Virus record (IMG/VR): IMGVR_UViG_3300037042_001548
Span: 1 to 52,466 of that record
Source of the DNA: a virus
Reading direction: 5' to 3' (one strand)
DNA: 52,466 nt
Position numbers and translations under genes: made by a program. The notes below the pieces were generated by a model. It had not been told where the DNA came from. It did not search any database and worked only from the letters and a program-made list of their open reading frames with translations. Numbering within the stretch: position 1 is the stretch's first letter; the number at the start of each line of letters is the position of its first letter. Shown here one piece after another: positions 1 through 52,466 of the stretch.

Positions 1-558
1 GGCTCATACACCGGCATCACCGGGGTTGGTACGCTGACCGCTGGCACATGGAACGCAACTGCGATTTCTGACACCTACCTGTCTACCATCTCAACGGCTG
101 GCAAGGTATCAAACAGCGCCACGACTGCAACGAACGCCAACACAGCCAGTGCCATTGTGGCCAGGGATGCGTCTGGTGATTTTGCTGCAAACATCATTAC
201 CGCCAGCCTGACCGGCAACGCAAGCACGGCAACGTCGGCCACCACAGCAACCAACATTGCTGGTGGAACTGCTGGGGCAATCCCATACAACACCGGAGCA
301 GGCGCAACGTCGTTTTTGTCGTTGGGCACAAACGGGTATGTCCTGACTGCTGGCGCAACAGCGCCTCAGTATACTGATATCTCCACGGTGTCTGTTGGCA
401 CGGCTACAAACCTTGCGGGCGGCATCGCCAGTCAAATTCCGTATCAGTCTGCTGCAGGGGCAACAGGTTTCATTGCAAACGGCACTGCAGGTCAAGTATT
501 GACATCGGCAGGAACTGGAGTGCCAACATGGTCTGGCATATCTGGCGGGACATTCTGA
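1..558 (+). CDS. Tail fibre / receptor-binding-type protein, 5' partial
   Basis: The frame is open from the first base, so the true start lies outside the window; 185 codons plus a stop remain. The sequence is Ala/Thr/Gly/Ser-rich and typical of phage fibre shafts. Two tandem units of about 45 residues are visible, each with a core like IAGGTAGAIPYNTGAGAT or LAGGIASQIPYQSAAGAT, followed by VLTAGATAP or VLTSAGTGVP. The protein ends in ISGGTF, and the structural protein ending at 7510 ends in IAGGTF, so the two may share a fibre C-terminal module. It is followed after 9 bases by another fibre-type gene in the same direction. Exact role in the fibre is inferred. Confidence 0.6.
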   Translation, partial: GSYTGITGVGTLTAGTWNATAISDTYLSTISTAGKVSNSATTATNANTASAIVARDASGDFAANIITASLTGNASTATSATTATNIAGGTAGAIPYNTGAGATSFLSLGTNGYVLTAGATAPQYTDISTVSVGTATNLAGGIASQIPYQSAAGATGFIANGTAGQVLTSAGTGVPTWSGISGGTF

Positions 559-567
559 GGAAAAATC

Positions 568-1215
568 ATGGCACAAGTAGGCTACACACCAATTCAGTTG
601 TATCATTCAACCACTGCTTCTGCGGCGCCTACAGCAGGCAATCTGGCAGCTGGCGAGCTTGCCATCAATACAAACGACGGCAAACTGTACTATGAAGACA
701 GTGGTGGCGTCGTGCAGGTTTTGGCCACAAAAGCCGGTGCATCGGGTGATGTGGTTGGCCCGGCATCGGCCACGGCAAATGCAATCGCTCTTTTCGATGG
801 CACGACCGGCAAACTCATCAAGGATAGCGCAGCTACCTTGCCTGCTGGCTCTCTAGTCGGAACAACCGCCACTCAGACGCTGACCAACAAACGGATTGAC
901 CCCAGGGTATCCAGTGCGGCTTCTGCGTCCTCTGTAACGCCCGACATCAGTTCCTTTGATCAGTACGCCTTTACGGCCCTGGCGGCGGATCTGACAATCA
1001 ACGCCCCCGGAGGAACGCCCGTGGACGGCAACAAATTGGTCTTTAGAATTCTTGACAACGGCACCACAAGAACTTTGACATGGAACGCCACTTACACTGT
1101 AATTGGCACCACTTTGCCGACCGCAACAACAGCAAACAAGATGGTCTATGTTGGATGCATCTACAACGCGGCAAACTCTCGTTGGGATGTTGTTGCCGTC
1201 ACCACACAAGCATAA
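568..1215 (+). CDS. Tail fibre-associated protein, 215 aa
   Basis: The N-terminus has the motif AAGELAINTNDGKLYYED (residues about 27-44), a signature of phage fibre and tropism-determinant N-terminal repeats that trimerise on the shaft. The middle is a Thr/Ala-rich beta-type repeat region and the C-terminal half (from about residue 120) looks like a small globular beta domain. A Shine-Dalgarno, GAGGAAAA, precedes the ATG. It lies between two other appendage genes, which supports a distal fibre role. No catalytic motif is seen. Confidence 0.55.
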   Translation: MAQVGYTPIQLYHSTTASAAPTAGNLAAGELAINTNDGKLYYEDSGGVVQVLATKAGASGDVVGPASATANAIALFDGTTGKLIKDSAATLPAGSLVGTTATQTLTNKRIDPRVSSAASASSVTPDISSFDQYAFTALAADLTINAPGGTPVDGNKLVFRILDNGTTRTLTWNATYTVIGTTLPTATTANKMVYVGCIYNAANSRWDVVAVTTQA

Positions 1216-1224
1216 GGAGCAATC

Positions 1225-1392
1225 ATGCAAATCATTTTCAAATTTGACACCCCGTTTGGCTCGTTCTGCGATGCATTGAACCTGCCCGATGACCACGGCC
1301 TGTCCGATGAGCAGATTGAGGCCATGAAGCAAGAGCGCCTGACCAACTGGCTTGCGGTGGTCAATCCCACCATTGAAGCTCCGCAGGAGTAA
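1225..1392 (+). CDS. Small acidic hypothetical protein, 55 aa
   Basis: ATG preceded by AAGGAGCAATC, ending 3 bases before the next start codon. The product begins MQIIFKFDTPFGSF and ends NPTIEAPQE; it is acidic, with a helical middle (LSDEQIEAMKQERLTNWL). Tight spacing between two fibre genes and the good ribosome binding site make it a real gene. Small proteins in this position are sometimes fibre-assembly chaperones, but nothing in the sequence proves it. Confidence 0.6.
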   Translation: MQIIFKFDTPFGSFCDALNLPDDHGLSDEQIEAMKQERLTNWLAVVNPTIEAPQE

Positions 1393-1395
1393 GGC

Positions 1396-3771
1396 ATGGC
1401 CAACAGGTATTGGGTTGGCGGCACGAACTTTTGGAACAATTCGACCCTCCGCTGGTCTGCTACTGACGGCGGGGCCAGTGGTGCGTCTGTTCCCGGTTCA
1501 GGTGACGATGTGTTTTTTACTGCCCTGTCAGGGGCGGTAACTGTTTCATGGACTTTAAGCTCAAGCACTGTTGTGCGTAGTATTAACTGCACAGGTTTTA
1601 CAGGTACTCTTGCAACAGGTGGATTTTCAAAAACCCTTAACTCCACAGGCACGGTTTGGACTTCACCGTCAACCTGCACAATTACTGGCGCACCAACACT
1701 AACTGTAAGTTCTACGGGTTCTACAGCCATATCGGTGACCTGTAATCATGCCAGCCCAAGCGCTACCAATGCTCCAAACTTTAGTTTTACGGGCGGCACT
1801 TATGCGCTAACCTTGAGCGGCACAGGGTTTAGAGCGTTGACATTTACGGGAAGTAGTTGCACCGCCTCTGGTTCTATTTCCATGTACCAGAATTTGACCT
1901 TATCGTCTGGCGGCACATTTACCTCTCTTGTTCCAACATTCCGCGCATCTGGAACCCTCACCAGCGCAGGCAGGACGCTTAGCGCTACAACTGTTAATGG
2001 CTCAGGCATCACCGTTACTCTTGCCGATGCGATGCTCATCACAGGTGCGAGCGGCTTCGGTTTTACCCTGACTCAAGGCACAATTAGCCTTGCCGGGTTT
2101 ACTTTAACCGCGCCTCGGTTTTCATCCTCCGGTAGTAATACTCGCGCCATAAACTTTGGCTCAGGTGGTGGCATTACACTAACTGAAAGGGACATAGATT
2201 TATTTCGGATGGATACCGCCACCAACTTTACACGGTCGGGTACGGGAGGAATTACGCTGACGGGTGGCGGCGGCAATGGGCGTTTTAGCTTTGGCACCAC
2301 GGGAGGAGCAACTAGTTCAAACGTACTTGACCTAACCATTACAACTTCTGCGGGGTTAGTTGTCGAGTTTCCTTCTGGCTCATCAGTCAGGAGCATCAAC
2401 TGCCCCAGTGGGAATCCTTCGCTACAAACAATATCTGGCACCACTAATTTGTATGGCAACCTGACTTTGATTGCTGGTGTTGGCAGCATTTACCCCTTTT
2501 CCCCTACATTTTTAGCTTCTGCAACTGTTACAAGCAACGGTATGACGCTTCGCAGCACAACTGTAAACGGCTCTGGAATTACAGTCACGCTTGCGGATGC
2601 AATGACGTTGGGCACAGACAACACGTTCACGCTTACTGAAGGCACACTTGACCTTGCCGGGTTTACTTTGAGTGCGGGTACTTTTAGTTCCAGTAACAGC
2701 AACACCAGAGCAATTTCTTTTGGCTCTGGCAACATTGCACTGACCAGCACAACCGCAGCAACGACCGTGCTGTCAATGGCTACAGCCACAGGCTTTACTT
2801 GGACTGGCACAGGCGAATTTACCCGAAATCAAGCGGCGACCGCCACAATGGTATTTGGAACTTCTGGCGGAACAACTTCAAACGCGCCTAATTTGACAGT
2901 CAATGCTGGTGCTTCGGCGTTGACCTTTACAACCTCCAGTTGGTTTAGAGATATTAACTTTACTGGCAGCACTTGTGCGCCCACCGGGTCTATAAACAAT
3001 GTCGGAAACCTGACCCTTGCGTCTGGGGGAACTTACACAACGCTTGCCCTAAACTTTCGCGCATCTGCAACAATTACCAGCACGGGCAGGACGGTTAATG
3101 GTGTTCAAGTTAATGGCAGTGGAATTACAGTCACACTCGCCGATGCGATGACGATTCTTTCAAACGGCACGCTCACGCTTACGCAAGGCACATTTACCGC
3201 TGCAAACTTCAATGTAACGGCGGGTCTTTTTTCTTCAAGCAATAGCAATACTCGTACCTTGAACATGGGCAGTGGTACTTGGACTATATCTGGCAGTGGC
3301 GCGACCGCGTGGAACACGGCCACTATAACGGGCCTTACGGTTGTCCCAAGCACCTCCACAATAACCATGACAAACGCATCGGCGAAGACTTTTGCTGGCG
3401 GGGGGTTGACCTATTACAACCTCAACCAAGGCGGCGCTGGAACGCTCACCATCAGCGGCTCCAACACCTTCAACAACATCACCAACAGCACCCAGCCTGC
3501 TACGGTGACGTTCACAGCGGGCACAACGCAGACTGTATCCGCCTTCGGTCTGTCGGGGACTGCTGGGAATCTGATCACCATCAACAGCACCACGCCGGGT
3601 TCTCAGTTCACCTTGTCCGATGCTTCTGGCACGATCAACGCACAGTACCTGTCAATCCGAGACAGCAACGCCACCGGTGGGGCGGTGTGGAACGCGCTTT
3701 CCAGTACCAACCTGGGCAACAACACCGGCTGGATTTTTCCCGGTGGCAATATGTTTTTGATGTTTATTTGA
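1396..3771 (+). CDS. Large repetitive beta-rich adhesin/tail appendage protein, 791 aa
   Basis: Begins MANRYWVGGTNFWNNST, a recurrent N-terminus of phage surface-appendage proteins. The body carries three units of about 185 residues whose starts lie near 1774, 2326 and 2887; each contains the hallmark VNGSGITVTLADAM followed by TLTQGT or TLTEGT and a block like FSSSNSNTR. Composition (Thr, Ser, Gly, Asn; almost no charge) fits a beta-helix or beta-solenoid. A final region (about residue 620 on) is non-repeated and probably the tip. The stop overlaps the next start by one base (TGATG). Role in host binding is inferred from composition and position. Confidence 0.6.
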   Translation: MANRYWVGGTNFWNNSTLRWSATDGGASGASVPGSGDDVFFTALSGAVTVSWTLSSSTVVRSINCTGFTGTLATGGFSKTLNSTGTVWTSPSTCTITGAPTLTVSSTGSTAISVTCNHASPSATNAPNFSFTGGTYALTLSGTGFRALTFTGSSCTASGSISMYQNLTLSSGGTFTSLVPTFRASGTLTSAGRTLSATTVNGSGITVTLADAMLITGASGFGFTLTQGTISLAGFTLTAPRFSSSGSNTRAINFGSGGGITLTERDIDLFRMDTATNFTRSGTGGITLTGGGGNGRFSFGTTGGATSSNVLDLTITTSAGLVVEFPSGSSVRSINCPSGNPSLQTISGTTNLYGNLTLIAGVGSIYPFSPTFLASATVTSNGMTLRSTTVNGSGITVTLADAMTLGTDNTFTLTEGTLDLAGFTLSAGTFSSSNSNTRAISFGSGNIALTSTTAATTVLSMATATGFTWTGTGEFTRNQAATATMVFGTSGGTTSNAPNLTVNAGASALTFTTSSWFRDINFTGSTCAPTGSINNVGNLTLASGGTYTTLALNFRASATITSTGRTVNGVQVNGSGITVTLADAMTILSNGTLTLTQGTFTAANFNVTAGLFSSSNSNTRTLNMGSGTWTISGSGATAWNTATITGLTVVPSTSTITMTNASAKTFAGGGLTYYNLNQGGAGTLTISGSNTFNNITNSTQPATVTFTAGTTQTVSAFGLSGTAGNLITINSTTPGSQFTLSDASGTINAQYLSIRDSNATGGAVWNALSSTNLGNNTGWIFPGGNMFLMFI

Positions 3772-3962
3772 TGGATAAAGAAATGTCTACGATTGACGCA
3801 ACAGAGGCTCGATTAACCACGCACGAAGAGGTGTGCGCCATCCGCTACGAGCAGATCAACGCACGGCTCAAGCGCATAGAGGCCATTATGATAAAGACTG
3901 CTGGGATCATGCTCGTCAGCATGGCCGGGACGATCTTCGCGGCCATCTGGATAACCAAGTAG
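3771..3962 (+). CDS. Small coiled-coil/membrane protein of the lysis cassette, 63 aa
   Basis: The start ATG shares its A with the upstream stop codon. The first 40 residues are a charged helix (TTHEEVCAIRYEQINARL), then a C-terminal hydrophobic segment (IMLVSMAGTIFAAIWI) that could span the membrane once. This arrangement is that of XhlA-type haemolysin/holin-accessory proteins, and the next genes are a holin and a muramidase. A longer same-frame reading that starts at 3279 runs through the adhesin gene and is not credible. Function as a holin or holin partner is inferred. Confidence 0.65.
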   Translation: MDKEMSTIDATEARLTTHEEVCAIRYEQINARLKRIEAIMIKTAGIMLVSMAGTIFAAIWITK

Positions 3963-3971
3963 GCGACAAAG

Positions 3972-4424
3972 ATGGATGTCACAAAGGTCATCGGTGCTGT
4001 TGCCGCAAGTGTTGCCGCGCTTGGTGGAAGCTATACGCTTGCAGACAAATTTGGCTGGTTTGATCGCGCTATCATTGAGTGGTCTCCTGAAAACTTCAAG
4101 ATCACGGCTGAGGCTGGCAAACCCATCAATGTCACGGTTGCGCGGATTAAGAAGCGCGACGATTGCTCTGTCGAGAGCTTCACCCCCAGCATCAGGGATG
4201 CCGCTGGGATGGTGCACGCAGCCACCACCACGGCCAGCAAATTCTCGGGCCCAGCAGGGCCAGAGATTGACACCTTCACCTACCAGCTCACGATGGTGCA
4301 GAAAGAGAAGATCGCTGATGGCAAGGCCACTCTGCTGGCAACGATCAAGTACAAATGCCCAGAGGGTGAGCGCGTTGTGCAGTACCCGCGCCACCCCAAC
4401 CTAAGTTTTGACCTGAAGGGGTAA
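3972..4424 (+). CDS. Lysis-cassette hypothetical protein with N-terminal membrane anchor, 150 aa
   Basis: Residues 4-25 form a short hydrophobic stretch (VIGAVAASVAALGGSYTLA) that could be a signal anchor; the rest is soluble, rich in beta-type sequence, with a Cys pair at about residues 64 and 128 (DDCSVE, KYKCPEG) that could form a disulphide in the periplasm. It sits 9 bases after the XhlA-like gene and 2 bases before the holin gene. It might be a spanin-like or lysis-accessory factor, but I recognise no family. Confidence 0.6.
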   Translation: MDVTKVIGAVAASVAALGGSYTLADKFGWFDRAIIEWSPENFKITAEAGKPINVTVARIKKRDDCSVESFTPSIRDAAGMVHAATTTASKFSGPAGPEIDTFTYQLTMVQKEKIADGKATLLATIKYKCPEGERVVQYPRHPNLSFDLKG

Positions 4425-4426
4425 TC

Positions 4427-4921
4427 ATGGACTGGCTCAAACAAATCGCACCTACGATTGCCACCGCACTGGGTGGGCCGCTTGCAGGTATGGCTGTATC
4501 TGCCATCTCCAAGGCCATCGGCGTGGACGAGGCCAAGGTGGGCGACATGATCTCCAACAATAAGCTGTCAGCCGAACAGATTGCACAGGTCAAGCTGGCC
4601 GAGATTGAGTTGCAAAAGCAGGCGCAAGAGCTGGGCCTCAACTTTGAAAAGCTGGAAGTCGAAGACAGGAAATCAGCGCGGGAGATGCAGGCCACTACCC
4701 GTTCAATGATGCCCCCAATACTGGCTGGCGCAGTCACCTTGGGTTTCTTCGGCATCATGGTGATGATGTTCTTCAACCAGATCGACAGCAGCAACCCAGC
4801 CATCCTGATGATGTTGGGCAGCTTGGGCACAGCATGGACGGGCATCATTGCCTACTATTTTGGCTCGAGCGCAGGCTCACAGGCCAAGACAGATTTGCTC
4901 ACAAAAGCCACAGGGAAATAA
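4427..4921 (+). CDS. Holin, three-transmembrane (GTA/3TM holin) type, 164 aa
   Basis: An N-terminal amphipathic/hydrophobic stretch (IATALGGPLAGMAVSAI), a central charged coiled helix of about residues 45-85 (AEIELQKQAQELGLNFEKLE), then two C-terminal hydrophobic spans (ILAGAVTLGFFGIMVMMFF and AILMMLGSLGTAWTGIIAYYF). This is the layout of the Holin_3TMs family (gene-transfer-agent holins). It is directly followed by the muramidase gene, giving the classical holin-endolysin pair: the holin opens the inner membrane at lysis time. Family call is by pattern, not by search. Confidence 0.85.
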   Translation: MDWLKQIAPTIATALGGPLAGMAVSAISKAIGVDEAKVGDMISNNKLSAEQIAQVKLAEIELQKQAQELGLNFEKLEVEDRKSAREMQATTRSMMPPILAGAVTLGFFGIMVMMFFNQIDSSNPAILMMLGSLGTAWTGIIAYYFGSSAGSQAKTDLLTKATGK

Positions 4922-4922
4922 A

Positions 4923-5432
4923 ATGAAACAAAATTGGGACGACGCGCTCAAGCATATCCTCAAGTACGAGGGCGGTTACGTCAACCATCCCGATGATCCG
5001 GGCGGGATGACCAACTTGGGGGTGACCAAACGTGTCTGGGAAGAATGGACTGGCAAGCCTGCCACTGAAGCCGACATGCGTGGACTCACCGTTGAGATGG
5101 TTTCTCCGCTCTACAAGAAGCGGTATTGGGACGCTGTGCGCGGCGACGACCTTCCTTCTGGTGTTGATCTGTGCGTGTTTGATTGTGCCGTCAACGCTGG
5201 TGTTGGTAGGGCTAGTAAATTTCTACAGCAAGCTGTTGGAGTGAACGCCGATGGACAAATTGGCCCCATGACCGTTGCGGCCACTACAGCCAAGCCTGCT
5301 GAAGAAGTGATTGAGGCGTTCTGTAACCTGCGTGAGGCCCACTACAAGAGCTTGTCCACCTTTGCCACGTTCGGCAAGGGCTGGATGAGGCGACTTGAAG
5401 GCGTCGAGGCCGAGAGCTATCACATGGCCTAA
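4923..5432 (+). CDS. Endolysin, GH108-family N-acetylmuramidase, 169 aa
   Basis: The protein begins MKQNWDDALKHILKYEGGYV and continues NHPDDPGGMTNLGVT, the diagnostic N-terminus of glycoside hydrolase family 108; Glu16 in KYEGGY is the expected catalytic acid. The C-terminal half (from about residue 85) matches the peptidoglycan-binding segment usual in the family (VGVNADGQIGPMTVAA). Length is normal for the family. It hydrolyses the cell-wall glycan at the end of infection. The ATG at 4923 lies one base after the holin stop; a longer reading from 4848 would overlap the holin gene and has no family match. No signal peptide is seen, so export depends on the holin. Confidence 0.93.
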   Translation: MKQNWDDALKHILKYEGGYVNHPDDPGGMTNLGVTKRVWEEWTGKPATEADMRGLTVEMVSPLYKKRYWDAVRGDDLPSGVDLCVFDCAVNAGVGRASKFLQQAVGVNADGQIGPMTVAATTAKPAEEVIEAFCNLREAHYKSLSTFATFGKGWMRRLEGVEAESYHMA

Positions 5433-5467
5433 TAGGCCTGTGTTAATTGCAACCTGTAGGAGATACA

Positions 5468-5638
5468 ATGGCAACAAGTAAGCCTGTTTGGGAAAAACAA
5501 CGGCCCGCATCTCTTGGTAAGTCAAAGCCTTTGTCGCCGCAGAAAAAAGCGGCAGCCAAAGCAAGGGCAAAAGCCGCTGGGCGGCCTTACCCAAACCTTG
5601 TTGACAACATGGCAATGGCCAAAAAGCGGGGCAAGTAA
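5468..5638 (+). CDS. Small basic hypothetical protein, 56 aa
   Basis: Starts at an ATG preceded by TAGGAGATACA; an earlier same-frame ATG at 5447 has no ribosome binding site. The product is very basic: Lys, Arg and Ala repeats (SPQKKAAAKARAKAAGRP) and a conserved-looking tail PYPNLVDNMAMAKKRGK. Small proteins of this type sit just before adaptor genes in many uncultured podovirus-like phages. It may bind DNA or be a minor virion component; function is unknown. The next gene starts one base after the stop. Confidence 0.7.
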   Translation: MATSKPVWEKQRPASLGKSKPLSPQKKAAAKARAKAAGRPYPNLVDNMAMAKKRGK

Positions 5639-5639
5639 G

Positions 5640-6275
5640 ATGACTTCTGCCGCAGCAATGACGTATAGCTCATTGGTGGATGACATTGAGTCATACTTGG
5701 AGCGTACTGATCAAGCCACCATTGAAAAGATCCCAACATTTGTCATGTTGGCAGAGCAAATCATTGCGTCTGAAATCAAGTTCATGGGCAACCTTACCGT
5801 CAACACCTTCAATTTGGTGCAAGGCGAAGCGGTTGTGCAAAAGCCTGCTCGTTGGCGCAAGACCGTGTCAATGAACATTGTAGTCAACGGCCAGCGTGAG
5901 CCCGTTTTGTTGCGTAAGTATGAGTACCTGCGCAACTACTGGCCTAATCCTACGCAGCAAGACACACCGCTATACTACGCTGACTACGACTACTTTCATT
6001 GGCTAGTTGCGCCTACGCCTAACGCCGCTTACGCAGCTGAAGTGCTTTACTACGAGCGTATTCAACCGCTAGACTCAAACAATCAAACCAATTGGTTTAC
6101 GATGTACGCGCCGCAGGCGCTGCTATATGGCACATTGCTCCAAGCAATGCCTTTTCTTAAGAACGACGCTCGTGTGCAACTTTGGCAAACAATGTACTCA
6201 CAGTACATGGCGGCGCTGAAAGCTGAAGACCTGCAGCGCCTGGGTGATCGTCAAACCGTAGCGGTGGATTCATGA
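5640..6275 (+). CDS. Head-tail adaptor-like protein, 211 aa
   Basis: Mainly helical protein beginning MTSAAAMTYSSLVDDIESYL, with an aromatic central region (YYADYDYFHWLVAPTP) and a C-terminal helical part. This pattern resembles the gp11/SU10-type adaptor proteins of short-tailed phages, which attach the tail to the portal. It overlaps the next structural gene by 4 bases (ATGA), and the nozzle-like gene follows that one, as expected for a neck/tail module. The call rests on pattern memory and context. Confidence 0.6.
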   Translation: MTSAAAMTYSSLVDDIESYLERTDQATIEKIPTFVMLAEQIIASEIKFMGNLTVNTFNLVQGEAVVQKPARWRKTVSMNIVVNGQREPVLLRKYEYLRNYWPNPTQQDTPLYYADYDYFHWLVAPTPNAAYAAEVLYYERIQPLDSNNQTNWFTMYAPQALLYGTLLQAMPFLKNDARVQLWQTMYSQYMAALKAEDLQRLGDRQTVAVDS

Positions 6276-7510
6276 CTACATACAGTTCCCCTTTTGCAGG
6301 TGACGTTGTACAGCCAACTGATGTTAGCTACGCAGCGTTTATCACAAGCACTGACATTGTTTTGCAGTGGCCTGTTAATGGCAATAGCTCAACTGACGTT
6401 GCGGCACGTGTCATGGACGTTGCTGCAAATGCTGCCAATCTTAAGATGTATATGCCACCGGCCAATCAGGTCTCGGTTGGCAATGACGCACTGATTTCAG
6501 TTACTGCAGGTAATGACCTTGAGATTGTTAGCTACAACGGCACAACCATATGCACTGTTGAAGTTGGAAAAAGCCAGTACATCTACGTTACTGACAACAG
6601 CACTGAAGATGGCACTTGGGGCGTAATTGCGTTTGGCGCAACAACATCCAGCGCAAACGCGGCAACGTTAGCAGGCGCAGGCTTAGTAGCTTCTTCCAAC
6701 ACGCTAAATCAAAGCCATCCATCAGCTAGTGCAGTAAATGGGCAGACTTTTAGCGCAGCAAATAGGGCAGAGACTGTTATTTGGATTGGTGGCTCTGGGT
6801 CAGGCACGTTGCCTACCGCCTTGTCAATTGGCGATAACTGGTTTATGCTGTTTAAGAACAACGGCAGTGGCACATACACTATAAATTGCACAGGCCTTAA
6901 CACAATTGATGGCGTATCAAGCAAAGGCTTTGCGCCAAACGAATCGGCGTTTATCGTGTGCACGGGCGCAGCATACGTGACCATTGGCTATGGCGTTAGC
7001 AACCAATTTGCGTTTACCGCGCTTGTTAAGCCTGTTGTTTCAGGTTCGTATACGCTTACAAACAATGAGGCGTCATCAACAATTCAAGAATTTACGGGTA
7101 CACTAACAGGCAATGTTACAGTTGTGTACCCACAAGTTGTTAACTTTTATGTTGTCTCAAACCAAGTTGTTGCAGGGGGTTATACACTCACTATTACGAC
7201 AGGCGTAGTTGGGGCGGCAAACGCCATTGTGCCTGCTGGGCAGCAAGCAACACTTGTGTGTGACGGCACAAACTTTTACAACGCCAATACTGTACAAGCA
7301 GGCGCAACAACGGTTAGTCTTGCAAACGGCACTGCGGCAAATCCTGCACTAAGTTTTGCCAGTGAGACTAATACAGGCATGTATCGTCCTGGCGCTGGGC
7401 AGCTTGCATTTTCGATACTTGGTACAGACCGCGCAGTTGTCTCTGCAAGTGGGGTAACTGTTACTGGCTCAGGCACGTTTACAACAGGCATTGCAGGAGG
7501 TACTTTCTAA
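6272..7510 (+). CDS. Tail fibre / virion appendage protein, 412 aa
   Basis: Starts 4 bases inside the adaptor gene. The N-terminal third (residues 1-110) looks like an attachment domain; the rest is Thr/Ser/Asn/Gly-rich beta sequence. The end carries a common phage fibre module: SFASETNTGMYRPGAGQLAF, then VTVTGSGTFTTGIAGGTF. The last residues are nearly the same as those of the gene cut by the left edge. The stop codon overlaps the next start by one base. Likely a fibre or side appendage bound to the adaptor/nozzle. Confidence 0.6.
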   Translation: MTTYSSPFAGDVVQPTDVSYAAFITSTDIVLQWPVNGNSSTDVAARVMDVAANAANLKMYMPPANQVSVGNDALISVTAGNDLEIVSYNGTTICTVEVGKSQYIYVTDNSTEDGTWGVIAFGATTSSANAATLAGAGLVASSNTLNQSHPSASAVNGQTFSAANRAETVIWIGGSGSGTLPTALSIGDNWFMLFKNNGSGTYTINCTGLNTIDGVSSKGFAPNESAFIVCTGAAYVTIGYGVSNQFAFTALVKPVVSGSYTLTNNEASSTIQEFTGTLTGNVTVVYPQVVNFYVVSNQVVAGGYTLTITTGVVGAANAIVPAGQQATLVCDGTNFYNANTVQAGATTVSLANGTAANPALSFASETNTGMYRPGAGQLAFSILGTDRAVVSASGVTVTGSGTFTTGIAGGTF

Positions 7511-10500
7511 TGACCTCAAAAGTCTTTGCCCTTGACACTAAGCCCGGTATTCAGCGGGATGGTACCGTGTTTGACAAAGACTTTTACGTTGATGGCCGCT
7601 GGGTGCGCTTTCAGCGTGGCCGGCCTCGTAAAATTGGTGGGTATCGCGAAATACTGGCAACATTGGCTGGGCCTTCTCGCGGGATGTACTTAGACCCGCA
7701 ATCAACGTTTACAAATGTCTATAGCGGGTACGCTTACGGTTTGCAACTAGTACCTATTAACAACGATGGCATTGGTACAGGGCTGCTCGACCTTACACTG
7801 TCAAACTTTACGCTTAATGACCGCAATATGTGGCAGTTTGATGCTTTGCGGGACTCAGGCGGTGGTGGCAACGACACATTGGTTGCGCACCCTGGGCAAA
7901 ACTTAACCGACATTGACAACCGCGTTAATACGCCTGTTCTTGCAGGCGCAATTGGCGGCACTACCATGTCGCAAGTAGGCGTATTTCAAACTGCAAATTC
8001 ATATCTGAATAACACAACAGCTGTTACGCTTAGTTCGCTAAATGACTTGATTGGCGCTGGACAAACTGTTACAGGCACAGGCATTTCTCCAAATACTGAA
8101 GTAGTGTCAACTGCAATTGCTACTGACATTTTAGCGTCCGTTGCAGTTACAGGCACGGCAGGCACGTTTTCTTGCACGTCAACGTCAGGGCTGTTTGTTG
8201 GGCAAACCGTGCAAGTAGCTGGCGCGCTAGGCAACATCACGCTGTCGGCGGTTACTGTTACCGGCACAGCGGGTACGTTTTCTTGCACTGCAACCACCGG
8301 ACTATACGTAGGCCAGGCAGTTAATGTAACAGGCACAACGGATACGCAAACGCTTGCTAGTGTTGCAATTACAAGCGGCGCAGGCGAGTTTTCGTGCACT
8401 GCAACAACTGGGCTTGCAGTTGATCAGGCTGTGCTTGTTACTGGGATTGTAAGCACGCAGACGCTTGCGTCGGTTGCAATTACAAGCAATGAAGGCGCGT
8501 TTTCGTGCACTGCAACAACGGGTTTGTATGTAGGTATGCCTATGCGTGTTTCTGGCACGCAAACAGCTGCAACATTGGCAGGCGTAGCCGTTACCGGTAC
8601 AGCAGGGGAATGTTCTTGTACTGCAACCAATGGTCTATACATCGGCCAGCCGGTTGTGGTAACCGGCACGCTTACGGGCACTGCAACGGGCGTTGCAGGT
8701 AACCAAGTCTACTACATCATTGCGACGGATGGCACCTCAACGTTTACGCTGTCTTTGGCGCCTGGCGGTACTGCAATTGTTACCACTGCAGGCACAACAA
8801 CTGGGTTGACGTTCAAAGCTACGCTGTTTAGCGGCATTGCGTCAAACGCCACGTATTACGTCATTGCCACCAACGGCACCTCAACCTTTACGTTGTCTGC
8901 GTCGCAAAATGGCCCAGCCATTACAACGGTAATTGTAGGCATCACAGGCTTGACGTTTACCGGGCAAGCATCCACAGGGATTACGCCTGGATTGACCTAC
9001 TACATTGCTGCAACCAACGGCACGTCCACATTTAGTCTATCTACAACCCGTGGCGGCACGGCCATCAGCGGCACGTACGGCTCAACAACCGGTTTAACGT
9101 TTAAGACCTACCCTTATGCAGGCGTAGTGACTGGCACAACGTACTACATCATTGCCACCAATGGCACCTCAACATTTACGCTGTCTGCCACTAGCGGCGG
9201 TGCAGCAATTACTACGGTGGTGACCTCGGTTGCAGGCTTAGTCTTTACCGCGCCAAAAAGCATTGGGCTAACCTCAGGCACAACGTACTACATCATAGCG
9301 ACAAACTACTCAACTACGTTTACGCTTTCAGCAACAGCAAGTGGATCTGCTGTTACCACTGTTGTAACGCCGACAACGGGGTTTGTCTTTACGCTAGGCC
9401 CATATCAGAAAGTCATACTTAACAACAGCGCAACAGCTTCAGGCGCGTCAGTTTTGACCTTCAACAACAACATTGCAGTTTCTGGCGGCGTGGTGTCGTT
9501 GCACCCTTATCTGTTTGTCTACGGCAACAACGGGTTGATTAAGAATTGCTCTGCCGGTGATTTGCAAAATTGGGTTGCTGCGGATGCCAATGAGACCAAC
9601 GCGGCATCGACCAAGATTGTTCAAGGCCTACCAGTTAGGGGCGGCTCAAACGCGCCGTCTGGGCTTTTTTGGAGCCTTGATAGCGTAATACGTGTCAGCT
9701 ATGCACCAACCACGGTAGGGGCCTCTCAAATCTATTGGAGGTATGACATCATTAGTAGTCAGTCATCCATTCTCTCAAGTCAATCTGTGATTGAGTACGA
9801 TGGCGTTTACTACTGGTGTGGCGTGGATCGCTTTTTGATGTACAACGGCGTCGTCAAAGAGATCCCCAATAACATGAATCAAAACTACTTTTTTGACAAC
9901 TTGAACTACGCGCAGCGTCAAAAAGTCTATGCAACCAAAGTGCCTCGTTTTGGCGAGATTTGGTGGTTCTACCCAGAAGGCGACGCAACGGAGTGCACAA
10001 ACGCAGTCATTTACAACGTGCGTGAAAATTGCTGGTATGATGCCGGTAACGCCCCTGGCGCACGCCGGTCAGCAGGCTACTTTTCGCAGGTGTTTCATTA
10101 TCCTGTCAACGCGGACTGGACGCCTAACGTTGCTGGGATGCTAAAGACGTTGACCATTGCAAACGCCGGTAGTGGCTACACCAATGGCACATACACAAAC
10201 GTTACGCTAACCGGGGGCAGTGGCTTGTACGGAACTGCCAACATTACGGTGTCAGGCGGCGCAGTAACCGCTGTTGCCATCAACAATGCGGGCGTAAACT
10301 ATGTAGCTGGTGACATCTTAGGCGCGCCATCTTTGCCGGCAGGCGCTGGTTTTAGTTTGACAGCTACGCACGTTGTGTCTAAGGTGTCGCTGTACCAGCA
10401 TGAAGTCGGCGTTGATGAGCTTAAATCAGGCAACACTTTTGCAATTGAGTCTTATTTTGAGACCAACGACCTAGGGCTTGTTTCAGGCGGGCCTTCGCAA

Positions 10501-10782
10501 CCTAGCGCGGTTGGCGAAAACGTATGGCTGCGGTTGGAGCGTGTTGAGCCTGACTTCATCCTGTCAGGGGAAATGTCTTTGTTTGTTGTAGGTAGACCCT
10601 ATGCACAAGAAGACGATTACACCTCGCAAGCCTATACGTTTGATGCAAATACAGGTAAAATCGACATGAAAGAGCAGCGGCGTGAGCTGCGTCTTCGTTT
10701 TGTCTCCAACACCCAAGCCGGTGACTACCAAGTAGGCAAGGTGCTACTGAATGCGGATGCCGGCGATGTAAGGGGTTACTGA
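7510..10782 (+). CDS. Nozzle / tail stabilisation-like protein with inserted beta repeats, 1090 aa
   Basis: The N-terminus (DGTVFDKDFYVDGRWVRFQR, then GRPRKIGGYRE) and the region of about residues 735-880 (QSVIEYDGVYYWCGVDRFLM, IWWFYPEGDATECT) resemble the P22 gp10 / T7 gp12 type of tail-tube nozzle proteins, which form the distal part of a short tail. Between them sit two repeat families: five units of about 36 residues (TLASVAITSGAGEFSCTATT type, about 8130-8690) and five units of about 47 residues (TYYIIATNGTSTFTLSATS type, about 8700-9400). These look like bead-on-string Ig-like decorations inserted into a nozzle fold. The C-terminus is non-repeated. The length is well above the usual nozzle length because of the insert. 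Confidence 0.6.
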   Translation: MTSKVFALDTKPGIQRDGTVFDKDFYVDGRWVRFQRGRPRKIGGYREILATLAGPSRGMYLDPQSTFTNVYSGYAYGLQLVPINNDGIGTGLLDLTLSNFTLNDRNMWQFDALRDSGGGGNDTLVAHPGQNLTDIDNRVNTPVLAGAIGGTTMSQVGVFQTANSYLNNTTAVTLSSLNDLIGAGQTVTGTGISPNTEVVSTAIATDILASVAVTGTAGTFSCTSTSGLFVGQTVQVAGALGNITLSAVTVTGTAGTFSCTATTGLYVGQAVNVTGTTDTQTLASVAITSGAGEFSCTATTGLAVDQAVLVTGIVSTQTLASVAITSNEGAFSCTATTGLYVGMPMRVSGTQTAATLAGVAVTGTAGECSCTATNGLYIGQPVVVTGTLTGTATGVAGNQVYYIIATDGTSTFTLSLAPGGTAIVTTAGTTTGLTFKATLFSGIASNATYYVIATNGTSTFTLSASQNGPAITTVIVGITGLTFTGQASTGITPGLTYYIAATNGTSTFSLSTTRGGTAISGTYGSTTGLTFKTYPYAGVVTGTTYYIIATNGTSTFTLSATSGGAAITTVVTSVAGLVFTAPKSIGLTSGTTYYIIATNYSTTFTLSATASGSAVTTVVTPTTGFVFTLGPYQKVILNNSATASGASVLTFNNNIAVSGGVVSLHPYLFVYGNNGLIKNCSAGDLQNWVAADANETNAASTKIVQGLPVRGGSNAPSGLFWSLDSVIRVSYAPTTVGASQIYWRYDIISSQSSILSSQSVIEYDGVYYWCGVDRFLMYNGVVKEIPNNMNQNYFFDNLNYAQRQKVYATKVPRFGEIWWFYPEGDATECTNAVIYNVRENCWYDAGNAPGARRSAGYFSQVFHYPVNADWTPNVAGMLKTLTIANAGSGYTNGTYTNVTLTGGSGLYGTANITVSGGAVTAVAINNAGVNYVAGDILGAPSLPAGAGFSLTATHVVSKVSLYQHEVGVDELKSGNTFAIESYFETNDLGLVSGGPSQPSAVGENVWLRLERVEPDFILSGEMSLFVVGRPYAQEDDYTSQAYTFDANTGKIDMKEQRRELRLRFVSNTQAGDYQVGKVLLNADAGDVRGY
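8130..9410 (+). repeat. Two tandem protein-repeat families inside the nozzle-like gene
   Basis: First five units of about 108 bases (product type TLASVAITSGAGEFSCTATT), then five units of about 140 bases (product type YYIIATNGTSTFTLSA). The units are diverged at DNA level but clear at protein level. Confidence 0.75.
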
Positions 10783-11039
10783 TGTCTGGTCCTGCGCTGA
10801 TCTACGACCCACGAGGTCACACCTTTGAGTCGTGGGCCGCGTTGATGGTTGAGCTGTACGCAGCGCAGCAGCTGGAAGTACCTACGCAGTTGACTGACTG
10901 GCAGTTATGGGGTGAAGGCCTTAAGGCTATTGACGTCTTTACCAACGAGGCCATCCCAGGCACACGAAACTTTGCAAACTGGTTTGATTGGGCTGAGGCA
11001 CTGGTCAATGCGGTAAACCCTGCAACGCAAACAACATGA
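10782..11039 (+). CDS. Hypothetical protein, 85 aa
   Basis: The start overlaps the nozzle-like gene's stop by one base, and the end overlaps the next gene by 4 bases, so it is translated within the structural operon. The product is acidic and Trp-rich (WAALMVELYAAQQ, DWQLWGEG, NWFDWAEAL). I recognise no family. Its place between nozzle and ejection proteins suggests a minor virion or assembly protein. Confidence 0.7.
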   Translation: MSGPALIYDPRGHTFESWAALMVELYAAQQLEVPTQLTDWQLWGEGLKAIDVFTNEAIPGTRNFANWFDWAEALVNAVNPATQTT

Positions 11040-11452
11040 GCACAAATTACGACGTTGATCAAGAAGCAGTGTTGAAGATAGTCACTGACTTTTTCCGCAA
11101 GTCAACAAAAACTGAAGAGGAGGCCCAAGGCCTGCTCAATGGTTTGGCTCGCGTGATTCAAGATGAAGGGGCGAAACTGGTTCATCTCGGGAGCGTGCTT
11201 TTTCTGGTCTTGGTTCGCGGCCAGGGCGTGGTGGAGGTTCACACCATTGGTGAAGAGAAGCGCCCAAGGGACTTGGCAAAAGACTTTCTTGACCTTTCAA
11301 GATACTTGAAAAACATTGGCGTCACAACAGCCTACACCTACTCGGAGGACGAAAAGTTTAAGAAGCTCGCAAAGATGGTTGACCTTCCGGTGCAAGAGTA
11401 CAAAGCCGAAGTGGAAGGCAAAAAACTCAACGTATACGTTGTGGAGTTGTAA
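11036..11452 (+). CDS. Conserved-type structural-operon protein of unknown function, 138 aa
   Basis: Overlaps the upstream gene by 4 bases and abuts the next gene. It appears to be an alpha/beta domain: an N-terminal helix (EEEAQGLLNGLARVIQDEG), beta strands (LGSVLFLVLVRGQGVVEVHT), then a helix and strand with LSRYLKNIGVTTAYTYSED. The second half has a faint resemblance to GNAT-fold proteins found at this position in T7-like phages, but I see no clear acetyl-CoA loop and do not call it an acetyltransferase. Confidence 0.65.
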   Translation: MSTNYDVDQEAVLKIVTDFFRKSTKTEEEAQGLLNGLARVIQDEGAKLVHLGSVLFLVLVRGQGVVEVHTIGEEKRPRDLAKDFLDLSRYLKNIGVTTAYTYSEDEKFKKLAKMVDLPVQEYKAEVEGKKLNVYVVEL

Positions 11453-14400
11453 ATGCCAGCAGTACCATTTATTGCTATTGCCCTGGGGGCTTCTGGAGCG
11501 CTCGCTGTTGGAGGCGCCGCCCTTGCAACGGCTATTGGCATTGGGACTGTTTCTACTGCCGCAGCCACTGCCATTGGCGCTGCAGCTTTTTCGGGCCTTG
11601 CCACGGCTGTGCAGGGCGGTAGCGCAAGTCAAGTTCTCAAATCAGCAGTTCTTGGCGGGGTTACGTCTTACGCCGGTTCCGCCATTGCTGGGTCAGTTGC
11701 AAACTCTGTTGCAAGTTCGGCTACTGGGGTCAGTACTGGCGTTGCGCAAGCAATGGGAAGGGTCGCTGGGTCTGCCGTTGCTGGTGCAATTACATCGGGG
11801 ACTTCCGCCCTTCTGACAGGCAAGGGGGATCCGATTGAGGCGCTTTTGAAAGGCGGCATCACAGCCGCTTTGAGCGCAGGGGTCGGAGAAGGCGTTGGTG
11901 TGATTTTGAAAGATGTCCCGGTGCTCGGGAATCCGATGAACAGTACTGAGGCCGCTATTTCTCGTGCCACACGCGCTGCAATTGGCACAGCAATTGTTTC
12001 TGGAGGCGACACGGCTCAAATTGGCACTGCTGTTCTAAACTCTTTTGCGCGAACTGCAGGTTTGCTTGCAGGCCAGCAAATAAGGGACTCCAGCTCTCAA
12101 TTGTCTTCTGCAAACGAGCAGTTTAGGGCTTCTGAGCAGGCATATTCCAGCAATCTTGAATCTCAGAACAGCCTTGTAAATCAATACAACACTGCAATAC
12201 AGCCTTTGGTTGAGCAAAAAACTCAGCTTGATGGATTAATTAAATCATACGACGACTTTGCATATAGGTACAATAACTATGACTCTTATATGCAAAGTAA
12301 GGGGTATAAATACGATATAACTGGCTATGATTACGATGGTAATTACCATTATGGCTGGGTTAAGCCAGAATGGCAGCCTGAGCGTCGCATAGACCAACTT
12401 GATGAGTACAACAATTATAACTCGTACATTCAATCCGCTGGATATGTTAATGTTGCAGCGCCCAGAGAAGAATCAAAAGATTATTTTCTTGAAAAAGCAA
12501 GAGCAATTGACTCTCAAGCTACAGCTCTTGCAAATGACCTGAATACTAAAACCACAAATCTTCTTGGCGGCGAGGTAACCAAATACAGGACGGAGACTGT
12601 CACAAAGTATGCGGGAAGTAATGACTGGGAGGGGAATTGGATTGAAACGCCATATACAGAACAAGTTCAAGTCCCATACAAGGAAACTGTTACTGGGTCA
12701 TTGACGCCAATTAAAGATCAACTTGAGCAGTTAAAAGGCCAAACTGAATCCCTTGGCGAAAACCTTCTTTCTGCAAAAACAAATCTTGAGAAAGCAGTTG
12801 AAGATTTCAACATCACAGAAACAGCCAACGCTGCTGTGGTGGATCAGCAGCTTAAAAACTTTACCACTGCAAGCAATCAGTACAAAGCTGAATTTGGAGT
12901 TGACCCAACGCAAGAACAGTTAACGCAATTTGCGGCAACTGGGGATATTCTTGGTCATGTCAGCAAGCTGGTTGCAGACAACAACAACGAGCAGTTTGCA
13001 AAAGAGTCCGGCTTTAAGAACTACGCCGACTTCACTGCCGCTGGCAATGTCTCTCCCAATGATTTTTATGCCCAACAACAGGGATGGCCAAATTACGCTC
13101 AACAACTCAACGCCCAGAACAACGGCTACACCGATTTCGCCGCTTGGGACACTTACCTAAACAATCAGCAGACGGCTGTTGAAAACGGCTTCGTAAATTA
13201 CCAAGACTACCAAAGCGCCGGTAATCAGACATCGAACGACTTCTACGCCAAAAAAGAAGGCTGGACAGACTACGCTCAAAAACAGCAGGCGCAAGATTCT
13301 GGATTTCAAACGCCGACCACATGGACGGCCAAATTAAACCAAGACAAGGCAGAGTCAAGGGGCTTTAAAAACTTCGCCGACTACACAGCCGCTGGTGGTG
13401 ATGAAGGAGTCAAGGGACTTTTCGGTCGTCGCTACAATGTATCTGCTGAAGACTTTTATGCCAGACAAGAGGGTTGGCAAAACGCCGTCCAAAAAATAGA
13501 AGCTGAAAAGTCTGGATTTAATGACCCCACATCTTGGAATAACCAGCAAACTGCCAAAAATAGCGGCTTTCCTGATTACGCCACTTACCAGCAATATGCT
13601 GGCGACAAAGAGGCATACACGACGGCGCAAAATAACTCTGCTGCAGTAGCCGCAGGCTTCCCAGACTACGCAACACAACAATCTTTTGGGGGCGACGTTG
13701 AGGCGTATAGGAACGCACAAAACGAGATAATTGCGAAGAACGCTGAGTTTCCTGATTTTAATACTTTTAAGCAATTTAACGGGGATCTTGAGCTTTATCA
13801 AAACTTTACTCGTGATGAGAGCGCAAAAGCTGCAGGCTTTCCAGATTATGAGACTCAAGTCACATATGGTGGGGACAAGAACGCATACACGACGGCGCAA
13901 AATAACTCTGCTGCAATAGCTGCTGGCTTTCCTGATTACGCCACTTATCAGCAATATGATGGCGACAAAGAAGCGTACACGACAGCGCAGCTTGGCAATA
14001 ACCTTACGCTGCTAACACAGGAAGAGCTTGATAAGCTGGCGTACAAGCCGCCGCCAATGTTTACAGGCGAAGAGACTGCGTGGCTGTCGCCTGCAAATGA
14101 CGCTACACTGCGTGATGTGTCAACTAAAGATCCTCAGTTTTGGCCTAAATTTAATGATGTTGTAGAAAAAGAAATTGCGCTTGGGAACAAAGGTTACTTT
14201 CGTGACCTTGGAAATGGCAAGTACGCAAACATTGACAGAAATGGCGACCTAGTTTACGTTTGGCAAAAAGGCTCTAATGGAAATTGGACTACTCTTAATC
14301 TTACCAACGCAGAAAGAGAAGATTATGAGTCAAGGCTTGGCGCAGCTATAGCATCAGGCGCCGCTACGCAACGGCCTACTGGTGACGATACGCAGCAGCC

Positions 14401-16495
14401 TACTGATGGCGCAGGTACGCAGCAGCCTACTGATGGCGCAGGTACACAGCAGCCTATTGATGGCGGTATGCAGCAGCCTACTGATGGCGGTACGCAGCAG
14501 CCTACTGATGGCGGTACGCAGCAGCCGGGTCCCACAGAAGTAGCAGACTTTTTTGATAAGTTTGGTGCGCTGTTTAGCTTTGGTACACCCGACTTGACAG
14601 GCAAGCTATCTGTGTTTGGGCCAGGTAGTACTGGGCCTGACCGCGATGACTTTGCCATTTTGGCATTTGATAGTCCTGTTCAAAAACAAGATGCTATCAT
14701 TTGGGTTGATAACCTTGTTGACGTAGTTGAAAGCAACCCCAACGCCACACAAGCTGATAGAGACAAAGCTCAACAAATTCAAGAGCAAGTGCATAGCGCG
14801 CCAGTTGCAGGTGCAGGTCTACCTGTTGAGGGTGATAACACGCAAACTGGCGGCGCACTACCTATTGGCGGGGGCGATGCAGTTGCTGGTAGCGGCGGTG
14901 GTGGCGATACACTTACTGGCGGCGGTGGCTCACTAACTGGCGGTCTTTCTTATGATATAGATCCAGATTTTGGCAGTGAGCTAGCACTCCCTGACGGCGG
15001 TGGCGATACACTTACTGGCGGTGGTGGCTCACTAACTGGTGGTCTTTCTTATGATATAGACCCGGATTTTGGCAGCGAGTTGGCGCTACCTGGCGGTGGC
15101 GACGGCGCAATAACTGGCGGCGGCGGCTCGTTAATTGGTGAGGGCGGTCCCTCTTCCGATATAGACCCAAATTTTGGCGGCGGCGCACTTACTGGCGCTG
15201 GTGGCACGCCCCCTGGCGGAGGCGCATTGCCTGTTGACGGCAACGACACGCTTACGGGTGGTGCGCTTACTGGTGGCACTGGCGGAGGTGGTGCGCTTAC
15301 TGGTGGTACTGGTGGTACTGGTGGTACTGGTGGTACTACCATTGTTGATGGTACTGGTGGTACTGGTGGTACTACCATTGTTGATGGTACTGGTGGTACT
15401 GGTGGTACTGGTGGTACTGGTGGTACTGGTGGTACTGGTGGTACTGGTGGTACTGGTGGTACTGGTGGTACTGGTGGTACAACCGGTACTGGTGGTACAA
15501 CCGGTACTGGTGGTACTACCATTGTTGATGGTACTGGTGGTACTGGTGGTACTGGTGGTACTGGTGGTACAACCGGTACTGGTGGTACTACCGGTACTGG
15601 TGGTACTACCATTGTTGATGGCACTGGCGGTACTGGCGGTACTGGCGGTACTGGCGGTACTACCATTGTTGATGGTACTGGTGGTACAACCGATACTGGC
15701 GGTACAACCGATACTGGCGGTACAAACAATACTGGCGGCGGGCGCCCGGTTGTAGTTACCCCGACCCCTGACGTCCCACAGCCGCCAAGCCCTTTGAGAG
15801 TTGCAGCTGCCAGCTCAGCTGATACTACGCAAGGCGCGTTGCCTATTGCGCTCAACCCATCTCTATTACAGGCAGCGCCTGTTACTGAAGGAGCACCTTT
15901 AGCCATGCAAGAACTTCCACAGCTGTTTCCGCAGCTTACAAACATTGACCCACGCTTGATGCAGGTGCTTTCAGGTCGTAGCAATGCCAAACCTGGCTAC
16001 TACAACTATGGGCAACAGTCAAACGCGCAATCCCCGCTTTTAGGCGCCAGCATTTCCGGATTGCCAAGCGCAGGCATTCCCGTTCGTGCAACGTCAAACG
16101 CATACAGCCCTTTAAGCGCAGGCGCAATGAGCGGCAATTCTCGTGACCTTATGTCGGCGGGTATGAACATGCTTGGAGGTGGCGGCGGCGGGCTATCGGG
16201 TTACGCCGCTGGAGGTGGTGTTGAAGGGCATAACCCAAAGTTCATTACAGGCAAAACAGGGTATTATGTCCGTGGTGAAGGCGACGGCCAGTCCGACTCC
16301 ATCCCCGCGATGTTGGCCGATGGTGAGTATGTGTTCGACGCTGACACGGTTGCAGCATTAGGCAACGGCTCAAATGAGGCTGGGGCCCGCGTTTTGGATA
16401 AAATGCGTGAGAACCTTAGAAAACACAAGCGGTCCGCCAAGCATGGTGAAATTCCGCCTCCTGCCAAGTCGCCCTTGGCTTACATGAAAGGTTGA
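11453..16495 (+). CDS. Giant internal virion / DNA-ejection-type protein with several repeat families, 1680 aa
   Basis: Residues 1-120 are Gly/Ala-rich and hydrophobic (VGGAALATAIGIGTVSTAA), as in proteins that form a membrane channel for DNA. Residues about 200-480 are charged and partly coiled. Residues about 515-850 hold repeats with GFPDYATYQQY, GDKEAYTTAQ and DFYA..EGW motifs. Then come short TDGGTQQP repeats (about 960-1020), GGGDTLTGG units (about 1140-1250) and a long GTGGT array (about 1280-1425). The last 95 residues are ordered and contain GEGDGQSDSIPAMLADGEYV and FDADTVAALGNGSNEAG, a C-terminal block I associate with phage virion proteins, preceded by YAAGGGV at 1584. The role in ejection is inferred from composition and from the neighbouring genes. 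Confidence 0.65.
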   Translation: MPAVPFIAIALGASGALAVGGAALATAIGIGTVSTAAATAIGAAAFSGLATAVQGGSASQVLKSAVLGGVTSYAGSAIAGSVANSVASSATGVSTGVAQAMGRVAGSAVAGAITSGTSALLTGKGDPIEALLKGGITAALSAGVGEGVGVILKDVPVLGNPMNSTEAAISRATRAAIGTAIVSGGDTAQIGTAVLNSFARTAGLLAGQQIRDSSSQLSSANEQFRASEQAYSSNLESQNSLVNQYNTAIQPLVEQKTQLDGLIKSYDDFAYRYNNYDSYMQSKGYKYDITGYDYDGNYHYGWVKPEWQPERRIDQLDEYNNYNSYIQSAGYVNVAAPREESKDYFLEKARAIDSQATALANDLNTKTTNLLGGEVTKYRTETVTKYAGSNDWEGNWIETPYTEQVQVPYKETVTGSLTPIKDQLEQLKGQTESLGENLLSAKTNLEKAVEDFNITETANAAVVDQQLKNFTTASNQYKAEFGVDPTQEQLTQFAATGDILGHVSKLVADNNNEQFAKESGFKNYADFTAAGNVSPNDFYAQQQGWPNYAQQLNAQNNGYTDFAAWDTYLNNQQTAVENGFVNYQDYQSAGNQTSNDFYAKKEGWTDYAQKQQAQDSGFQTPTTWTAKLNQDKAESRGFKNFADYTAAGGDEGVKGLFGRRYNVSAEDFYARQEGWQNAVQKIEAEKSGFNDPTSWNNQQTAKNSGFPDYATYQQYAGDKEAYTTAQNNSAAVAAGFPDYATQQSFGGDVEAYRNAQNEIIAKNAEFPDFNTFKQFNGDLELYQNFTRDESAKAAGFPDYETQVTYGGDKNAYTTAQNNSAAIAAGFPDYATYQQYDGDKEAYTTAQLGNNLTLLTQEELDKLAYKPPPMFTGEETAWLSPANDATLRDVSTKDPQFWPKFNDVVEKEIALGNKGYFRDLGNGKYANIDRNGDLVYVWQKGSNGNWTTLNLTNAEREDYESRLGAAIASGAATQRPTGDDTQQPTDGAGTQQPTDGAGTQQPIDGGMQQPTDGGTQQPTDGGTQQPGPTEVADFFDKFGALFSFGTPDLTGKLSVFGPGSTGPDRDDFAILAFDSPVQKQDAIIWVDNLVDVVESNPNATQADRDKAQQIQEQVHSAPVAGAGLPVEGDNTQTGGALPIGGGDAVAGSGGGGDTLTGGGGSLTGGLSYDIDPDFGSELALPDGGGDTLTGGGGSLTGGLSYDIDPDFGSELALPGGGDGAITGGGGSLIGEGGPSSDIDPNFGGGALTGAGGTPPGGGALPVDGNDTLTGGALTGGTGGGGALTGGTGGTGGTGGTTIVDGTGGTGGTTIVDGTGGTGGTGGTGGTGGTGGTGGTGGTGGTGGTTGTGGTTGTGGTTIVDGTGGTGGTGGTGGTTGTGGTTGTGGTTIVDGTGGTGGTGGTGGTTIVDGTGGTTDTGGTTDTGGTNNTGGGRPVVVTPTPDVPQPPSPLRVAAASSADTTQGALPIALNPSLLQAAPVTEGAPLAMQELPQLFPQLTNIDPRLMQVLSGRSNAKPGYYNYGQQSNAQSPLLGASISGLPSAGIPVRATSNAYSPLSAGAMSGNSRDLMSAGMNMLGGGGGGLSGYAAGGGVEGHNPKFITGKTGYYVRGEGDGQSDSIPAMLADGEYVFDADTVAALGNGSNEAGARVLDKMRENLRKHKRSAKHGEIPPPAKSPLAYMKG
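13003..13990 (+). repeat. GFPDY/DFYA repeat region in the giant virion protein
   Basis: Repeated motifs of about 25-30 residues: GFPDYATYQQY, GDKEAYTTAQNNSAA and GF.NY.DY.AGN..NDFYA..EGW. At least eight units, more similar toward the 3' end (near-identical blocks around 13560 and 13920). Confidence 0.75.
15300..15740 (+). repeat. Nine-base array coding GTGGTGG repeats
   Basis: Many near-perfect copies of GGTACTGGT interrupted by blocks coding TTIVDGTGG. Codons are almost uniform, so the array is recent or kept uniform by slippage. Confidence 0.9.
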
Positions 16496-16497
16496 TC

Positions 16498-17556
16498 ATG
16501 TCATTGACGCAAGGCAGCGCACTGCCTAACATTACAACTACGCAAGGGCAGACCACAACCGCCCCTAGTTGGTACACTGACTACCTTAGCAATTTGTCTG
16601 GGCAGTCAACGGCGGCTGCAGGCAACGCGCAGTTTGTTGGCGCAACGCCTCTGCAGCAGCAGGCGTTCCAGCAAGTCGGTCAAAACGTAGGGTCATATCA
16701 ACCTACATTGACTGCTGCAACCAATATGGTTACAGGCGCAGGAACCACAACGGCGCCGGATGTAGTTGCCAACTACATGAACCCGTACACCTCGCAGGTT
16801 GTCAATCAAATTGGCGCCTTGGGGCAGCGTGGCATTCAGCAAAACTTGGCGCCAAGCGCAACAGCAGGCGCTGTAGGCTCGGGGCAGTTTGGCTCCAAGC
16901 GTGGCGCCGAGGTGCTAGGTCAAACCATTCGTGATGCAAACCAAAACATACTTGGGCAGCAAGGTCAAGCGCTTAATGCGGGCTATCAAAACGCAATGGC
17001 AGCTGCGCAAGGCGACTTAAATCGCCAACTAGGTGCAGGTCAGCAACTAGGCGCCTTGGCACAACAAACGCAAACACAAAATCTTGCCGACATCAACGCG
17101 TTGTCTACGCTTGGTGCGCAGCAACAGCAAATTGACCAAGCTCGGGAGCTGTTCCCATTGCAAGCACTTGGAATGTCGGCGCAAAACCTGCGCGGCTACA
17201 GCATTCCAACCAGTGTGTCCTCGACTTACACAGGCCCAATTCCTGGCGCGTACGCAGCGTCGCCGCTGCAACAAATTGCAGGCCTTGGTGCAATCCTTGG
17301 GGGTATAAGCGGCACGCCATTTGGCACCTCACTTGGTAATACCATTGGCAGCTTCTTTAGCGGCTTAGGCTCAGCAGCCGGATCAGCAGGTGGTGGTGGT
17401 GGTTCCGCAGGTGACAGCGGCGGTGGCGGTGGGTCAGTTGTAACAAGCCCTGATAACTGGGGCGAGTCTGAGTGGAGTAACTGGTGGAACAATACGCTAA
17501 CGGCAGGGCAACGCAACTACTTGACAGGCGTTGACGCTTTTGACGATGAAGGCTAA
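16498..17556 (+). CDS. Internal virion / ejection-type structural protein, 352 aa
   Basis: ATG start two bases after the upstream stop; a TTG two codons earlier is possible but less likely. Residues about 55-235 form long Gln/Ala-rich helices (QQQAFQQVGQNVGSYQPTL, QNLADINALSTLGAQQQQI) with a conserved-looking stretch VGSGQFGSKRGAEVL. A Gly-rich hydrophobic segment follows (IAGLGAILGGISGTPFG), then a GGGGGSAGDSGGGGG linker and an acidic Trp-rich tail (NWGESEWSNWWNN). This pattern is common in proteins ejected with short-tailed phage DNA. It lies between the giant upstream protein and a second helical virion protein. Confidence 0.65.
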   Translation: MSLTQGSALPNITTTQGQTTTAPSWYTDYLSNLSGQSTAAAGNAQFVGATPLQQQAFQQVGQNVGSYQPTLTAATNMVTGAGTTTAPDVVANYMNPYTSQVVNQIGALGQRGIQQNLAPSATAGAVGSGQFGSKRGAEVLGQTIRDANQNILGQQGQALNAGYQNAMAAAQGDLNRQLGAGQQLGALAQQTQTQNLADINALSTLGAQQQQIDQARELFPLQALGMSAQNLRGYSIPTSVSSTYTGPIPGAYAASPLQQIAGLGAILGGISGTPFGTSLGNTIGSFFSGLGSAAGSAGGGGGSAGDSGGGGGSVVTSPDNWGESEWSNWWNNTLTAGQRNYLTGVDAFDDEG

Positions 17557-17570
17557 AGGACAACAGCACC

Positions 17571-19694
17571 ATGGCACTTCCGGCAACACTTTCGCTTCCT
17601 ACGCCGCCTGCGATGCTAGGCGCTGATGCAGACGCAAAGCAAGAGTACTTTGATGCTTTACAAAGGACGCTTGATGCGCTTGATGCAAGGGCCAATAAAG
17701 GCCCTAACTGGTTTCAACTGGCAGGCGCACTGCTTGACCCTGGCCGCACCGGCAATGTAGGCGAGGCCCTAGGGCGTACGTCAACAATGCTAGGCGAGCA
17801 GCAGCAACGGCAAGCCGATATGCAAGTACCAATTGCGCAAGCACGGGCGCAGTTGGCAGGTCAAAAGTATGAGACTGAAAATCAAGCAAAAGCCATTGGC
17901 TTGCTAGCGCAAACGTTAGGCACAACGCCTGACAAAGTTGAAAATCGCCTTGCAGGAGGCAATCTGTCACCGCCAGAGCTCAACAAACTTGCGCAAGTCT
18001 TTCCTACCATTGCGCAGCTGTCGCCTAAAGTCGGTGAGATTGTAAAAGGCGTCTTTGCAATGCAAAAAGACGTCAGTGCTGCAGCGCTGGCACAACAGCA
18101 ATTTAAACTTGACTCAGATAAGTTTGCTGCTGAGCAGCGGCAACGGCTTATCACAAACGCGGCAACTGACCGTACTGCAGGCATGAGTCAAGCTGATTTG
18201 GTTGCAAAGTACGGTACAGATGTCCTAGGTTTAATCCCAGGCGGCGGGATGCCTGCAACGGGGGCTAGGCCAATGCCTGCTGCGGGTCCTATGCCTGCAG
18301 CTGGTCCTATGCCTGCAGCTGGTCCTATGCCTGCAGCTGGTCCTATGCCAATGCCTGCAGCTGGCGCACTGCCCGGTCCTGCAGCGGGTTCTATGCCTGG
18401 TCCTGCAGCGGGTTCTATGCCTGGTCCTGCAACTGGCGCACTGCCTGGTCCTGCAGCTGCTGCGCCTGTTGTGCAAGGCAGTCCTGAAGCCGCGCAAGCA
18501 GTTCAAAGGTTTTTGGAACAACGAATGCAAGGGGCTGCTGCCCCTCCTGTTGTGCAAGGCAGTCCTACTGCTGGTCCTATGCCTGCAGCTGGTCCTGCAG
18601 CCGGTCCTATGCCTGCAGCTGGTCCTACGCCTGGTCCTGCAGCTGGTCCTACGCCTGGTATTCTAGGCGCCCCGGCAGGGCAAGGCGCAGCGCTATTTGC
18701 GCAAAACCCAGGCGCAGGCGAGGTGTATAAGCAGTATTCTGAGTACGCAAAAACTGCGCTAAGCTCTGACCCTACGTCTAGAGAAGGCCAAGTCGCAACA
18801 CTACGAATGCTAGAAACAGCCAATCAGCTGCATAGCATGGGTATTCCTGTACCACGTGATCCTGGCACCGTACGTGAACTGCTAAGTAGACAAGGGCAGC
18901 GCAGCGCACCTGTAACTGTGCCTGCTGTGCCTGCTGCGCCTGCTGCGCCTGCTGCGCCTGCTGCGCCTGCTCTGCTCCCACCAGCGCAAGCGCAATCTGC
19001 CACGCCTTCTGACTTACAATCACTGCCTTTGGCAGCTCGGTCTGACGCAGCTAAACGCCGTTTGGAAGAAGCTGATAAGCCTTACAACTCAAAGCGTGAT
19101 GAGATCCTCACATACACGCCGCAGCTGTTGGAAGGCTCCAATACTAACTTGCGGCAGCTGGATCGCATTGCACGTGAAAAGCCGCAGATCTTTGCATTGA
19201 TGCAGCAGCAAGGTTTGCTGTCAGGTCTTATGACATTGGCACAAGAAGGCGCGCAACTTACTGCAGGCACCTTTAACGCACGCCTTGGCTTGCCAGTTCA
19301 GCAATTCCTTGAAAAGACAAAGCTGCCGCCGCAAGATCAGCAAGCCGTGCGTGATGTTTCTCGCATTCTAGGGGCTGAATTCTTGGCCAATGTGAAAGCC
19401 AACAAAGGTCTTCTGGGCGTTAACCCGACGGACAATGACGCAAGGCTCCTACAAGCGCCTATGGTTAACATTCAAGACTCGGCCAAAGCAGTGCAACTTT
19501 GGTCGCGGCAGCAGATTTTGCTTAACAAGCAACGCGAGGCGCTGTACGGCGCAATGTCCGAGTACTCAGATAGGTCAGGCGCAACGGCAAGCCCACGGCA
19601 ATTCTTTTCCCCTGGCAGCGTGTATGAGCAAATCAACAAAGACTACGCGCGATTTAGAATGCAGCTTTACAATCAGTTCTATCCTAAGAGGTAA
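17571..19694 (+). CDS. Internal virion protein with Pro-Ala-Gly repeats, 707 aa
   Basis: The N-terminal 210 residues are helical (YFDALQRTLDALDARANKGP, RQADMQVPIAQARAQLAGQ). A low-complexity stretch of about residues 230-365 repeats PMPAAGP and PGPAAGS, and a second short run near residue 450 is PAAPAAPAAPA. The C-terminal 230 residues are again helical and resemble ejection/virion proteins (DAAKRRLEEADKPYNSKRDE). GGACAACAGCACC precedes the ATG. Two helical parts joined by flexible PAG linkers fit a protein that must unfold and pass through a tail. The next gene starts 3 bases after the stop. Confidence 0.6.
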   Translation: MALPATLSLPTPPAMLGADADAKQEYFDALQRTLDALDARANKGPNWFQLAGALLDPGRTGNVGEALGRTSTMLGEQQQRQADMQVPIAQARAQLAGQKYETENQAKAIGLLAQTLGTTPDKVENRLAGGNLSPPELNKLAQVFPTIAQLSPKVGEIVKGVFAMQKDVSAAALAQQQFKLDSDKFAAEQRQRLITNAATDRTAGMSQADLVAKYGTDVLGLIPGGGMPATGARPMPAAGPMPAAGPMPAAGPMPAAGPMPMPAAGALPGPAAGSMPGPAAGSMPGPATGALPGPAAAAPVVQGSPEAAQAVQRFLEQRMQGAAAPPVVQGSPTAGPMPAAGPAAGPMPAAGPTPGPAAGPTPGILGAPAGQGAALFAQNPGAGEVYKQYSEYAKTALSSDPTSREGQVATLRMLETANQLHSMGIPVPRDPGTVRELLSRQGQRSAPVTVPAVPAAPAAPAAPAAPALLPPAQAQSATPSDLQSLPLAARSDAAKRRLEEADKPYNSKRDEILTYTPQLLEGSNTNLRQLDRIAREKPQIFALMQQQGLLSGLMTLAQEGAQLTAGTFNARLGLPVQQFLEKTKLPPQDQQAVRDVSRILGAEFLANVKANKGLLGVNPTDNDARLLQAPMVNIQDSAKAVQLWSRQQILLNKQREALYGAMSEYSDRSGATASPRQFFSPGSVYEQINKDYARFRMQLYNQFYPKR
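18260..18975 (+). repeat. Pro-Ala-Gly low-complexity repeats in a virion protein
   Basis: Short tandem units coding PMPAAGP and PGPAAGS (about 18260-18660) and PAAPAAPA (about 18920-18975), at DNA level mostly CCTGCAGCTGGT-type and CCTGCTGCG-type units. Confidence 0.85.
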
Positions 19695-19697
19695 TGT

Positions 19698-20723
19698 ATG
19701 GCAACCAGCCCTAAAATGCCGGAGCTGATTCCCAATGATGATGAGGGACAACAAGGTCTTTCACCGCTATTGGACATTGATGAAGTTTTTGGTGAACCCA
19801 TTGGCGCTGCCCTTGCTGCAGGCACGCCTTTACCTGCAAATGCCCGACGCCCTGTCTTTCCTGAGACTGGGCTAACTGCGGATCAAGAAAAATACGCTGC
19901 AGGCGCTGCAGGTGCCATTGCCGGCCCTGCCATGCAGCGTTTGGCTGAAAAAGGGTTTCCTAGTCGCGCAACGCGTGAAGCTGAAGGCGCTAAGCGTTTG
20001 CAAGAGCAATCGCGTACAGCGCAGCTTTTGCGCAATCTTGAAGAAGAAGAGCTTTTGCGTCGAGGTATTGACCCAAAGTCAATGCGCCCATCAACGCCTG
20101 CCGATGCAACGTCCGGCACCAAGTGGATACGCAATTGGGCAGGTATGGATAGGGACATTGCAGGCGGAGTGCCTGAAGCCAGCGCCGCGTATCAACGCAG
20201 TAAAGGGCAAGGCAAGGTTACAGGTAGGATCTCACAGCGGTTTGGGCCTGAAGCTCTACAGCCTGGTGGCCTTTCAATTAACAATCCAAAATACACGCCT
20301 GAAGCGCGCCAGCTTGCTGAAATGCAAGGCATTACGCGGCAAGCTGATGCGCTGGAAGCTCGCAATGCAGCGCAGTCTCGCCTTGCGCAGGCTACACCCG
20401 GGCCGTTGTCGCGTATGGGCAAGGCTGCTATGTCGCCTTTGGTGCAGGGCCCGTTGGCTGGTGGCTTTGCAGGCCTTAGCTTCTACGAGGCGTATCAGCG
20501 ATGGCTGGAAGGCGACCGCTCAGGCGCGGTGATTGAGGCCCTAGGCGGCATAGGTGGACTTATGTCCATGGTGCCGGGCTTGCAAATCCCAGGCCTAGCA
20601 CTTGGTGCTGCCACCATTCCTGCGCAATACTTCAACGATCGCTATAAGACGCAGCCTAATGCAGGACCGGGCTCAGCAGGATCGCAACAAGCAGCCGACC
20701 AGGTCTACCAAGGCGCGCAGTAA
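19698..20723 (+). CDS. Last gene of the rightward virion operon, Ala/Gly-rich structural protein, 341 aa
   Basis: The N-terminus is acidic (MPELIPNDDEGQQGLSPLL). Residues about 60-85 contain a small hydrophobic stretch (AAGAAGAIAGPAMQ). The centre is charged and helical, and residues about 240-310 are hydrophobic and Gly-rich (PLVQGPLAGGFAGLSFYEAY, IEALGGIGGLMSMVPG), suggesting membrane contact. It ends exactly where the leftward gene block ends, with no spacer. I infer a role with the other ejection-type proteins; no family recognised. Confidence 0.55.
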   Translation: MATSPKMPELIPNDDEGQQGLSPLLDIDEVFGEPIGAALAAGTPLPANARRPVFPETGLTADQEKYAAGAAGAIAGPAMQRLAEKGFPSRATREAEGAKRLQEQSRTAQLLRNLEEEELLRRGIDPKSMRPSTPADATSGTKWIRNWAGMDRDIAGGVPEASAAYQRSKGQGKVTGRISQRFGPEALQPGGLSINNPKYTPEARQLAEMQGITRQADALEARNAAQSRLAQATPGPLSRMGKAAMSPLVQGPLAGGFAGLSFYEAYQRWLEGDRSGAVIEALGGIGGLMSMVPGLQIPGLALGAATIPAQYFNDRYKTQPNAGPGSAGSQQAADQVYQGAQ

Positions 20724-21059
20724 CTAGGCCCGAGATAGCCCTTTGGAGGCTATCAGGCCCATGATGCTTTGCAGCAACTTGATTTGAATTTGCTTGGCGT
20801 CGTCAACGCTAATCGATACGAGATCGTCAAACTCTTCCGGTCGTACCAATTGGATTTGCGTTTGTATGGCATGCAATATGCCATGCCGTTCAAACAGCGT
20901 TGCTACGTTAAACGCTTCCAGCCATACGTTGTAGGCGTCGTCAAGTATGTCGGCATTGCCGGTATGCTTAAGTAGCTCAACCCAGTCGTTGTAGGCTACT
21001 TTGACAACGTCATTGCTGCGTGCGTGAGGCTCTGCGCCATTGATCATGGTGTTTTCCAT
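20724..21059 (-). CDS. Hypothetical early protein, 111 aa
   Basis: Promoter-distal gene of the unit that begins at 21978. The product is a helical, mildly acidic protein (DAYNVWLEAFNVATLFERHG). It overlaps the upstream gene by 16 bases from the ATG at 21059; an ATG at 21047, giving MINGAEPH, is an alternative start with GGAAAA just before it. The stop abuts the stop of the rightward structural operon. No family recognised. Confidence 0.6.
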   Translation of the reverse strand: MENTMINGAEPHARSNDVVKVAYNDWVELLKHTGNADILDDAYNVWLEAFNVATLFERHGILHAIQTQIQLVRPEEFDDLVSISVDDAKQIQIKLLQSIMGLIASKGLSRA

Positions 21060-21259
21060 TTGATGAGTGTAGGTCTAGTAAGTTGCTGTGGCTGGTCAGG
21101 CGCGATGCTTTCAGCACCTCGTGCCATTTGTGCTCTAAAAGCTGCCCATTTGCGTTGCTGCACTGGATCCTCCGACGGAGGCGTCCAATTGTACAGCTTA
21201 CGCCACCGAATGGTGATGTCCGTTGTTGCAGGGGTGTAGACAAATTCTTCTGTGCTCAC
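21044..21259 (-). CDS. Hypothetical protein, 71 aa, GTG start
   Basis: The GTG start is supported by a strong AAAAGGAG seven bases upstream and by a 4-base GTGA overlap with the preceding gene. The protein begins MSTEEFVYTPATTDITI and is rich in Trp, Pro and Arg (WRKLYNWTPPSEDPVQQRKW). It overlaps the gene downstream. Function unknown. Confidence 0.6.
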   Translation of the reverse strand: MSTEEFVYTPATTDITIRWRKLYNWTPPSEDPVQQRKWAAFRAQMARGAESIAPDQPQQLTRPTLIKWKTP

Positions 21260-21978
21260 AGCTCAGCTCCTTTTGTGTTAAACCACATCCTCAGTGTTGA
21301 CATGCCGCCGTCGATTAGCACATGCTGCGGCAAGATTTTGTACTTGTTGTACACAGCATGGGAAATAAAGTTCTTCATCAACAGATAGGCGTGTGCCTCG
21401 CCCATGTCAAGATGCCTTGCGGCTTCATTGCCTATAAACCGCAACACAAACTTGTCACCAAACTCACGCTGCATAAGCTGTTCTTGATCTGGCAAAAGCC
21501 CAATGATGGTCACATGTGGTTTTCGAACGCCTGCGCCTTCATAGGTGGGGTTGTGCTTTTCAAGTTTGAACGTATGTTCCAACTCTTTGACTTCACGCTT
21601 AACAGCTTGAACCAAGGTAGCAGCAATCCTTGCTGCAATTGCCTCTACCATTGCATCCAGGCTTATCACTGGTGGTGGTTCTGATGGCGCTGGAGGCACT
21701 GGATCTACAACCGTAGGGGTTACTACCTCTTTTTGCCCCAAAGGCTTCTGCGCCAGGCTCTTTATATACGCAGGGTACGCATCTTGCATATGCCTAAGCT
21801 CAACCGTAGCTGACGAGTGCGTTGTAAACGCACGATGCCGCTCTTTAGGAAGCTCCTGAGTTTGCGCAGTACGCAACGCAGCCAACTGCGATTGCATGCC
21901 ACCGCTGTGGTACAGCGCAAGCGCTTTTTGCAAAACGGCATTGCGTTCGCTAGTTGTCCAATGGATACGTGTGATCAT
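21256..21978 (-). CDS. Early protein with C-terminal DUF2325-like domain, 240 aa
   Basis: Start chosen at the ATG following the GAAAGGTACCACACC leader; longer readings run into the promoter leader. Residues 1-60 are helical (MITRIHWTTSERNAVLQKAL). A Pro-rich linker follows near residue 100 (PVPPAPSEPPPV), then a helix, then an alpha/beta domain of about residues 155-240 with VTIIGLLPDQEQLMQREFG and HAYLLMKNFISHAVYNKYK. This last part resembles the DUF2325-type fold by its strand-helix pattern and the late isolated SH, but the match is weak. First gene of a three-gene unit with its own promoter cassette. Confidence 0.55.
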   Translation of the reverse strand: MITRIHWTTSERNAVLQKALALYHSGGMQSQLAALRTAQTQELPKERHRAFTTHSSATVELRHMQDAYPAYIKSLAQKPLGQKEVVTPTVVDPVPPAPSEPPPVISLDAMVEAIAARIAATLVQAVKREVKELEHTFKLEKHNPTYEGAGVRKPHVTIIGLLPDQEQLMQREFGDKFVLRFIGNEAARHLDMGEAHAYLLMKNFISHAVYNKYKILPQHVLIDGGMSTLRMWFNTKGAEL

Positions 21979-22033
21979 GGTGTGGTACCTTTCAAAAGTC
22001 AAAAAAGTGTGGGCTAGCCACACGTGAATTATA
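21979..22033 (-). promoter_or_regulatory. Promoter-leader cassette A for the 21978-20724 unit
   Basis: On the minus strand: the -10 box TATAAT at 22033-22028 (context GATGTATAATTCACG), overlapping the stop codon of the upstream gene; a 6-bp stem GTGTGG/CCACAC at 22023-22007; six T at 22006-22001; then the element TTTGACTTTTGAAAGGTA at 22003-21986, whose GAAAGG serves as ribosome binding site. No convincing -35 hexamer is seen. Near-identical cassettes precede other leftward units. Confidence 0.65.
22001..22023 (-). terminator. Possible attenuator inside cassette A
   Basis: A hairpin with 6-bp stem and 5-base loop followed directly by six T residues has the form of a short intrinsic terminator, yet it lies only a few bases past the -10 box and before the gene. 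The 5' arm GTGTGG can also pair with CCACACC just before the start codon, giving two exclusive folds. Attenuation is inferred. Confidence 0.4.
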
Positions 22034-22811
22034 CATCCAAAAGCCAACAGGAGAAGGCATGTTTGTCGTCAATGCATTTCGTACTCAAGAGTTGAGCCTC
22101 ATGCGTTGTGATGTATGGCGGTCTATCTGCCACTGGCAGGTAGGAATTGGTTGATAGGATCTTATTGAACATCTCCATGCGCGACTCGTAGACATGAAAA
22201 GAGCCTGCGGAGACGGTCAGCGTACCCATTTGAACAATCAAGAGTGCCGCAACGATCTCATGCAAAAACGAGAATGTTGGCAAGTCATTTGCCATACCCC
22301 ACAGAATGTCTTGACTTCGCATGATGGCGCGCATGTTAAGCTTGCCATCCCTAAGCCTAAACTCAATGGCCAAGGTACAAGGCACATCCTTGGCCTCGGG
22401 GTCCATATGGTCTACGTCGGAGCCGTACATGGGGATCACCGCACGACGGGACATGGGGTCTTGCTTTAAGATGTGGTGTATGAACCCTACACCGTGGGGG
22501 CCAAACCAATAGCTACCGTAGTTGCTATTGAGCTTGCCATTGAGCACGATCTTGCCCCACTGCGCTGCGTGCGCGGCAATAGATAGGTCATGCGGATCGG
22601 CTTTGATGTACCAAGCCATTTCGCGCTTTAGGTACTTCAGATTGAAGTTGCGGCCTTCGAAAGAGTTGAACCTCACACCGGGGTCACATACGTATGAAAA
22701 GTTCTCAATTTCAAGACACTCAGCACCGCGTGGGCTGGCCCACTTACCCATCGTGGATAGCCCACGGTACAGGTTGATTAGCTCTTCCTCGGTTCTAATT
22801 CGCATTTCCAT
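22029..22811 (-). CDS. Thymidylate-synthase-family enzyme, predicted dCMP hydroxymethylase or dCMP methylase, 260 aa
   Basis: The catalytic residues of the ThyA fold are in register with E. coli thymidylate synthase at an offset of one: RR at 122-123, catalytic Cys145 in DVPCT, RSQD at 165-168, His206 and Tyr208 in SFHVY; Glu64 is the likely catalytic acid. At the position of E. coli Asn177, which selects dUMP, this protein has Asp176 (WGMANDLPTF). In T4 dCMP hydroxymethylase the equivalent residue is Asp179 and it gives dCMP specificity. I therefore predict a C5-modified dCMP product. The start is the ATG with TGAGG seven bases upstream; it overlaps the upstream kinase gene by 17 bases. The next two genes upstream belong to the same probable modification set. 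Confidence 0.8.
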   Translation of the reverse strand: MEMRIRTEEELINLYRGLSTMGKWASPRGAECLEIENFSYVCDPGVRFNSFEGRNFNLKYLKREMAWYIKADPHDLSIAAHAAQWGKIVLNGKLNSNYGSYWFGPHGVGFIHHILKQDPMSRRAVIPMYGSDVDHMDPEAKDVPCTLAIEFRLRDGKLNMRAIMRSQDILWGMANDLPTFSFLHEIVAALLIVQMGTLTVSAGSFHVYESRMEMFNKILSTNSYLPVADRPPYITTHEAQLLSTKCIDDKHAFSCWLLDV

Positions 22812-23730
22812 AGTCAGCCTCAGTGATGTGGTAGGGTTGGTTGGGAAAATTTTGCATGTGGTACAACGGCGGCGGTAATTTGTAAGCACGCACCTCGTTG
22901 TTCAACGCCCATGTGTACGCGTTGTTGCCTAACGCAAAGATTTTGCTAGGCTTTAGCGCGGCAATAAACGCCGGTGATGTAGGCGTACCTTGATACGTTT
23001 GTGTGTTAGCCCAGTACAGCTGCGTTTCAGCAATGCCTTCGCGCTCAAGTGTATCCGCCAGCATACGACTAGGGCCGTCGTTATCCTGGAAGTTGATGAA
23101 AGGCACAACGGCTGCGGAGGGCCGCACATTTGCACGTGGGCCTTTATCGCAAAGCATCAAGATGTTGCCTTCACGAAAACAGCCGCCTCCAGAATGTTTG
23201 TTTGTGTATGACTTATCATTCAGCTGCTGAAGAAGTTCGCTGAGTGTCCCAGAAGTGTAATCATATTGGATTACTGGTAGGCATGTACGCTGCGGCAGCT
23301 GCTCGTACTCATCATAGACCTGTTTTAGCTGCCCGATGGTGTCAAGGTACTCATCATCAATGCGCGACATGAACGTCTTTGCGCAAACTTCAAAGTCAGG
23401 TTGGCATTGCACAACAACGGCGCCGCGGGACAAGGCCACCCGTTCAAGCATGCGCCGCCTTGGCATATCAACGCGATTTTCGCCTTTACGATATACGCTG
23501 CCGTAAATAGGCTCAGACAGCCATGACCTATCCATGATGACGTGGTCATCGTAGGTTAGGGCCTGCGACATAGAGCGAAAAAAGATTTTGCAAAGATCCT
23601 CACTTTGTACGCCTTTGTATGGGCCGTGCTTGATGACATGCGTCATGCCGTTGCTTTGCAACTGCGCACGCAATGTCTCAGCTAGCGTCGTTTTACCGCC
23701 GCCATCTGGCCCCTCAAGAATGATGATCAT
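22795..23730 (-). CDS. P-loop (deoxy)nucleotide kinase fused to a UDG-superfamily-like domain, 311 aa
   Basis: Residues 1-170 are a nucleotide kinase: Walker A GPDGGGKT at 7-14, DRSW at 67-70 in the place of the DR motif of thymidylate kinases, and a lid-like RKGENRVDMPRRR. Residues about 185-300 look like a uracil-DNA-glycosylase-type domain: ILMLCDKGPRA strand, PF near 211, LYWANTQ at 238-244, and LKPSKIFALGNNAYTWAL at 259-276. I see no clear catalytic UDG motif. The kinase would phosphorylate the modified dCMP; the second domain could bind or process modified bases. It overlaps its neighbours by 4 and 17 bases, so the three genes are co-translated. The kinase call is firm, the UDG-like call moderate. 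Confidence 0.75.
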   Translation of the reverse strand: MIIILEGPDGGGKTTLAETLRAQLQSNGMTHVIKHGPYKGVQSEDLCKIFFRSMSQALTYDDHVIMDRSWLSEPIYGSVYRKGENRVDMPRRRMLERVALSRGAVVVQCQPDFEVCAKTFMSRIDDEYLDTIGQLKQVYDEYEQLPQRTCLPVIQYDYTSGTLSELLQQLNDKSYTNKHSGGGCFREGNILMLCDKGPRANVRPSAAVVPFINFQDNDGPSRMLADTLEREGIAETQLYWANTQTYQGTPTSPAFIAALKPSKIFALGNNAYTWALNNEVRAYKLPPPLYHMQNFPNQPYHITEADYGNAN

Positions 23731-24617
23731 TTAAGAATGCTTTCAAGTTTTGCAAGTGTTTCAGGCCTAGTTGCGGTTTTTAAGCTGGTGATTTGCTGCC
23801 CAACCAATTGTTGGTGCTGCTCATCGTTCATGGCCTCAATCTCATGCAGTGTATGACTATACGCAGGGCCAATCATTCCAAGCTCTTTAGGATCTCCGCC
23901 AAGGATTGCCCCGGTGTGTGCAGCGTGCAGGTAACGGACTCGCCACCATCCGCAACCCGCATGGGCATAAGTCGGACAAAGAACGCCTTTGTAGCTCCCG
24001 TACTCCCAGACAACGTCACTTTCAAGGATGCGTGGCTGTCCGAGTGCCTTTCCACCAACGCTATAAATTGGCCACGATAGATTTTGTTGGCTTGCCCACT
24101 CATGTGCCTCCCTCGATAGCGACGCGTTGTACCACTCAGCTTTTCTGTAACGCCACGCAAAATGATGGCAACCTGGAGACTCGTACAAAGGCGACGGATC
24201 CCACGTGTGGATGACATCAACCGGCAAGCCCATTAGCTTAGGGTCACCCCATGGGAACAACGGGGCCAGCCATACATGCTGTTGCAAATCAGCCGCAGGA
24301 ATAACATGCTCCCATGAAGGCAGAATCTTCTGGAAGGCCCAATCATCCAAGCTAATAATAGCATCCATACGCTCTTGCAAAACCCTTTTGGGGCCTTCTG
24401 GATGCACAGCATTGTTGTCCAATGGGTACATGTAGAGGAACACCTTGTCAAACTTTGACAGGTCAGTGTCCTCACGCACATAGTCATGTGTTACCTCATG
24501 CCCAAGGGCCTTAAAGCCTTCGCGCATAAGCTCGGGGATTGACACAAACTTTGTAGAGCTTGCGCGCCTGGGGTTGTTGTTATGCGTCTCAGTGACGCCG
24601 GTAATGAGGATCTTCAT
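23727..24617 (-). CDS. Glycosyltransferase-like (GT-B fold) protein, 296 aa
   Basis: The N-terminus is Rossmann-like (MKILITGVTETHNNNPRR, then a helix and GHEVTHDYV). The C-terminal half has VVWEYGSYKGVLCPTYAHAG followed by GWWRVRYLHAAHTGAIL and GDPKELG, which resembles the nucleotide-sugar side of GT-B enzymes seen in phage genomes. There is no transmembrane segment. It overlaps the kinase-UDG gene by 4 bases (ATGA) and the upstream small gene by 4 bases, placing it in one operon with the dCMP-modifying enzyme. A DNA-base glycosyltransferase acting on 5-hydroxymethylcytosine is the attractive reading; a different nucleotide-handling role is possible. Confidence 0.5.
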   Translation of the reverse strand: MKILITGVTETHNNNPRRASSTKFVSIPELMREGFKALGHEVTHDYVREDTDLSKFDKVFLYMYPLDNNAVHPEGPKRVLQERMDAIISLDDWAFQKILPSWEHVIPAADLQQHVWLAPLFPWGDPKLMGLPVDVIHTWDPSPLYESPGCHHFAWRYRKAEWYNASLSREAHEWASQQNLSWPIYSVGGKALGQPRILESDVVWEYGSYKGVLCPTYAHAGCGWWRVRYLHAAHTGAILGGDPKELGMIGPAYSHTLHEIEAMNDEQHQQLVGQQITSLKTATRPETLAKLESILK

Positions 24618-24832
24618 ACAACGGCAAGAGAAATGTAGCCAGCCTCAGCGTCGTGGTTCACATCACCCGTGCGGCCGCCGAACTCAAGGTACTTTGCCAC
24701 GGTCATGCCGGACTCATACAGCGCAAACCGCGTCCACGCACGTGTGCCTTTACGCTTTGGGTTTTCAGTAGCCAAAACGGTAATGATGGCGGCTTTATTC
24801 GCGCGACGACGCGCCTTCTTTTCTTCAGTCAT
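24614..24832 (-). CDS. Small basic hypothetical protein, 72 aa
   Basis: The start ATG has TAGGAG seven bases upstream; longer readings from 24940 lack a binding site. The N-terminus is strongly basic (MTEEKKARRRANKAAII), and the rest includes RAWTRFALYESGMTVAKYL and GGRTGDVNHDAEAGYISL. Ends with a 4-base overlap into the glycosyltransferase-like gene. Could bind DNA; no family recognised. Confidence 0.65.
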   Translation of the reverse strand: MTEEKKARRRANKAAIITVLATENPKRKGTRAWTRFALYESGMTVAKYLEFGGRTGDVNHDAEAGYISLAVV

Positions 24833-24884
24833 GCTGACTCCTACAGGGTTATGGAAAAATTGTTGCTGCTGCATTGCATTCTTT

Positions 24885-26282
24885 TCAAACATCAACAGAG
24901 GCCATTGTATCACGATGGACGTAATCACGCACTGCATCAAGCAATTTTTGCTGCGTCTTGTCTTTGCGTTTTACCGCTTGCAGGATAGCCTCGTCAACGG
25001 TGTCTTTTGCAATGATGTGATGCACCACAATATGGTTCTTTTGCCCTTGCCGCCACAGCCTACGAATAAACTGCTCGTAGATTTCAAGACTCCAAGTCAG
25101 AGAATACCAGATCACTGCGTGGCCTGCGCCTTGCAAATTAAGGCCATGGCCTGCAGACATCGGGTGGGCAAGCAACACCGGTATTTCGCCTGCGTTCCAC
25201 GCGTTGATGATTGCGTCTAGCTTAGCGCCAATTACGCCACTACCAATTACAGGCGCGTTTGGAAAGGCAGCTTGCAATCTTTCCAAGTCATGCGCAAAAT
25301 GGTAGCCAATGATGCAAGGCTGCCCGGATAGTTCTTCAACCAGCTCAAGTGCAACCTCAGTTTTTGCGTCATGTAAATGTATGCTGGTCTTTTCCGTGGT
25401 GTTGTCATCCATATCCAAGTAAGACCCACCATTGGCGATTTGCTGGCCTTTCATAACGGCAACGGCAGCGTTGACTGCGGTAACGTTACCTGCAGCCAAC
25501 TCAATGGTCAAGTTATCCTCGAAGGCCTTGTACATTTTGCGTGCGGCTGCAGGTAGTTCTATGTAGACGTTGTTGTATGTTAACTCAGGCAAATCTAGAT
25601 GGTCCAGTGCTGCCATACGCAGCACCTTGCCTTCCAGCTTTTCATGGATTCGCTTTTCACCGTCTTGCTGCAGCTTCCACTCGTACCCGCCATACCCGGA
25701 TGGGTAGAAGTACTCTTGCCTAAAGCGGGATACAAACTGCCCAAACGTGGCACCTTGATCAACGATCAGCTGCGGGCCAAAGATGTCCAATAAGCTATTA
25801 GGCGCAGGGGAGCCTGTTAGGCCCCAACGGCGATCAAACTTATTCAGCAACGGCTTAATGCATTTGAACCGCTGTGTTTGCGTGTTCTTCATGTAGCTGA
25901 TTTCATCTACCGTAAGGATTTGAAAAGGCCATGGCTTGCCATTAAGCTGCGATGACAGCCACTGCAAGCCTTCAAAGTTGATTACGTAAATGTCGTGGTT
26001 TTGCTTTAAGACCTTGGCCTTATTGCCACCATGCAGCACGCCTATGGAGTAGCCTTCAAACTGCTCCCACTTCTTAGTCTCGGCAGGCCACACGCCATGC
26101 GCAGGCCTAAGCGGCGCAAGCACCAGCATCTTTTGCACAAGGCCTTTAATCTTCAAGGCGCGAAATGCTGCCAACACAATGGCAGTTTTGCCGAGACCTG
26201 GATCAAGCCATAACGCGCCTGACCCCTGTGAGACCAGAAACTTTACGGCTTCCTTTTGATACTCATGCGGTTCCCAAAACAC
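24885..26282 (-). CDS. SNF2-type DNA helicase/translocase, 465 aa, GTG start
   Basis: Superfamily 2 motifs in order: Q-like EPHEYQKEAV near residue 5, Walker A DPGLGKT at 27-33, DEIS at 126-129, TGSPAPN at 156-162, and a C-terminal SAGHGLNLQGA with QFIRRLWRQGQ (motif VI). This is a compact phage SNF2 helicase. The GTG at 26282 has AGGAGG nine bases upstream, while the TTG at 26288 would be only three bases away. It overlaps the VRR-NUC gene by 20 bases. Likely role: remodelling replication or recombination intermediates together with the nuclease genes upstream. Confidence 0.88.
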   Translation of the reverse strand: MFWEPHEYQKEAVKFLVSQGSGALWLDPGLGKTAIVLAAFRALKIKGLVQKMLVLAPLRPAHGVWPAETKKWEQFEGYSIGVLHGGNKAKVLKQNHDIYVINFEGLQWLSSQLNGKPWPFQILTVDEISYMKNTQTQRFKCIKPLLNKFDRRWGLTGSPAPNSLLDIFGPQLIVDQGATFGQFVSRFRQEYFYPSGYGGYEWKLQQDGEKRIHEKLEGKVLRMAALDHLDLPELTYNNVYIELPAAARKMYKAFEDNLTIELAAGNVTAVNAAVAVMKGQQIANGGSYLDMDDNTTEKTSIHLHDAKTEVALELVEELSGQPCIIGYHFAHDLERLQAAFPNAPVIGSGVIGAKLDAIINAWNAGEIPVLLAHPMSAGHGLNLQGAGHAVIWYSLTWSLEIYEQFIRRLWRQGQKNHIVVHHIIAKDTVDEAILQAVKRKDKTQQKLLDAVRDYVHRDTMASVDV

Positions 26283-26556
26283 GATCAATGTCCTCCTTAC
26301 TGTAAGTCACATGCACCTTGTGACCTAGCCGCGCAAGATCAGCATGCACCTTTTCTTGCAAAGCTGATAGCTTACCTCCCGGCCGTTTAAGCTCTACCCA
26401 AAGCACCTCGCCATTTTCAAGAGCAACAATGCGATCAGGCCAACCGCGTGTAAATCGCACATGCAATTTCAATGTCATCAGCTTATGCTTTTTGCATTGC
26501 GCCGAGAAGTACCTTTCCAGGTCGCGTTCAAGCAGTACGCGTGCTACCATTGGCAT
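26263..26556 (-). CDS. VRR-NUC domain nuclease, 97 aa
   Basis: Small single-domain PD-(D/E)XK enzyme: RGWPDRIVAL with Asp41, then VLWVELKRPGG with Glu55 and Lys57, followed by LSALQEKVHADLARLGHKV, the usual VRR-NUC helix and final strand. In phages such nucleases often sit beside SNF2 helicases, as here, and are thought to cut branched DNA. Start taken at the first ATG (MPMVARV); six bases downstream is another. It overlaps the Cas4-like gene by 13 bases. Confidence 0.88.
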   Translation of the reverse strand: MPMVARVLLERDLERYFSAQCKKHKLMTLKLHVRFTRGWPDRIVALENGEVLWVELKRPGGKLSALQEKVHADLARLGHKVHVTYSKEDIDRVLGTA

Positions 26557-27179
26557 GGGCCCCCATTGGATTTGCGAAAGTGGCACCACCGGCAGCCATA
26601 GTCTGGCTTTGGCGCAAAGATGTCGTCGTTTTCAATCTTTTTAATTCTGTCAGTTAGCCATGCTTTCAACACAACCAACTCGGATCGCTTGTACGTGTCA
26701 TGCGGCATGCGCTTGTTGAGGTCTGTGTAGCAAATCTCGGTGGTAACGTAATCAATTTCTGGATTGCATACCATGATGATGGTGGCGTATAGCTTTAGCT
26801 GGTCGCCGTAGTCCCGTTCTTTGCCTGACTTCCAATCCAAAACATGTGCATGCCCATCTTTGTGCCACACAGCGTCATACACGCCGCGCACCCAATACTT
26901 AGGGTCTTTGAAATCACAAGGGACCCAGTCGCGTGTAATGGCAAACTCGGTTTCGCATTGCGTATGCTTTGCAGTAAGTTCTTGTACGTAATCAAGCCAA
27001 AACTTTTGCGTGTCAGGTAGCATGCCTAGGCCCATAATGGCATGCTCAAACTCGCTGTGAATTAGCTTGCCCCGCTCCGCGGCTTCACCTGAAGGCTCTT
27101 TGCGATGCTCAATGCGTGTGAGCTTGTACTTGTAGGGACATTGCTCGTAAGCTTTGATCGATGAATGTGAAAAGCCCAT
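26544..27179 (-). CDS. Cas4/RecB-like PD-(D/E)XK exonuclease with Fe-S cluster motif, 211 aa
   Basis: FSHSSIKAYEQCPYKYKL at the N-terminus is the classic start of the RecB/Cas4 nuclease group. Catalytic residues: His41 (RGKLIH), Asp102 (GVYDAV), Asp115 and Lys117 (LDWKSG). Four cysteines, Cys14, Cys196, Cys199 and Cys209, are placed as in AddB/Cas4 iron-sulphur clusters. It degrades or processes DNA ends, probably for recombination or replication. The upstream small gene overlaps its start by one base (TAATG). Confidence 0.88.
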   Translation of the reverse strand: MGFSHSSIKAYEQCPYKYKLTRIEHRKEPSGEAAERGKLIHSEFEHAIMGLGMLPDTQKFWLDYVQELTAKHTQCETEFAITRDWVPCDFKDPKYWVRGVYDAVWHKDGHAHVLDWKSGKERDYGDQLKLYATIIMVCNPEIDYVTTEICYTDLNKRMPHDTYKRSELVVLKAWLTDRIKKIENDDIFAPKPDYGCRWCHFRKSNGGPCQW

Positions 27180-27358
27180 TATTGTGACTCCCGTTCTGCA
27201 ACGCGTGCGTCCTCTGCAGCATGATACGCCAGCCGCGTTTGCGCAATTGCGTTAAGCAATTCTTCCTTGCCTGCTGTGTAGTCCCTTCGAATCAAAGCTT
27301 CGTAAGCTTGACGTAAATGCTTTTCTGCCATTAGCATGGGGTGTGCGTAGTCAATCAT
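27179..27358 (-). CDS. Small helical hypothetical protein, 59 aa
   Basis: Begins MIDYAHPMLMAEKHLRQAY with GGAGG seven bases before the ATG. Two predicted helices (EELLNAIAQTRLAYHAAED). Stop and next start share one base (TAATG), and it begins directly after the stop of the small membrane protein gene, so translation is coupled. No family recognised. Confidence 0.75.
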   Translation of the reverse strand: MIDYAHPMLMAEKHLRQAYEALIRRDYTAGKEELLNAIAQTRLAYHAAEDARVAERESQ

Positions 27359-27457
27359 TCAAGGCCTCCACACAAACACATCAAGCGCCACCACAACTGC
27401 GCAAACACAAAAGATGATGACATTCCAGCGAATGGACATAAACTTTTCATTGCTCAT
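27359..27457 (-). CDS. Small single-span membrane protein, 32 aa
   Basis: Starts at an ATG with AAGGAGCAGGTA before it; an in-frame ATG five codons upstream overlaps the polymerase stop (ATGA) and is the alternative. Residues 11-29 are hydrophobic (WNVIIFCVCAVVVALDVFV), flanked by positive charges on the N side. The stop codon touches the next start. Very short, but the binding site, spacing and coherent transmembrane pattern support it. Confidence 0.65.
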   Translation of the reverse strand: MSNEKFMSIRWNVIIFCVCAVVVALDVFVWRP

Positions 27458-27468
27458 TACCTGCTCCT

Positions 27469-29328
27469 TCATTTGGTTTCCTGATACGTTTCACCGACTT
27501 TGTAATCCGAGACCATAGGCACATCCATGGCCAATGCATTGCACATGCTCCACATTAGTGTTTCTGCCTCGCGCTCAATATGCTCAACCGGCGTTGAGAT
27601 GACCAACTCATCATGCACACTAAGTAGCAATCTACTACCAAGACGGCGCTTTTGATACAGCAGCATAGCGGCCTTGGCCTGATCAGCTGCTGAGCCTTGA
27701 ATTAGCAAGTTGACGCCTTTGTAATCAAACTCCCTAAGGCGGCCGTTGATGATCTTTGGAGGCTCCATCATAACCAACCTACCGCCTAGTGTTTTGATAG
27801 GCTGGCTAAGCTTGTACCGAGTACGCATAACACCTTGCATGGTCTTAAGACCTGGCGCCACCGCTGATGTGTAGGCATCCATCAACGTTTTGGCAAGCTC
27901 ATAGCTAATCTCAAGCATTTCGCTAATCTTTTGCGGCCCTGCGCCATACAAAATGGCAAACGATACGCCTTTGGAGTAGGTACGGGATACTTCCTGGCCG
28001 GCAGCCTCGGACATCAACTTGGCAGCGTAGGTATGCAGATCAGCACGGGCATCCTGCTGGTACTGCTGCATAAGGTTGCCACCTTCAAAGTGCGCAAAGA
28101 TTCGCAGCTCCTGCGCATTGAAATCACATGCTACTAGCTTATGACCTTCATCCGGAAGAATGAAACTACGAATGAGTGGCAATGGGGTTATGTCGAGCTC
28201 TGCGGGGATGATGATTTCGTTTCGTCCCATACTTGCAGTTGCCCCACCGGTAACAATTTTTGGGTAGCGAACAGGCGCATTTTGAAAATTAGGGGTGGAT
28301 GAGAGTCGCCCCGTGCGGGTCCCGCCACGTTCACCTCGTACACTATTCCAGTTCGTGTAGATTCGACCTGTAGATGTAGAAGCTTCCAGCCAGGGCTCAA
28401 TGAAAGTTGACAGGCATGTTGATAGGTTGGCTCTGTAGCGTAGGACACCTTTTAACTCCGTGTGGGTGATGATTTCTTCCAATGTTTCCTTATCCGCCTT
28501 AGGGGATCCTTTGTCCGTAGCGGGCCAGCCATTCTTTTTGTCCCAGTAGTCTGTGGGATAAATACTATCGACCAGCTGCCGATCGCTGTCAACATTCAAC
28601 TCAGGAGACCCAAGCAATGTACGAACCCAAGCATTACACTTTTCAATGTCTATTTGCGCTTGCAATTTTGCTTTTTGCAACCCATCGCGATCAACCCTTA
28701 CGCCTAAACGCGAGTTTTCAAGCAACATGGGGATCAGCGCAATCTCACGTTGATACGGCTCAAACTGCGCCGGCAAAACCAAAGGCTGCAAAAACTCATA
28801 AAGCAAAGAGGTAAGCTTTACATCGGCCTCGGCATAGCGGCCTACCAATTCAACGGGGCCTTTTGAAATGTGCGCGCCCCAGGTAGACTTTTTACGCCTT
28901 GCCTCGTCAACATTGGCAATAACCCAGTCTCGCAATTCATCTCGTTCATTCGGCTCAGCAAGGCTGTAGGTAACCACCAAGTCTTTAAGGGACAAGGACG
29001 GCACATGCGGATTATGCAAGAACGCAAGTATCAGTGTATCGTGCACACGATCAGGCGTAGGCATTGGCAAGCCTAGGTGCGTCTCCGCAACGTCAAGGTC
29101 AAACATTGCGTTGTGAAAGCAGATCTCCCTATCGCTGTCATAGATCAGCTCAAGGATTGTTTGCACCGTACGCTCCGTGGTGTTGTTGCCACTCAAATGG
29201 CCAAAGGCATGGTAACCATTGGGGTACTCACCTTCGGGGTCATAGAGGGCCAATCCGACAGGTCTGGGTGGGTATGCAGGCCGTGGGCCAATGGCCTCTG
29301 TTTCAAAATCAAGGAATACAGGTTTCAT
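27469..29328 (-). CDS. Family A DNA polymerase with 3'-5' exonuclease domain, 619 aa
   Basis: Exonuclease motifs: DFETEA at 7-12, HNAMFD at 72-77, YAEAD at 165-169. Polymerase motifs: TGRLSS at 339-344; motif A D402-F-N-A-Q-E407-L-R; motif B with Lys453, Phe457 and Tyr461 in SKGVSFAILYGAG; motif C VHDE at 571-574. Thus both active sites are intact. Phe457 matches E. coli Phe762, so it should discriminate against dideoxynucleotides. Motif A departs from the usual DYSQIELR. No 5'-nuclease domain, as in T7 polymerase. It is the phage replicase, co-expressed with the SNF2 helicase and nucleases; the upstream zinc-ribbon gene overlaps its start by 4 bases. Confidence 0.96.
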   Translation of the reverse strand: MKPVFLDFETEAIGPRPAYPPRPVGLALYDPEGEYPNGYHAFGHLSGNNTTERTVQTILELIYDSDREICFHNAMFDLDVAETHLGLPMPTPDRVHDTLILAFLHNPHVPSLSLKDLVVTYSLAEPNERDELRDWVIANVDEARRKKSTWGAHISKGPVELVGRYAEADVKLTSLLYEFLQPLVLPAQFEPYQREIALIPMLLENSRLGVRVDRDGLQKAKLQAQIDIEKCNAWVRTLLGSPELNVDSDRQLVDSIYPTDYWDKKNGWPATDKGSPKADKETLEEIITHTELKGVLRYRANLSTCLSTFIEPWLEASTSTGRIYTNWNSVRGERGGTRTGRLSSTPNFQNAPVRYPKIVTGGATASMGRNEIIIPAELDITPLPLIRSFILPDEGHKLVACDFNAQELRIFAHFEGGNLMQQYQQDARADLHTYAAKLMSEAAGQEVSRTYSKGVSFAILYGAGPQKISEMLEISYELAKTLMDAYTSAVAPGLKTMQGVMRTRYKLSQPIKTLGGRLVMMEPPKIINGRLREFDYKGVNLLIQGSAADQAKAAMLLYQKRRLGSRLLLSVHDELVISTPVEHIEREAETLMWSMCNALAMDVPMVSDYKVGETYQETK

Positions 29329-29507
29329 GTGTGTTTAGATGTGGTTGATTGCTGTTTGTATACGCGCTTGTTGCGAGGCTGCGTGATGACGATTTCCTCA
29401 GTTGAAAAAACATGCATGTTGTAGCACTCCCTACGCCTGATCACTTTATCATCCACGTTGCGTTTTGATTTGACGTCTGTAGGCGCTCGACACAGCGGGC
29501 ATTTCAT
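29325..29507 (-). CDS. NrdR-like zinc-ribbon protein, 60 aa
   Basis: Begins MKCPLCRAPTDV and has VIRRRECYNMHVFSTEEIV, close to the zinc-ribbon start of NrdR (MKCPFC ... IRRRRECLNC). The second metal half is C-x3-H instead of C-x2-C and the ATP-cone domain is missing, so it is a stand-alone ribbon. It may bind DNA, perhaps as a small transcription regulator. The ATG at 29507 has GGAGG six bases upstream and overlaps the preceding stop by 4 bases. Confidence 0.7.
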   Translation of the reverse strand: MKCPLCRAPTDVKSKRNVDDKVIRRRECYNMHVFSTEEIVITQPRNKRVYKQQSTTSKHT

Positions 29508-29686
29508 TTCCACCCTCCGGGCCAGTCGTCAAACAGCATGCCATCAGGCTTGACTTGATCCATCACCTTGTCCAGAGCATCAAGGGCTCGTTGCGTCTTC
29601 ACTTGGTCAATTGGAAACGGTAAGGTTGCCATATGCAATGCGTCCTGCGCCAGCTTGAGTGCGTTGATGACTTCATCCTTGGTCAT
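29504..29686 (-). CDS. Hypothetical protein, 60 aa
   Basis: Begins MTKDEVINALKLAQDALH and ends DGMLFDDWPGGWK; two helices, acidic. AGGGGGAACAC precedes the ATG and both ends overlap neighbours by 4 bases. Small protein of unknown function in the early operon. Confidence 0.7.
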   Translation of the reverse strand: MTKDEVINALKLAQDALHMATLPFPIDQVKTQRALDALDKVMDQVKPDGMLFDDWPGGWK

Positions 29687-29859
29687 GTGTTCCCCCTCGC
29701 CAAATCAAGCAGCGCGCAGACCTCGTCAGCCCTGAGTGTCACGGCCCAAGATCCTGTGTCATACTTTGTGCATCCAAGGTGATCGTCTGTCTCGCACCCG
29801 CTCAACATGGCATACGTCACTCTTGCCTCGATACCGTCCAATAATTCTTTGTCAGTCAT
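29683..29859 (-). CDS. Hypothetical protein, 58 aa
   Basis: Begins MTDKELLDGIEARVTYAML and ends LLDLARGNT. AAGGGGGAACAC precedes the ATG; overlaps both neighbours by 4 bases. The last codons contain the ribosome binding site of the next gene. Two Cys (GCETDD, LGCTKY) might bind a metal but no known motif is met. Confidence 0.7.
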   Translation of the reverse strand: MTDKELLDGIEARVTYAMLSGCETDDHLGCTKYDTGSWAVTLRADEVCALLDLARGNT

Positions 29860-30011
29860 GTGTTCCCCCTTGCGTACTCTTTATGGTGCGGGTAGGCAAT
29901 CGGCAGCTTGGCACCGCATCTACTGCACTGGTCGTGGGTGTATCTCCAGTGCTTGCCCATGCAACTGATGTCGTTGCGATGACCTAGTAGTCGGCACAGC
30001 AACTTCCTCAT
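29856..30011 (-). CDS. Small zinc-binding-type protein, DUF1660-like, 51 aa
   Basis: Begins MRKLLCRLLGHRND and has KHWRYTHDQCSRCGAKL: an N-terminal Cys-His pair and a later CxxC, which resemble the DUF1660 group of small phage zinc proteins. Ends in YARGNT. AAGGGGGCAAGC precedes the ATG; overlaps both neighbours by 4 bases. Confidence 0.65.
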   Translation of the reverse strand: MRKLLCRLLGHRNDISCMGKHWRYTHDQCSRCGAKLPIAYPHHKEYARGNT

Positions 30012-30256
30012 GCTTGCCCCCTTGCTCGGATGGCGGCGGCAATATCTCTGGGGTCTGCGCTGTCGCTATCCCAATCCTCAACCATCTTTGCAATCGCCTC
30101 ACGCTCAGCAGCAGCGACGAGGGCGGCAAAGCGTTCAAGCTGTCGCAGTTCTTCAATCTCTGAATCGCACAGGGCATCTTCCTTGCCGTACATGTGTAGC
30201 AAGACGGCGCTGCGTAACCCAGCCTCCTGCGCCATGCGGATGATGTCATCTTTCAT
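30008..30256 (-). CDS. Small helical early protein, 82 aa (paralogue of the gene at 32678)
   Basis: Begins MKDDIIRMAQEAGL and has LERFAALVAAAEREAIAKM. The gene at 32678-32914 begins MTKDDITRMAREAGF and has LREFATLVAAAQR, so the two are paralogues. AAGGAGAACAC precedes the ATG. The protein is acidic and helical; I know no function for this common phage family. Confidence 0.75.
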   Translation of the reverse strand: MKDDIIRMAQEAGLRSAVLLHMYGKEDALCDSEIEELRQLERFAALVAAAEREAIAKMVEDWDSDSADPRDIAAAIRARGQA

Positions 30257-30608
30257 GTGTTCTCCTTATCTTGGCTTCGATGGCTCGGGCAGCGTGGGTT
30301 AGTATGGCGCGAGTTGTCGCCGTAGTGTGTTCGCCGAACCCAAGCGCTTCTGCAATCTGCTCGTCCGTCAGCGGCTTGCGCTGTGGTGGTGCGGTGTAGA
30401 GGGGCGCAAGCTGATATGCATTTGCATCGCCATCCGGCGAATGCTGCTCGGGCCAATGCAATGATTTGCCGCCACCCATACGGTGATAAACTGCATACGC
30501 CACAGGCTCCTGCTCTGGCTGCGCCAGCCTCTCGCGCAACTCGTCGCGCTGCGCTTTGATGCACTGGGGTTTGTCGCAGTAGTAACTGCACGAATGGATG
30601 TCAGTCAT
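30246..30608 (-). CDS. Phage hypothetical protein with QEPVAY and DEQIAEAL motifs, 120 aa
   Basis: Two Cys pairs near the N-terminus (SCSYYC, PQC), a charged helix (RDELRERLAQPEQEPVAYAV), then LYTAPPQRKPLTDEQIAEAL. This modular pattern recurs in small proteins of Burkholderiales phages and prophages. It overlaps the upstream gene by 4 bases and the downstream gene by 11. Function unknown. Confidence 0.75.
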   Translation of the reverse strand: MTDIHSCSYYCDKPQCIKAQRDELRERLAQPEQEPVAYAVYHRMGGGKSLHWPEQHSPDGDANAYQLAPLYTAPPQRKPLTDEQIAEALGFGEHTTATTRAILTHAARAIEAKIRRTHER

Positions 30609-30835
30609 ACCTCATACCCTTCCTTCAGCATCATTGCCCGTGGGTAGTGGTGTTTAAACCGGCCCCACATTTCTTCCCTGTGGTCTTTGTCCTCGCACCA
30701 ATTGAAGAGCCATTCCCAAGAAGCATCCTCGCGGCCTTGCTCAAAGTGGTGCATTGCCCAGTACATTGAGCCGACCACGTTTTTCTGCGCGGTGTAGTAG
30801 TCATTGAGCAGGATCAGCAGCTTAATGTCAGTCAT
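30605..30835 (-). CDS. Hypothetical protein, 76 aa
   Basis: Start taken at the ATG that overlaps the upstream stop by 4 bases (MTDIKLLILLNDYYT). The protein is Trp- and Glu-rich (GREDASWEWLFNWCEDKDHR). An ATG 15 bases further upstream lies inside the previous gene and is less likely. Function unknown. Confidence 0.7.
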   Translation of the reverse strand: MTDIKLLILLNDYYTAQKNVVGSMYWAMHHFEQGREDASWEWLFNWCEDKDHREEMWGRFKHHYPRAMMLKEGYEV

Positions 30836-31014
30836 GACAACGCCTTCCATTTGCTTTTTGGCTCGTTGGCCCTCTCCACATAGAAGTGGATCAAGAAATT
30901 AAAAATCTGCACATACGTCATGTTGATTCCCGTATCGTGCTTGATGCGCTCACGGATCAAGTCGATGTCCTTGGTCACCGGCACGGTGATGCGTTTTGTT
31001 TTTGGGTTGATCAT
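30832..31014 (-). CDS. Ribbon-helix-helix-type small DNA-binding protein, 60 aa
   Basis: Begins MINPKTKRITVPVTKDIDLI, then RERIKHDTGINMTYVQIFNF; a short basic strand followed by two helices fits the Arc/MetJ ribbon-helix-helix fold. It is the first gene of the longest leftward unit (31014 down to 22029) and directly follows the TTTGACTTTTGAAAGGTA element. A regulator of the early operon is a reasonable guess. A TTG four codons upstream lies in the leader and is not used here. Confidence 0.6.
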   Translation of the reverse strand: MINPKTKRITVPVTKDIDLIRERIKHDTGINMTYVQIFNFLIHFYVERANEPKSKWKALS

Positions 31015-31137
31015 GTTACCTTTCAAAAGTCAAAATGAGGTGGGGGCCTCGATTTGGGTTTTAGCTTGTTGCAGCAGAAAGCCAGAAAATGCTGCAAATC
31101 ACCATCCTCGAACGCAGGCTTAACAGCCCCCAGAAAC
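31015..31137 (-). promoter_or_regulatory. Leader G of the long early unit (element without a clear -10)
   Basis: The element TTTGACTTTTGAAAGGTA is at 31034-31017. Upstream in the leader are a small GAGG/CCTC hairpin and a perfect 8-bp inverted repeat TTGCAGCA/TGCTGCAA (31069-31076 and 31090-31097). Unlike the other leaders I see no good TATAAT box, so this unit may be read from the upstream promoter. Nothing else is seen in this gap. Confidence 0.5.
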
Positions 31138-31878
31138 TCAATACTTATTGCTAGTTGCAGGGGCCTCGGCCGACTGCTCCTGATCAACCTCACCCGCGGT
31201 TTCAATGGCGCGTTGCGTTTCGATCTTGGCACGCTCCATCAGCGCGCTAATGACCGCCGAGTCCTCAATGGCTTTGATCAGGCTAAAGGTAACCTTGAAC
31301 TGCGTTTTGGCGTCAGGCACCACAGCAATCTCGCTGATCACAGCCAAAGGCGGCCGCTTCAACGTAGTTGCCACCGTCTGCACGTAGGTGCTATAGTTCT
31401 TCAGGCTGGTAACAGGCGGACGCAGCGCGGCAACCTCAGCAGCTTTAACAGCCTCGACCGAGCCAATGCTATCGGCGGGGATCACCAACAGCCGGCGCGT
31501 TTCGCGGCAAGCTTTGCCTTTGCCACCATTTGTTGCCGAGCCCCATTCATTCTTGGGGCAGCCTTCGCAGGTGTCATGCTGCTTGCCTTCGGCGCGATCG
31601 GATGGGCCCATACCGGTTGCAATGGCTGCAATGGCAAAGCACTTCGGCCCAACCAACTTGGTGGGGTCGTACCTGGTGTCATAGTACAGCCGCTCAATAG
31701 GGGCTTGCAGAATCACACACTGCAGCTTATTGCCGGTAATGGGGTTGCCCCGGTAGGTCAGGGCGCCATTCTTGGTGGAAAGGAAGGTAGCACCAAGGCC
31801 GGATTGCTCCGCCTTCACTGAGTCCACGGCCATCTTGGCCAACTCATCTTCAAACAGGGCGACTTGATTTTTCGACAT
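31138..31878 (-). CDS. Early protein with Cys-rich centre, possible ssDNA-binding protein, 246 aa
   Basis: The start ATG has AAGGAG nine bases upstream (MSKNQVALFEDELAKMAV); longer readings enter the upstream gene. The middle has GPKCFAIAAI, then DTCEGCPKNEWGSAT and GKACRETRRLLVIP, four Cys that could bind a metal. The tail is acidic (EVDQEQSAEAPATSNKY), as in single-stranded-DNA-binding proteins of replication modules. There is no other SSB candidate in the window, but this is an inference only. Confidence 0.55.
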   Translation of the reverse strand: MSKNQVALFEDELAKMAVDSVKAEQSGLGATFLSTKNGALTYRGNPITGNKLQCVILQAPIERLYYDTRYDPTKLVGPKCFAIAAIATGMGPSDRAEGKQHDTCEGCPKNEWGSATNGGKGKACRETRRLLVIPADSIGSVEAVKAAEVAALRPPVTSLKNYSTYVQTVATTLKRPPLAVISEIAVVPDAKTQFKVTFSLIKAIEDSAVISALMERAKIETQRAIETAGEVDQEQSAEAPATSNKY

Positions 31879-31900
31879 GGCTAAAGCTCCTTGTAACATG

Positions 31901-32278
31901 TCACTTGCGACGAACACTGAGTTCCCAAACATCCGACGTGGATGTTCCGGGGATAGACTCGCCTGCTTCCCAGCGCTCACGGAATGCAGTCGAGGACAGC
32001 CGCTTATGCAGCAGTTCAAATTGTTTGGTATCAGCGACGTAGCCATAGAAGGCTTGCCAATCGTTGATGGCGGGGTGACGCACCAGCTTCATAGACAGGG
32101 ACGCCTTATCGCTGGCGGCCTGCGTAATGCCAGCATGCGACATCAAATCCATGATGTCTTTTTCAAGGCCGGCCAGATCTGTGGTGCATTTGCGTACGTC
32201 TTCAGAGAGTGACTCACGGCGAGCCTTGATCTCTACGTACTTGTCAATGAGGTCTTTGATGTTCATAGTACTGCTCAT
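31901..32278 (-). CDS. Coiled-coil hypothetical protein, 125 aa
   Basis: Residues 6-50 form a charged heptad-like helix (KYVEIKARRESLSEDVRKC, LAGLEKDIMDLMSHAG). The remainder contains WQAFYGYVADTKQFELLHK and a Ser/Thr-rich end. Its start overlaps the MazG-like stop by 4 bases. No family recognised; belongs to the leftward unit B with nucleotide and DNA metabolism genes. Confidence 0.7.
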   Translation of the reverse strand: MSSTMNIKDLIDKYVEIKARRESLSEDVRKCTTDLAGLEKDIMDLMSHAGITQAASDKASLSMKLVRHPAINDWQAFYGYVADTKQFELLHKRLSSTAFRERWEAGESIPGTSTSDVWELSVRRK

Positions 32279-32691
32279 TTTATGTCATCAACGCCGCTGT
32301 ACTGCATCTCGCTTATAAGCAATTGCATTTCGCATTCCGGCGCAACCCAGCCAACCGGCTTGACCACGTCGTACTGGTTGCCTCGCACAGAGCGTATGTA
32401 GGCATTGGCCGGTTGCTTTTGCATGTTGGACCGGTGCACTATGTCAAACAGCTTGTCAAAGGGCATACCCATGGCGTGTGCGCAGCCCATTGCAACGTAG
32501 ACCAAGTCCACCAACGCGTCCGCCGCGTCAACCAAGTGCCCCTCCTCCACCGCGCGAAGATACTCGCTGAGCTCTTCAAGAATGAACCGCGCAAAGTAAC
32601 TGGTCTCGGTGGGCTGTAGAAACATAGGCCGCTCGCCTATAGGCAAGGACATGGCCTTACGGAACTCACCAACTTTTTCAAAGTTCGTCAT
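32275..32691 (-). CDS. MazG/HisE-superfamily NTP pyrophosphohydrolase, 138 aa
   Basis: The metal-binding signature of the all-alpha NTP-PPase superfamily is clear: EELSEY with Glu39, Glu40 and Glu43, then ADALVDLVYVAMG with Asp58 and Asp62, and HRSNMQK near residue 86. Such enzymes split (d)NTPs to (d)NMP and pyrophosphate. T4 gp56 dCTPase removes dCTP for a similar reason, so here it could clear unmodified dCTP for the modification genes at 22-25 kb; the substrate is inferred. It overlaps neighbours by 4 and 14 bases. Confidence 0.85.
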   Translation of the reverse strand: MTNFEKVGEFRKAMSLPIGERPMFLQPTETSYFARFILEELSEYLRAVEEGHLVDAADALVDLVYVAMGCAHAMGMPFDKLFDIVHRSNMQKQPANAYIRSVRGNQYDVVKPVGWVAPECEMQLLISEMQYSGVDDIK

Positions 32692-32914
32692 CTTCCTTTA
32701 CCTTTCCATTACGGATTGCCTCGGCATTGGCCTGCAACAGGCTACGCCATATGGGATTTTCACATGCCATGGCGTTGCTGTCAACCAGGTTGGCGTCAAG
32801 CTTACGTTGTGCGGCAGCGACAAGGGTGGCGAATTCACGCAGGCATTTGTTTTCGCCATCAAATCCAACAAAACCGGCCTCCCGCGCCATGCGGGTGATG
32901 TCATCCTTAGTCAT
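32678..32914 (-). CDS. Small helical early protein, 78 aa (paralogue of the gene at 30008)
   Basis: Begins MTKDDITRMAREAGFVGF and has CLREFATLVAAAQRKL, paralogous to the 82-residue protein at 30008. Its C-terminal half is different (NPIWRSLLQANAEAIRNGK). The start overlaps the upstream gene by 4 bases, the end overlaps the MazG-like gene by 14. Unknown function. Confidence 0.75.
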   Translation of the reverse strand: MTKDDITRMAREAGFVGFDGENKCLREFATLVAAAQRKLDANLVDSNAMACENPIWRSLLQANAEAIRNGKVKEDDEL

Positions 32915-33420
32915 ACTGTAGCCTCCACAAGGAGGTCTTGGAGCCAGTCAGGCTGCGGGCTACGGCCTTTGTTGTACACCAGCGGCATGGCTGCTGCCTT
33001 GCTGGCGTAGTACTTGCGGTAGGACTCGATGTGATCGGCGGACTTGTACTCGTCGGGCATTGCCAATGTAGGTGGCGTCCACCGCAACGGCAAGTCCATC
33101 ATTTCAGGAGGGGCATACATAAGCTCGCGGAACCACACGCCGCGGGACTTATGGTCATGGCCATAGCGCCAGAAAAACTGGCGGCCGAGACCGCTAGCCA
33201 AATCGCTAACCCACTGATAGTTGAGACGGGACTGACGGACCCAGACGGCTGAAGGGTGATTGGCATGTGTGGGGCGGTACGACACTTTGTGGCCGTTGCC
33301 GAAGTGATGGTGCGCAGTGGCCAGAAGCTGGCAGGACTCGATAAGCATTTTGCCGACATGCTTGTCGCAGTGGTACTGCGCGGCAATCAACGGCAGCTGA
33401 TGGAGATAGAAGATGTTCAT
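32911..33420 (-). CDS. Conserved-type phage protein of unknown function, 169 aa
   Basis: Begins MNIFYLHQLPLIAAQYHCDK and has HVGKMLIESCQLLATAHHHF, RPTHANHPSAVWVRQS and HDHKSRGVWFREL. I have seen this His-rich pattern in many phage genomes, where it carries no function; the CDKH and HxNHP motifs could form a metal site. The ATG at 33420 follows GAAAGGTACGACACC; the reading that starts further upstream covers the leader. First gene of the unit driven by cassette B. Confidence 0.7.
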   Translation of the reverse strand: MNIFYLHQLPLIAAQYHCDKHVGKMLIESCQLLATAHHHFGNGHKVSYRPTHANHPSAVWVRQSRLNYQWVSDLASGLGRQFFWRYGHDHKSRGVWFRELMYAPPEMMDLPLRWTPPTLAMPDEYKSADHIESYRKYYASKAAAMPLVYNKGRSPQPDWLQDLLVEATV

Positions 33421-33501
33421 GGTGTCGTACCTTTCAAAGATCAAAGACTAGTGGGACAAGTTGCAGCAGCCGAGTGAGTGACTGCTGCTGAGGCGATTAT
33501 A
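33421..33501 (-). promoter_or_regulatory. Promoter-leader cassette B for the 33420-31138 unit
   Basis: On the minus strand: -10 box TATAAT at 33501-33496 (context AGTGTATAATCGCC), directly after the stop codon of the previous gene; a 7-bp hairpin CAGCAGC/GCTGCTG (33490-33484 with 33470-33464); then TTTGATCTTTGAAAGGTA at 33445-33428, whose GAAAGG is the ribosome binding site. No clear -35. Confidence 0.65.
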
Positions 33502-33504
33502 CAC

Positions 33505-33723
33505 TTAGTCGTGACAAACGGCGACGGCCGCCTCCTCAATAGTTGCTGCAATGCGTATGTCCAGCAACTCGCGGATGTCAACGCCTTTCACCTTGGCGGT
33601 GATAAGGTAGGCCTCGGCGGGGAAGGCGGGGTCGATCTCCGTTGCGGTTTGACCGGGTACAAACTCCAGCTCGCAGTCAAGCTCAACGCCGTCAATGGTC
33701 ATGGTGTGCGTGATGATTTGCAT
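33505..33723 (-). CDS. Hypothetical protein, 72 aa
   Basis: Begins MQIITHTMTIDGVELDCELE and is acidic and beta-rich (EAYLITAKVKGVDIRELLDI). It starts two bases after the stop of the gene above and ends just before cassette B. Unknown function. Confidence 0.7.
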   Translation of the reverse strand: MQIITHTMTIDGVELDCELEFVPGQTATEIDPAFPAEAYLITAKVKGVDIRELLDIRIAATIEEAAVAVCHD

Positions 33724-33725
33724 GA

Positions 33726-33965
33726 TCAGGCCTCCACGTCGTTGCGGTTGATCACGACAATCTCGGGCGTCATGCCAAACTGGATTGCGTACCTAAGCGA
33801 GAACATTTGCGCAAGCAAAGGCTTGCGCATGGCAAGGTACCCATCAAACTCTTCTGTGGAGCGTGCAACCTTGATGTTCTGCTTTGCGCATCGAGCTTCG
33901 AACGCCTCGATTGCATCAAGGAGAGCCTCAATGCGAGCTTTGGGGATGGTGACAGTCTGCGTCAT
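33726..33965 (-). CDS. Hypothetical protein, 79 aa
   Basis: Begins MTQTVTIPKARIEALLDAIE, a short strand and a helix, then EARCAKQNIKVARSTEEFDG and SLRYAIQFGMTPEIVVI. The ATG follows GAAAGGTAGAATC, the end of cassette C. Longer readings enter the leader. Unknown function. Confidence 0.7.
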   Translation of the reverse strand: MTQTVTIPKARIEALLDAIEAFEARCAKQNIKVARSTEEFDGYLAMRKPLLAQMFSLRYAIQFGMTPEIVVINRNDVEA

Positions 33966-34025
33966 GATTCTACCTTTCAAAAGTCAAAGAATGGGAGGCC
34001 AGTCCTAGGCCTCCCGTGAATTATA
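33966..34025 (-). promoter_or_regulatory. Promoter-leader cassette C for the 33965-33505 unit
   Basis: On the minus strand: -10 TATAAT at 34025-34020 in GATGTATAATTCACG, identical over 15 bases to cassette A; an 8-bp perfect hairpin GGGAGGCC/GGCCTCCC (34015-34008 with 34000-33993, 7-base loop); then TTTGACTTTTGAAAGGTA at 33988-33971, ending 5 bases before the ATG. The box lies just after the stop of the DUF932 gene. Confidence 0.7.
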
Positions 34026-34027
34026 CA

Positions 34028-34993
34028 TCAGGCCAGCGCCAGGAGTGCCTCGGCAACTTTGGCCTTGACGTTCACCCCGCCGCCGAACCAGGCATTGGCC
34101 AGCCGAGCGTCATTGGTGCGGGCGGTTTCCCAATCCAGGAGCTGCGTAACGGCGTTGAGTGCGCCCCATGCTGTGCCTTTGGCCGACTCCAACTCGGCGC
34201 CGATGCCGGAGCCTTCGAAGAGGGTCAGTGCTCGAGCTGCAGCGCGGCTTGGCTTTTTCTCGTCGCCGCCAAGGATCTTGGTGAAGACGTTCTGTGCTTG
34301 TGCCGAGCTGAGTTTGATGCCGGCCAGGACCTTGGCGGTTTGCTCAAAAGTCTTAAACGCGTCGTTGAACTCGCCGAGCCGCGCCTTGACCGACGCGGGG
34401 TCAAACACGCTGTTGTGGCGAACTTGAACTACGCTTTGCATACCGGCGCCAATTGCAATCTGCATGGTGTTGTTGCACACCACGCGGACAGGGGTCAGCC
34501 GTGCCTGAGTGGCCAGGGAGCCATCGCAGCTCGATGCCAAGAGGAGATATGGGTTGACCTTGTCGCCTGCAACGGCGAACTCGCCATCCATCCGAGCCAG
34601 TGCCCAGTAGTGAGCGCCGTTGCGAAGGACGCCTGCTGTTTCCAGGTGGGCGATCGTGCCGACCATGTCGCGGAAGAATTCCAGCACCTCGATGGGCTGC
34701 ACAATCTTGTAGCTGTTGCTCACCAGGCCAAGGGGCTCCTTGGTATCAGCGCGGTACATCACCTTCTTGCCATGGTAGGCAAGCCGCTCGGTACGCATGC
34801 CGTTCCAAGCCGTCGGGGGGATGTCGAAGTTGACGGTGGCGGTGGCCAATTGGAAGGCCAGACCAGACTCCTCGGCCCAGGTTTCGATGCTGCTATCTTG
34901 CGTGAGACGTTGACCCAGGCCGTGCCAAGGGGTGTCACCAACGTAAGCCATAGCTGCTTTGCCGGTAGAGGTGGATGCGATCATGTGAGCCAT
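34028..34993 (-). CDS. DUF932 (phage/plasmid-like) protein, 321 aa
   Basis: Recognisable DUF932 pattern: TPWHGLGQRL near residue 22, VMYRADTKEPLGLVSNSYKI and VQPIEVLEFFRDMV, PYLLLASSCDGS, VRVVCNNTM, and VQVRHNSVFDPASVK. The family is widespread in phages and plasmids and has no settled activity. It is the first leftward gene next to the divergent control region and has its own promoter cassette D, so it is likely very early. Confidence 0.88.
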   Translation of the reverse strand: MAHMIASTSTGKAAMAYVGDTPWHGLGQRLTQDSSIETWAEESGLAFQLATATVNFDIPPTAWNGMRTERLAYHGKKVMYRADTKEPLGLVSNSYKIVQPIEVLEFFRDMVGTIAHLETAGVLRNGAHYWALARMDGEFAVAGDKVNPYLLLASSCDGSLATQARLTPVRVVCNNTMQIAIGAGMQSVVQVRHNSVFDPASVKARLGEFNDAFKTFEQTAKVLAGIKLSSAQAQNVFTKILGGDEKKPSRAAARALTLFEGSGIGAELESAKGTAWGALNAVTQLLDWETARTNDARLANAWFGGGVNVKAKVAEALLALA

Positions 34994-35063
34994 TTTGCGT
35001 TCCTTTCAAAGATCAGGTTGGTTGTTACAGCAATCTGAAGTGTGTTGCTGTGAAAGCATTATA
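34994..35063 (-). promoter_or_regulatory. Promoter-leader cassette D for the DUF932 gene
   Basis: On the minus strand: -10 TATAAT at 35063-35058 (context GGCGTATAATGC), a 7-bp hairpin ACAGCAA/TTGCTGT (35051-35045 with 35033-35027), then the variant element CCTGATCTTTGAAAGGAA at 35017-35000, with GAAAGGA as ribosome binding site. The region has no good -35. Confidence 0.65.
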
Positions 35064-35081
35064 CGCCGCATTCTCGTGAGT

Positions 35082-35224
35082 TGTACACAGGCTTGCGAAA
35101 ATTTTACAATTCTGTACTTGCGTTTTAAGAATTGGGTTACAGGCTCACGAAACTGTACACTTTCGTTTCTCAAGACTTGAGCACCACAACTTTTTGCCTT
35201 GGCTCCATAGGCTGTGGATGTACA
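35082..35224. promoter_or_regulatory. Repeats between the divergent promoters (candidate operators)
   Basis: The 360-base gene-free region 34994-35353 contains, besides two promoters, a direct repeat ACAGGCTTGCGAAA (35087-35100) and ACAGGCTCACGAAA (35139-35152); TGTACA palindromes at 35082-35087, 35154-35159 and 35219-35224 (the last overlaps the rightward -10); TGTACT at 35113; and the palindrome CTCAAGACTTGAG (35169-35181). These look like protein-binding sites of a control region or origin. Binding is inferred. Confidence 0.5.
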
Positions 35225-35353
35225 ATGAATGACGGCCCGGTCTGGGCCGCAACACTTTGACCGTTGAAAGAAAAAAGGCTTGGAGCTGTTTGAGCAACTC
35301 CAAGCCTTTGAAATCATGGCAACTGCGATTAACCATGTAAGGAGACCATCGGC
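35221..35353 (+). promoter_or_regulatory. Rightward promoter E and structured leader of the primase-helicase
   Basis: -10-like TACAAT at 35221-35226 (context GATGTACAATG); hairpin CGGCCC/GGGCCG at 35233-35249; element TTTGACCGTTGAAAG at 35256-35270, a variant of the leftward elements; a 12-bp perfect hairpin at 35274-35309; Shine-Dalgarno AAGGAG at 35339-35344. The order box-hairpin-element is the same as on the minus strand. Confidence 0.55.
35271..35309 (-). terminator. Intrinsic terminator reading leftward
   Basis: On the minus strand a 12-bp perfect stem (AAAGGCTTGGAG/CTCCAAGCCTTT, 12-base loop) is followed by a run of six T, one C and three T. On the plus strand there is no T-run, so it is directional. 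No leftward gene starts to its right before 35400, which suggests it ends a short non-coding transcript. Confidence 0.65.
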
Positions 35354-35388
35354 ATGTCAACCGGCTTTGCAGCGCAGACAACACAACC
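35271..35388 (-). ncRNA. Candidate antisense RNA to the primase-helicase start (about 118 nt)
   Basis: A -10 box TATAAT (context TTGGTATAATGTTG) lies at 35400-35395 on the minus strand, with the same GTATAATG core as other promoters of this phage. A transcript starting about 7 bases later would cover the start codon and Shine-Dalgarno of the primase-helicase and end at the intrinsic terminator. The loop of the paired sense and antisense hairpins contains YUNR-type U-turn tetrads (sense UUUG, antisense CUCA), a feature of natural antisense control RNAs. No coherent protein is encoded. Not proven by data. Confidence 0.45.
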
Positions 35389-37438
35389 AGCAACATTATA
35401 CCAAGACTTCTTAGCGGCACGGGGGTTCACCCCGGCGGACACTGCAGCGCTTGGCTTGGAGCTTCTTGACCCACAGGAGACTTACAATCTACTGGGCCAC
35501 ACCCGTGAGTGGAGCATCAAGCTCCCCTACTTCGACATCCAGGGGCAGGAAACCGGCTTTACACGTGTAAGGCTTCTTATGCCTAAGAGCAAGATGAAGT
35601 ACTCCCAGGCACGGGCCTCGGGGTCCCACATCTATTTCCCCCCAACCGTGGGGTGGAAGCAAGTCTGCCAGGACGTGGATGTGCCGCTCATCATCACGGA
35701 AGGTGAGTTCAAGACCTGGGCGTTGACCAGGAAGATTGCCGCTGACCAGCTACCCTATGCAGCTTTAGGCTTGGCAGGGGTTACGAGTTGGACGGACCGT
35801 ACGGGCTTGCATCTCCATAAGGATCTGATGCAGATCTATTGGAAGCGTAAGACAAGCTTCCAGGAGAAGCACCGCAAGGTCTACATTGTCTTCGACTACG
35901 ACGGGGCGGAGGATGACGGGGAGCCTAACGAGCAGGTGGGGATGGCAGAAACCAGGCTTGCAGTCACGCTCCGCGGCCTAGGGGCTGAGGTCTATCTCTG
36001 CCGAGTCGGGAAATTTGCGTCAGGCAAAGGCTCCAAGTACGCCATAGATGACCATTTGCTTGCCGGCGGCGACTTGGGGCAGGTACTCTCCGCCACATCC
36101 ACGGTGATGAACGGCATCGATACCTTGGAAACCAAGCTTTATGAGTTCAAGACGCAGTACGCCTTATACAATGGGGACGTAATCCGCTTGCGGGATGGCC
36201 TCATTTTGCCTTGGTCAAAGGCAAAGATTGACTCGGCGCAGCATTACTTCATCCAGATCACGCAAAAGCAGAACGGCCAAACCAGTAGTCGTGAGATTGC
36301 GCTGATTGATGAGTATAAAAAGTGGCCTCGGTGCTGCAAGCTGGAGCACATCGGCATGTATCCCGAGCACCAAGGGATGCCTATCACACCCGATAAGTGT
36401 TACAACCTCTTCAAACCGTGGACGCATGAGCCAATGGCCGGCGATCCAGGACCGTACCTGGACTTTTGCAAGTACTTTTTTCAGGCCGAGCCGCACTTTG
36501 AGGAGTACTGGCACGATTGGGTGGCCAATGTCATCCAACAGCCGTGGCGAAGAAACAATACCACGCCGCAGTTCATCCACGACATGGAAGGTATGGGCAA
36601 GTCCGCAATCCCCGAGTTCATAGCCGAGATGCTAGGCTATGGGGATGGGTCACCGGCGGCTACGTTAGGGCCAGATGATCTATTTGGCAACTTCAACGGC
36701 TTGATGAAGGGCAAGGTCTTTGTGGTGGTGAATGAGCCTTCATCCGATCGCGATGACCATAGCGCAAAGCTAAAGAATCTGATCACCGGCAAGGAAATCA
36801 CGATCAACAACAAGTATGGCGCGCAATACACCCTACGCAACTACGTCAACTACGTCTTTACCAGCAATAAGCCCTACATCACCCACATGGGGGAAAGCTC
36901 TCGGCGCGAAGCTATCTACAAGTGCCCAACTTTTAACCAACTGGACATCCTAACTAGAGTGGGGACCATGATGCGGTGGGCCAGGGCTAACAATGGCGCG
37001 GGCTTTTCAGCGGTACTTAATTGGTACATGAACCGCGACATTCACGACTACGATCCCTACGCTCCAGCTCCCAAAACCAAGTACAAAGACATTGCCATTG
37101 CGCTAAGCAAGACGCCAATGGAAAGCTTTGCCGTTGAGCTCACGAGCTGGGTTACCGAGCACCTTGAAGGTGTGGCTGCTTTCACCGCGGCGCAGCTTGC
37201 TGTTCTATGCGAGCGTTGGGGCCACGACATACGCCCTAAGGCCCAATACATCAAAAAAGCGCTACAGGCACATGGGGACTTGGAGCCTAATAAGGTCATC
37301 AAACTGGGCGGAAAGACACATCGATTCACGTTCTTTGTGGTTACAAATTCGGTGCACAAAAACCGTAACCATGGCGATCTCACGACTGTTGCAAAGAACA
37401 CTGAGGATGCGATTAAACGTGAGATTGAGCAAATTTGA
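35354..37438 (+). CDS. Replicative primase-helicase (TOPRIM/DUF3854 plus SF3-type ATPase), 694 aa
   Basis: N-terminal TOPRIM-type domain: LIITEGEFKTWAL with Glu116 and Glu118, VYIVFDYDG with Asp181 and Asp183, and a later AIDDHL. C-terminal helicase domain: a Walker A-like DMEGMGKSAIPEF near residues 411-423, then KVFVVVNEPSSDRDD as Walker B, and YVFTSNKPY as sensor/motif C of SF3 helicases. A primer-making and unwinding enzyme for the phage replisome. AAGGAG 9 bases upstream supports the ATG. It is the only replication gene on the plus strand, separated from the leftward replication genes by the divergent region, and is expected to control the start of replication. Confidence 0.85.
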   Translation: MSTGFAAQTTQPATLYQDFLAARGFTPADTAALGLELLDPQETYNLLGHTREWSIKLPYFDIQGQETGFTRVRLLMPKSKMKYSQARASGSHIYFPPTVGWKQVCQDVDVPLIITEGEFKTWALTRKIAADQLPYAALGLAGVTSWTDRTGLHLHKDLMQIYWKRKTSFQEKHRKVYIVFDYDGAEDDGEPNEQVGMAETRLAVTLRGLGAEVYLCRVGKFASGKGSKYAIDDHLLAGGDLGQVLSATSTVMNGIDTLETKLYEFKTQYALYNGDVIRLRDGLILPWSKAKIDSAQHYFIQITQKQNGQTSSREIALIDEYKKWPRCCKLEHIGMYPEHQGMPITPDKCYNLFKPWTHEPMAGDPGPYLDFCKYFFQAEPHFEEYWHDWVANVIQQPWRRNNTTPQFIHDMEGMGKSAIPEFIAEMLGYGDGSPAATLGPDDLFGNFNGLMKGKVFVVVNEPSSDRDDHSAKLKNLITGKEITINNKYGAQYTLRNYVNYVFTSNKPYITHMGESSRREAIYKCPTFNQLDILTRVGTMMRWARANNGAGFSAVLNWYMNRDIHDYDPYAPAPKTKYKDIAIALSKTPMESFAVELTSWVTEHLEGVAAFTAAQLAVLCERWGHDIRPKAQYIKKALQAHGDLEPNKVIKLGGKTHRFTFFVVTNSVHKNRNHGDLTTVAKNTEDAIKREIEQI

Positions 37439-37669
37439 TGGCTTTCTGTAACTTTGTAGGAAAAGTGTAACTCGTTAAGTTGTTGATTTTGTTGGGAAAT
37501 TTACAAAGTTACATAATTACTTTAAATTAAAAAGATATATATATATACATATGTGTGTGTGCTTTTATAGAGTTTTTGCTAGATGTAACCTTTTTTGTAA
37601 CCCGTGAGCTTTGCGTGTGTTGCAAAGCCTGTGTCCTTCAACCCTCACCTTGCCGTACAATCCACGACT
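37439..37669. promoter_or_regulatory. AT-rich intergenic region with TGTAAC repeats and alternating TA/TG tract
   Basis: Contains TGTAAC at 37447-37452, 37466-37471, 37584-37589 and 37596-37601, with one inverted copy GTTACA at 37508-37513. A perfect 11-bp inverted repeat GTAACTTTGTA/TACAAAGTTAC spans 37448-37458 and 37502-37512. An alternating tract of AT then TG runs 37535-37561. It is clearly more AT-rich than its surroundings. Candidate origin, packaging-related or promoter region; not proven. Confidence 0.5.
37654..37669 (+). promoter_or_regulatory. -10-like box next to the terS start
   Basis: GCCGTACAATCC just before the terS ATG resembles the phage -10 boxes GCCGTATAATGCG (39549) and GATGTACAATG (35218). 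The start codon follows so closely that the transcript would be nearly leaderless, and I see no Shine-Dalgarno. Confidence 0.35.
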
Positions 37670-38143
37670 ATGACTACCAAAACTCCCTCGCCAAAAGGAA
37701 ATGGAAAGTTCCTTGGACGGCCGACGAAGTACGATCCCAAGTATTGCGACATTGTCATCGAGCTTGGCAAGCAGGGCTACAGCCGAATACAGATGTTTGC
37801 AGCAACCGGCGTGCCTTACGCTACGTTTAAAGCCTGGGAACATGGACAGCCGGAATTTCAAGCCGCAATGGAAGAAGCGAAGGCGCATGCACTGGCGTAT
37901 TGGGAAGACATGGCGCACAGGCACATGGTCGAGGCGCCGGGTGGCGTAAAGCTTAACACCGGACTTTGGTCGCGGTCCATGGCTGCGCGGTTTCCCCGTG
38001 AGTATCGTGAAAACGCCAAGGTCGAGGTTGTGGGCAAAGACGATGGGCCGATCGAAGTTGACCACGTTCACGACTTCTCAAAGACTTTGCTTGACGACTT
38101 GCTTGGTGTAAGGCAAAAGGATGCTAAGTCAAAAGGCGGCTGA
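37670..38143 (+). CDS. terS: Small terminase subunit, 157 aa
   Basis: An N-terminal helix-turn-helix-type part (KYCDIVIELGKQGYSRIQMF, TGVPYATFKAWEHGQPEF) is followed by a helical centre (AAMEEAKAHALAYWEDMAHR) and a charged tail. This is a typical phage TerS, which binds the genome end and feeds TerL. Located directly before terL, with a 23-base overlap. The ATG at 37670 is the best start; in-frame readings from 37604 use GTG and lack a binding site. Confidence 0.88.
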   Translation: MTTKTPSPKGNGKFLGRPTKYDPKYCDIVIELGKQGYSRIQMFAATGVPYATFKAWEHGQPEFQAAMEEAKAHALAYWEDMAHRHMVEAPGGVKLNTGLWSRSMAARFPREYRENAKVEVVGKDDGPIEVDHVHDFSKTLLDDLLGVRQKDAKSKGG

Positions 38144-39545
38144 GCAGCTTGCGGAGCGTATTCGCAATGGCCCGAATCTTGGGTTGCTACCGCCAGAGGC
38201 CCGTGGCGCACATCGAGCTCGGCAGAAGTGGTTGACTATTGCCAATGCGCATCAGATACCGCCTGGTGGCAACTGGTGGACGATTTGGCTGTTGTTGGCA
38301 GGCCGAGGGGCAGGCAAAACTCGTTGCGCTGCCGAGTGGACCTGGTGGGAAGCTTGGTCTAACCCGGGAACTCGGTGGCTTGTATCAGCGCCCACATCCG
38401 GCGATGTCCGCGACGTGTGCTTTGAAGGCGACTCCGGCCTGCTGCGTGTGATCCCCGAAGAGATCTTGGATGGCTACACACGGTCGCTGCATGAGATCAC
38501 GCTTAAGAACGGGAGTCTGATCAAAGGCATTCCGGCCAGTGAGCCCTCACGCTTTCGCGGACCTCAGTTTCATGGCGCTTGGCTTGATGAGCTGGCCGCC
38601 TGGGACTACCTGGACGATTCCTGGGACATGATCCAGTTCGGGTTGCGGCTAGGTACGCGACCTCGCGTGATTTGCACCACAACGCCTAAGCCCAAGCCCT
38701 TGATCGTGGACTTGGTGAACCGCGAAGGCGAGGATGTGGTGTACACCTCGGCCTCGACGTACGACAACATTCAGAACCTGGCCCCAACTTTCCAAAAGCA
38801 GATCCTGCAGTACGAGGGTACGAAGCTAGGTCGGCAAGAGATACACGCCGAGATCATTGATCCGGAAGAAGCCGGCATCGTGAAGCGGGACTGGTTCAAG
38901 CTCTGGCCTCATGAGAAGCCGTTGCCCAGGTTTGAGTATGTGGTTCAAAGCTACGATTGCGCCACGTCAGATAAGACCAAGAACGACCCGACAGCCTGCT
39001 CGGTGTGGGGCGTCTTTAAGCCAAGTCCCGACAAGGCAATGAGCGTGATGCTCATCGATTGCTGGGAGGAGTACATGCAGTACCCCGAGCTGCGACCAAA
39101 AGTCATGGACGAGTACGGCGCGATCTACGGGGATGAGAACGAGTTCGGGCATGGGAAGAAGGTCGACCTGATCCTGATCGAAGACAAAAGCGCCGGTATC
39201 TCACTCATCCAAGACCTGCAGCGCGCAGGCCTGCCCGTTCGTGGCTACAACCCGGGCAATGCCGACAAGATGACACGACTCAATATCGTGGCGCCCATCA
39301 TTGAGCGTGGCCGCGTCTACATTCCTGAGTCCATAAAGAATCCCGGCATGGCTCGTGATTGGGCGGAGACGCTGATCTCGCAGATCTGCTCGTACCCCGA
39401 GGTGCGGCATGATGACTTGGTGGACACAACCACGCAGGCATTGCGTGTGATTCGTGATATGGGCTTGATCAACATCGACCCGGTCATTGTGACCGACGAG
39501 TACGACGAAGACCGGCCGAAAAGAGTTAACCCCTACGCAGTTTGA
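38121..39545 (+). CDS. terL: Large terminase subunit (ATPase-nuclease), 474 aa
   Basis: Walker A GRGAGKT at 61-67, Walker B LDEL at 155-158 (GAWLDELAAW), coupling motif TTTPKP near 186-191, and RNase-H-like nuclease residues Asp279 (SYDCATS), Asp355 in IEDKSAG, and Asp431/Asp432 in VRHDDLVD. Normal length. It packages DNA into the procapsid and cuts it. Downstream follows a promoter cassette and the giant polyvalent gene. Confidence 0.96.
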   Translation: MLSQKAAEQLAERIRNGPNLGLLPPEARGAHRARQKWLTIANAHQIPPGGNWWTIWLLLAGRGAGKTRCAAEWTWWEAWSNPGTRWLVSAPTSGDVRDVCFEGDSGLLRVIPEEILDGYTRSLHEITLKNGSLIKGIPASEPSRFRGPQFHGAWLDELAAWDYLDDSWDMIQFGLRLGTRPRVICTTTPKPKPLIVDLVNREGEDVVYTSASTYDNIQNLAPTFQKQILQYEGTKLGRQEIHAEIIDPEEAGIVKRDWFKLWPHEKPLPRFEYVVQSYDCATSDKTKNDPTACSVWGVFKPSPDKAMSVMLIDCWEEYMQYPELRPKVMDEYGAIYGDENEFGHGKKVDLILIEDKSAGISLIQDLQRAGLPVRGYNPGNADKMTRLNIVAPIIERGRVYIPESIKNPGMARDWAETLISQICSYPEVRHDDLVDTTTQALRVIRDMGLINIDPVIVTDEYDEDRPKRVNPYAV

Positions 39546-39598
39546 AGCCGTATAATGCGTAGGCAATCTCGCGCTTGCGAGACTTAAGAGGGTCAAGC
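39546..39598 (+). promoter_or_regulatory. Promoter-leader cassette F of the polyvalent gene
   Basis: -10 TATAAT at 39551-39556 (context GCCGTATAATGCG), a 6-bp hairpin TCTCGC/GCGAGA at 39567-39582, and AGAGGG as ribosome binding site at 39587-39592. The box begins five bases after the terL stop. Same box-hairpin order as the leftward cassettes, but without the TTTGAC element. Confidence 0.6.
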
Positions 39599-42500
39599 AT
39601 GCCTCCTGAGAATTTAGTTGATTACACCGCAAGCCCTGAAGAGCCAAGTCTCGATGCGATGCGATACGCGCTAACCCAGCGCAACGCCACACCCAATCAG
39701 CAACAACGTCCATTGGACGGCATTACTGACACCTTCAAGCGGTTGGCAGCGGAGTTCAACCCGTTGATGATGGGTCGCACTCTGCAGGACGCGCCTAAGG
39801 TTATGTACAACGCCGTTGCCGCGCCGGTTGCAGGCACTTGGGCAGGCGCATTGCGTAACGTACAAGCCGCGGGCGCAGCTCAAGCTTACGGTGCGCTGGG
39901 TATGCCGCAGGAAGCTGCAGCAGCGCAAAGCCGCGTGCAACCCGTAAAGCCGCAAGACGCGCAGCTGCAATTGCGCTCAAACGCAGGACAGCAAACGCAA
40001 CAAGCGCTGGGCGAGGCGTTTAACGCCTTGCAGTTGCCGCCTGTAGGCCCAGGCTCGGGCATGCCAGGCTCCGCGCCTGTGAGCCCAAGGCCTATACTCA
40101 CACCAAATGATGTCCGCGTCATGGGAGCAAGGGCTACGCACGCTGTGCGCGAAGCCGGGCAGATCCCAACTGACATTGCCAATGTGCGTAATGCAGGCAT
40201 TCAGCGAATGAGCCCGTTGACGGGGCAGCCTTCGGTGGGTAGCCGAATGGGTACCGCAATTGAAGGCACGTCGCAGGCTGCCGGGCGCGTAGGCGATGTG
40301 GCTCGTGATGTAGGGCAATCCACGGCTGACTACATGCAAATGCGGCGTGATATGGGCTTAAGCCCCGTGCCAGGTGTGCCGCCTGAGTTCTTCCCTGATT
40401 TGCGCATGTACGCAATGCGGCCTAAAGACTCAACGCTTGTTACGCCGTCGGTGCCGCCTACAAAAGATGTGACCGCGTTGGATATAGGCACCGCGCCGCA
40501 GACCGCAATTCATGACATAGGTGCGCATAAACCTGAGTTGCGCACGTCAGACGCGTTGGCATATCTGGCAGGCATGGACTTGGACATCCCACGCACTGAC
40601 GCACAAGGCATTGCGACTATCACAAGCGAGCGGCAAGCTGCGTTTAATGCATTCATAGCGGCACAAGCGAACGCGCTATACCCTGACGCACCCAATTCTC
40701 GCGAGGCCGTACTTGCAATGGATGACCGCTTTTCGCGGCAAGCTGATAAGGACGCAGCTCGTATAAAGCTATACGATGAGTTTCGTGAATCGCCGGAAGG
40801 CCAAGCCGTTGACATGGGCGACTTGCCGTCGTCAACGGAGTTGCAAGAGCGCCACGTTGCGGCGTCGCAATGGCTTAACTCTACGCTTTTGAATTACGCC
40901 AAGCGTAAGTTCGGCGCCGAAGGCGACCCCTTGGTGCAACAGGCATCGCAAGGGTTCACCATGCTGCCGGCCGAGGACGTGCGCCGCATGTCAGAAAGCG
41001 TCAATGAGGACGTCTTAAAGCGACGCAGAGCTCAGGCAGGCATGCCTGTTGCAGGCACCCTTGCACCGGCCATTCGAGATAAGTCAGTTGAGCTGGCTGA
41101 CGCCACTGCAGCGGTGGAGCAGCTGCAACAACGCCGTGAAGAGTATCGCAACGTTGCAATGCAGCAAGGTTTGCCTGATCCGGCGCAATTGCCTGAGTAC
41201 GCCGCAACTACAAACCCGTTGAGCGCGGCTGTTGCTAAACGCGATAAGCTGCAAGATGAATTAAGCAATCTGCAACTTGGTCGTGATTACGAAAAGCTAT
41301 CAGACATCGCCGTAGCGGTTGACACGCAACCTAATTTACTAGGCAAAATTGAGTATCCGCAGCAGCAGTTTTACCCGTCGGTTACGCGTGCACGACCTGA
41401 TGAGACGCTATTTCACGTTTCTAGAAATAATGCTCTGCAAAGCACAGGCTTCAATGAATTGGCAGCGCAGTTTTATGACGACGTAATTCGTGGCAATATT
41501 CCAATTGACAAGTTGAAGGGCTTAACCGTTGAGAAGTACGTGCGTGGTAAATCTGAAAGCCGAGTTGCTGAGGAAAAGCGCCAAGTACAAGCAACGGCGG
41601 CGCTAAAAACCAATATCGAATCGCGAATGCAGGAGGACATGGCGCTATACGTCAAGCCTGAGAATTACTTTGGCAACGTTGGCGTCTTGGAGCTTAGCAC
41701 AAGCACGGGCTTTCACATTGACGAAATTCGCAGGTTGATCAGCGATGACACATTGGTGCTGGATCACTGCGTTGCTGAAGGCCCCACGCCTGGTAGTAAG
41801 GCAAAGAACCTTTGGAACGGCAGGGAGCGTAGGTATATGCCGTTGGTTGACCCTGCAACAGGTCAATTGCTACCTAACTCATCGCGTACGTATACGCGGT
41901 ACATTCGCGAGGCTGGCGACCCAGACGCAAATCAGGCAGGTATGTTGGCCAGTGTCCGTGATAAAGCCACAGGCTTGCCTGTCGCAACCATTGAGTTTGC
42001 GCACGCCTCAAATGGCAAGTACCGTATTGGTTACGCATCAGGCTATCAAAACGGCCACGTTAAAAAGGCGTACCATGATGCCATCAAGGAGTACTTGAAT
42101 TCTCGTGCCGACGTAATTAACGGTAGTGGTGGTGATCTTCCAAATGTGGGGCTTATTGATCTGCATAGCACAGAGGCAGTTGGTGAACTGCAACGCATAC
42201 TGGGCGTGCCTCGGCGCGATGCTGAGGCATTGCTAGATGACGCACTCACAAATGGCGGATTACCGCGGTTTGGTACAAGCGACGATCTGCGGCAAATTTT
42301 TGCAAAGCCACAACCTGCGCCTGTAGCTCAGCAGCATGCCGCGCGGCAACCTAACACGCAGCAACCTGTAACGGTTACTGCATTAAACGATTTCGTGGCT
42401 TTTATGCGGCGAGAAGTAGGCGTTGACGCAGCTGCCACAATTTCACATATACTACAAGAAGCACGACAAAGCTTTCCTGGCGCGCCTGATTACATGGTGC

Positions 42501-45500
42501 TATTGAGTGAGCAGCCTACAGCGTTTGCAGAGCGCATTGCTGAGCTTGCGCAGGAACAAGGTAATGCGCTTGTTGCGCAATTTGGAACTGCTTTTGCCAA
42601 TCGCATTGCGCCGCCTGTAGCGCAACAGCCTGCCGCTGCGCAACCTGCGGCTCGGCAACCTGCCGCGCAGCAAACCGTAACGGCCAATGATCTGTACAAT
42701 TACTTACGAGATGTTGCGCAAGCTTACGGCCGTGACGAAGGCGACGCAATGATGCATGTAGTAAGGCAAGTGCGACAATCATTTGGTGGCGCACCATATG
42801 AAGATCTACTGCGTGAGCATCCTACCGCGTTTGCAGAGCGCATTGCAGAGTTTGCGCAGGAACAAGGCAACGCAATTGTTGAGCAAGAATTGCTGGCTTT
42901 GGCTGATCGCATCGCCCCGCCTGTGCCACCTGCAGCGCAGCTAAACCCCCTAGCCGCTTGGCCTCTTGCGCAACCCGAAGCGCAACAGCCTGCAGTACAA
43001 GGCCGAGGCGCAGGCACTGTGTTGATACCAAGGACACGATTGGCAATTGACGACGCATTTGAGCTTGCTGAGCGTGGCTTACAAGGTGATGATGAGGCCA
43101 CACGTAGGTTTGCGGCTTTTGAAAGTGACGTGCGCAATGCGTATTTGCAGCCTAACGCGACAATGAATGACCTACGTTTATTGCGTCAGCGCATGGCTAA
43201 TGCTATCGACTTTTATGAGCGTGTCAGTGTCAACCCGGTACAGGAAGTTGCTGACGTAATACGTAATGATTTGCTGCCTGCGATAGACGCCTTGATTGCG
43301 CCGCCTGTAGCTCAGCAACCTGCAGCGCCGCAGCAGCCCGCGCTTGGCTTGTTTGAAGAATTTGCCATAGCGCGAGATTTGCTTGAAAACGCGCGTCTTG
43401 ATAACCAAACGTTTGACACGGGCGATTTAGGCACTACGCTGTTTGTACTTGAGAATGGCAACTTTGATGACCCGCGATTTAGAGCTTTAGGCCCACAAAG
43501 CGCGGCGGCACAGCGTGAAGTTGCAGCGGCACTTCGTCAGATGATGCAAGAAGCAGGCATACTAACGCCTGGTTCTCAGCAGATTGCCTACCCAGGCCCG
43601 CCTGTTGACAATCAACCTACGCCTCAGCAGCAAGCTATCATCAACGACATTCGTGCGGCTGATTTAGCCGACATTGTCAACTTTATCGAACCTAATAGAT
43701 GGCCTTTGATTACTGCGCGTGCAGATCGCGCGGCAGCAGGGGTATTGGACAATTGGCCGGCTGATTGGCAGGATGTACACTTAGCAGACGCAGCCCAAAC
43801 GACTGAAGCCATTCGCAATGGGCAAATGCCTGACATTACAGATGGGCTTGATGTTATTGAGCGAGAACTTGTTGCTCGTGAAGTGCAGCAACGCATTGAT
43901 GACCTCGCGGGTAGACAAAGACCTATTGCAGCGCAACCCGCTGCTCAGCAATTTGACAACACGCCTTTTGACGACGCGCTGATAAGCTTTGACGCGGGGT
44001 TGACAGACATTGCCATGGACGTTGGCTGGCCTGGAGCCATCGCTGAGATTGACCGTATACTGGACGACTTAGCGCATGGTGCAGGTTCTATTTATGGGTT
44101 GTGGGAAGGCGATGAGCCACTTACTGATCGCACGCGTGAGTACTTGGCAACGCGGCTTCGCGAGCTTCGTCAAGAATACGAGATACGTGCGGCGGACGCG
44201 GAAAGGGAGGCAGATTTAGGCGATTGGGAGCCGGACGACGACCATCCTGCTAACCGCCCAACGCGACAGCGCCCATTTCCACCTGGTGGCGCAGCAGCTA
44301 CACGCGGTGTGCCTTTTGGCAATTTGAATATTCAACCCGCCACAACTGCTGCAATGCTTAGAGGCGCAGACACGCAGCCATTACGTAACTTTATTCAGCA
44401 ATTTCGCGCATTGCCTGGCGTAACTCGTGAAGGCGCGCAAACGGCATTGCTAGGTCTTGAGCGCATGGACCCTACACGGCGTGTGACCAAAGCTGAGTTT
44501 ATTCGCGAGTTGGTGCCGTCAAACTATGACGTCGTTGATTTGAAAGGCACTGCTACACGCGATGAGCACTTGTGGCAAACCCTTGATGATGAGCTTGAGT
44601 ACGCAGAAGTAGGTGAGCATTTTGCAAGCTTACATGGGCTTAGCCCTTCAAGGTATGGCGCAATGCTAGGCGAAAACGTGTATGATGACTTGTCTGCAAG
44701 CGTAAAGCGTTTACTTGCCAGCAAAGGCATAACTGATGAGATTGAGTTTGATAGCGCAATGCTTAAAGCGCGAGAAGAGTTGCTGCAAGAACAATACACT
44801 GATGCTAGAGAATACGTTGCCGATATGGGCGGAGGTGGTGATCTTGAAGGTTACGCGTATTCAGACACACAACGATTGATTAGTGATGACTCACATGGCG
44901 TATACGGCGAATTTGGTGTTACGCACCCTGAGCAGCAAGGTACGTACACACACTATGATGCCGCGCCTGAGGGCATGATAGGTCATTTTCGTGGAACGTC
45001 AGTTAGCGCTACGCCGCTTGTAATCAACGTGCATACTGGCTCAAGCGCGCGTACTAAGTTTAAGACAAAGCCTAATAGCTACGTCATCGAAGAAATACAA
45101 TCTGACGCACAAAAAGGCGCGTCACAAACTGCGCAGTTGCATCAGGTGCACGGCCTTATTTTTAAGGCGGCAGTCCAAAAAGCATTGGAGTCAGGCGCAA
45201 CAACAGTGTATATGCCTACTGCAGCTGTCATTGCTAAAGCACGAGGTGAGAATGCTACAAGTTTTGCGCCTATTTACGATCAAGCTGTTGTCAAAGAAGG
45301 TCTTAAGCCACTGCTTAAGCTTCAGGGTGTGTCATCAACAATGGTTAATGGCTACCATGAAATTAGCTTTACGCCTGAGGCAATAGAGCACATTTTGCGT
45401 GGGCCAGGGCAAACTATTCCAGGCTACAATGCGGGTGGCGCTGTACGCAAGTCAGCGTATGACAGCACTTTTGCGCTGAAATACGCAAATGGTGGTACAG

Positions 45501-45559
45501 TACCACAAACTCAAAGCTTGGATGCTATGAAATACGAACTTATGATGCGGAGTAAATGA
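39599..45559 (+). CDS. Giant polyvalent (LPD-type) phage protein, 1986 aa
   Basis: The motif PSLDAMRYALTQRN at residues 16-29 is mirrored by QSLDAMKYELMMRSK at the C-terminus (1972-1986). Residues about 680-900 contain a PcfJ/LPD-like segment (LISDDTLVLDHCVAEG, RRYMPLVDPATGQLLP, YTRYIREAGD). Two tandem units of about 100 residues follow (from about 923 and 1024; shared HPTAFAERIAEFAQEQGNA-type core). Near the end is the conserved signature of large polyvalent proteins: GMIGHFRGTS, then EEIQSD at 1831-1836. It ends with two NAGG/ANGG motifs. Such proteins are carried in the virion or injected and counter host defences; here this is inferred. The ATG has AGAGGG upstream; an in-frame TTG at 39575 is inside the leader. 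Confidence 0.75.
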   Translation: MPPENLVDYTASPEEPSLDAMRYALTQRNATPNQQQRPLDGITDTFKRLAAEFNPLMMGRTLQDAPKVMYNAVAAPVAGTWAGALRNVQAAGAAQAYGALGMPQEAAAAQSRVQPVKPQDAQLQLRSNAGQQTQQALGEAFNALQLPPVGPGSGMPGSAPVSPRPILTPNDVRVMGARATHAVREAGQIPTDIANVRNAGIQRMSPLTGQPSVGSRMGTAIEGTSQAAGRVGDVARDVGQSTADYMQMRRDMGLSPVPGVPPEFFPDLRMYAMRPKDSTLVTPSVPPTKDVTALDIGTAPQTAIHDIGAHKPELRTSDALAYLAGMDLDIPRTDAQGIATITSERQAAFNAFIAAQANALYPDAPNSREAVLAMDDRFSRQADKDAARIKLYDEFRESPEGQAVDMGDLPSSTELQERHVAASQWLNSTLLNYAKRKFGAEGDPLVQQASQGFTMLPAEDVRRMSESVNEDVLKRRRAQAGMPVAGTLAPAIRDKSVELADATAAVEQLQQRREEYRNVAMQQGLPDPAQLPEYAATTNPLSAAVAKRDKLQDELSNLQLGRDYEKLSDIAVAVDTQPNLLGKIEYPQQQFYPSVTRARPDETLFHVSRNNALQSTGFNELAAQFYDDVIRGNIPIDKLKGLTVEKYVRGKSESRVAEEKRQVQATAALKTNIESRMQEDMALYVKPENYFGNVGVLELSTSTGFHIDEIRRLISDDTLVLDHCVAEGPTPGSKAKNLWNGRERRYMPLVDPATGQLLPNSSRTYTRYIREAGDPDANQAGMLASVRDKATGLPVATIEFAHASNGKYRIGYASGYQNGHVKKAYHDAIKEYLNSRADVINGSGGDLPNVGLIDLHSTEAVGELQRILGVPRRDAEALLDDALTNGGLPRFGTSDDLRQIFAKPQPAPVAQQHAARQPNTQQPVTVTALNDFVAFMRREVGVDAAATISHILQEARQSFPGAPDYMVLLSEQPTAFAERIAELAQEQGNALVAQFGTAFANRIAPPVAQQPAAAQPAARQPAAQQTVTANDLYNYLRDVAQAYGRDEGDAMMHVVRQVRQSFGGAPYEDLLREHPTAFAERIAEFAQEQGNAIVEQELLALADRIAPPVPPAAQLNPLAAWPLAQPEAQQPAVQGRGAGTVLIPRTRLAIDDAFELAERGLQGDDEATRRFAAFESDVRNAYLQPNATMNDLRLLRQRMANAIDFYERVSVNPVQEVADVIRNDLLPAIDALIAPPVAQQPAAPQQPALGLFEEFAIARDLLENARLDNQTFDTGDLGTTLFVLENGNFDDPRFRALGPQSAAAQREVAAALRQMMQEAGILTPGSQQIAYPGPPVDNQPTPQQQAIINDIRAADLADIVNFIEPNRWPLITARADRAAAGVLDNWPADWQDVHLADAAQTTEAIRNGQMPDITDGLDVIERELVAREVQQRIDDLAGRQRPIAAQPAAQQFDNTPFDDALISFDAGLTDIAMDVGWPGAIAEIDRILDDLAHGAGSIYGLWEGDEPLTDRTREYLATRLRELRQEYEIRAADAEREADLGDWEPDDDHPANRPTRQRPFPPGGAAATRGVPFGNLNIQPATTAAMLRGADTQPLRNFIQQFRALPGVTREGAQTALLGLERMDPTRRVTKAEFIRELVPSNYDVVDLKGTATRDEHLWQTLDDELEYAEVGEHFASLHGLSPSRYGAMLGENVYDDLSASVKRLLASKGITDEIEFDSAMLKAREELLQEQYTDAREYVADMGGGGDLEGYAYSDTQRLISDDSHGVYGEFGVTHPEQQGTYTHYDAAPEGMIGHFRGTSVSATPLVINVHTGSSARTKFKTKPNSYVIEEIQSDAQKGASQTAQLHQVHGLIFKAAVQKALESGATTVYMPTAAVIAKARGENATSFAPIYDQAVVKEGLKPLLKLQGVSSTMVNGYHEISFTPEAIEHILRGPGQTIPGYNAGGAVRKSAYDSTFALKYANGGTVPQTQSLDAMKYELMMRSK

Positions 45560-48105
45560 TGGCAACACAAATGCCGATACCTCCTGACTTTGGGCGCTTT
45601 GTTGGCCCCGCAGCAGAGCAAGAAGAAGATGATGACGGGCAAAAGCAATCGGTCTTTGAGATCTTTAACGCGGAGGAGTCCGAGCCCGACGTTGAAGAGC
45701 TGCCTGACGGCTCGGCCATTGTTCGCATGAATGATGATAAGCTACAAGGCCCGGATGAAGATCCGGACTTTTATGAGAACTTGGCCGAGCGGATTCCGGC
45801 CATTGATCTTAAAAAGCTTGCCATTAAGTACCTGGACCTGATTGAAAAGGACAAGGAAGCACGCGAAGAGCGTGATAAGCAATATGAAGAAGGCCTACGC
45901 AGAACTGGGTTGGGGAATGATGCCCCTGGTGGAGCGCAGTTTACCGGCGCTAGTAAAGTCGTGCACCCCGTCATGGCAGAAGCCTGCGTTGACTTCTCCG
46001 CCCGTGCCATTAAGGAGCTCTTTCCTCCCGACGGACCGGTCAAAACCAAGATCATTGGCGAGACTACTGATGAAAAAATAAAGCGTGCCGAGCGTAAGCG
46101 CGACTTTATGAATTGGCAGCTCACCGAGCAGATTGAGGAGTACCGTGATGAGCTTGAGCAGTTGCTTACGCAAAAGCCGTTGGGTGGCTCGCAGTACCTG
46201 AAGCTGTGGTTTGACGAGTATAAGCGTAGGCCTTGCGCCGAGTTTGTCCCAATTGACAACATTTACTTGCCTTTTGCAGCTGCAAATTTCTACACTGCGC
46301 AGCGCGTAACTGAAGTCAACGACATCACGCAGGAGACGTTTGAGCTTCGTGTTGCGCAAAAGATGTACACCGACATCGACTTGGTTCGTGCAACGCAAGA
46401 GCCTGAGCAAACCAAGTCGGAAAAAGCCAACAACAAGATTGAAGGCCGCGTTAGCCAGGAGATCAACGTTGACGGCGTCCGTAGGGTGTACCACATCTAT
46501 ACGTGGCTGGAAACTGATGATGACTCCTTCACCAAAGGCGAGCGAGCACCTTACATTCTGATGATTGATGACGTCACCGGCGAGGTGGTTGGGCTGTATC
46601 GTAATTGGGAAAAAGGCGACGACACGCTAACCAAGCTTGATTGGCTTGTGGAGTTCAAATTTATCCCTTGGCGTGGAGCATACGCCATTGGCTTGCCGCA
46701 TCTGATTGGCGGTCTAGCCGCTGCGCTTACAGGCTCGCTTCGTGCTTTGCTGGACGCCGCGCATATCAACAACGCGCCGACCATGCTGAAGTTGAAAGGC
46801 GCAAAGATTTCAGGCCAGTCCACGCAGATTGAGCCTACGCAGGTCGCGGAGATTGAAGGCGCGCCTGGCGTTGATGATGTGCGCAAGATCGCAATGCCTG
46901 TGCCGTTTAACCCGCCTTCGCAGGTTCTTTTCCAGTTGCTAGGCTGGCTTACCGGCGCAGCAAAAGGCGTGGTTACCACCGCTGAGGAAAAGATTGCCGA
47001 CGTCAACAGCAACGCGCCGGTAGGCACTACACAAGCGTTGATTGAACAAGGCGCTGCGGTGTTTAGCGCCATTCATGCGCGGTTGCATAACAGCCAAGCT
47101 CGTGTTCTTAAGATTCTCAACCGCTTAAATCGCTGGCACTTCGATGAGCAGCATAAAGGCCACATGGTTGAGGACCTTGGTGTAACCAAGGAAGACTTTG
47201 AGCGTGACACTGACATCATCCCGGTCTCGGACCCGCACATCTTTGCAGAGACACAGCGATACGCGCAGGTGCAAACCCTTGCCGCACGGGCACAAGCCAA
47301 CCCTGACTTGTACAACCGCTTGGCTGTTGAGAAGCGTATTCTTAAGCAGATTAAGCTGCCGGACATTAATGAGGTGTTGCCTGACCCGCAGAATGTTAAG
47401 GAGATGAACCCCGCGTTGGAAAACGTGGCCATGACGCTTGGCAAGCCTGTGGGTGCTTTCCCATCACAGGATCATTTGGCGCATATTCAGGTTCACCTGG
47501 ATTACATGCGCGATCCCGTGTATGGCGCAAACCCCATCATTGCGCCCGCCTTTACGCCGCAATGCTTGGAGCATTTGAAGCAACACCTTGTGCTGTGGTA
47601 TCTCAACCATGTTGAGCAGTACGCTGCAGCGGCATTGTCGCGACCTTTCAACATTTTGAAAGAGCAAGTGTTGCCTGCAGAAGCTGACCAGCTGCTTGCC
47701 GCAGTTGCGCAACATGTTCACCAAGATACAGGTCAGACTTTTGGCGGGGTAACACCGGTCATTGCACAGGCGCTGCAGATGTTGAAGCAAATGCAAGGCC
47801 AGCCTCCGCTAGATCCGGCAACACAGGCGTTTGTGCAGACCAGCATGGCTGAAACGCAGCGCCGTGCGACCAAAGATCAAGGCGAGTTGCAGTTGAACGT
47901 TGCCAAGATGCAGCAGAACGACCAGCACTTTATGCTTGACAAGCAGACCGAGTTGATCAAAAACACTGAAGACAACTTGGTGCAGGAAAGAATCAAGTCG
48001 GCAGAGCTTACGCGTGATGCTGCCAGCTTGCAAACTGAGCAGTTTAAGACTGCGATCGACGCGCAAAACGCAATCCAATCTACTCTAGGAGTTCAAAATG
48101 GCTGA
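45556..48105 (+). CDS. Portal protein, P22/SU10-like, 849 aa
   Basis: Long podovirus-type portal: acidic N-terminus, then EERDKQYEEGLRRTGLGND, GGAQFTGASKVVHPVMAEAC, LLTQKPLGGSQYLKLWFDEY, PIDNIYLPF, and the stem region GLPHLIGGLAAALTGSLRAL. The C-terminal third is a helical extension (crown/barrel) with VAKMQQNDQHFMLDKQTELI. Forms the ring for DNA passage. It overlaps the polyvalent gene by 4 bases and the next small gene by 8. Confidence 0.9.
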   Translation: MMATQMPIPPDFGRFVGPAAEQEEDDDGQKQSVFEIFNAEESEPDVEELPDGSAIVRMNDDKLQGPDEDPDFYENLAERIPAIDLKKLAIKYLDLIEKDKEAREERDKQYEEGLRRTGLGNDAPGGAQFTGASKVVHPVMAEACVDFSARAIKELFPPDGPVKTKIIGETTDEKIKRAERKRDFMNWQLTEQIEEYRDELEQLLTQKPLGGSQYLKLWFDEYKRRPCAEFVPIDNIYLPFAAANFYTAQRVTEVNDITQETFELRVAQKMYTDIDLVRATQEPEQTKSEKANNKIEGRVSQEINVDGVRRVYHIYTWLETDDDSFTKGERAPYILMIDDVTGEVVGLYRNWEKGDDTLTKLDWLVEFKFIPWRGAYAIGLPHLIGGLAAALTGSLRALLDAAHINNAPTMLKLKGAKISGQSTQIEPTQVAEIEGAPGVDDVRKIAMPVPFNPPSQVLFQLLGWLTGAAKGVVTTAEEKIADVNSNAPVGTTQALIEQGAAVFSAIHARLHNSQARVLKILNRLNRWHFDEQHKGHMVEDLGVTKEDFERDTDIIPVSDPHIFAETQRYAQVQTLAARAQANPDLYNRLAVEKRILKQIKLPDINEVLPDPQNVKEMNPALENVAMTLGKPVGAFPSQDHLAHIQVHLDYMRDPVYGANPIIAPAFTPQCLEHLKQHLVLWYLNHVEQYAAAALSRPFNILKEQVLPAEADQLLAAVAQHVHQDTGQTFGGVTPVIAQALQMLKQMQGQPPLDPATQAFVQTSMAETQRRATKDQGELQLNVAKMQQNDQHFMLDKQTELIKNTEDNLVQERIKSAELTRDAASLQTEQFKTAIDAQNAIQSTLGVQNG

Positions 48106-48385
48106 TGAAGGTATCAATATGCATAAGCGTTTGGCGATGGGCGCGTCTGAAGGGACGGCCAAAGCCAGCGGCAAAAGCGTGATTCAAAAATACGCAGCAG
48201 GCGGGTCGGTGATGCCTGAGTCGCGAGTGGCAAACCTGCCTGCTCGTGGTTCCGCGCCGCCGCCCCTGCCTAAGCCCGGTGGCAAAATCGCCACTATGAA
48301 AAAGGGTGGTGCTGCTAAAAAAGGCCCTGGCATGATGATTGCCGTGGCCATCCCCGTGAAGAAGTCTGCAGGTCGCGGCCGTTGA
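48098..48385 (+). CDS. Small basic head-region protein with KYAAGGSV motif, 95 aa
   Basis: Begins MADEGINMHKRLAMGASEGT. Residues 31-38 are KYAAGGSV, the same motif type seen in the giant virion protein (YAAGGGV) and in the polyvalent protein (KYANGGTV). The second half is Pro-, Gly- and Lys-rich (RGSAPPPLPKPGGKIATMKK). Function unknown; likely virion or assembly protein, placed after the portal gene. Confidence 0.65.
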   Translation: MADEGINMHKRLAMGASEGTAKASGKSVIQKYAAGGSVMPESRVANLPARGSAPPPLPKPGGKIATMKKGGAAKKGPGMMIAVAIPVKKSAGRGR

Positions 48386-48392
48386 GCAATCA

Positions 48393-48578
48393 ATGTCTGT
48401 ACTTGGAGATTTCATCGGCCGCGTAAAAGTTGAGCAGGCCAAACTTGCGGATAGCCTTACACAAGGCTTTGCCACAAACTTTGAGACCTATCAACGCTTA
48501 GTCGGCCGGCACCAAGGCTTGCAAGAAGCCTTGTCCATTCTTAATCAACTACTTGAAGAGGAACGAGATGGTAATTGA
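48393..48578 (+). CDS. Small helical protein, 61 aa
   Basis: Begins MSVLGDFIGRVKVEQAKLAD and has LQEALSILNQLLEEERDGN, so a single amphipathic helix dominates. Located between portal and co-chaperonin and overlapping the latter by 11 bases. Common in this place of phage head modules; function unknown. Confidence 0.75.
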   Translation: MSVLGDFIGRVKVEQAKLADSLTQGFATNFETYQRLVGRHQGLQEALSILNQLLEEERDGN

Positions 48579-49005
48579 ACTTATGCCGGAGGCTTCGAAT
48601 GAAGCCGAGTTGCGGGAAGCATTTCCTGCAGTTGACCCCGGTGCAATCCCCGTAGGCGGTAGGATCTTGGTGCAATGGCGCGCAGTGCGCGACAAGATCA
48701 CTAGCTCAGGCATTGTGTTGCCTGAGGAAACCAAAGAGACTGAAAAGTGGAACACGCAGGTTGCAAAAGTTATTGCAATTGGCCCACTTGCGTTTAAGAA
48801 ACGCGATTCCATGGAGCCTTGGCCCGAAGGCAGTTGGATTGCCGTCGGGGATTACGTGCGTATGCCTAAATGGGGCGGCGACCGATGGGAAGTACCCTTT
48901 GAAGTCGACAATGCCAAAGGCAAAGCGCTTTTTAGCATCTTTAACGACCACGAGGTGATTGCAAAAGTCACCGGTGACCCGTTAAAAGTAAAAGCTTTCG
49001 TGTAA
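48568..49005 (+). CDS. GroES-like (Cpn10) co-chaperonin, 145 aa
   Basis: The Cpn10 fold signature is seen: VGGRILVQWRAVRDKITSSG (the first strand and start of the mobile loop), GIVLPEETKETEKWNTQVAK, VIAIGPLAF, and WIAVGDYVRMPKWGGDRWEV. It is longer than bacterial GroES (about 97 aa) by an N-terminal extension and a C-terminal tail. It probably replaces host GroES to let host GroEL fold the phage major capsid protein, as T4 gp31 does. ATG at 48568 is preceded by AGAGGAACGAG. Confidence 0.85.
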   Translation: MVIELMPEASNEAELREAFPAVDPGAIPVGGRILVQWRAVRDKITSSGIVLPEETKETEKWNTQVAKVIAIGPLAFKKRDSMEPWPEGSWIAVGDYVRMPKWGGDRWEVPFEVDNAKGKALFSIFNDHEVIAKVTGDPLKVKAFV

Positions 49006-49022
49006 GCTTTGGAGAATGACAC

Positions 49023-50015
49023 ATGACACCTACTGATAAGCTGGAATTGCAAGTCGCTGAGGAGGCTGATGGCTCCGCAGTGGTGCAAATGCCGCAAAAT
49101 GACAACGACGAGCTCTCGAACGCGTCAGATGACTCACAAAGTGATGATTCCGATGCATCAGATGAGGCTCAGGGACCCCAAAATGATGACGATAGGGGTA
49201 TACAGGACGACGACCCTGAACGTGAGGCCCTTAGGGCTGCACGCCGAGATGAAAGAAGGCTAAAAAAGCAGCTTCATCGTGAAAAAGCACGTGAATCTAA
49301 CCATTTGATTACTGCTCTGCGTAAGCAGAACCAAGAACTTGCACAGCGAGTGGCTACTTTGGAGACAAAGACCTCTGGCGCCGAGCTTGCAAGGCTTGAC
49401 AAGGCCATTGAAGACTCACAAACGCGTGTTGAATACGCAAAAATGAAGCTTCAAGACGCTGTAAACTCACGAAATGGTGCTGAAGTTACCAAAGCCCAGC
49501 AGCTGTGGTATGACAACCAGCGGCAGTTGGAGTCTTTGCAGTCAATGAAGACCAACGCGACCAAGCACATTTCGCAGCCTAAACAGCAAATCAAAGGGCC
49601 CGACCCGACGGTTCAGCGCATGGCAGCGACGTGGATGGAGCGCAATGGGTGGTACGACCCGCAGCTTAAAGATGCAGATTCCAAAGTTGCGCAGTCCATT
49701 GACCAGTCATTGACTGAAGAAGGCTTTGACCCAGCGCTTGCTGATTATTGGGATGAGCTCGACGAGCGGCTTCAAAAATACCTTCCCCATCGCTACAATT
49801 CCGGGTATAGTAGCAACACGAAAACTTCCAGACCCAGATCTGTTGTGACAAGTTCAGGACGTGAAGCGGTATCTAGTGTACGGGCCAACGAATTTAGAGT
49901 TGACCCAAAGCGTGTGCTTGCGCTTAAAGAAGCAGGCATGTGGGATAACGTGGAGCTTCGGAACAAGATGATTCGCAAATTCGCCGACTTTGATCGGCAG
50001 CAGAAAAGAGGTTAA
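49023..50015 (+). CDS. Scaffolding protein, 330 aa
   Basis: Very acidic N-terminus (SDDSQSDDSDASDEAQGPQN), a long coiled-coil of about residues 65-175 (RRDERRLKKQLHREKARESN, NQELAQRVATLETKTSGAEL), and a basic C-terminus (ELRNKMIRKFADFDRQQKRG). These are the hallmarks of phage scaffold proteins, and the gene lies between portal and capsid genes. It would bind inside the procapsid and leave on maturation. Confidence 0.8.
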   Translation: MTPTDKLELQVAEEADGSAVVQMPQNDNDELSNASDDSQSDDSDASDEAQGPQNDDDRGIQDDDPEREALRAARRDERRLKKQLHREKARESNHLITALRKQNQELAQRVATLETKTSGAELARLDKAIEDSQTRVEYAKMKLQDAVNSRNGAEVTKAQQLWYDNQRQLESLQSMKTNATKHISQPKQQIKGPDPTVQRMAATWMERNGWYDPQLKDADSKVAQSIDQSLTEEGFDPALADYWDELDERLQKYLPHRYNSGYSSNTKTSRPRSVVTSSGREAVSSVRANEFRVDPKRVLALKEAGMWDNVELRNKMIRKFADFDRQQKRG

Positions 50016-50017
50016 TC

Positions 50018-50554
50018 ATGGATGATCGTATTCGTAAGAACACTCGTATGGACCGCAGCAACCGTGGGCAAGAAGACGCCTCACGTGCTGCGCCAGAAGA
50101 AAGCTTTGTTTCATCTGAGGAGCGTCGTAGGATGTTCCGCTCGGAATGGCTTCAAGAAGCTCTTCCGACTCCGCCAGAAATTCCTGGCTACCACCTGTGC
50201 TGGTTGTCTTCCAATAACCAATATGACCCTATTCACAAGCGAATGAGGATGGGCTATGAGCCCGTGAAAGCCGATGAACTACCAGGCTTTGATCATTTGA
50301 AGGTGAAAGCTGGTGAGCACGTCGGCTTTGTTGCTTGCAATGAAATGCTGCTGTACAAGTTGCCTATGGACATCTATCAGCAGTTGATGCTTGAGCTTCA
50401 CTACCATGCGCCTCAAGAGGAGCAGGAGAAGATCAAGGTTCAACAAGAGCAATTGCTAGGCGCGCGCGACAGTCACGGCAAGACGTTGGTTTCTATTGAA
50501 GGCGATGGCATGAATTTTGACGCCAAAGTTAAGTCACTTCCAGTGTTTACTTGA
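50018..50554 (+). CDS. Head-module hypothetical protein, 178 aa
   Basis: Begins MDDRIRKNTRMDRSNRGQED; centre PGYHLCWLSSNNQYDPIHKR and YEPVKADELPGFDHLKVKAG; C-terminal helical region with EEQEKIKVQQEQLLGARDSH. Similar proteins lie between scaffold and capsid genes in other phages, without an assigned activity. Probably a minor head or assembly protein. Confidence 0.65.
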   Translation: MDDRIRKNTRMDRSNRGQEDASRAAPEESFVSSEERRRMFRSEWLQEALPTPPEIPGYHLCWLSSNNQYDPIHKRMRMGYEPVKADELPGFDHLKVKAGEHVGFVACNEMLLYKLPMDIYQQLMLELHYHAPQEEQEKIKVQQEQLLGARDSHGKTLVSIEGDGMNFDAKVKSLPVFT

Positions 50555-50592
50555 AATGACTACCATTCACATTTTCATGAAAGGACTCAGAC

Positions 50593-51165
50593 ATGAGTGC
50601 AATTAGTGCACCGTTCGGTCTGCGCCCGGCCTTCCACCCTTCTGGGTTGGATCGAGCCCAAGCGCTGGCTGGCGGCATCGCGTCGGCTTATGCAACCGAC
50701 ATTCTTAAAGGCCAACCGGTCAAACTGAACTCGAGCGGCGTCCTTGTTGTCGCTGCTGCTGGCGACGCGTTCCAAGGCGCTTTTGCTGGTGTGCAGTGGA
50801 CTGACACCACCGGCCGTGCTCGCGTTTCGAACTACTGGCCTGCGTCCACCGCATACCAGACCGGTTCGTGCGTGGCGTATTTCTACAACGACCCCAACAT
50901 CGTTTATGAAATCCAGGCCGCCGGTTCGCTGGCACAAACCTCTATTGGCGACATGGCCGATTTGAGCAACACCACCGCTGGTTCCAATGTGACCGGTCTG
51001 TCGCAATGCACGCTCTCGACCACCCTGGTCGGTGCAGGCAACAGCGCGCAGATGCTGATCCGTGATCTGGCCCCGTACCCCGACAATGCTTGGGGCGATG
51101 CGTACACGATTGTTCGCGTAACCATTAACGAGTCGCAGTTCAACGCGTCCGTTAACGCCATCTAA
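50593..51165 (+). CDS. Head decoration-like / minor capsid protein, 190 aa
   Basis: Begins MSAISAPFGLRPAFHPSGLD and has GGIASAYATDILKGQPVKLN, followed by GDAFQGAFAGVQWTDTTGRA and an Ala/Thr-rich beta pattern. Small beta-rich proteins with this start are commonly found directly before the major capsid gene. AAAGGACTCAGAC precedes the ATG. Codon use is more GC-biased than in the tail genes, like the neighbouring capsid gene, fitting high expression. Confidence 0.7.
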   Translation: MSAISAPFGLRPAFHPSGLDRAQALAGGIASAYATDILKGQPVKLNSSGVLVVAAAGDAFQGAFAGVQWTDTTGRARVSNYWPASTAYQTGSCVAYFYNDPNIVYEIQAAGSLAQTSIGDMADLSNTTAGSNVTGLSQCTLSTTLVGAGNSAQMLIRDLAPYPDNAWGDAYTIVRVTINESQFNASVNAI

Positions 51166-51179
51166 GGAGGGTCTGAACT

Positions 51180-52094
51180 ATGGCAGCCCCAATGAGAAGT
51201 ACGGACTTTCGGAGTATTGTTGAGCCTATCCTCAATGAATGCTTCGATGGCGTCTATGATCAGCGCTCTGATGAATGGTCTACGGTTTTCCGTGAGCAGC
51301 AGGGTATTCCGCGTAACTACCACGAAGAGCCAGTCCTGTACGGATTTGGCGCCGCGCCGCAATTGCCTGATGGTTCCCCTGTGGCCTATCAGCAAGGTGG
51401 CGTTCTCTTCCTGAAGCGCTATGTGTACAACGTGTATGGCCTGGCTTTCGCGTTGACCAAAGTGCTTGTTGAAGACGGCGACCATATTCGTATTGGCCAG
51501 GTTTACGCCAAGCATTTGGCGCAATCGCTGGTTGAGACGAAAGAGACTCTTTGCGCTAACGTGCTCAACTACGCTTTCACTGCCGGCTTCAACGGCGGCG
51601 ACGGCGTGCCGCTGATCTCTGCCAGCCACCCCTTGGTGTCCGGTACTGCCAGCAACCTGTTGACCACCGCAGCCAATCTGTCGCAAACCTCTCTTGAGCA
51701 GATGCTGATTCAGGTTCGTCAAGCTGTTGACAACAACGGCAAGAAGATCCGTCTGCAGCCTACCAAGCTGGTTGTTGCCCCTGGCAACACTTTCCAAGCT
51801 GAAGTTTTGCTGAAGAGCGTTCTGCGTGCCGGTACCGCCAACAACGACATCAACCCGATCAAATCGATTGGCTTGATGCCTGAAGGCGCTTCGGTCATCT
51901 CGCGTCTTACTTCTCCAACTGGATGGTGGGTTCAAACCGACGCACCGGAAGGCATGAAGTTGATGATGCGTCGTGGCCTGGAGAAGACCATGGAAGGCGA
52001 CTTTGAGACCGACTCTATGCGTTATAAGGCTACCGAGCGTTATGACGTGGGCTGGACTGACTGGCGCGCAATGTACGGTACCCCCGGCGTCTAA
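51180..52094 (+). CDS. Major capsid protein, HK97-fold (Mu/Gpt-like), 304 aa
   Basis: Contains the typical pattern GDGVPLISASHPLVSGTASN at about residues 139-158, a segment shared by Mu gpT-like capsid proteins, with IRIGQVYAKHLAQSLVETK before it and KIRLQPTKLVVAPGNTFQAE after it. The C-terminus has EGDFETDSMRYKATERYDVG, the usual capsid A-domain end. Length is normal for the fold. It follows the decoration-like gene, and strong AAGGAGG lies just upstream of the ATG. Confidence 0.93.
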   Translation: MAAPMRSTDFRSIVEPILNECFDGVYDQRSDEWSTVFREQQGIPRNYHEEPVLYGFGAAPQLPDGSPVAYQQGGVLFLKRYVYNVYGLAFALTKVLVEDGDHIRIGQVYAKHLAQSLVETKETLCANVLNYAFTAGFNGGDGVPLISASHPLVSGTASNLLTTAANLSQTSLEQMLIQVRQAVDNNGKKIRLQPTKLVVAPGNTFQAEVLLKSVLRAGTANNDINPIKSIGLMPEGASVISRLTSPTGWWVQTDAPEGMKLMMRRGLEKTMEGDFETDSMRYKATERYDVGWTDWRAMYGTPGV

Positions 52095-52100
52095 ACCTAG

Positions 52101-52120
52101 GCGGGGGCTTCGGCCCCTGC
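52101..52120 (+). terminator. UUCG hairpin after the major capsid gene
   Basis: Eight-bp stem (one G-U pair) capped by TTCG, 6 bases past the capsid stop. There is no following T-run, so it may be a weak terminator, an mRNA-end protector or a processing signal; it lies before the next gene's AAGGAG. Confidence 0.5.
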
Positions 52121-52140
52121 TCCATTAAGGAGAAAAGACA

Positions 52141-52466
52141 ATGGCAAATTTATTGGTAACCCGTTTCCCCAATGGCGTGACAAACGTCGGGGAAGATTCA
52201 CCGTTTGCTGATCTAACAATGCCAGCACCGACGAAGTTTCACACTTACTACGAAGATTTTGACTACTATGTAGCTGGAAATTGGACTGTAACTGAGACTC
52301 AGGCTGGTGCTACTCAGGCTTTGACAGACGGCGATGGTGGTTTACTTTTGATCACCAACACTGCCGCAGATGATGATCTTGTTGCTTTGCAAAAAGTAGG
52401 CGAGTCATATCGCTTTGCTTCAGGCAAAGAGCTTTTCTTTGAGGCTCGCTTCAAAGTTAGCGACGC
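52141..52466 (+). CDS. Structural protein, 3' partial (beta-rich), after the capsid gene
   Basis: ATG with AAGGAGAAAAGACA upstream; the frame stays open to the right edge. It begins MANLLVTRFPNGVTNVGEDS and continues KFHTYYEDFDYYVAGNWTVT and GDGGLLLITNTAADDDLVAL, a jelly-roll/lectin-like beta pattern that resembles phage head fibre or decoration proteins. The end is cut off, so length and C-terminus are unknown. Confidence 0.65.
   Translation, partial: MANLLVTRFPNGVTNVGEDSPFADLTMPAPTKFHTYYEDFDYYVAGNWTVTETQAGATQALTDGDGGLLLITNTAADDDLVALQKVGESYRFASGKELFFEARFKVSD

Follow-up and report, generated by a model that had tools for sequence, protein, structure and literature searches.

Described systems and the locus under study

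The systems closest to the locus described here are those of phages T4 and RB69, the mildiomycin enzyme MilA, and the modules of phages of the AXL3 and Xp15 types. In T4 gp42, residues Ser94, Tyr96, Asp145, Cys148 and Asp179 have been tested by mutation, and Ser94, Tyr96 and Asp145 are needed for activity, as reported in PMC6400193. MilA, a CMP hydroxymethylase, favours CMP and carries Ala and Lys at the positions that select the sugar, whereas the deoxyribose-selecting residues at these positions are Ser169 and Arg123 (PMC5175136). The RB69 pathway to arabinosyl-hydroxycytosine combines a thymidylate synthase (TS) homologue with a glycosyltransferase (GT), and its ORF048c is presumed to be a 5-hydroxy-dCMP synthase, from PMC13390438 and the note in its record. 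According to PMC8670742, the two positions that best distinguish TS genes from modified-cytosine contigs are 177 and 147, the 5cmdC enzyme belongs to the NodU-type carbamoyltransferase class, and TS N177D mutants, in work cited there, produce 5-methyl-dCMP. Finally, the DNA of the Stenotrophomonas phage AXL3 resisted 35 of 37 restriction enzymes, the two that cut having A/T-only sites (PMC7504290), a resistance that could also reflect modified G.

The DNA analysed here, hereafter the window, is a stretch of 52,466 nucleotides from a virus (IMG/VR record IMGVR_UViG_3300037042_001548). The three overlapping genes that the earlier note had claimed in this 52-kb record were borne out in position, on the minus strand (Table 1). 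The overlap is 17 nt between the TS gene and the kinase gene, and 4 nt between the latter and the GT gene. The ATG at 22811 was preferred over the upstream GTG at 22889 as the start of the TS gene, since the relatives align from that Met.

Table 1. Genes of the predicted cytosine-modification locus in the window
Protein	Predicted product	Coordinates	Strand	Length (aa)	Basis
P0001	TS-superfamily enzyme, cytosine type, predicted dCMP 5-hydroxymethylase	22029..22811	-	260	PF00303
P0002	Two-domain protein, kinase and UDG-superfamily-like domain	22795..23730	-	311	
P0003	GT-B glycosyltransferase, predicted DNA hmC glycosyltransferase	23727..24617	-	296	Predicted fold
P0004	MazG/PRA-PH-type NTP pyrophosphohydrolase	32275..32691	-	138	PF01503, 61 bits

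The TS, kinase and GT genes are conserved as a unit. When loci were sought with the TS alone, 32 were recovered; the kinase was present in every one and the GT in 31, the sole locus lacking the GT being a truncated contig. Each of the 24 longer related records encoded a single TS, a single GT and one or more MazG genes. All three operon genes are under purifying selection, with dN/dS values of 0.018 to 0.133 for the 8 of 12 pairs that were unsaturated at synonymous sites.

Two groups of named phages carry related modules. In AXL3, PW916 and ctUtU524, a TS of the D177 type (Asp in place of E. coli Asn177) adjoins a kinase with the same C-terminal domain as P0002, MazG is adjacent, and the DNA polymerase is related to that of the window; AXL3 gp28 is the D177-type enzyme and gp29 a full-length P0002 homologue. 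PW916 is a Pseudoxanthomonas phage, and both it and AXL3 are cultured. Unlike the window, these three phages have a dCMP deaminase and retain HPQ in the UDG-like domain, and none of them has a GT homologue among the matches of P0003; AXL3 and PW916 carry instead a methyltransferase gene beside MazG, and ctUtU524 a gene annotated as a capping protein. Since AXL3 is absent from the 18 records matched by the P0003 search, its resistance to restriction is informative for the cytosine step only. The second group, formed by Xp15, Acinetobacter phage MD-2021a and Effie, is the sister group of P0001 in the TS tree, with T4 gp42 next, in a tree that carries long-branch warnings. Xp15 and MD-2021a encode the named TS enzymes closest to P0001 (37-38% identity), with MazG and a small kinase beside them. 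In this group the module holds a NodU-type carbamoyltransferase instead of the GT (the gene is annotated as hypothetical in Effie), and Xp15 and MD-2021a differ further in their single-domain kinases and in an annotated dCMP deaminase (Xp15) or pyrimidine deaminase (MD-2021a).

Active site of the TS homologue

The assignment of P0001 to the TS family, made in the earlier note, was supported by a match to PF00303 of 62.5 bits, above the cut-off of 24.3. The alignment also agreed with the note in placing Asp176 opposite E. coli Asn177 and the corresponding Asp of T4 gp42, and in finding the catalytic Cys145, Arg122/Arg123 and the RSxD and HxY motifs in register. Two additional cytosine-type markers were identified, Thr146 (His147 in E. 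coli) and Met164 (Gln165 in E. coli). We then considered the whole family, in which 112 ORFs were matched, 110 passed the length filter and 57 were distinct. The Cys, Thr, Met and Asp were invariant in all 57 and the E. coli-type Asn occurred in none, so the cytosine-type residues are not there by chance. D177, T147 and M165 are common to P0001 and T4 gp42 and absent from both ThyA and the SPO1 dUMP hydroxymethylase.

All five of the T4 residues tested by mutation are identical in P0001 in the alignment, although its overall identity to T4 gp42, as to AXL3 gp28, is just 26-27% (27% for T4). The best PDB sequence match of P0001 is MilA (E 2.5e-14), which shares the Asp at the base-selecting position. 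However, Ser166 and Arg122 of P0001 align with the deoxyribose-selecting positions, and a MilA-like specificity for CMP was rejected on this Ser/Arg pair. Enzymes of the T4 gp42 type lack the C-terminal tail with which TS closes over folate; P0001 does have a C-terminal stretch, and this did not align with the E. coli tail. Taken with the tree position, the D177/T147/M165 set and the T4 mutation-tested residues agree with the earlier proposal of a dCMP-type enzyme and speak against the dUMP type.

Kinase, glycosyltransferase and MazG

The earlier note had described the second protein as a nucleotide kinase with a UDG-like domain. The kinase part stood: residues 1-177 form a P-loop nucleotide monophosphate kinase of the TMP-kinase/YorR fold, with the P-loop motif GPDGGGKT, and the predicted model of residues 1-176 superimposed on the TMP-kinase fold with Z 14.6 and rmsd 3.1 over 167 aligned residues. 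The matches were to TMP kinases and YorR, and T4 gp1, named as the parallel in the earlier note, is a putative counterpart. The UDG-like part was retained through transitive homology: the domain at residues 178-311, approximately, resembles the AXL3-type domain (probability 95), which in turn is UDG-like (probability 93), and we describe it as a divergent UDG-superfamily-like domain. A direct UDG assignment was dropped after Pfam, PDB, PHROG and profile comparisons. PF03167 matched 17 of 28 family members at E up to 10, weakly (best 0.0016), and scored 13.8 bits against the P0002 of the window (cut-off 24.3); a search of the whole record with it at E up to 10 returned no match. For the C-terminal domain, the PDB profile search gave a single weak and unrelated hit, the PHROG scan gave weak unnamed matches only, and direct profile comparison with UDG gave 1.6%, the level of the controls. 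When the whole P0002 model was used for fold searches, the hit lists were occupied by kinases.

The UDG superfamily has a conserved HP(S/Q) motif. At the motif position, P0002 and its family have PPPL, whereas AXL3, PW916, ctUtU524 and DSL-LC01 have HPQ. Because the HPQ motif is missing, uracil glycosylase activity is improbable for this domain; it most likely binds bases or nucleotides in a non-canonical and possibly non-catalytic way.

As the note had suggested, the third gene encodes a GT-like protein, and its predicted fold identifies it as GT-B. The P0003 model (pLDDT 85.8) was closest to T4 beta-GT (Z 17.5, rmsd 3.9, 279 aligned residues), tied with SenB (Z 16.9), and T4 alpha-GT followed (Z 15.2); in Foldseek alone, SenB ranked first and T4 beta-GT lay outside the top 50 rows. 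P0003 had no Pfam match, and a profile of 29 sequences recovered nothing from the PDB at E values up to 10. The parallel with T4 gp42 and the T4 glucosyltransferases drawn in the earlier note is thus supported by the TS residues and the GT fold, and in both systems a GT gene is adjacent. The window differs from T4 in that P0003 showed no sequence relationship to the T4 GTs in these Pfam and PDB searches, in the fusion of its kinase to a UDG-like domain, in that a search for a dCMP deaminase found none, and in its compact operon of three overlapping genes in a smaller phage with a PolA-type polymerase.

Distant homologues of P0003 were co-encoded with a D177-type TS in 4 of the 5 phage records searched; phage C48C1 has such a homologue and no TS match in its genome. 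In DSL-LC01 and FBB1, the homologue adjoins a UDP-galactopyranose mutase gene. A search of genome contigs with P0003 gave one distant bacterial match (26%). A limited literature search found nothing on the structure of the HY126 glycosyltransferase.

The MazG-like enzyme proposed at 32275 was confirmed by its Pfam match. Its gene lies about 8 kb from the operon in the window, and in AXL3, PW916, ctUtU524, Xp15 and MD-2021a MazG adjoins the kinase or TS or lies close to one of them. By its inferred role, P0004 is a possible dCTPase that would remove unmodified dCTP. AXL3 DNA polymerase is among the nearest named relatives of the PolA-type polymerase of the window phage, and the terminase gives a weak indication of Caulobacter phages (47%).

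Proposed pathway, alternatives and meaning

Gene order, conservation, residues and folds are the basis of the pathway that we propose, and we consider it likely that the operon replaces phage dC with glycosylated 5-hydroxymethylcytosine. P0001 would synthesise hm-dCMP in the first step, and the kinase domain of P0002, judging from its fold, would convert it to the diphosphate. Host NDK would then provide the triphosphate for incorporation by the phage PolA-type polymerase, while the MazG-type enzyme, as its conserved gene suggests, would deplete unmodified dCTP and may supply dCMP. Finally, as its fold and linkage suggest, P0003 would take a sugar from a nucleotide-sugar of the host, with UDP-glucose as a possible donor, and attach it to the hydroxymethyl group of the DNA. 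The modified, perhaps glycosylated, cytosine anticipated in the earlier note is supported by the TS residues, the predicted GT fold and the conserved gene set.

Other readings were weighed against this pathway. It is unlikely that the cytosine step is real while the GT acts on the host envelope, RNA or protein, leaving plain hmC in the DNA. Many enzymes that do not act on DNA have the GT-B fold, T4 beta-GT is tied with SenB, which leads in Foldseek, and P0003 matches no DNA GT in sequence; against this, the GT gene lies within the replication block in overlap with that of the kinase, accompanies the TS in nearly all loci, and its distant homologues mostly co-occur with a D177-type TS. That P0001 is instead a 5-hydroxy-dCMP synthase of the RB69 type, with the GT joining the sugar straight to the oxygen at C5, we regard as quite improbable. 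Enzymes of that type are TS homologues of phages with sugar-modified DNA (PMC13390438), and the mutase genes beside the distant GT homologues of DSL-LC01 and FBB1 would fit; however, no UDP-galactopyranose mutase (PF03275, the nucleotide-sugar family covered by the search) was found in the window, and RB69 ORF048c, a single sequence that may not define its family, has T, E, N and F at T4 Ser94, Asp145, Asp171 and Tyr218, where P0001 keeps S, D, D and Y.

A dCMP methylase of the Xp12 type, which would leave 5-methylcytosine in the DNA, has a very low probability. Indeed, D177 alone fixes the base and not the last chemical step, as the 5-methyl-dCMP made by TS N177D mutants illustrates, but P0001, in the alignment with T4 gp42, keeps the T4 residues needed for hydroxymethylation, and 5mC would give the conserved GT no hydroxyl acceptor. 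Finally, there is hardly any chance that the operon encodes an ordinary thymidylate synthase and TMP kinase supplying dTMP beside an unrelated GT. AXL3 gp28 and gp29 are annotated as thymidylate synthase and kinase, and the P0002 kinase domain is nearest to TMP kinases; however, this reading was ruled out on the active-site residues, given the invariant D177/T147/M165 set of the family, and neither the window nor 28 related records yielded a dCMP deaminase that could provide dUMP.

A bolder version of the preferred pathway to glycosylated 5-hydroxymethylcytosine is rather doubtful: the UDG-fold domain would read modified cytosine nucleotides and gate the kinase or destroy unmodified ones, and the GT would found a new DNA-glycosylating family, adding a sugar new to phage cytosine. 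If gating were true, only the hydroxymethylated nucleotide would be passed on, and the domain would be no repair glycosylase. A limited literature search found no report on the combination of TS, UDG, kinase and GT, and we do not claim its absence from print.

Together, the window GT, the Xp15 carbamoyl and the AXL3 methyltransferase-gene modules suggest a shared core (cytosine-type TS, kinase and MazG) with an exchangeable last enzyme. The annotations of AXL3 gp28 and of the PW916 'deoxyuridylate hydroxymethyltransferase', both of the D177 type, are corrected by this analysis, and the chemistry of many phages with an annotated 'thymidylate synthase' becomes testable. The operon includes a glycosyltransferase not recognised by Pfam and a kinase that carries a glycosylase-like domain in fusion. 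The predicted pathway would be a T4-like cytosine glycosylation in the compact form of one operon, in uncultured phages outside the T4-like group. T4 disguises its DNA from bacterial defences in this way, and the operon of the window most likely serves a similar end.

The three-gene operon and its conservation

The most likely product of this operon is glycosylated hmC DNA, formed by a route similar to that of phage T4. As the earlier note had claimed, the genes for the glycosyltransferase (GT, P0003), the kinase (P0002) and the thymidylate synthase (TS) homologue (P0001) overlap head to tail. They lie at the 3' end of a minus-strand replication block, which in the window, a complete IMG/VR virus record of 52,466 bases, is flanked on either side by plus-strand structural-type genes. 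The closest named phages by DNA polymerase are ctUtU524, PW916 and AXL3 (35-38% identity); by terminase, MW202545 (63%), followed by the Caulobacter phages GB2A and RLK, among others (47%).

Selected features of the window
Feature	Position	Strand	Remark
240-aa gene	21256-21978	-	directly downstream of TS; no Pfam or PHROG match
Three-gene operon	22029-24617	-	
TS (P0001)	22029-22811	-	last of three overlapping genes
Kinase (P0002)	22795-23730	-	overlaps GT and TS genes
GT (P0003)	23727-24617	-	first of three overlapping genes
SNF2-type helicase	24885-26288	-	in replication block, with other replication genes
Two small genes	26263-27179	-	by eye, VRR-NUC nuclease-like and RecB/Cas4-like nuclease
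PolA-type DNA polymerase	27469-29328	-	in replication block
MazG/PRA-PH gene	32275-32691	-	
phrog_624 'DNA binding protein' match	32911-33444	-	176 bits
1994-aa ORF	39575-45559	+	adjoins terminase gene; no PHROG match at E 0.001

The kinase gene lies immediately upstream of TS in all 32 loci found through TS alone, and the GT gene precedes it in 31, the exception (L011) having only 494 bases upstream. Each of 24 longer records, the window included, has exactly one TS and exactly one GT, and all have a MazG match, although these records came from loci that the genes themselves had retrieved, so that the count is partly a product of selection. In 8 of 12 comparisons dN/dS was 0.018-0.133 across all three genes; the other four were saturated at synonymous sites. 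A homologue of the 240-aa gene adjoins TS in 27 of the 32 loci, which makes this gene a possible fourth member of the module.

The thymidylate synthase homologue

P0001 matches PF00303 (62.5 bits) and, among its best PDB sequence matches, MilA (E 2.5e-14) and the thymidylate synthase 6auj (5.8e-13); T4 dCMP hydroxymethylase follows at 4.1e-12, and 1jg0-type TS entries are weaker (2e-10). Alignment with E. coli ThyA, T4 gp42 and the SPO1 dUMP hydroxymethylase placed Asp, Thr and Met at positions 177, 147 and 165 (E. coli numbering), confirming the proposed Asp of the T4 type. These residues are common to T4 gp42 and the twelve other named phage enzymes aligned, except SPO1 gp29, which has Asn at all three; ThyA has Asn, His and Gln. 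Together with the catalytic Cys they are invariant in all 57 distinct full-length members of the family, which remained from 112 matching ORFs, 110 of them past the length filter. In PMC8670742, positions 177 and 147 are reported as the two that best distinguish TS genes on modified-cytosine contigs from other TS genes; in modified contigs, TS, PRA-PH (MazG) and carbamoyltransferase domains co-occur.

In T4 gp42, Asp179 sets cytosine specificity, and full activity needs Ser94, Tyr96 and Asp145, as described in PMC6400193; all four are identical in P0001. Ser and Arg occupy the sugar-selecting positions, which by the MilA rule (PMC5175136) predicts an enzyme for deoxyribonucleotides and not for ribonucleotides. 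PMC13390438 describes another possibility, a 5-hydroxy-dCMP synthase, which RB69 ORF048c is presumed to be; however, ORF048c differs from T4 at positions 94, 145, 171 and 218, and P0001 does not. In the TS tree, which carries long-branch warnings, the Xp15/Acinetobacter enzymes form the sister group of the P0001 family (98/87), and T4 gp42 branches next (97/81). In the sequence features tested, P0001 is thus a predicted dCMP hydroxymethylase.

The glycosyltransferase and the kinase

No Pfam family matches P0003, and a profile built from 29 sequences had no PDB hit with E of 10 or below. The predicted model is a complete GT-B fold (pLDDT 85.8), bearing out the glycosyltransferase-like assignment of the earlier note. 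In VIA-align, the top rank went to T4 beta-glucosyltransferase (Z 17.5, rmsd 3.9, 279 aligned) in a tie with SenB, a selenosugar synthase (16.9); T4 alpha-glucosyltransferase came next (15.2). Foldseek, however, placed SenB first, with T4 beta-glucosyltransferase absent from the best 50 rows, so the fold on its own indicates a GT-B enzyme of this neighbourhood and not specifically a DNA glycosyltransferase. The linkage of GT to TS and kinase argues for DNA as its target, and we regard this predicted GT-B enzyme as a candidate DNA glycosyltransferase.

Relatives of P0003 are common in viruses: of 579 pattern stretches in viral_contigs, 512 encode one, 80 of these being listed. They are all but absent from one-per-species bacterial genomes, where a pattern-limited scan gave one distant relative in 159 stretches. 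Four of five phage records with distant GT homologues searched for TS encode one with Asp177; in C48C1 no TS was found, and Erwinia phage FBB1 has an Asn-type TS besides. A sixth record, GMA2, also has an Asp177 TS. A UDP-galactopyranose mutase gene lies directly beside the distant homologue in DSL-LC01 (L127 9992-12128) and FBB1 (L189 4937-7062), a hint of furanose sugars in these phages. None was found in the window, and the simplest guess for the sugar donor is host UDP-glucose.

Residues 1-177 of P0002 have a TMP kinase fold (Z 14.6), with YorR also similar (Z 14.2). The UDG-like domain proposed for the rest found weak direct and better indirect support. PF03167 matched 17 of 28 family members when hits up to E 10 were counted, the best at 0.0016; P0002 itself scored 13.8 bits, below the cut-off of 24.3. 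When profiles were compared directly with 17 bacterial UDGs, kept out of 21 recovered sequences because they carry the motif used for trimming, the result was 1.6%, at the level of 16 controls (maximum 2.7%). In contrast, the family domain matched the C-terminal domains of AXL3, PW916, ctUtU524 and DSL-LC01 at 95%, and these matched the UDG profile at 93%. Those four keep an HPQ motif, where the P0002 family has PPPL. Taken together, these results make a UDG origin of the domain probable and uracil glycosylase activity improbable, and it should not be filed as a uracil glycosylase. The kinases of Xp15, MD-2021a, Sixama and GMA2 do not have this domain.

Related modules in named phages

AXL3 resembles the window in having the two-domain kinase, a 'thymidylate synthase' with Asp177 and a polymerase related to that of the window. 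Of 37 restriction enzymes, only 2 are reported to cut AXL3 DNA, each at a site of A and T alone, and the authors of that study take gp28 to make dTMP (PMC7504290). Asp177 and Thr147 are present in gp28 (L121 8935-9744) and in the PW916 'deoxyuridylate hydroxymethyltransferase' (L122 3280-4098). Since this pair is of the cytosine type, both annotations are probably wrong; by its residues, gp28 would act on dCMP, against the published reading.

The modules differ in other genes. AXL3-type modules have a dCMP deaminase, whereas searches of the window and of 28 related records, several of which are fragments, found none. AXL3, absent from the GT-homologue matches listed (18 records), carries a methyltransferase gene beside its MazG gene in place of GT, and Xp15 and MD-2021a have a carbamoyltransferase in the module. 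Comparison of these few named phages suggests that a single core is combined with interchangeable finishing enzymes.

Follow-up and report, generated by a model that had tools for sequence, protein, structure and literature searches.

The same succession of a TATAAT box, a predicted hairpin and a ribosome-binding (RBS) element stands ahead of several genes in a stretch of viral DNA of 52,466 nt (IMGVR_UViG_3300037042_001548, positions 1 to 52,466; hereafter the window), from an uncultured, probably freshwater phage. This raises the question of what such a cassette does at the start of a transcription unit. Our analysis suggests that most early units in this phage and its relatives open with one promoter–hairpin–RBS start module, in which the hairpin is usual, and that the module most likely yields a stable, efficiently translated mRNA.

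Cassettes in the window

Cassettes A to D, put forward in an earlier sequence-only reading, were all recovered, as were the 15 bases common to A and C (GATGTATAATTCACG), a fifth copy of the element (E), a plus-strand variant at 35221 and a box–hairpin pair at 39551 (Table 1). The list had missed cassette F, whose box sits within the 3' end of a helicase gene with no space for a hairpin, and whose box and element are kept in relatives (L008, L033, L089, L093, L106, L109 and L114). The boxes had been placed just after the preceding stop codon, and indeed box A overlaps the TAA stop of the upstream thymidylate-synthase-like gene (22029-22889), while boxes B and C lie 2-3 nt past a stop. The gene behind cassette B is phrog_624, annotated as a DNA-binding protein. 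Element E has a weak 4-bp hairpin (31050-31037) directly upstream, and the pair at 39551 is followed by an ordinary GAGGG Shine-Dalgarno site without the TTGAY element.

TATAAT by itself is not enriched in the window (6 found, ~5 expected), four of the six copies being within cassettes. The element is a different matter: TTTGA[CT].TTTGAAAGG has four minus-strand copies and none on the plus strand, against 0.00 expected, and all five minus-strand copies of TTTGAAAGG fall within A-E (0.35 expected per strand). Its use is confined to cassette genes, the other gene starts having AAGGAG/GGAGG-type sites or no site.

Table 1. Positions of cassette parts in the window
Feature	Position	Strand	Basis or remark
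A, -10 box TATAAT (GGATG-TATAAT)	22028..22033	-	sequence
A, hairpin GTGTGG-CTAGC-CCACAC, then TTTTTT	22007..22023	-	predicted; terminator-like
A, RBS element TTTGACTTTTGAAAGG	21988..22003	-	gene start 21978
B, -10 box TATAAT (AAGTG-TATAAT)	33496..33501	-	sequence
B, hairpin GCAGCAGTC...GGCTGCTGC, 9 bp	33463..33488	-	predicted
B, RBS element TTTGATCTTTGAAAGG	33430..33445	-	gene start 33420
C, -10 box TATAAT (TGATG-TATAAT)	34020..34025	-	sequence
C, hairpin GGGAGGCC...GGCCTCCC, 8 bp	33993..34015	-	predicted; terminator-like
C, RBS element TTTGACTTTTGAAAGG	33973..33988	-	gene start 33965
D, -35-like hexamer TGTACA	35082..35087	-	18 nt before -10; 10/12 consensus matches
D, -10 box TATAAT	35058..35063	-	sequence
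D, hairpin ACAGCAA...TTGCTGT	35027..35051	-	predicted
D, RBS element TGATCTTTGAAAGG, without TT before TGA	35002..35015	-	gene start 34993 (DUF932)
E, element TTTGACTTTTGAAAGG, no box	31019..31034	-	gene start 31014
F, TGATACAAT box (TACAAT 24909-24904) and TTGATGTTTGAAAAG (24895-24881)	24881..24909	-	gene start 24874
Plus-strand variant, divergent from D	35199..35270	+	TTGGCT -35-like, GGATG-TACAAT (35221-35226)
Plus-strand variant, hairpin CGGCCC...GGGCCG	35233-35249	+	predicted
Plus-strand variant, element TTTGACCGTTGAAAG, degenerate	35256-35270	+	sequence
Box and hairpin, TATAAT and TCTCGC-GCTT-GCGAGA	39551..39582	+	precedes late gene, ATG at 39599

Linkage of box and element in related phages

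The sequence-only reading had staked itself on conservation of the elements in related phages, and they are conserved there, with the consensus YTGAYYWTTGAAAGGWA. In 76 of 76 cases the element lies 3-15 nt upstream of an ATG, and flanking positions left free by the search are conserved too: Y before the element, and W, then A (98%), after GG. Among 200 non-redundant AAAGG gene starts from relatives, 54 carried both box and element, 11 the element only, 15 the box only and 120 neither (odds ratio 39, p = 5e-24). A chance origin of the element and cassettes was rejected on the window counts, the ATG linkage and this association. An rRNA-type boxA antitermination site, prompted by the CTTTGA after the hairpin, was likewise rejected, because the C/T run upstream of TGA is not conserved and the element invariably goes with an ATG.

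Searches of 120 and 249 genomes from two betaproteobacterial families found the full element only in the search-centre genomes, once each, and the half element ATTGAAAGGAA..ATG was also rare (30 of 120 betaproteobacterial genomes). A host-type RBS was therefore rejected as an explanation, the element being essentially absent from these 369 genomes. Across all bacterial contigs, the matches listed were scattered and single, and the true host may carry the element; on these searches it appears to occur almost only in these phages. The annotated phage collection contained no near match to this phage. MW202545 shares its terminase (63%) and lacks the cassette element.

Hairpins and the start of the transcript

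In A-D the predicted hairpin begins 4-7 nt past the -10 box. In relatives, 29 of the 45 leaders that are long enough have a hairpin of at least 5 bp (16.9 ± 2.7 in shuffles), 79% of hairpins start 3-9 nt after the -10, at about the expected +1 (33% of shuffles), and a strong hairpin lies within 70 nt upstream of 36 of 67 elements (10.8 ± 2.6); the null for the fold and hairpin tests came from first-order Markov resampling rather than from exact dinucleotide shuffling. Orthologues of cassette D have two unrelated hairpins at one position, several of them with TGTAG-GCAA-CTACA. The relatives thus support the proposal of a recurrent unit-start module whose hairpins are retained as structure while their sequence varies. 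The order of parts, said to be always the same, is constant within the window but not beyond it: in relatives the hairpin may follow the box, precede it, occur with no box or be missing. The hairpin is an optional part, since 27 of the 67 elements have a box and no strong hairpin and 11 leaders lack room for one. Rfam models had no match in the window at the gathering score. An alternative pairing of one arm of hairpin A with the start region was discarded, being found in one fold only and in sequence that relatives do not keep.

These hairpins might instead serve chiefly as intrinsic terminators or attenuators of the preceding unit, with promoter, terminator and RBS packed between units and read-through set by the hairpin and T run. 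Hairpins A and C do score as terminator-like, with TTTTTT after A, while B and D were not listed by the scoring and have no T run. In relatives, seven box-less elements have a strong upstream hairpin, often terminator-like; the T run is fused to the element in several, e.g. AGGCCCTTCGGGGCCT-TTTTTGACTATTGAAAGG in L023; and others have a GGGGCTTCGGCCCC-type hairpin ahead of the box. However, a terminator at the position seen in A-D would be met at once by the unit's own RNA, the hairpins tend to start at the expected +1, and terminator-like sites show no clear excess across the region (26 versus 21.7 ± 5.1 in shuffles). We consider termination as the main role unlikely.

Promoter boxes and a possible phage factor

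The -35 element had been described as absent from every cassette. This holds for A, B and C, upstream of which no scored hexamer reaches threshold, but not for D or for the plus-strand copy (TTGGCT-16-TACAAT); TTTACA-17-TATAAT is found in two relatives (L040, L042). The most conserved upstream base is a G at -16, present in 45 of 54 cassette boxes (83%) versus 151 of 716 control boxes (21%; p = 2e-20). Extended -10 promoters of the sigma-70 type carry TGn at -15 to -13, or TRTG at -17 to -14 in Gram-positives, and such an upstream G-containing motif by the -10 can offset a poor -35. The fit is exact in F and in relatives with CGTGN-TATAAT, whereas TGn is out of register in A-D: the TG of A, B and C, at -14/-13, is one base too near. 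By E. coli rules, A, B and C qualify neither as -10/-35 promoters nor as in-register TGn promoters, and the literature doubts purely extended -10 promoters that make no other contacts (PMC2613000).

A sigma factor encoded by the phage, or a phage protein that binds RNA polymerase, could read such -10-only boxes (GRTG-TATAAT), as phiEco32 gp36 recognises tAATGTAtA at middle/late promoters without a -35 (PMC8948821). The specificity of the G at -16 to cassette boxes is consistent with this, as is a -35 that is no more than weakly enriched (3.13/6 versus 2.81 ± 0.10 in shuffles). Cassettes A and C share the single -10-like element and ATGTATA, their GATGTATAAT being near the phiEco32 consensus (PMC8948821); that match is partial, and B, D, F and the CGTGN-TATAAT class are off consensus. 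Unlike gp36 promoters, the cassettes keep the G at -16 and a full TATAAT, and some, such as D and the relatives noted above, have -35 hexamers. The units include replication genes, which are expected to be early. Profile searches of the scanned proteins recognised no sigma factor, although a very diverged one may escape, and Pfam and PHROGs scans of the proteins submitted recognised no RNA polymerase, T7-type or other. Such a factor is decidedly unlikely. Of the sites of action first proposed, a phage factor on RNA polymerase is thus unsupported, also because the hairpin would begin near +1 and thus be part of the RNA, and mRNA ends or translation fit better.

A leader proposed to work like that of T7 gene 10

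We lean towards reading the cassette as a -10-type promoter for host RNA polymerase joined to a 5'-end RNA hairpin and an enhancer-like Shine-Dalgarno site, working like the T7 gene 10 leader; homology is not claimed. Host polymerase would initiate at the -10-type promoter, TATAAT and the G at -16, sometimes with a -35 or TGn, substituting for a strong -35. The RNA 5' end would fall at, or a few bases ahead of, the stem-loop, which may shield that end and hold the start region open. GAAAGG of the A/U-rich Shine-Dalgarno site would then pair with 16S rRNA and the TTGAYYWTT part would act as a translation enhancer, giving strong translation of the unit's first gene, with downstream genes relying on ordinary AAGGAG-type sites or coupling.

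The T7 leader has the same order of parts, namely promoter, 5'-terminal hairpin, A/U-rich enhancer, Shine-Dalgarno site and ATG, the predicted hairpins of A-D being candidate counterparts of the 5' stem-loop of the phi10 transcript. Its RBS, which we take to be TTTAACTTTAAGAAGG (up to AAGAA as quoted in the Cupriavidus study cited below, thereafter presumed), agrees with TTTGACTTTTGAAAGG at 12 of 16 positions in our own comparison, and its 9-nt A/U-rich enhancer is similar, not identical, to TTTGACTTTTGA of the cassettes. Unlike the T7 leader, the cassettes have a sigma-type promoter with a -10 box, recur at many early units, use GAAAGG as core and have a more rigid TTGAYYW. The T7 RBS fragment includes TTAACTTTA (quoted in PMC6146998), which was found only in far relatives, ahead of AGGAG at the cassette D position. 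In the betaproteobacterium Cupriavidus necator, placing the stem-loop of T7 gene 10 ahead of an RBS gave 1.5- to 3-fold higher expression and a more stable mRNA, and an A/U-rich stretch improved one RBS (PMC6146998).

Several points count against this T7-like reading: the strict TTGAYYW is conserved beyond the needs of a generic A/U-rich enhancer, the hairpin is optional, seven elements have a strong hairpin and no box, and A, B and C depart from the E. coli promoter rules.

The element might also serve a phage protein as translational operator or as processing site, comparable to T4 RegA/RegB targets, and not be a plain strong RBS. RegB cuts inside the Shine-Dalgarno sites of T4 early messages and depends on a longer consensus (PMC3014915), and here too early phage genes have an extended, conserved Shine-Dalgarno context, in a motif that is long, rigid, private to these phages and retained in box-less copies. 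However, the core is GAAAGG and not the GGAG of T4, no protein was recognised as a candidate RNA-binding protein or as a RegB-like nuclease, and both core and placement match a Shine-Dalgarno site exactly, so that strong translation alone explains much; we regard an operator as quite improbable. Little credence is given, similarly, to YTGAYYWTTGAAAGGWA as a phage-specific translation code, by which a phage protein or phage-altered ribosome would favour or later silence the messages carrying it and the first genes of early units would be switched post-transcriptionally as one regulon. N4-type promoter hairpins for a virion RNA polymerase, suggested by hairpins recurring near promoters and by proteins of 1680 and 1994 aa, are extremely improbable, as a sigma-type -10 box stands upstream of the hairpins, their sequence varies freely and no RNA polymerase was recognised among the large proteins scanned.

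The cassette offers a genome-readable marker of early-unit starts in a large group of uncultured phages, and dozens of natural promoter–hairpin–RBS leaders with possible use in betaproteobacteria-like hosts. If a phage factor reads the element, it would represent a new kind of translational regulon; if none does, the leaders would be candidates for use as expression parts, much as the T7 gene 10 leader is. The 240-aa protein of cassette A was dropped as a candidate phage regulator, its predicted fold having no structural match at E 0.001; that fold comprises a helical N-terminal domain and a small alpha/beta domain (mean pLDDT 80, pTM 0.40).

Cassettes in the window and in relatives

No near relative of the window record (52,466 bases, 52% GC) was found in the annotated phage collection. 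The sequence-only reading had described cassettes A–D (a TATAAT-type -10 box, a hairpin and a ribosome-binding element before a unit's first gene), a box-less element (E), a plus-strand variant and a box-hairpin pair, all of which were confirmed from the sequence. It had overlooked cassette F, in which TGA-TACAAT within the helicase gene end is followed by TTGATGTTTGAAAAG before the next gene. TTTGA[CT].TTTGAAAGG occurs four times in the window, all on the minus strand (expected 0.00). TATAAT alone is as frequent as expected, and 4 of its 6 minus-strand copies belong to cassettes. The element precedes cassette genes only, the remaining gene starts having ordinary Shine-Dalgarno sites or none.

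Coordinates of features in the window
Feature	Position	Strand	Remark
Cassettes A–D	21979-35063	minus	
Cassette F	24909-24881	minus	
Element E	31034-31019	minus	no box
Variant cassette	35221-35270	plus	divergent from D
Stem-loop	35274-35309		strong, 15 bp, terminator-like, between divergent cassettes and primase-like gene; terminator with T run when read on minus strand
Box-hairpin	39551-39582	plus	no element
Protein after A	21256-21978		
Very large protein	39599-45559		directly after box-hairpin; 1994 aa counted from TTG at 39575
GroES-type protein	48553-49005		phrog_3188, 9e-9

Relatives were gathered by searching with the DUF932 protein (encoded after D) and the phrog_624 protein (after B), which matched dozens of viral contigs; identity was 56–96% for the close ones. 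The cassette parts proved to be conserved: box and element recur upstream of orthologous genes, and across 200 non-redundant AAAGG gene starts the two are strongly associated (both 54, element only 11, box only 15, neither 120; odds ratio 39, p = 5e-24). In two betaproteobacterial families, the full element with ATG was missing from 119 of 120 and 248 of 249 genomes, respectively; the two genomes with a full copy are those used as search centres. Among the matches listed, bacterial contigs have single, scattered copies, and many viral contigs have two or three. Judged from sequence, the cassettes are a real, conserved, phage-specific family, and use of this ribosome-binding site by the host bacterium itself is, strictly, still conceivable.

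Promoter box, hairpin and element

G at -16 is found in 83% of cassette boxes versus 21% of the TATAAT-like hexamers elsewhere in the same contigs (p = 2e-20); positions -13 (G, 69%) and -14 (T, 54%) also set cassette boxes apart. Two box types can be told apart, GRTG-TATAAT and CGTGN-TATAAT, and the second is a textbook extended -10 (PMC2613000). The -35, previously described as absent in all, is instead degenerate: the best match at 15–19 nt averages 3.13/6 (2.81 ± 0.10 in shuffles), cassette D has TGTACA-18-TATAAT (10/12 matches), the plus-strand copy TTGGCT-16-TACAAT, and far relatives of D TTTACA-17-TATAAT. These -35 data favour reading of the cassette promoters by a host-type holoenzyme.

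Counting only leaders with room for a hairpin, 29 of 45 have a stem of 5 bp or more, with one G-U pair permitted (shuffles 16.9 ± 2.7), and 79% of these stems start 3–9 nt past the -10, at the expected +1 (shuffles 33%). The mean fold z-score is -1.09 (n = 49 leaders). As had been proposed, the hairpin varies in sequence while keeping its place: D orthologues carry either CAGCAA...TTGCTG or TGTAG-GCAA-CTACA at the same position, and in B the two arms change together, from GCAGTC/GGCTGC to GCAATC/GATTGC. The claimed fixed order holds in the window but not in relatives, since arrangements vary among 67 elements (box-hairpin 21, hairpin-box 7, strong hairpin without box 7, box without strong hairpin 27, neither 4, overlapping 1). 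The hairpin is thus an optional part. In several box-less elements a terminator-like stem with a T run is joined directly to the element. B-leader orthologues without a hairpin (e.g. L023, L093, L106) carry a second conserved motif, GTCCACTYGT / TCACGTTACTAGTCC, between box and element, partly visible in window cassette B as TTGTCCCACTAGT.

The element logo in relatives is YTGAYYWTTGAAAGGWA, with the TGAY, W and TTGAAAGG positions imposed by the search pattern; the pattern left free the pyrimidine in front, the W that follows and the A (98%). When the search was constrained to AAAGG and the box alone, T-G-A-Y-Y-W-T-T-G was still visible. Because all 76 unique strict copies lie 3–15 nt upstream of ATG, the element is, by its position, a ribosome-binding site. 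Upstream of the DUF932 gene in far relatives (L041, L043, L044, L046–L051), TTAACTTTA directly precedes an AGGAG Shine-Dalgarno site; this nine-base sequence also occurs in the enhancer region of the T7 gene 10 ribosome-binding site.

Proposed function and alternatives

The cassettes are most simply read as start-of-unit expression modules, in which transcripts would start at the promoter, a 5'-terminal stem-loop would contribute to RNA stability, and an enhancer-like ribosome-binding site would serve translation of the unit's first gene. The T7 gene 10 leader, known to raise expression, has the same architecture. In Cupriavidus necator, reporter output rose 1.5- to 3-fold, and mRNA abundance also rose, when the T7 stem-loop was placed before a ribosome-binding site, and an A/U-rich stretch improved one site (PMC6146998). 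The T7 site consists of a Shine-Dalgarno site preceded by a 9-nt enhancer, to which ribosomal protein S1 has been proposed to bind (PMC8748333). Some hairpins may in addition terminate the upstream unit. The rigid TTGAYYW half may be no more than a good enhancer, or a phage factor may recognise it. For the earlier suggestion that the cassette could be the site of a phage factor acting on RNA polymerase, phiEco32 provides a real precedent (PMC8948821), but protein scans of most ORFs turned up neither a phage sigma factor nor an RNA polymerase, and the phiEco32 consensus matches only part of the cassettes.

Neighbouring and virion genes

The protein encoded after cassette A is one of a family (19 members aligned) in which an N-terminal W-T..E motif and a C-terminal VLIDGG motif are invariant; its predicted structure, a helical N-terminal domain and a small alpha/beta domain, gave no structural match. 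The very large protein had no Pfam or PHROG match. MW202545 (L273, L495) has the large terminase in common with the window phage (63% identity), but a scan of 50 kb of it found no cassette element. The virion genes thus seem to have a history of their own, distinct from that of the replication genes that bear the cassettes. The gene whose protein matches the GroES-type co-chaperonin family sits between portal-like and capsid-protease-like genes; in MW202545 the connector and capsid genes flank an annotated chaperonin 10 kd subunit.
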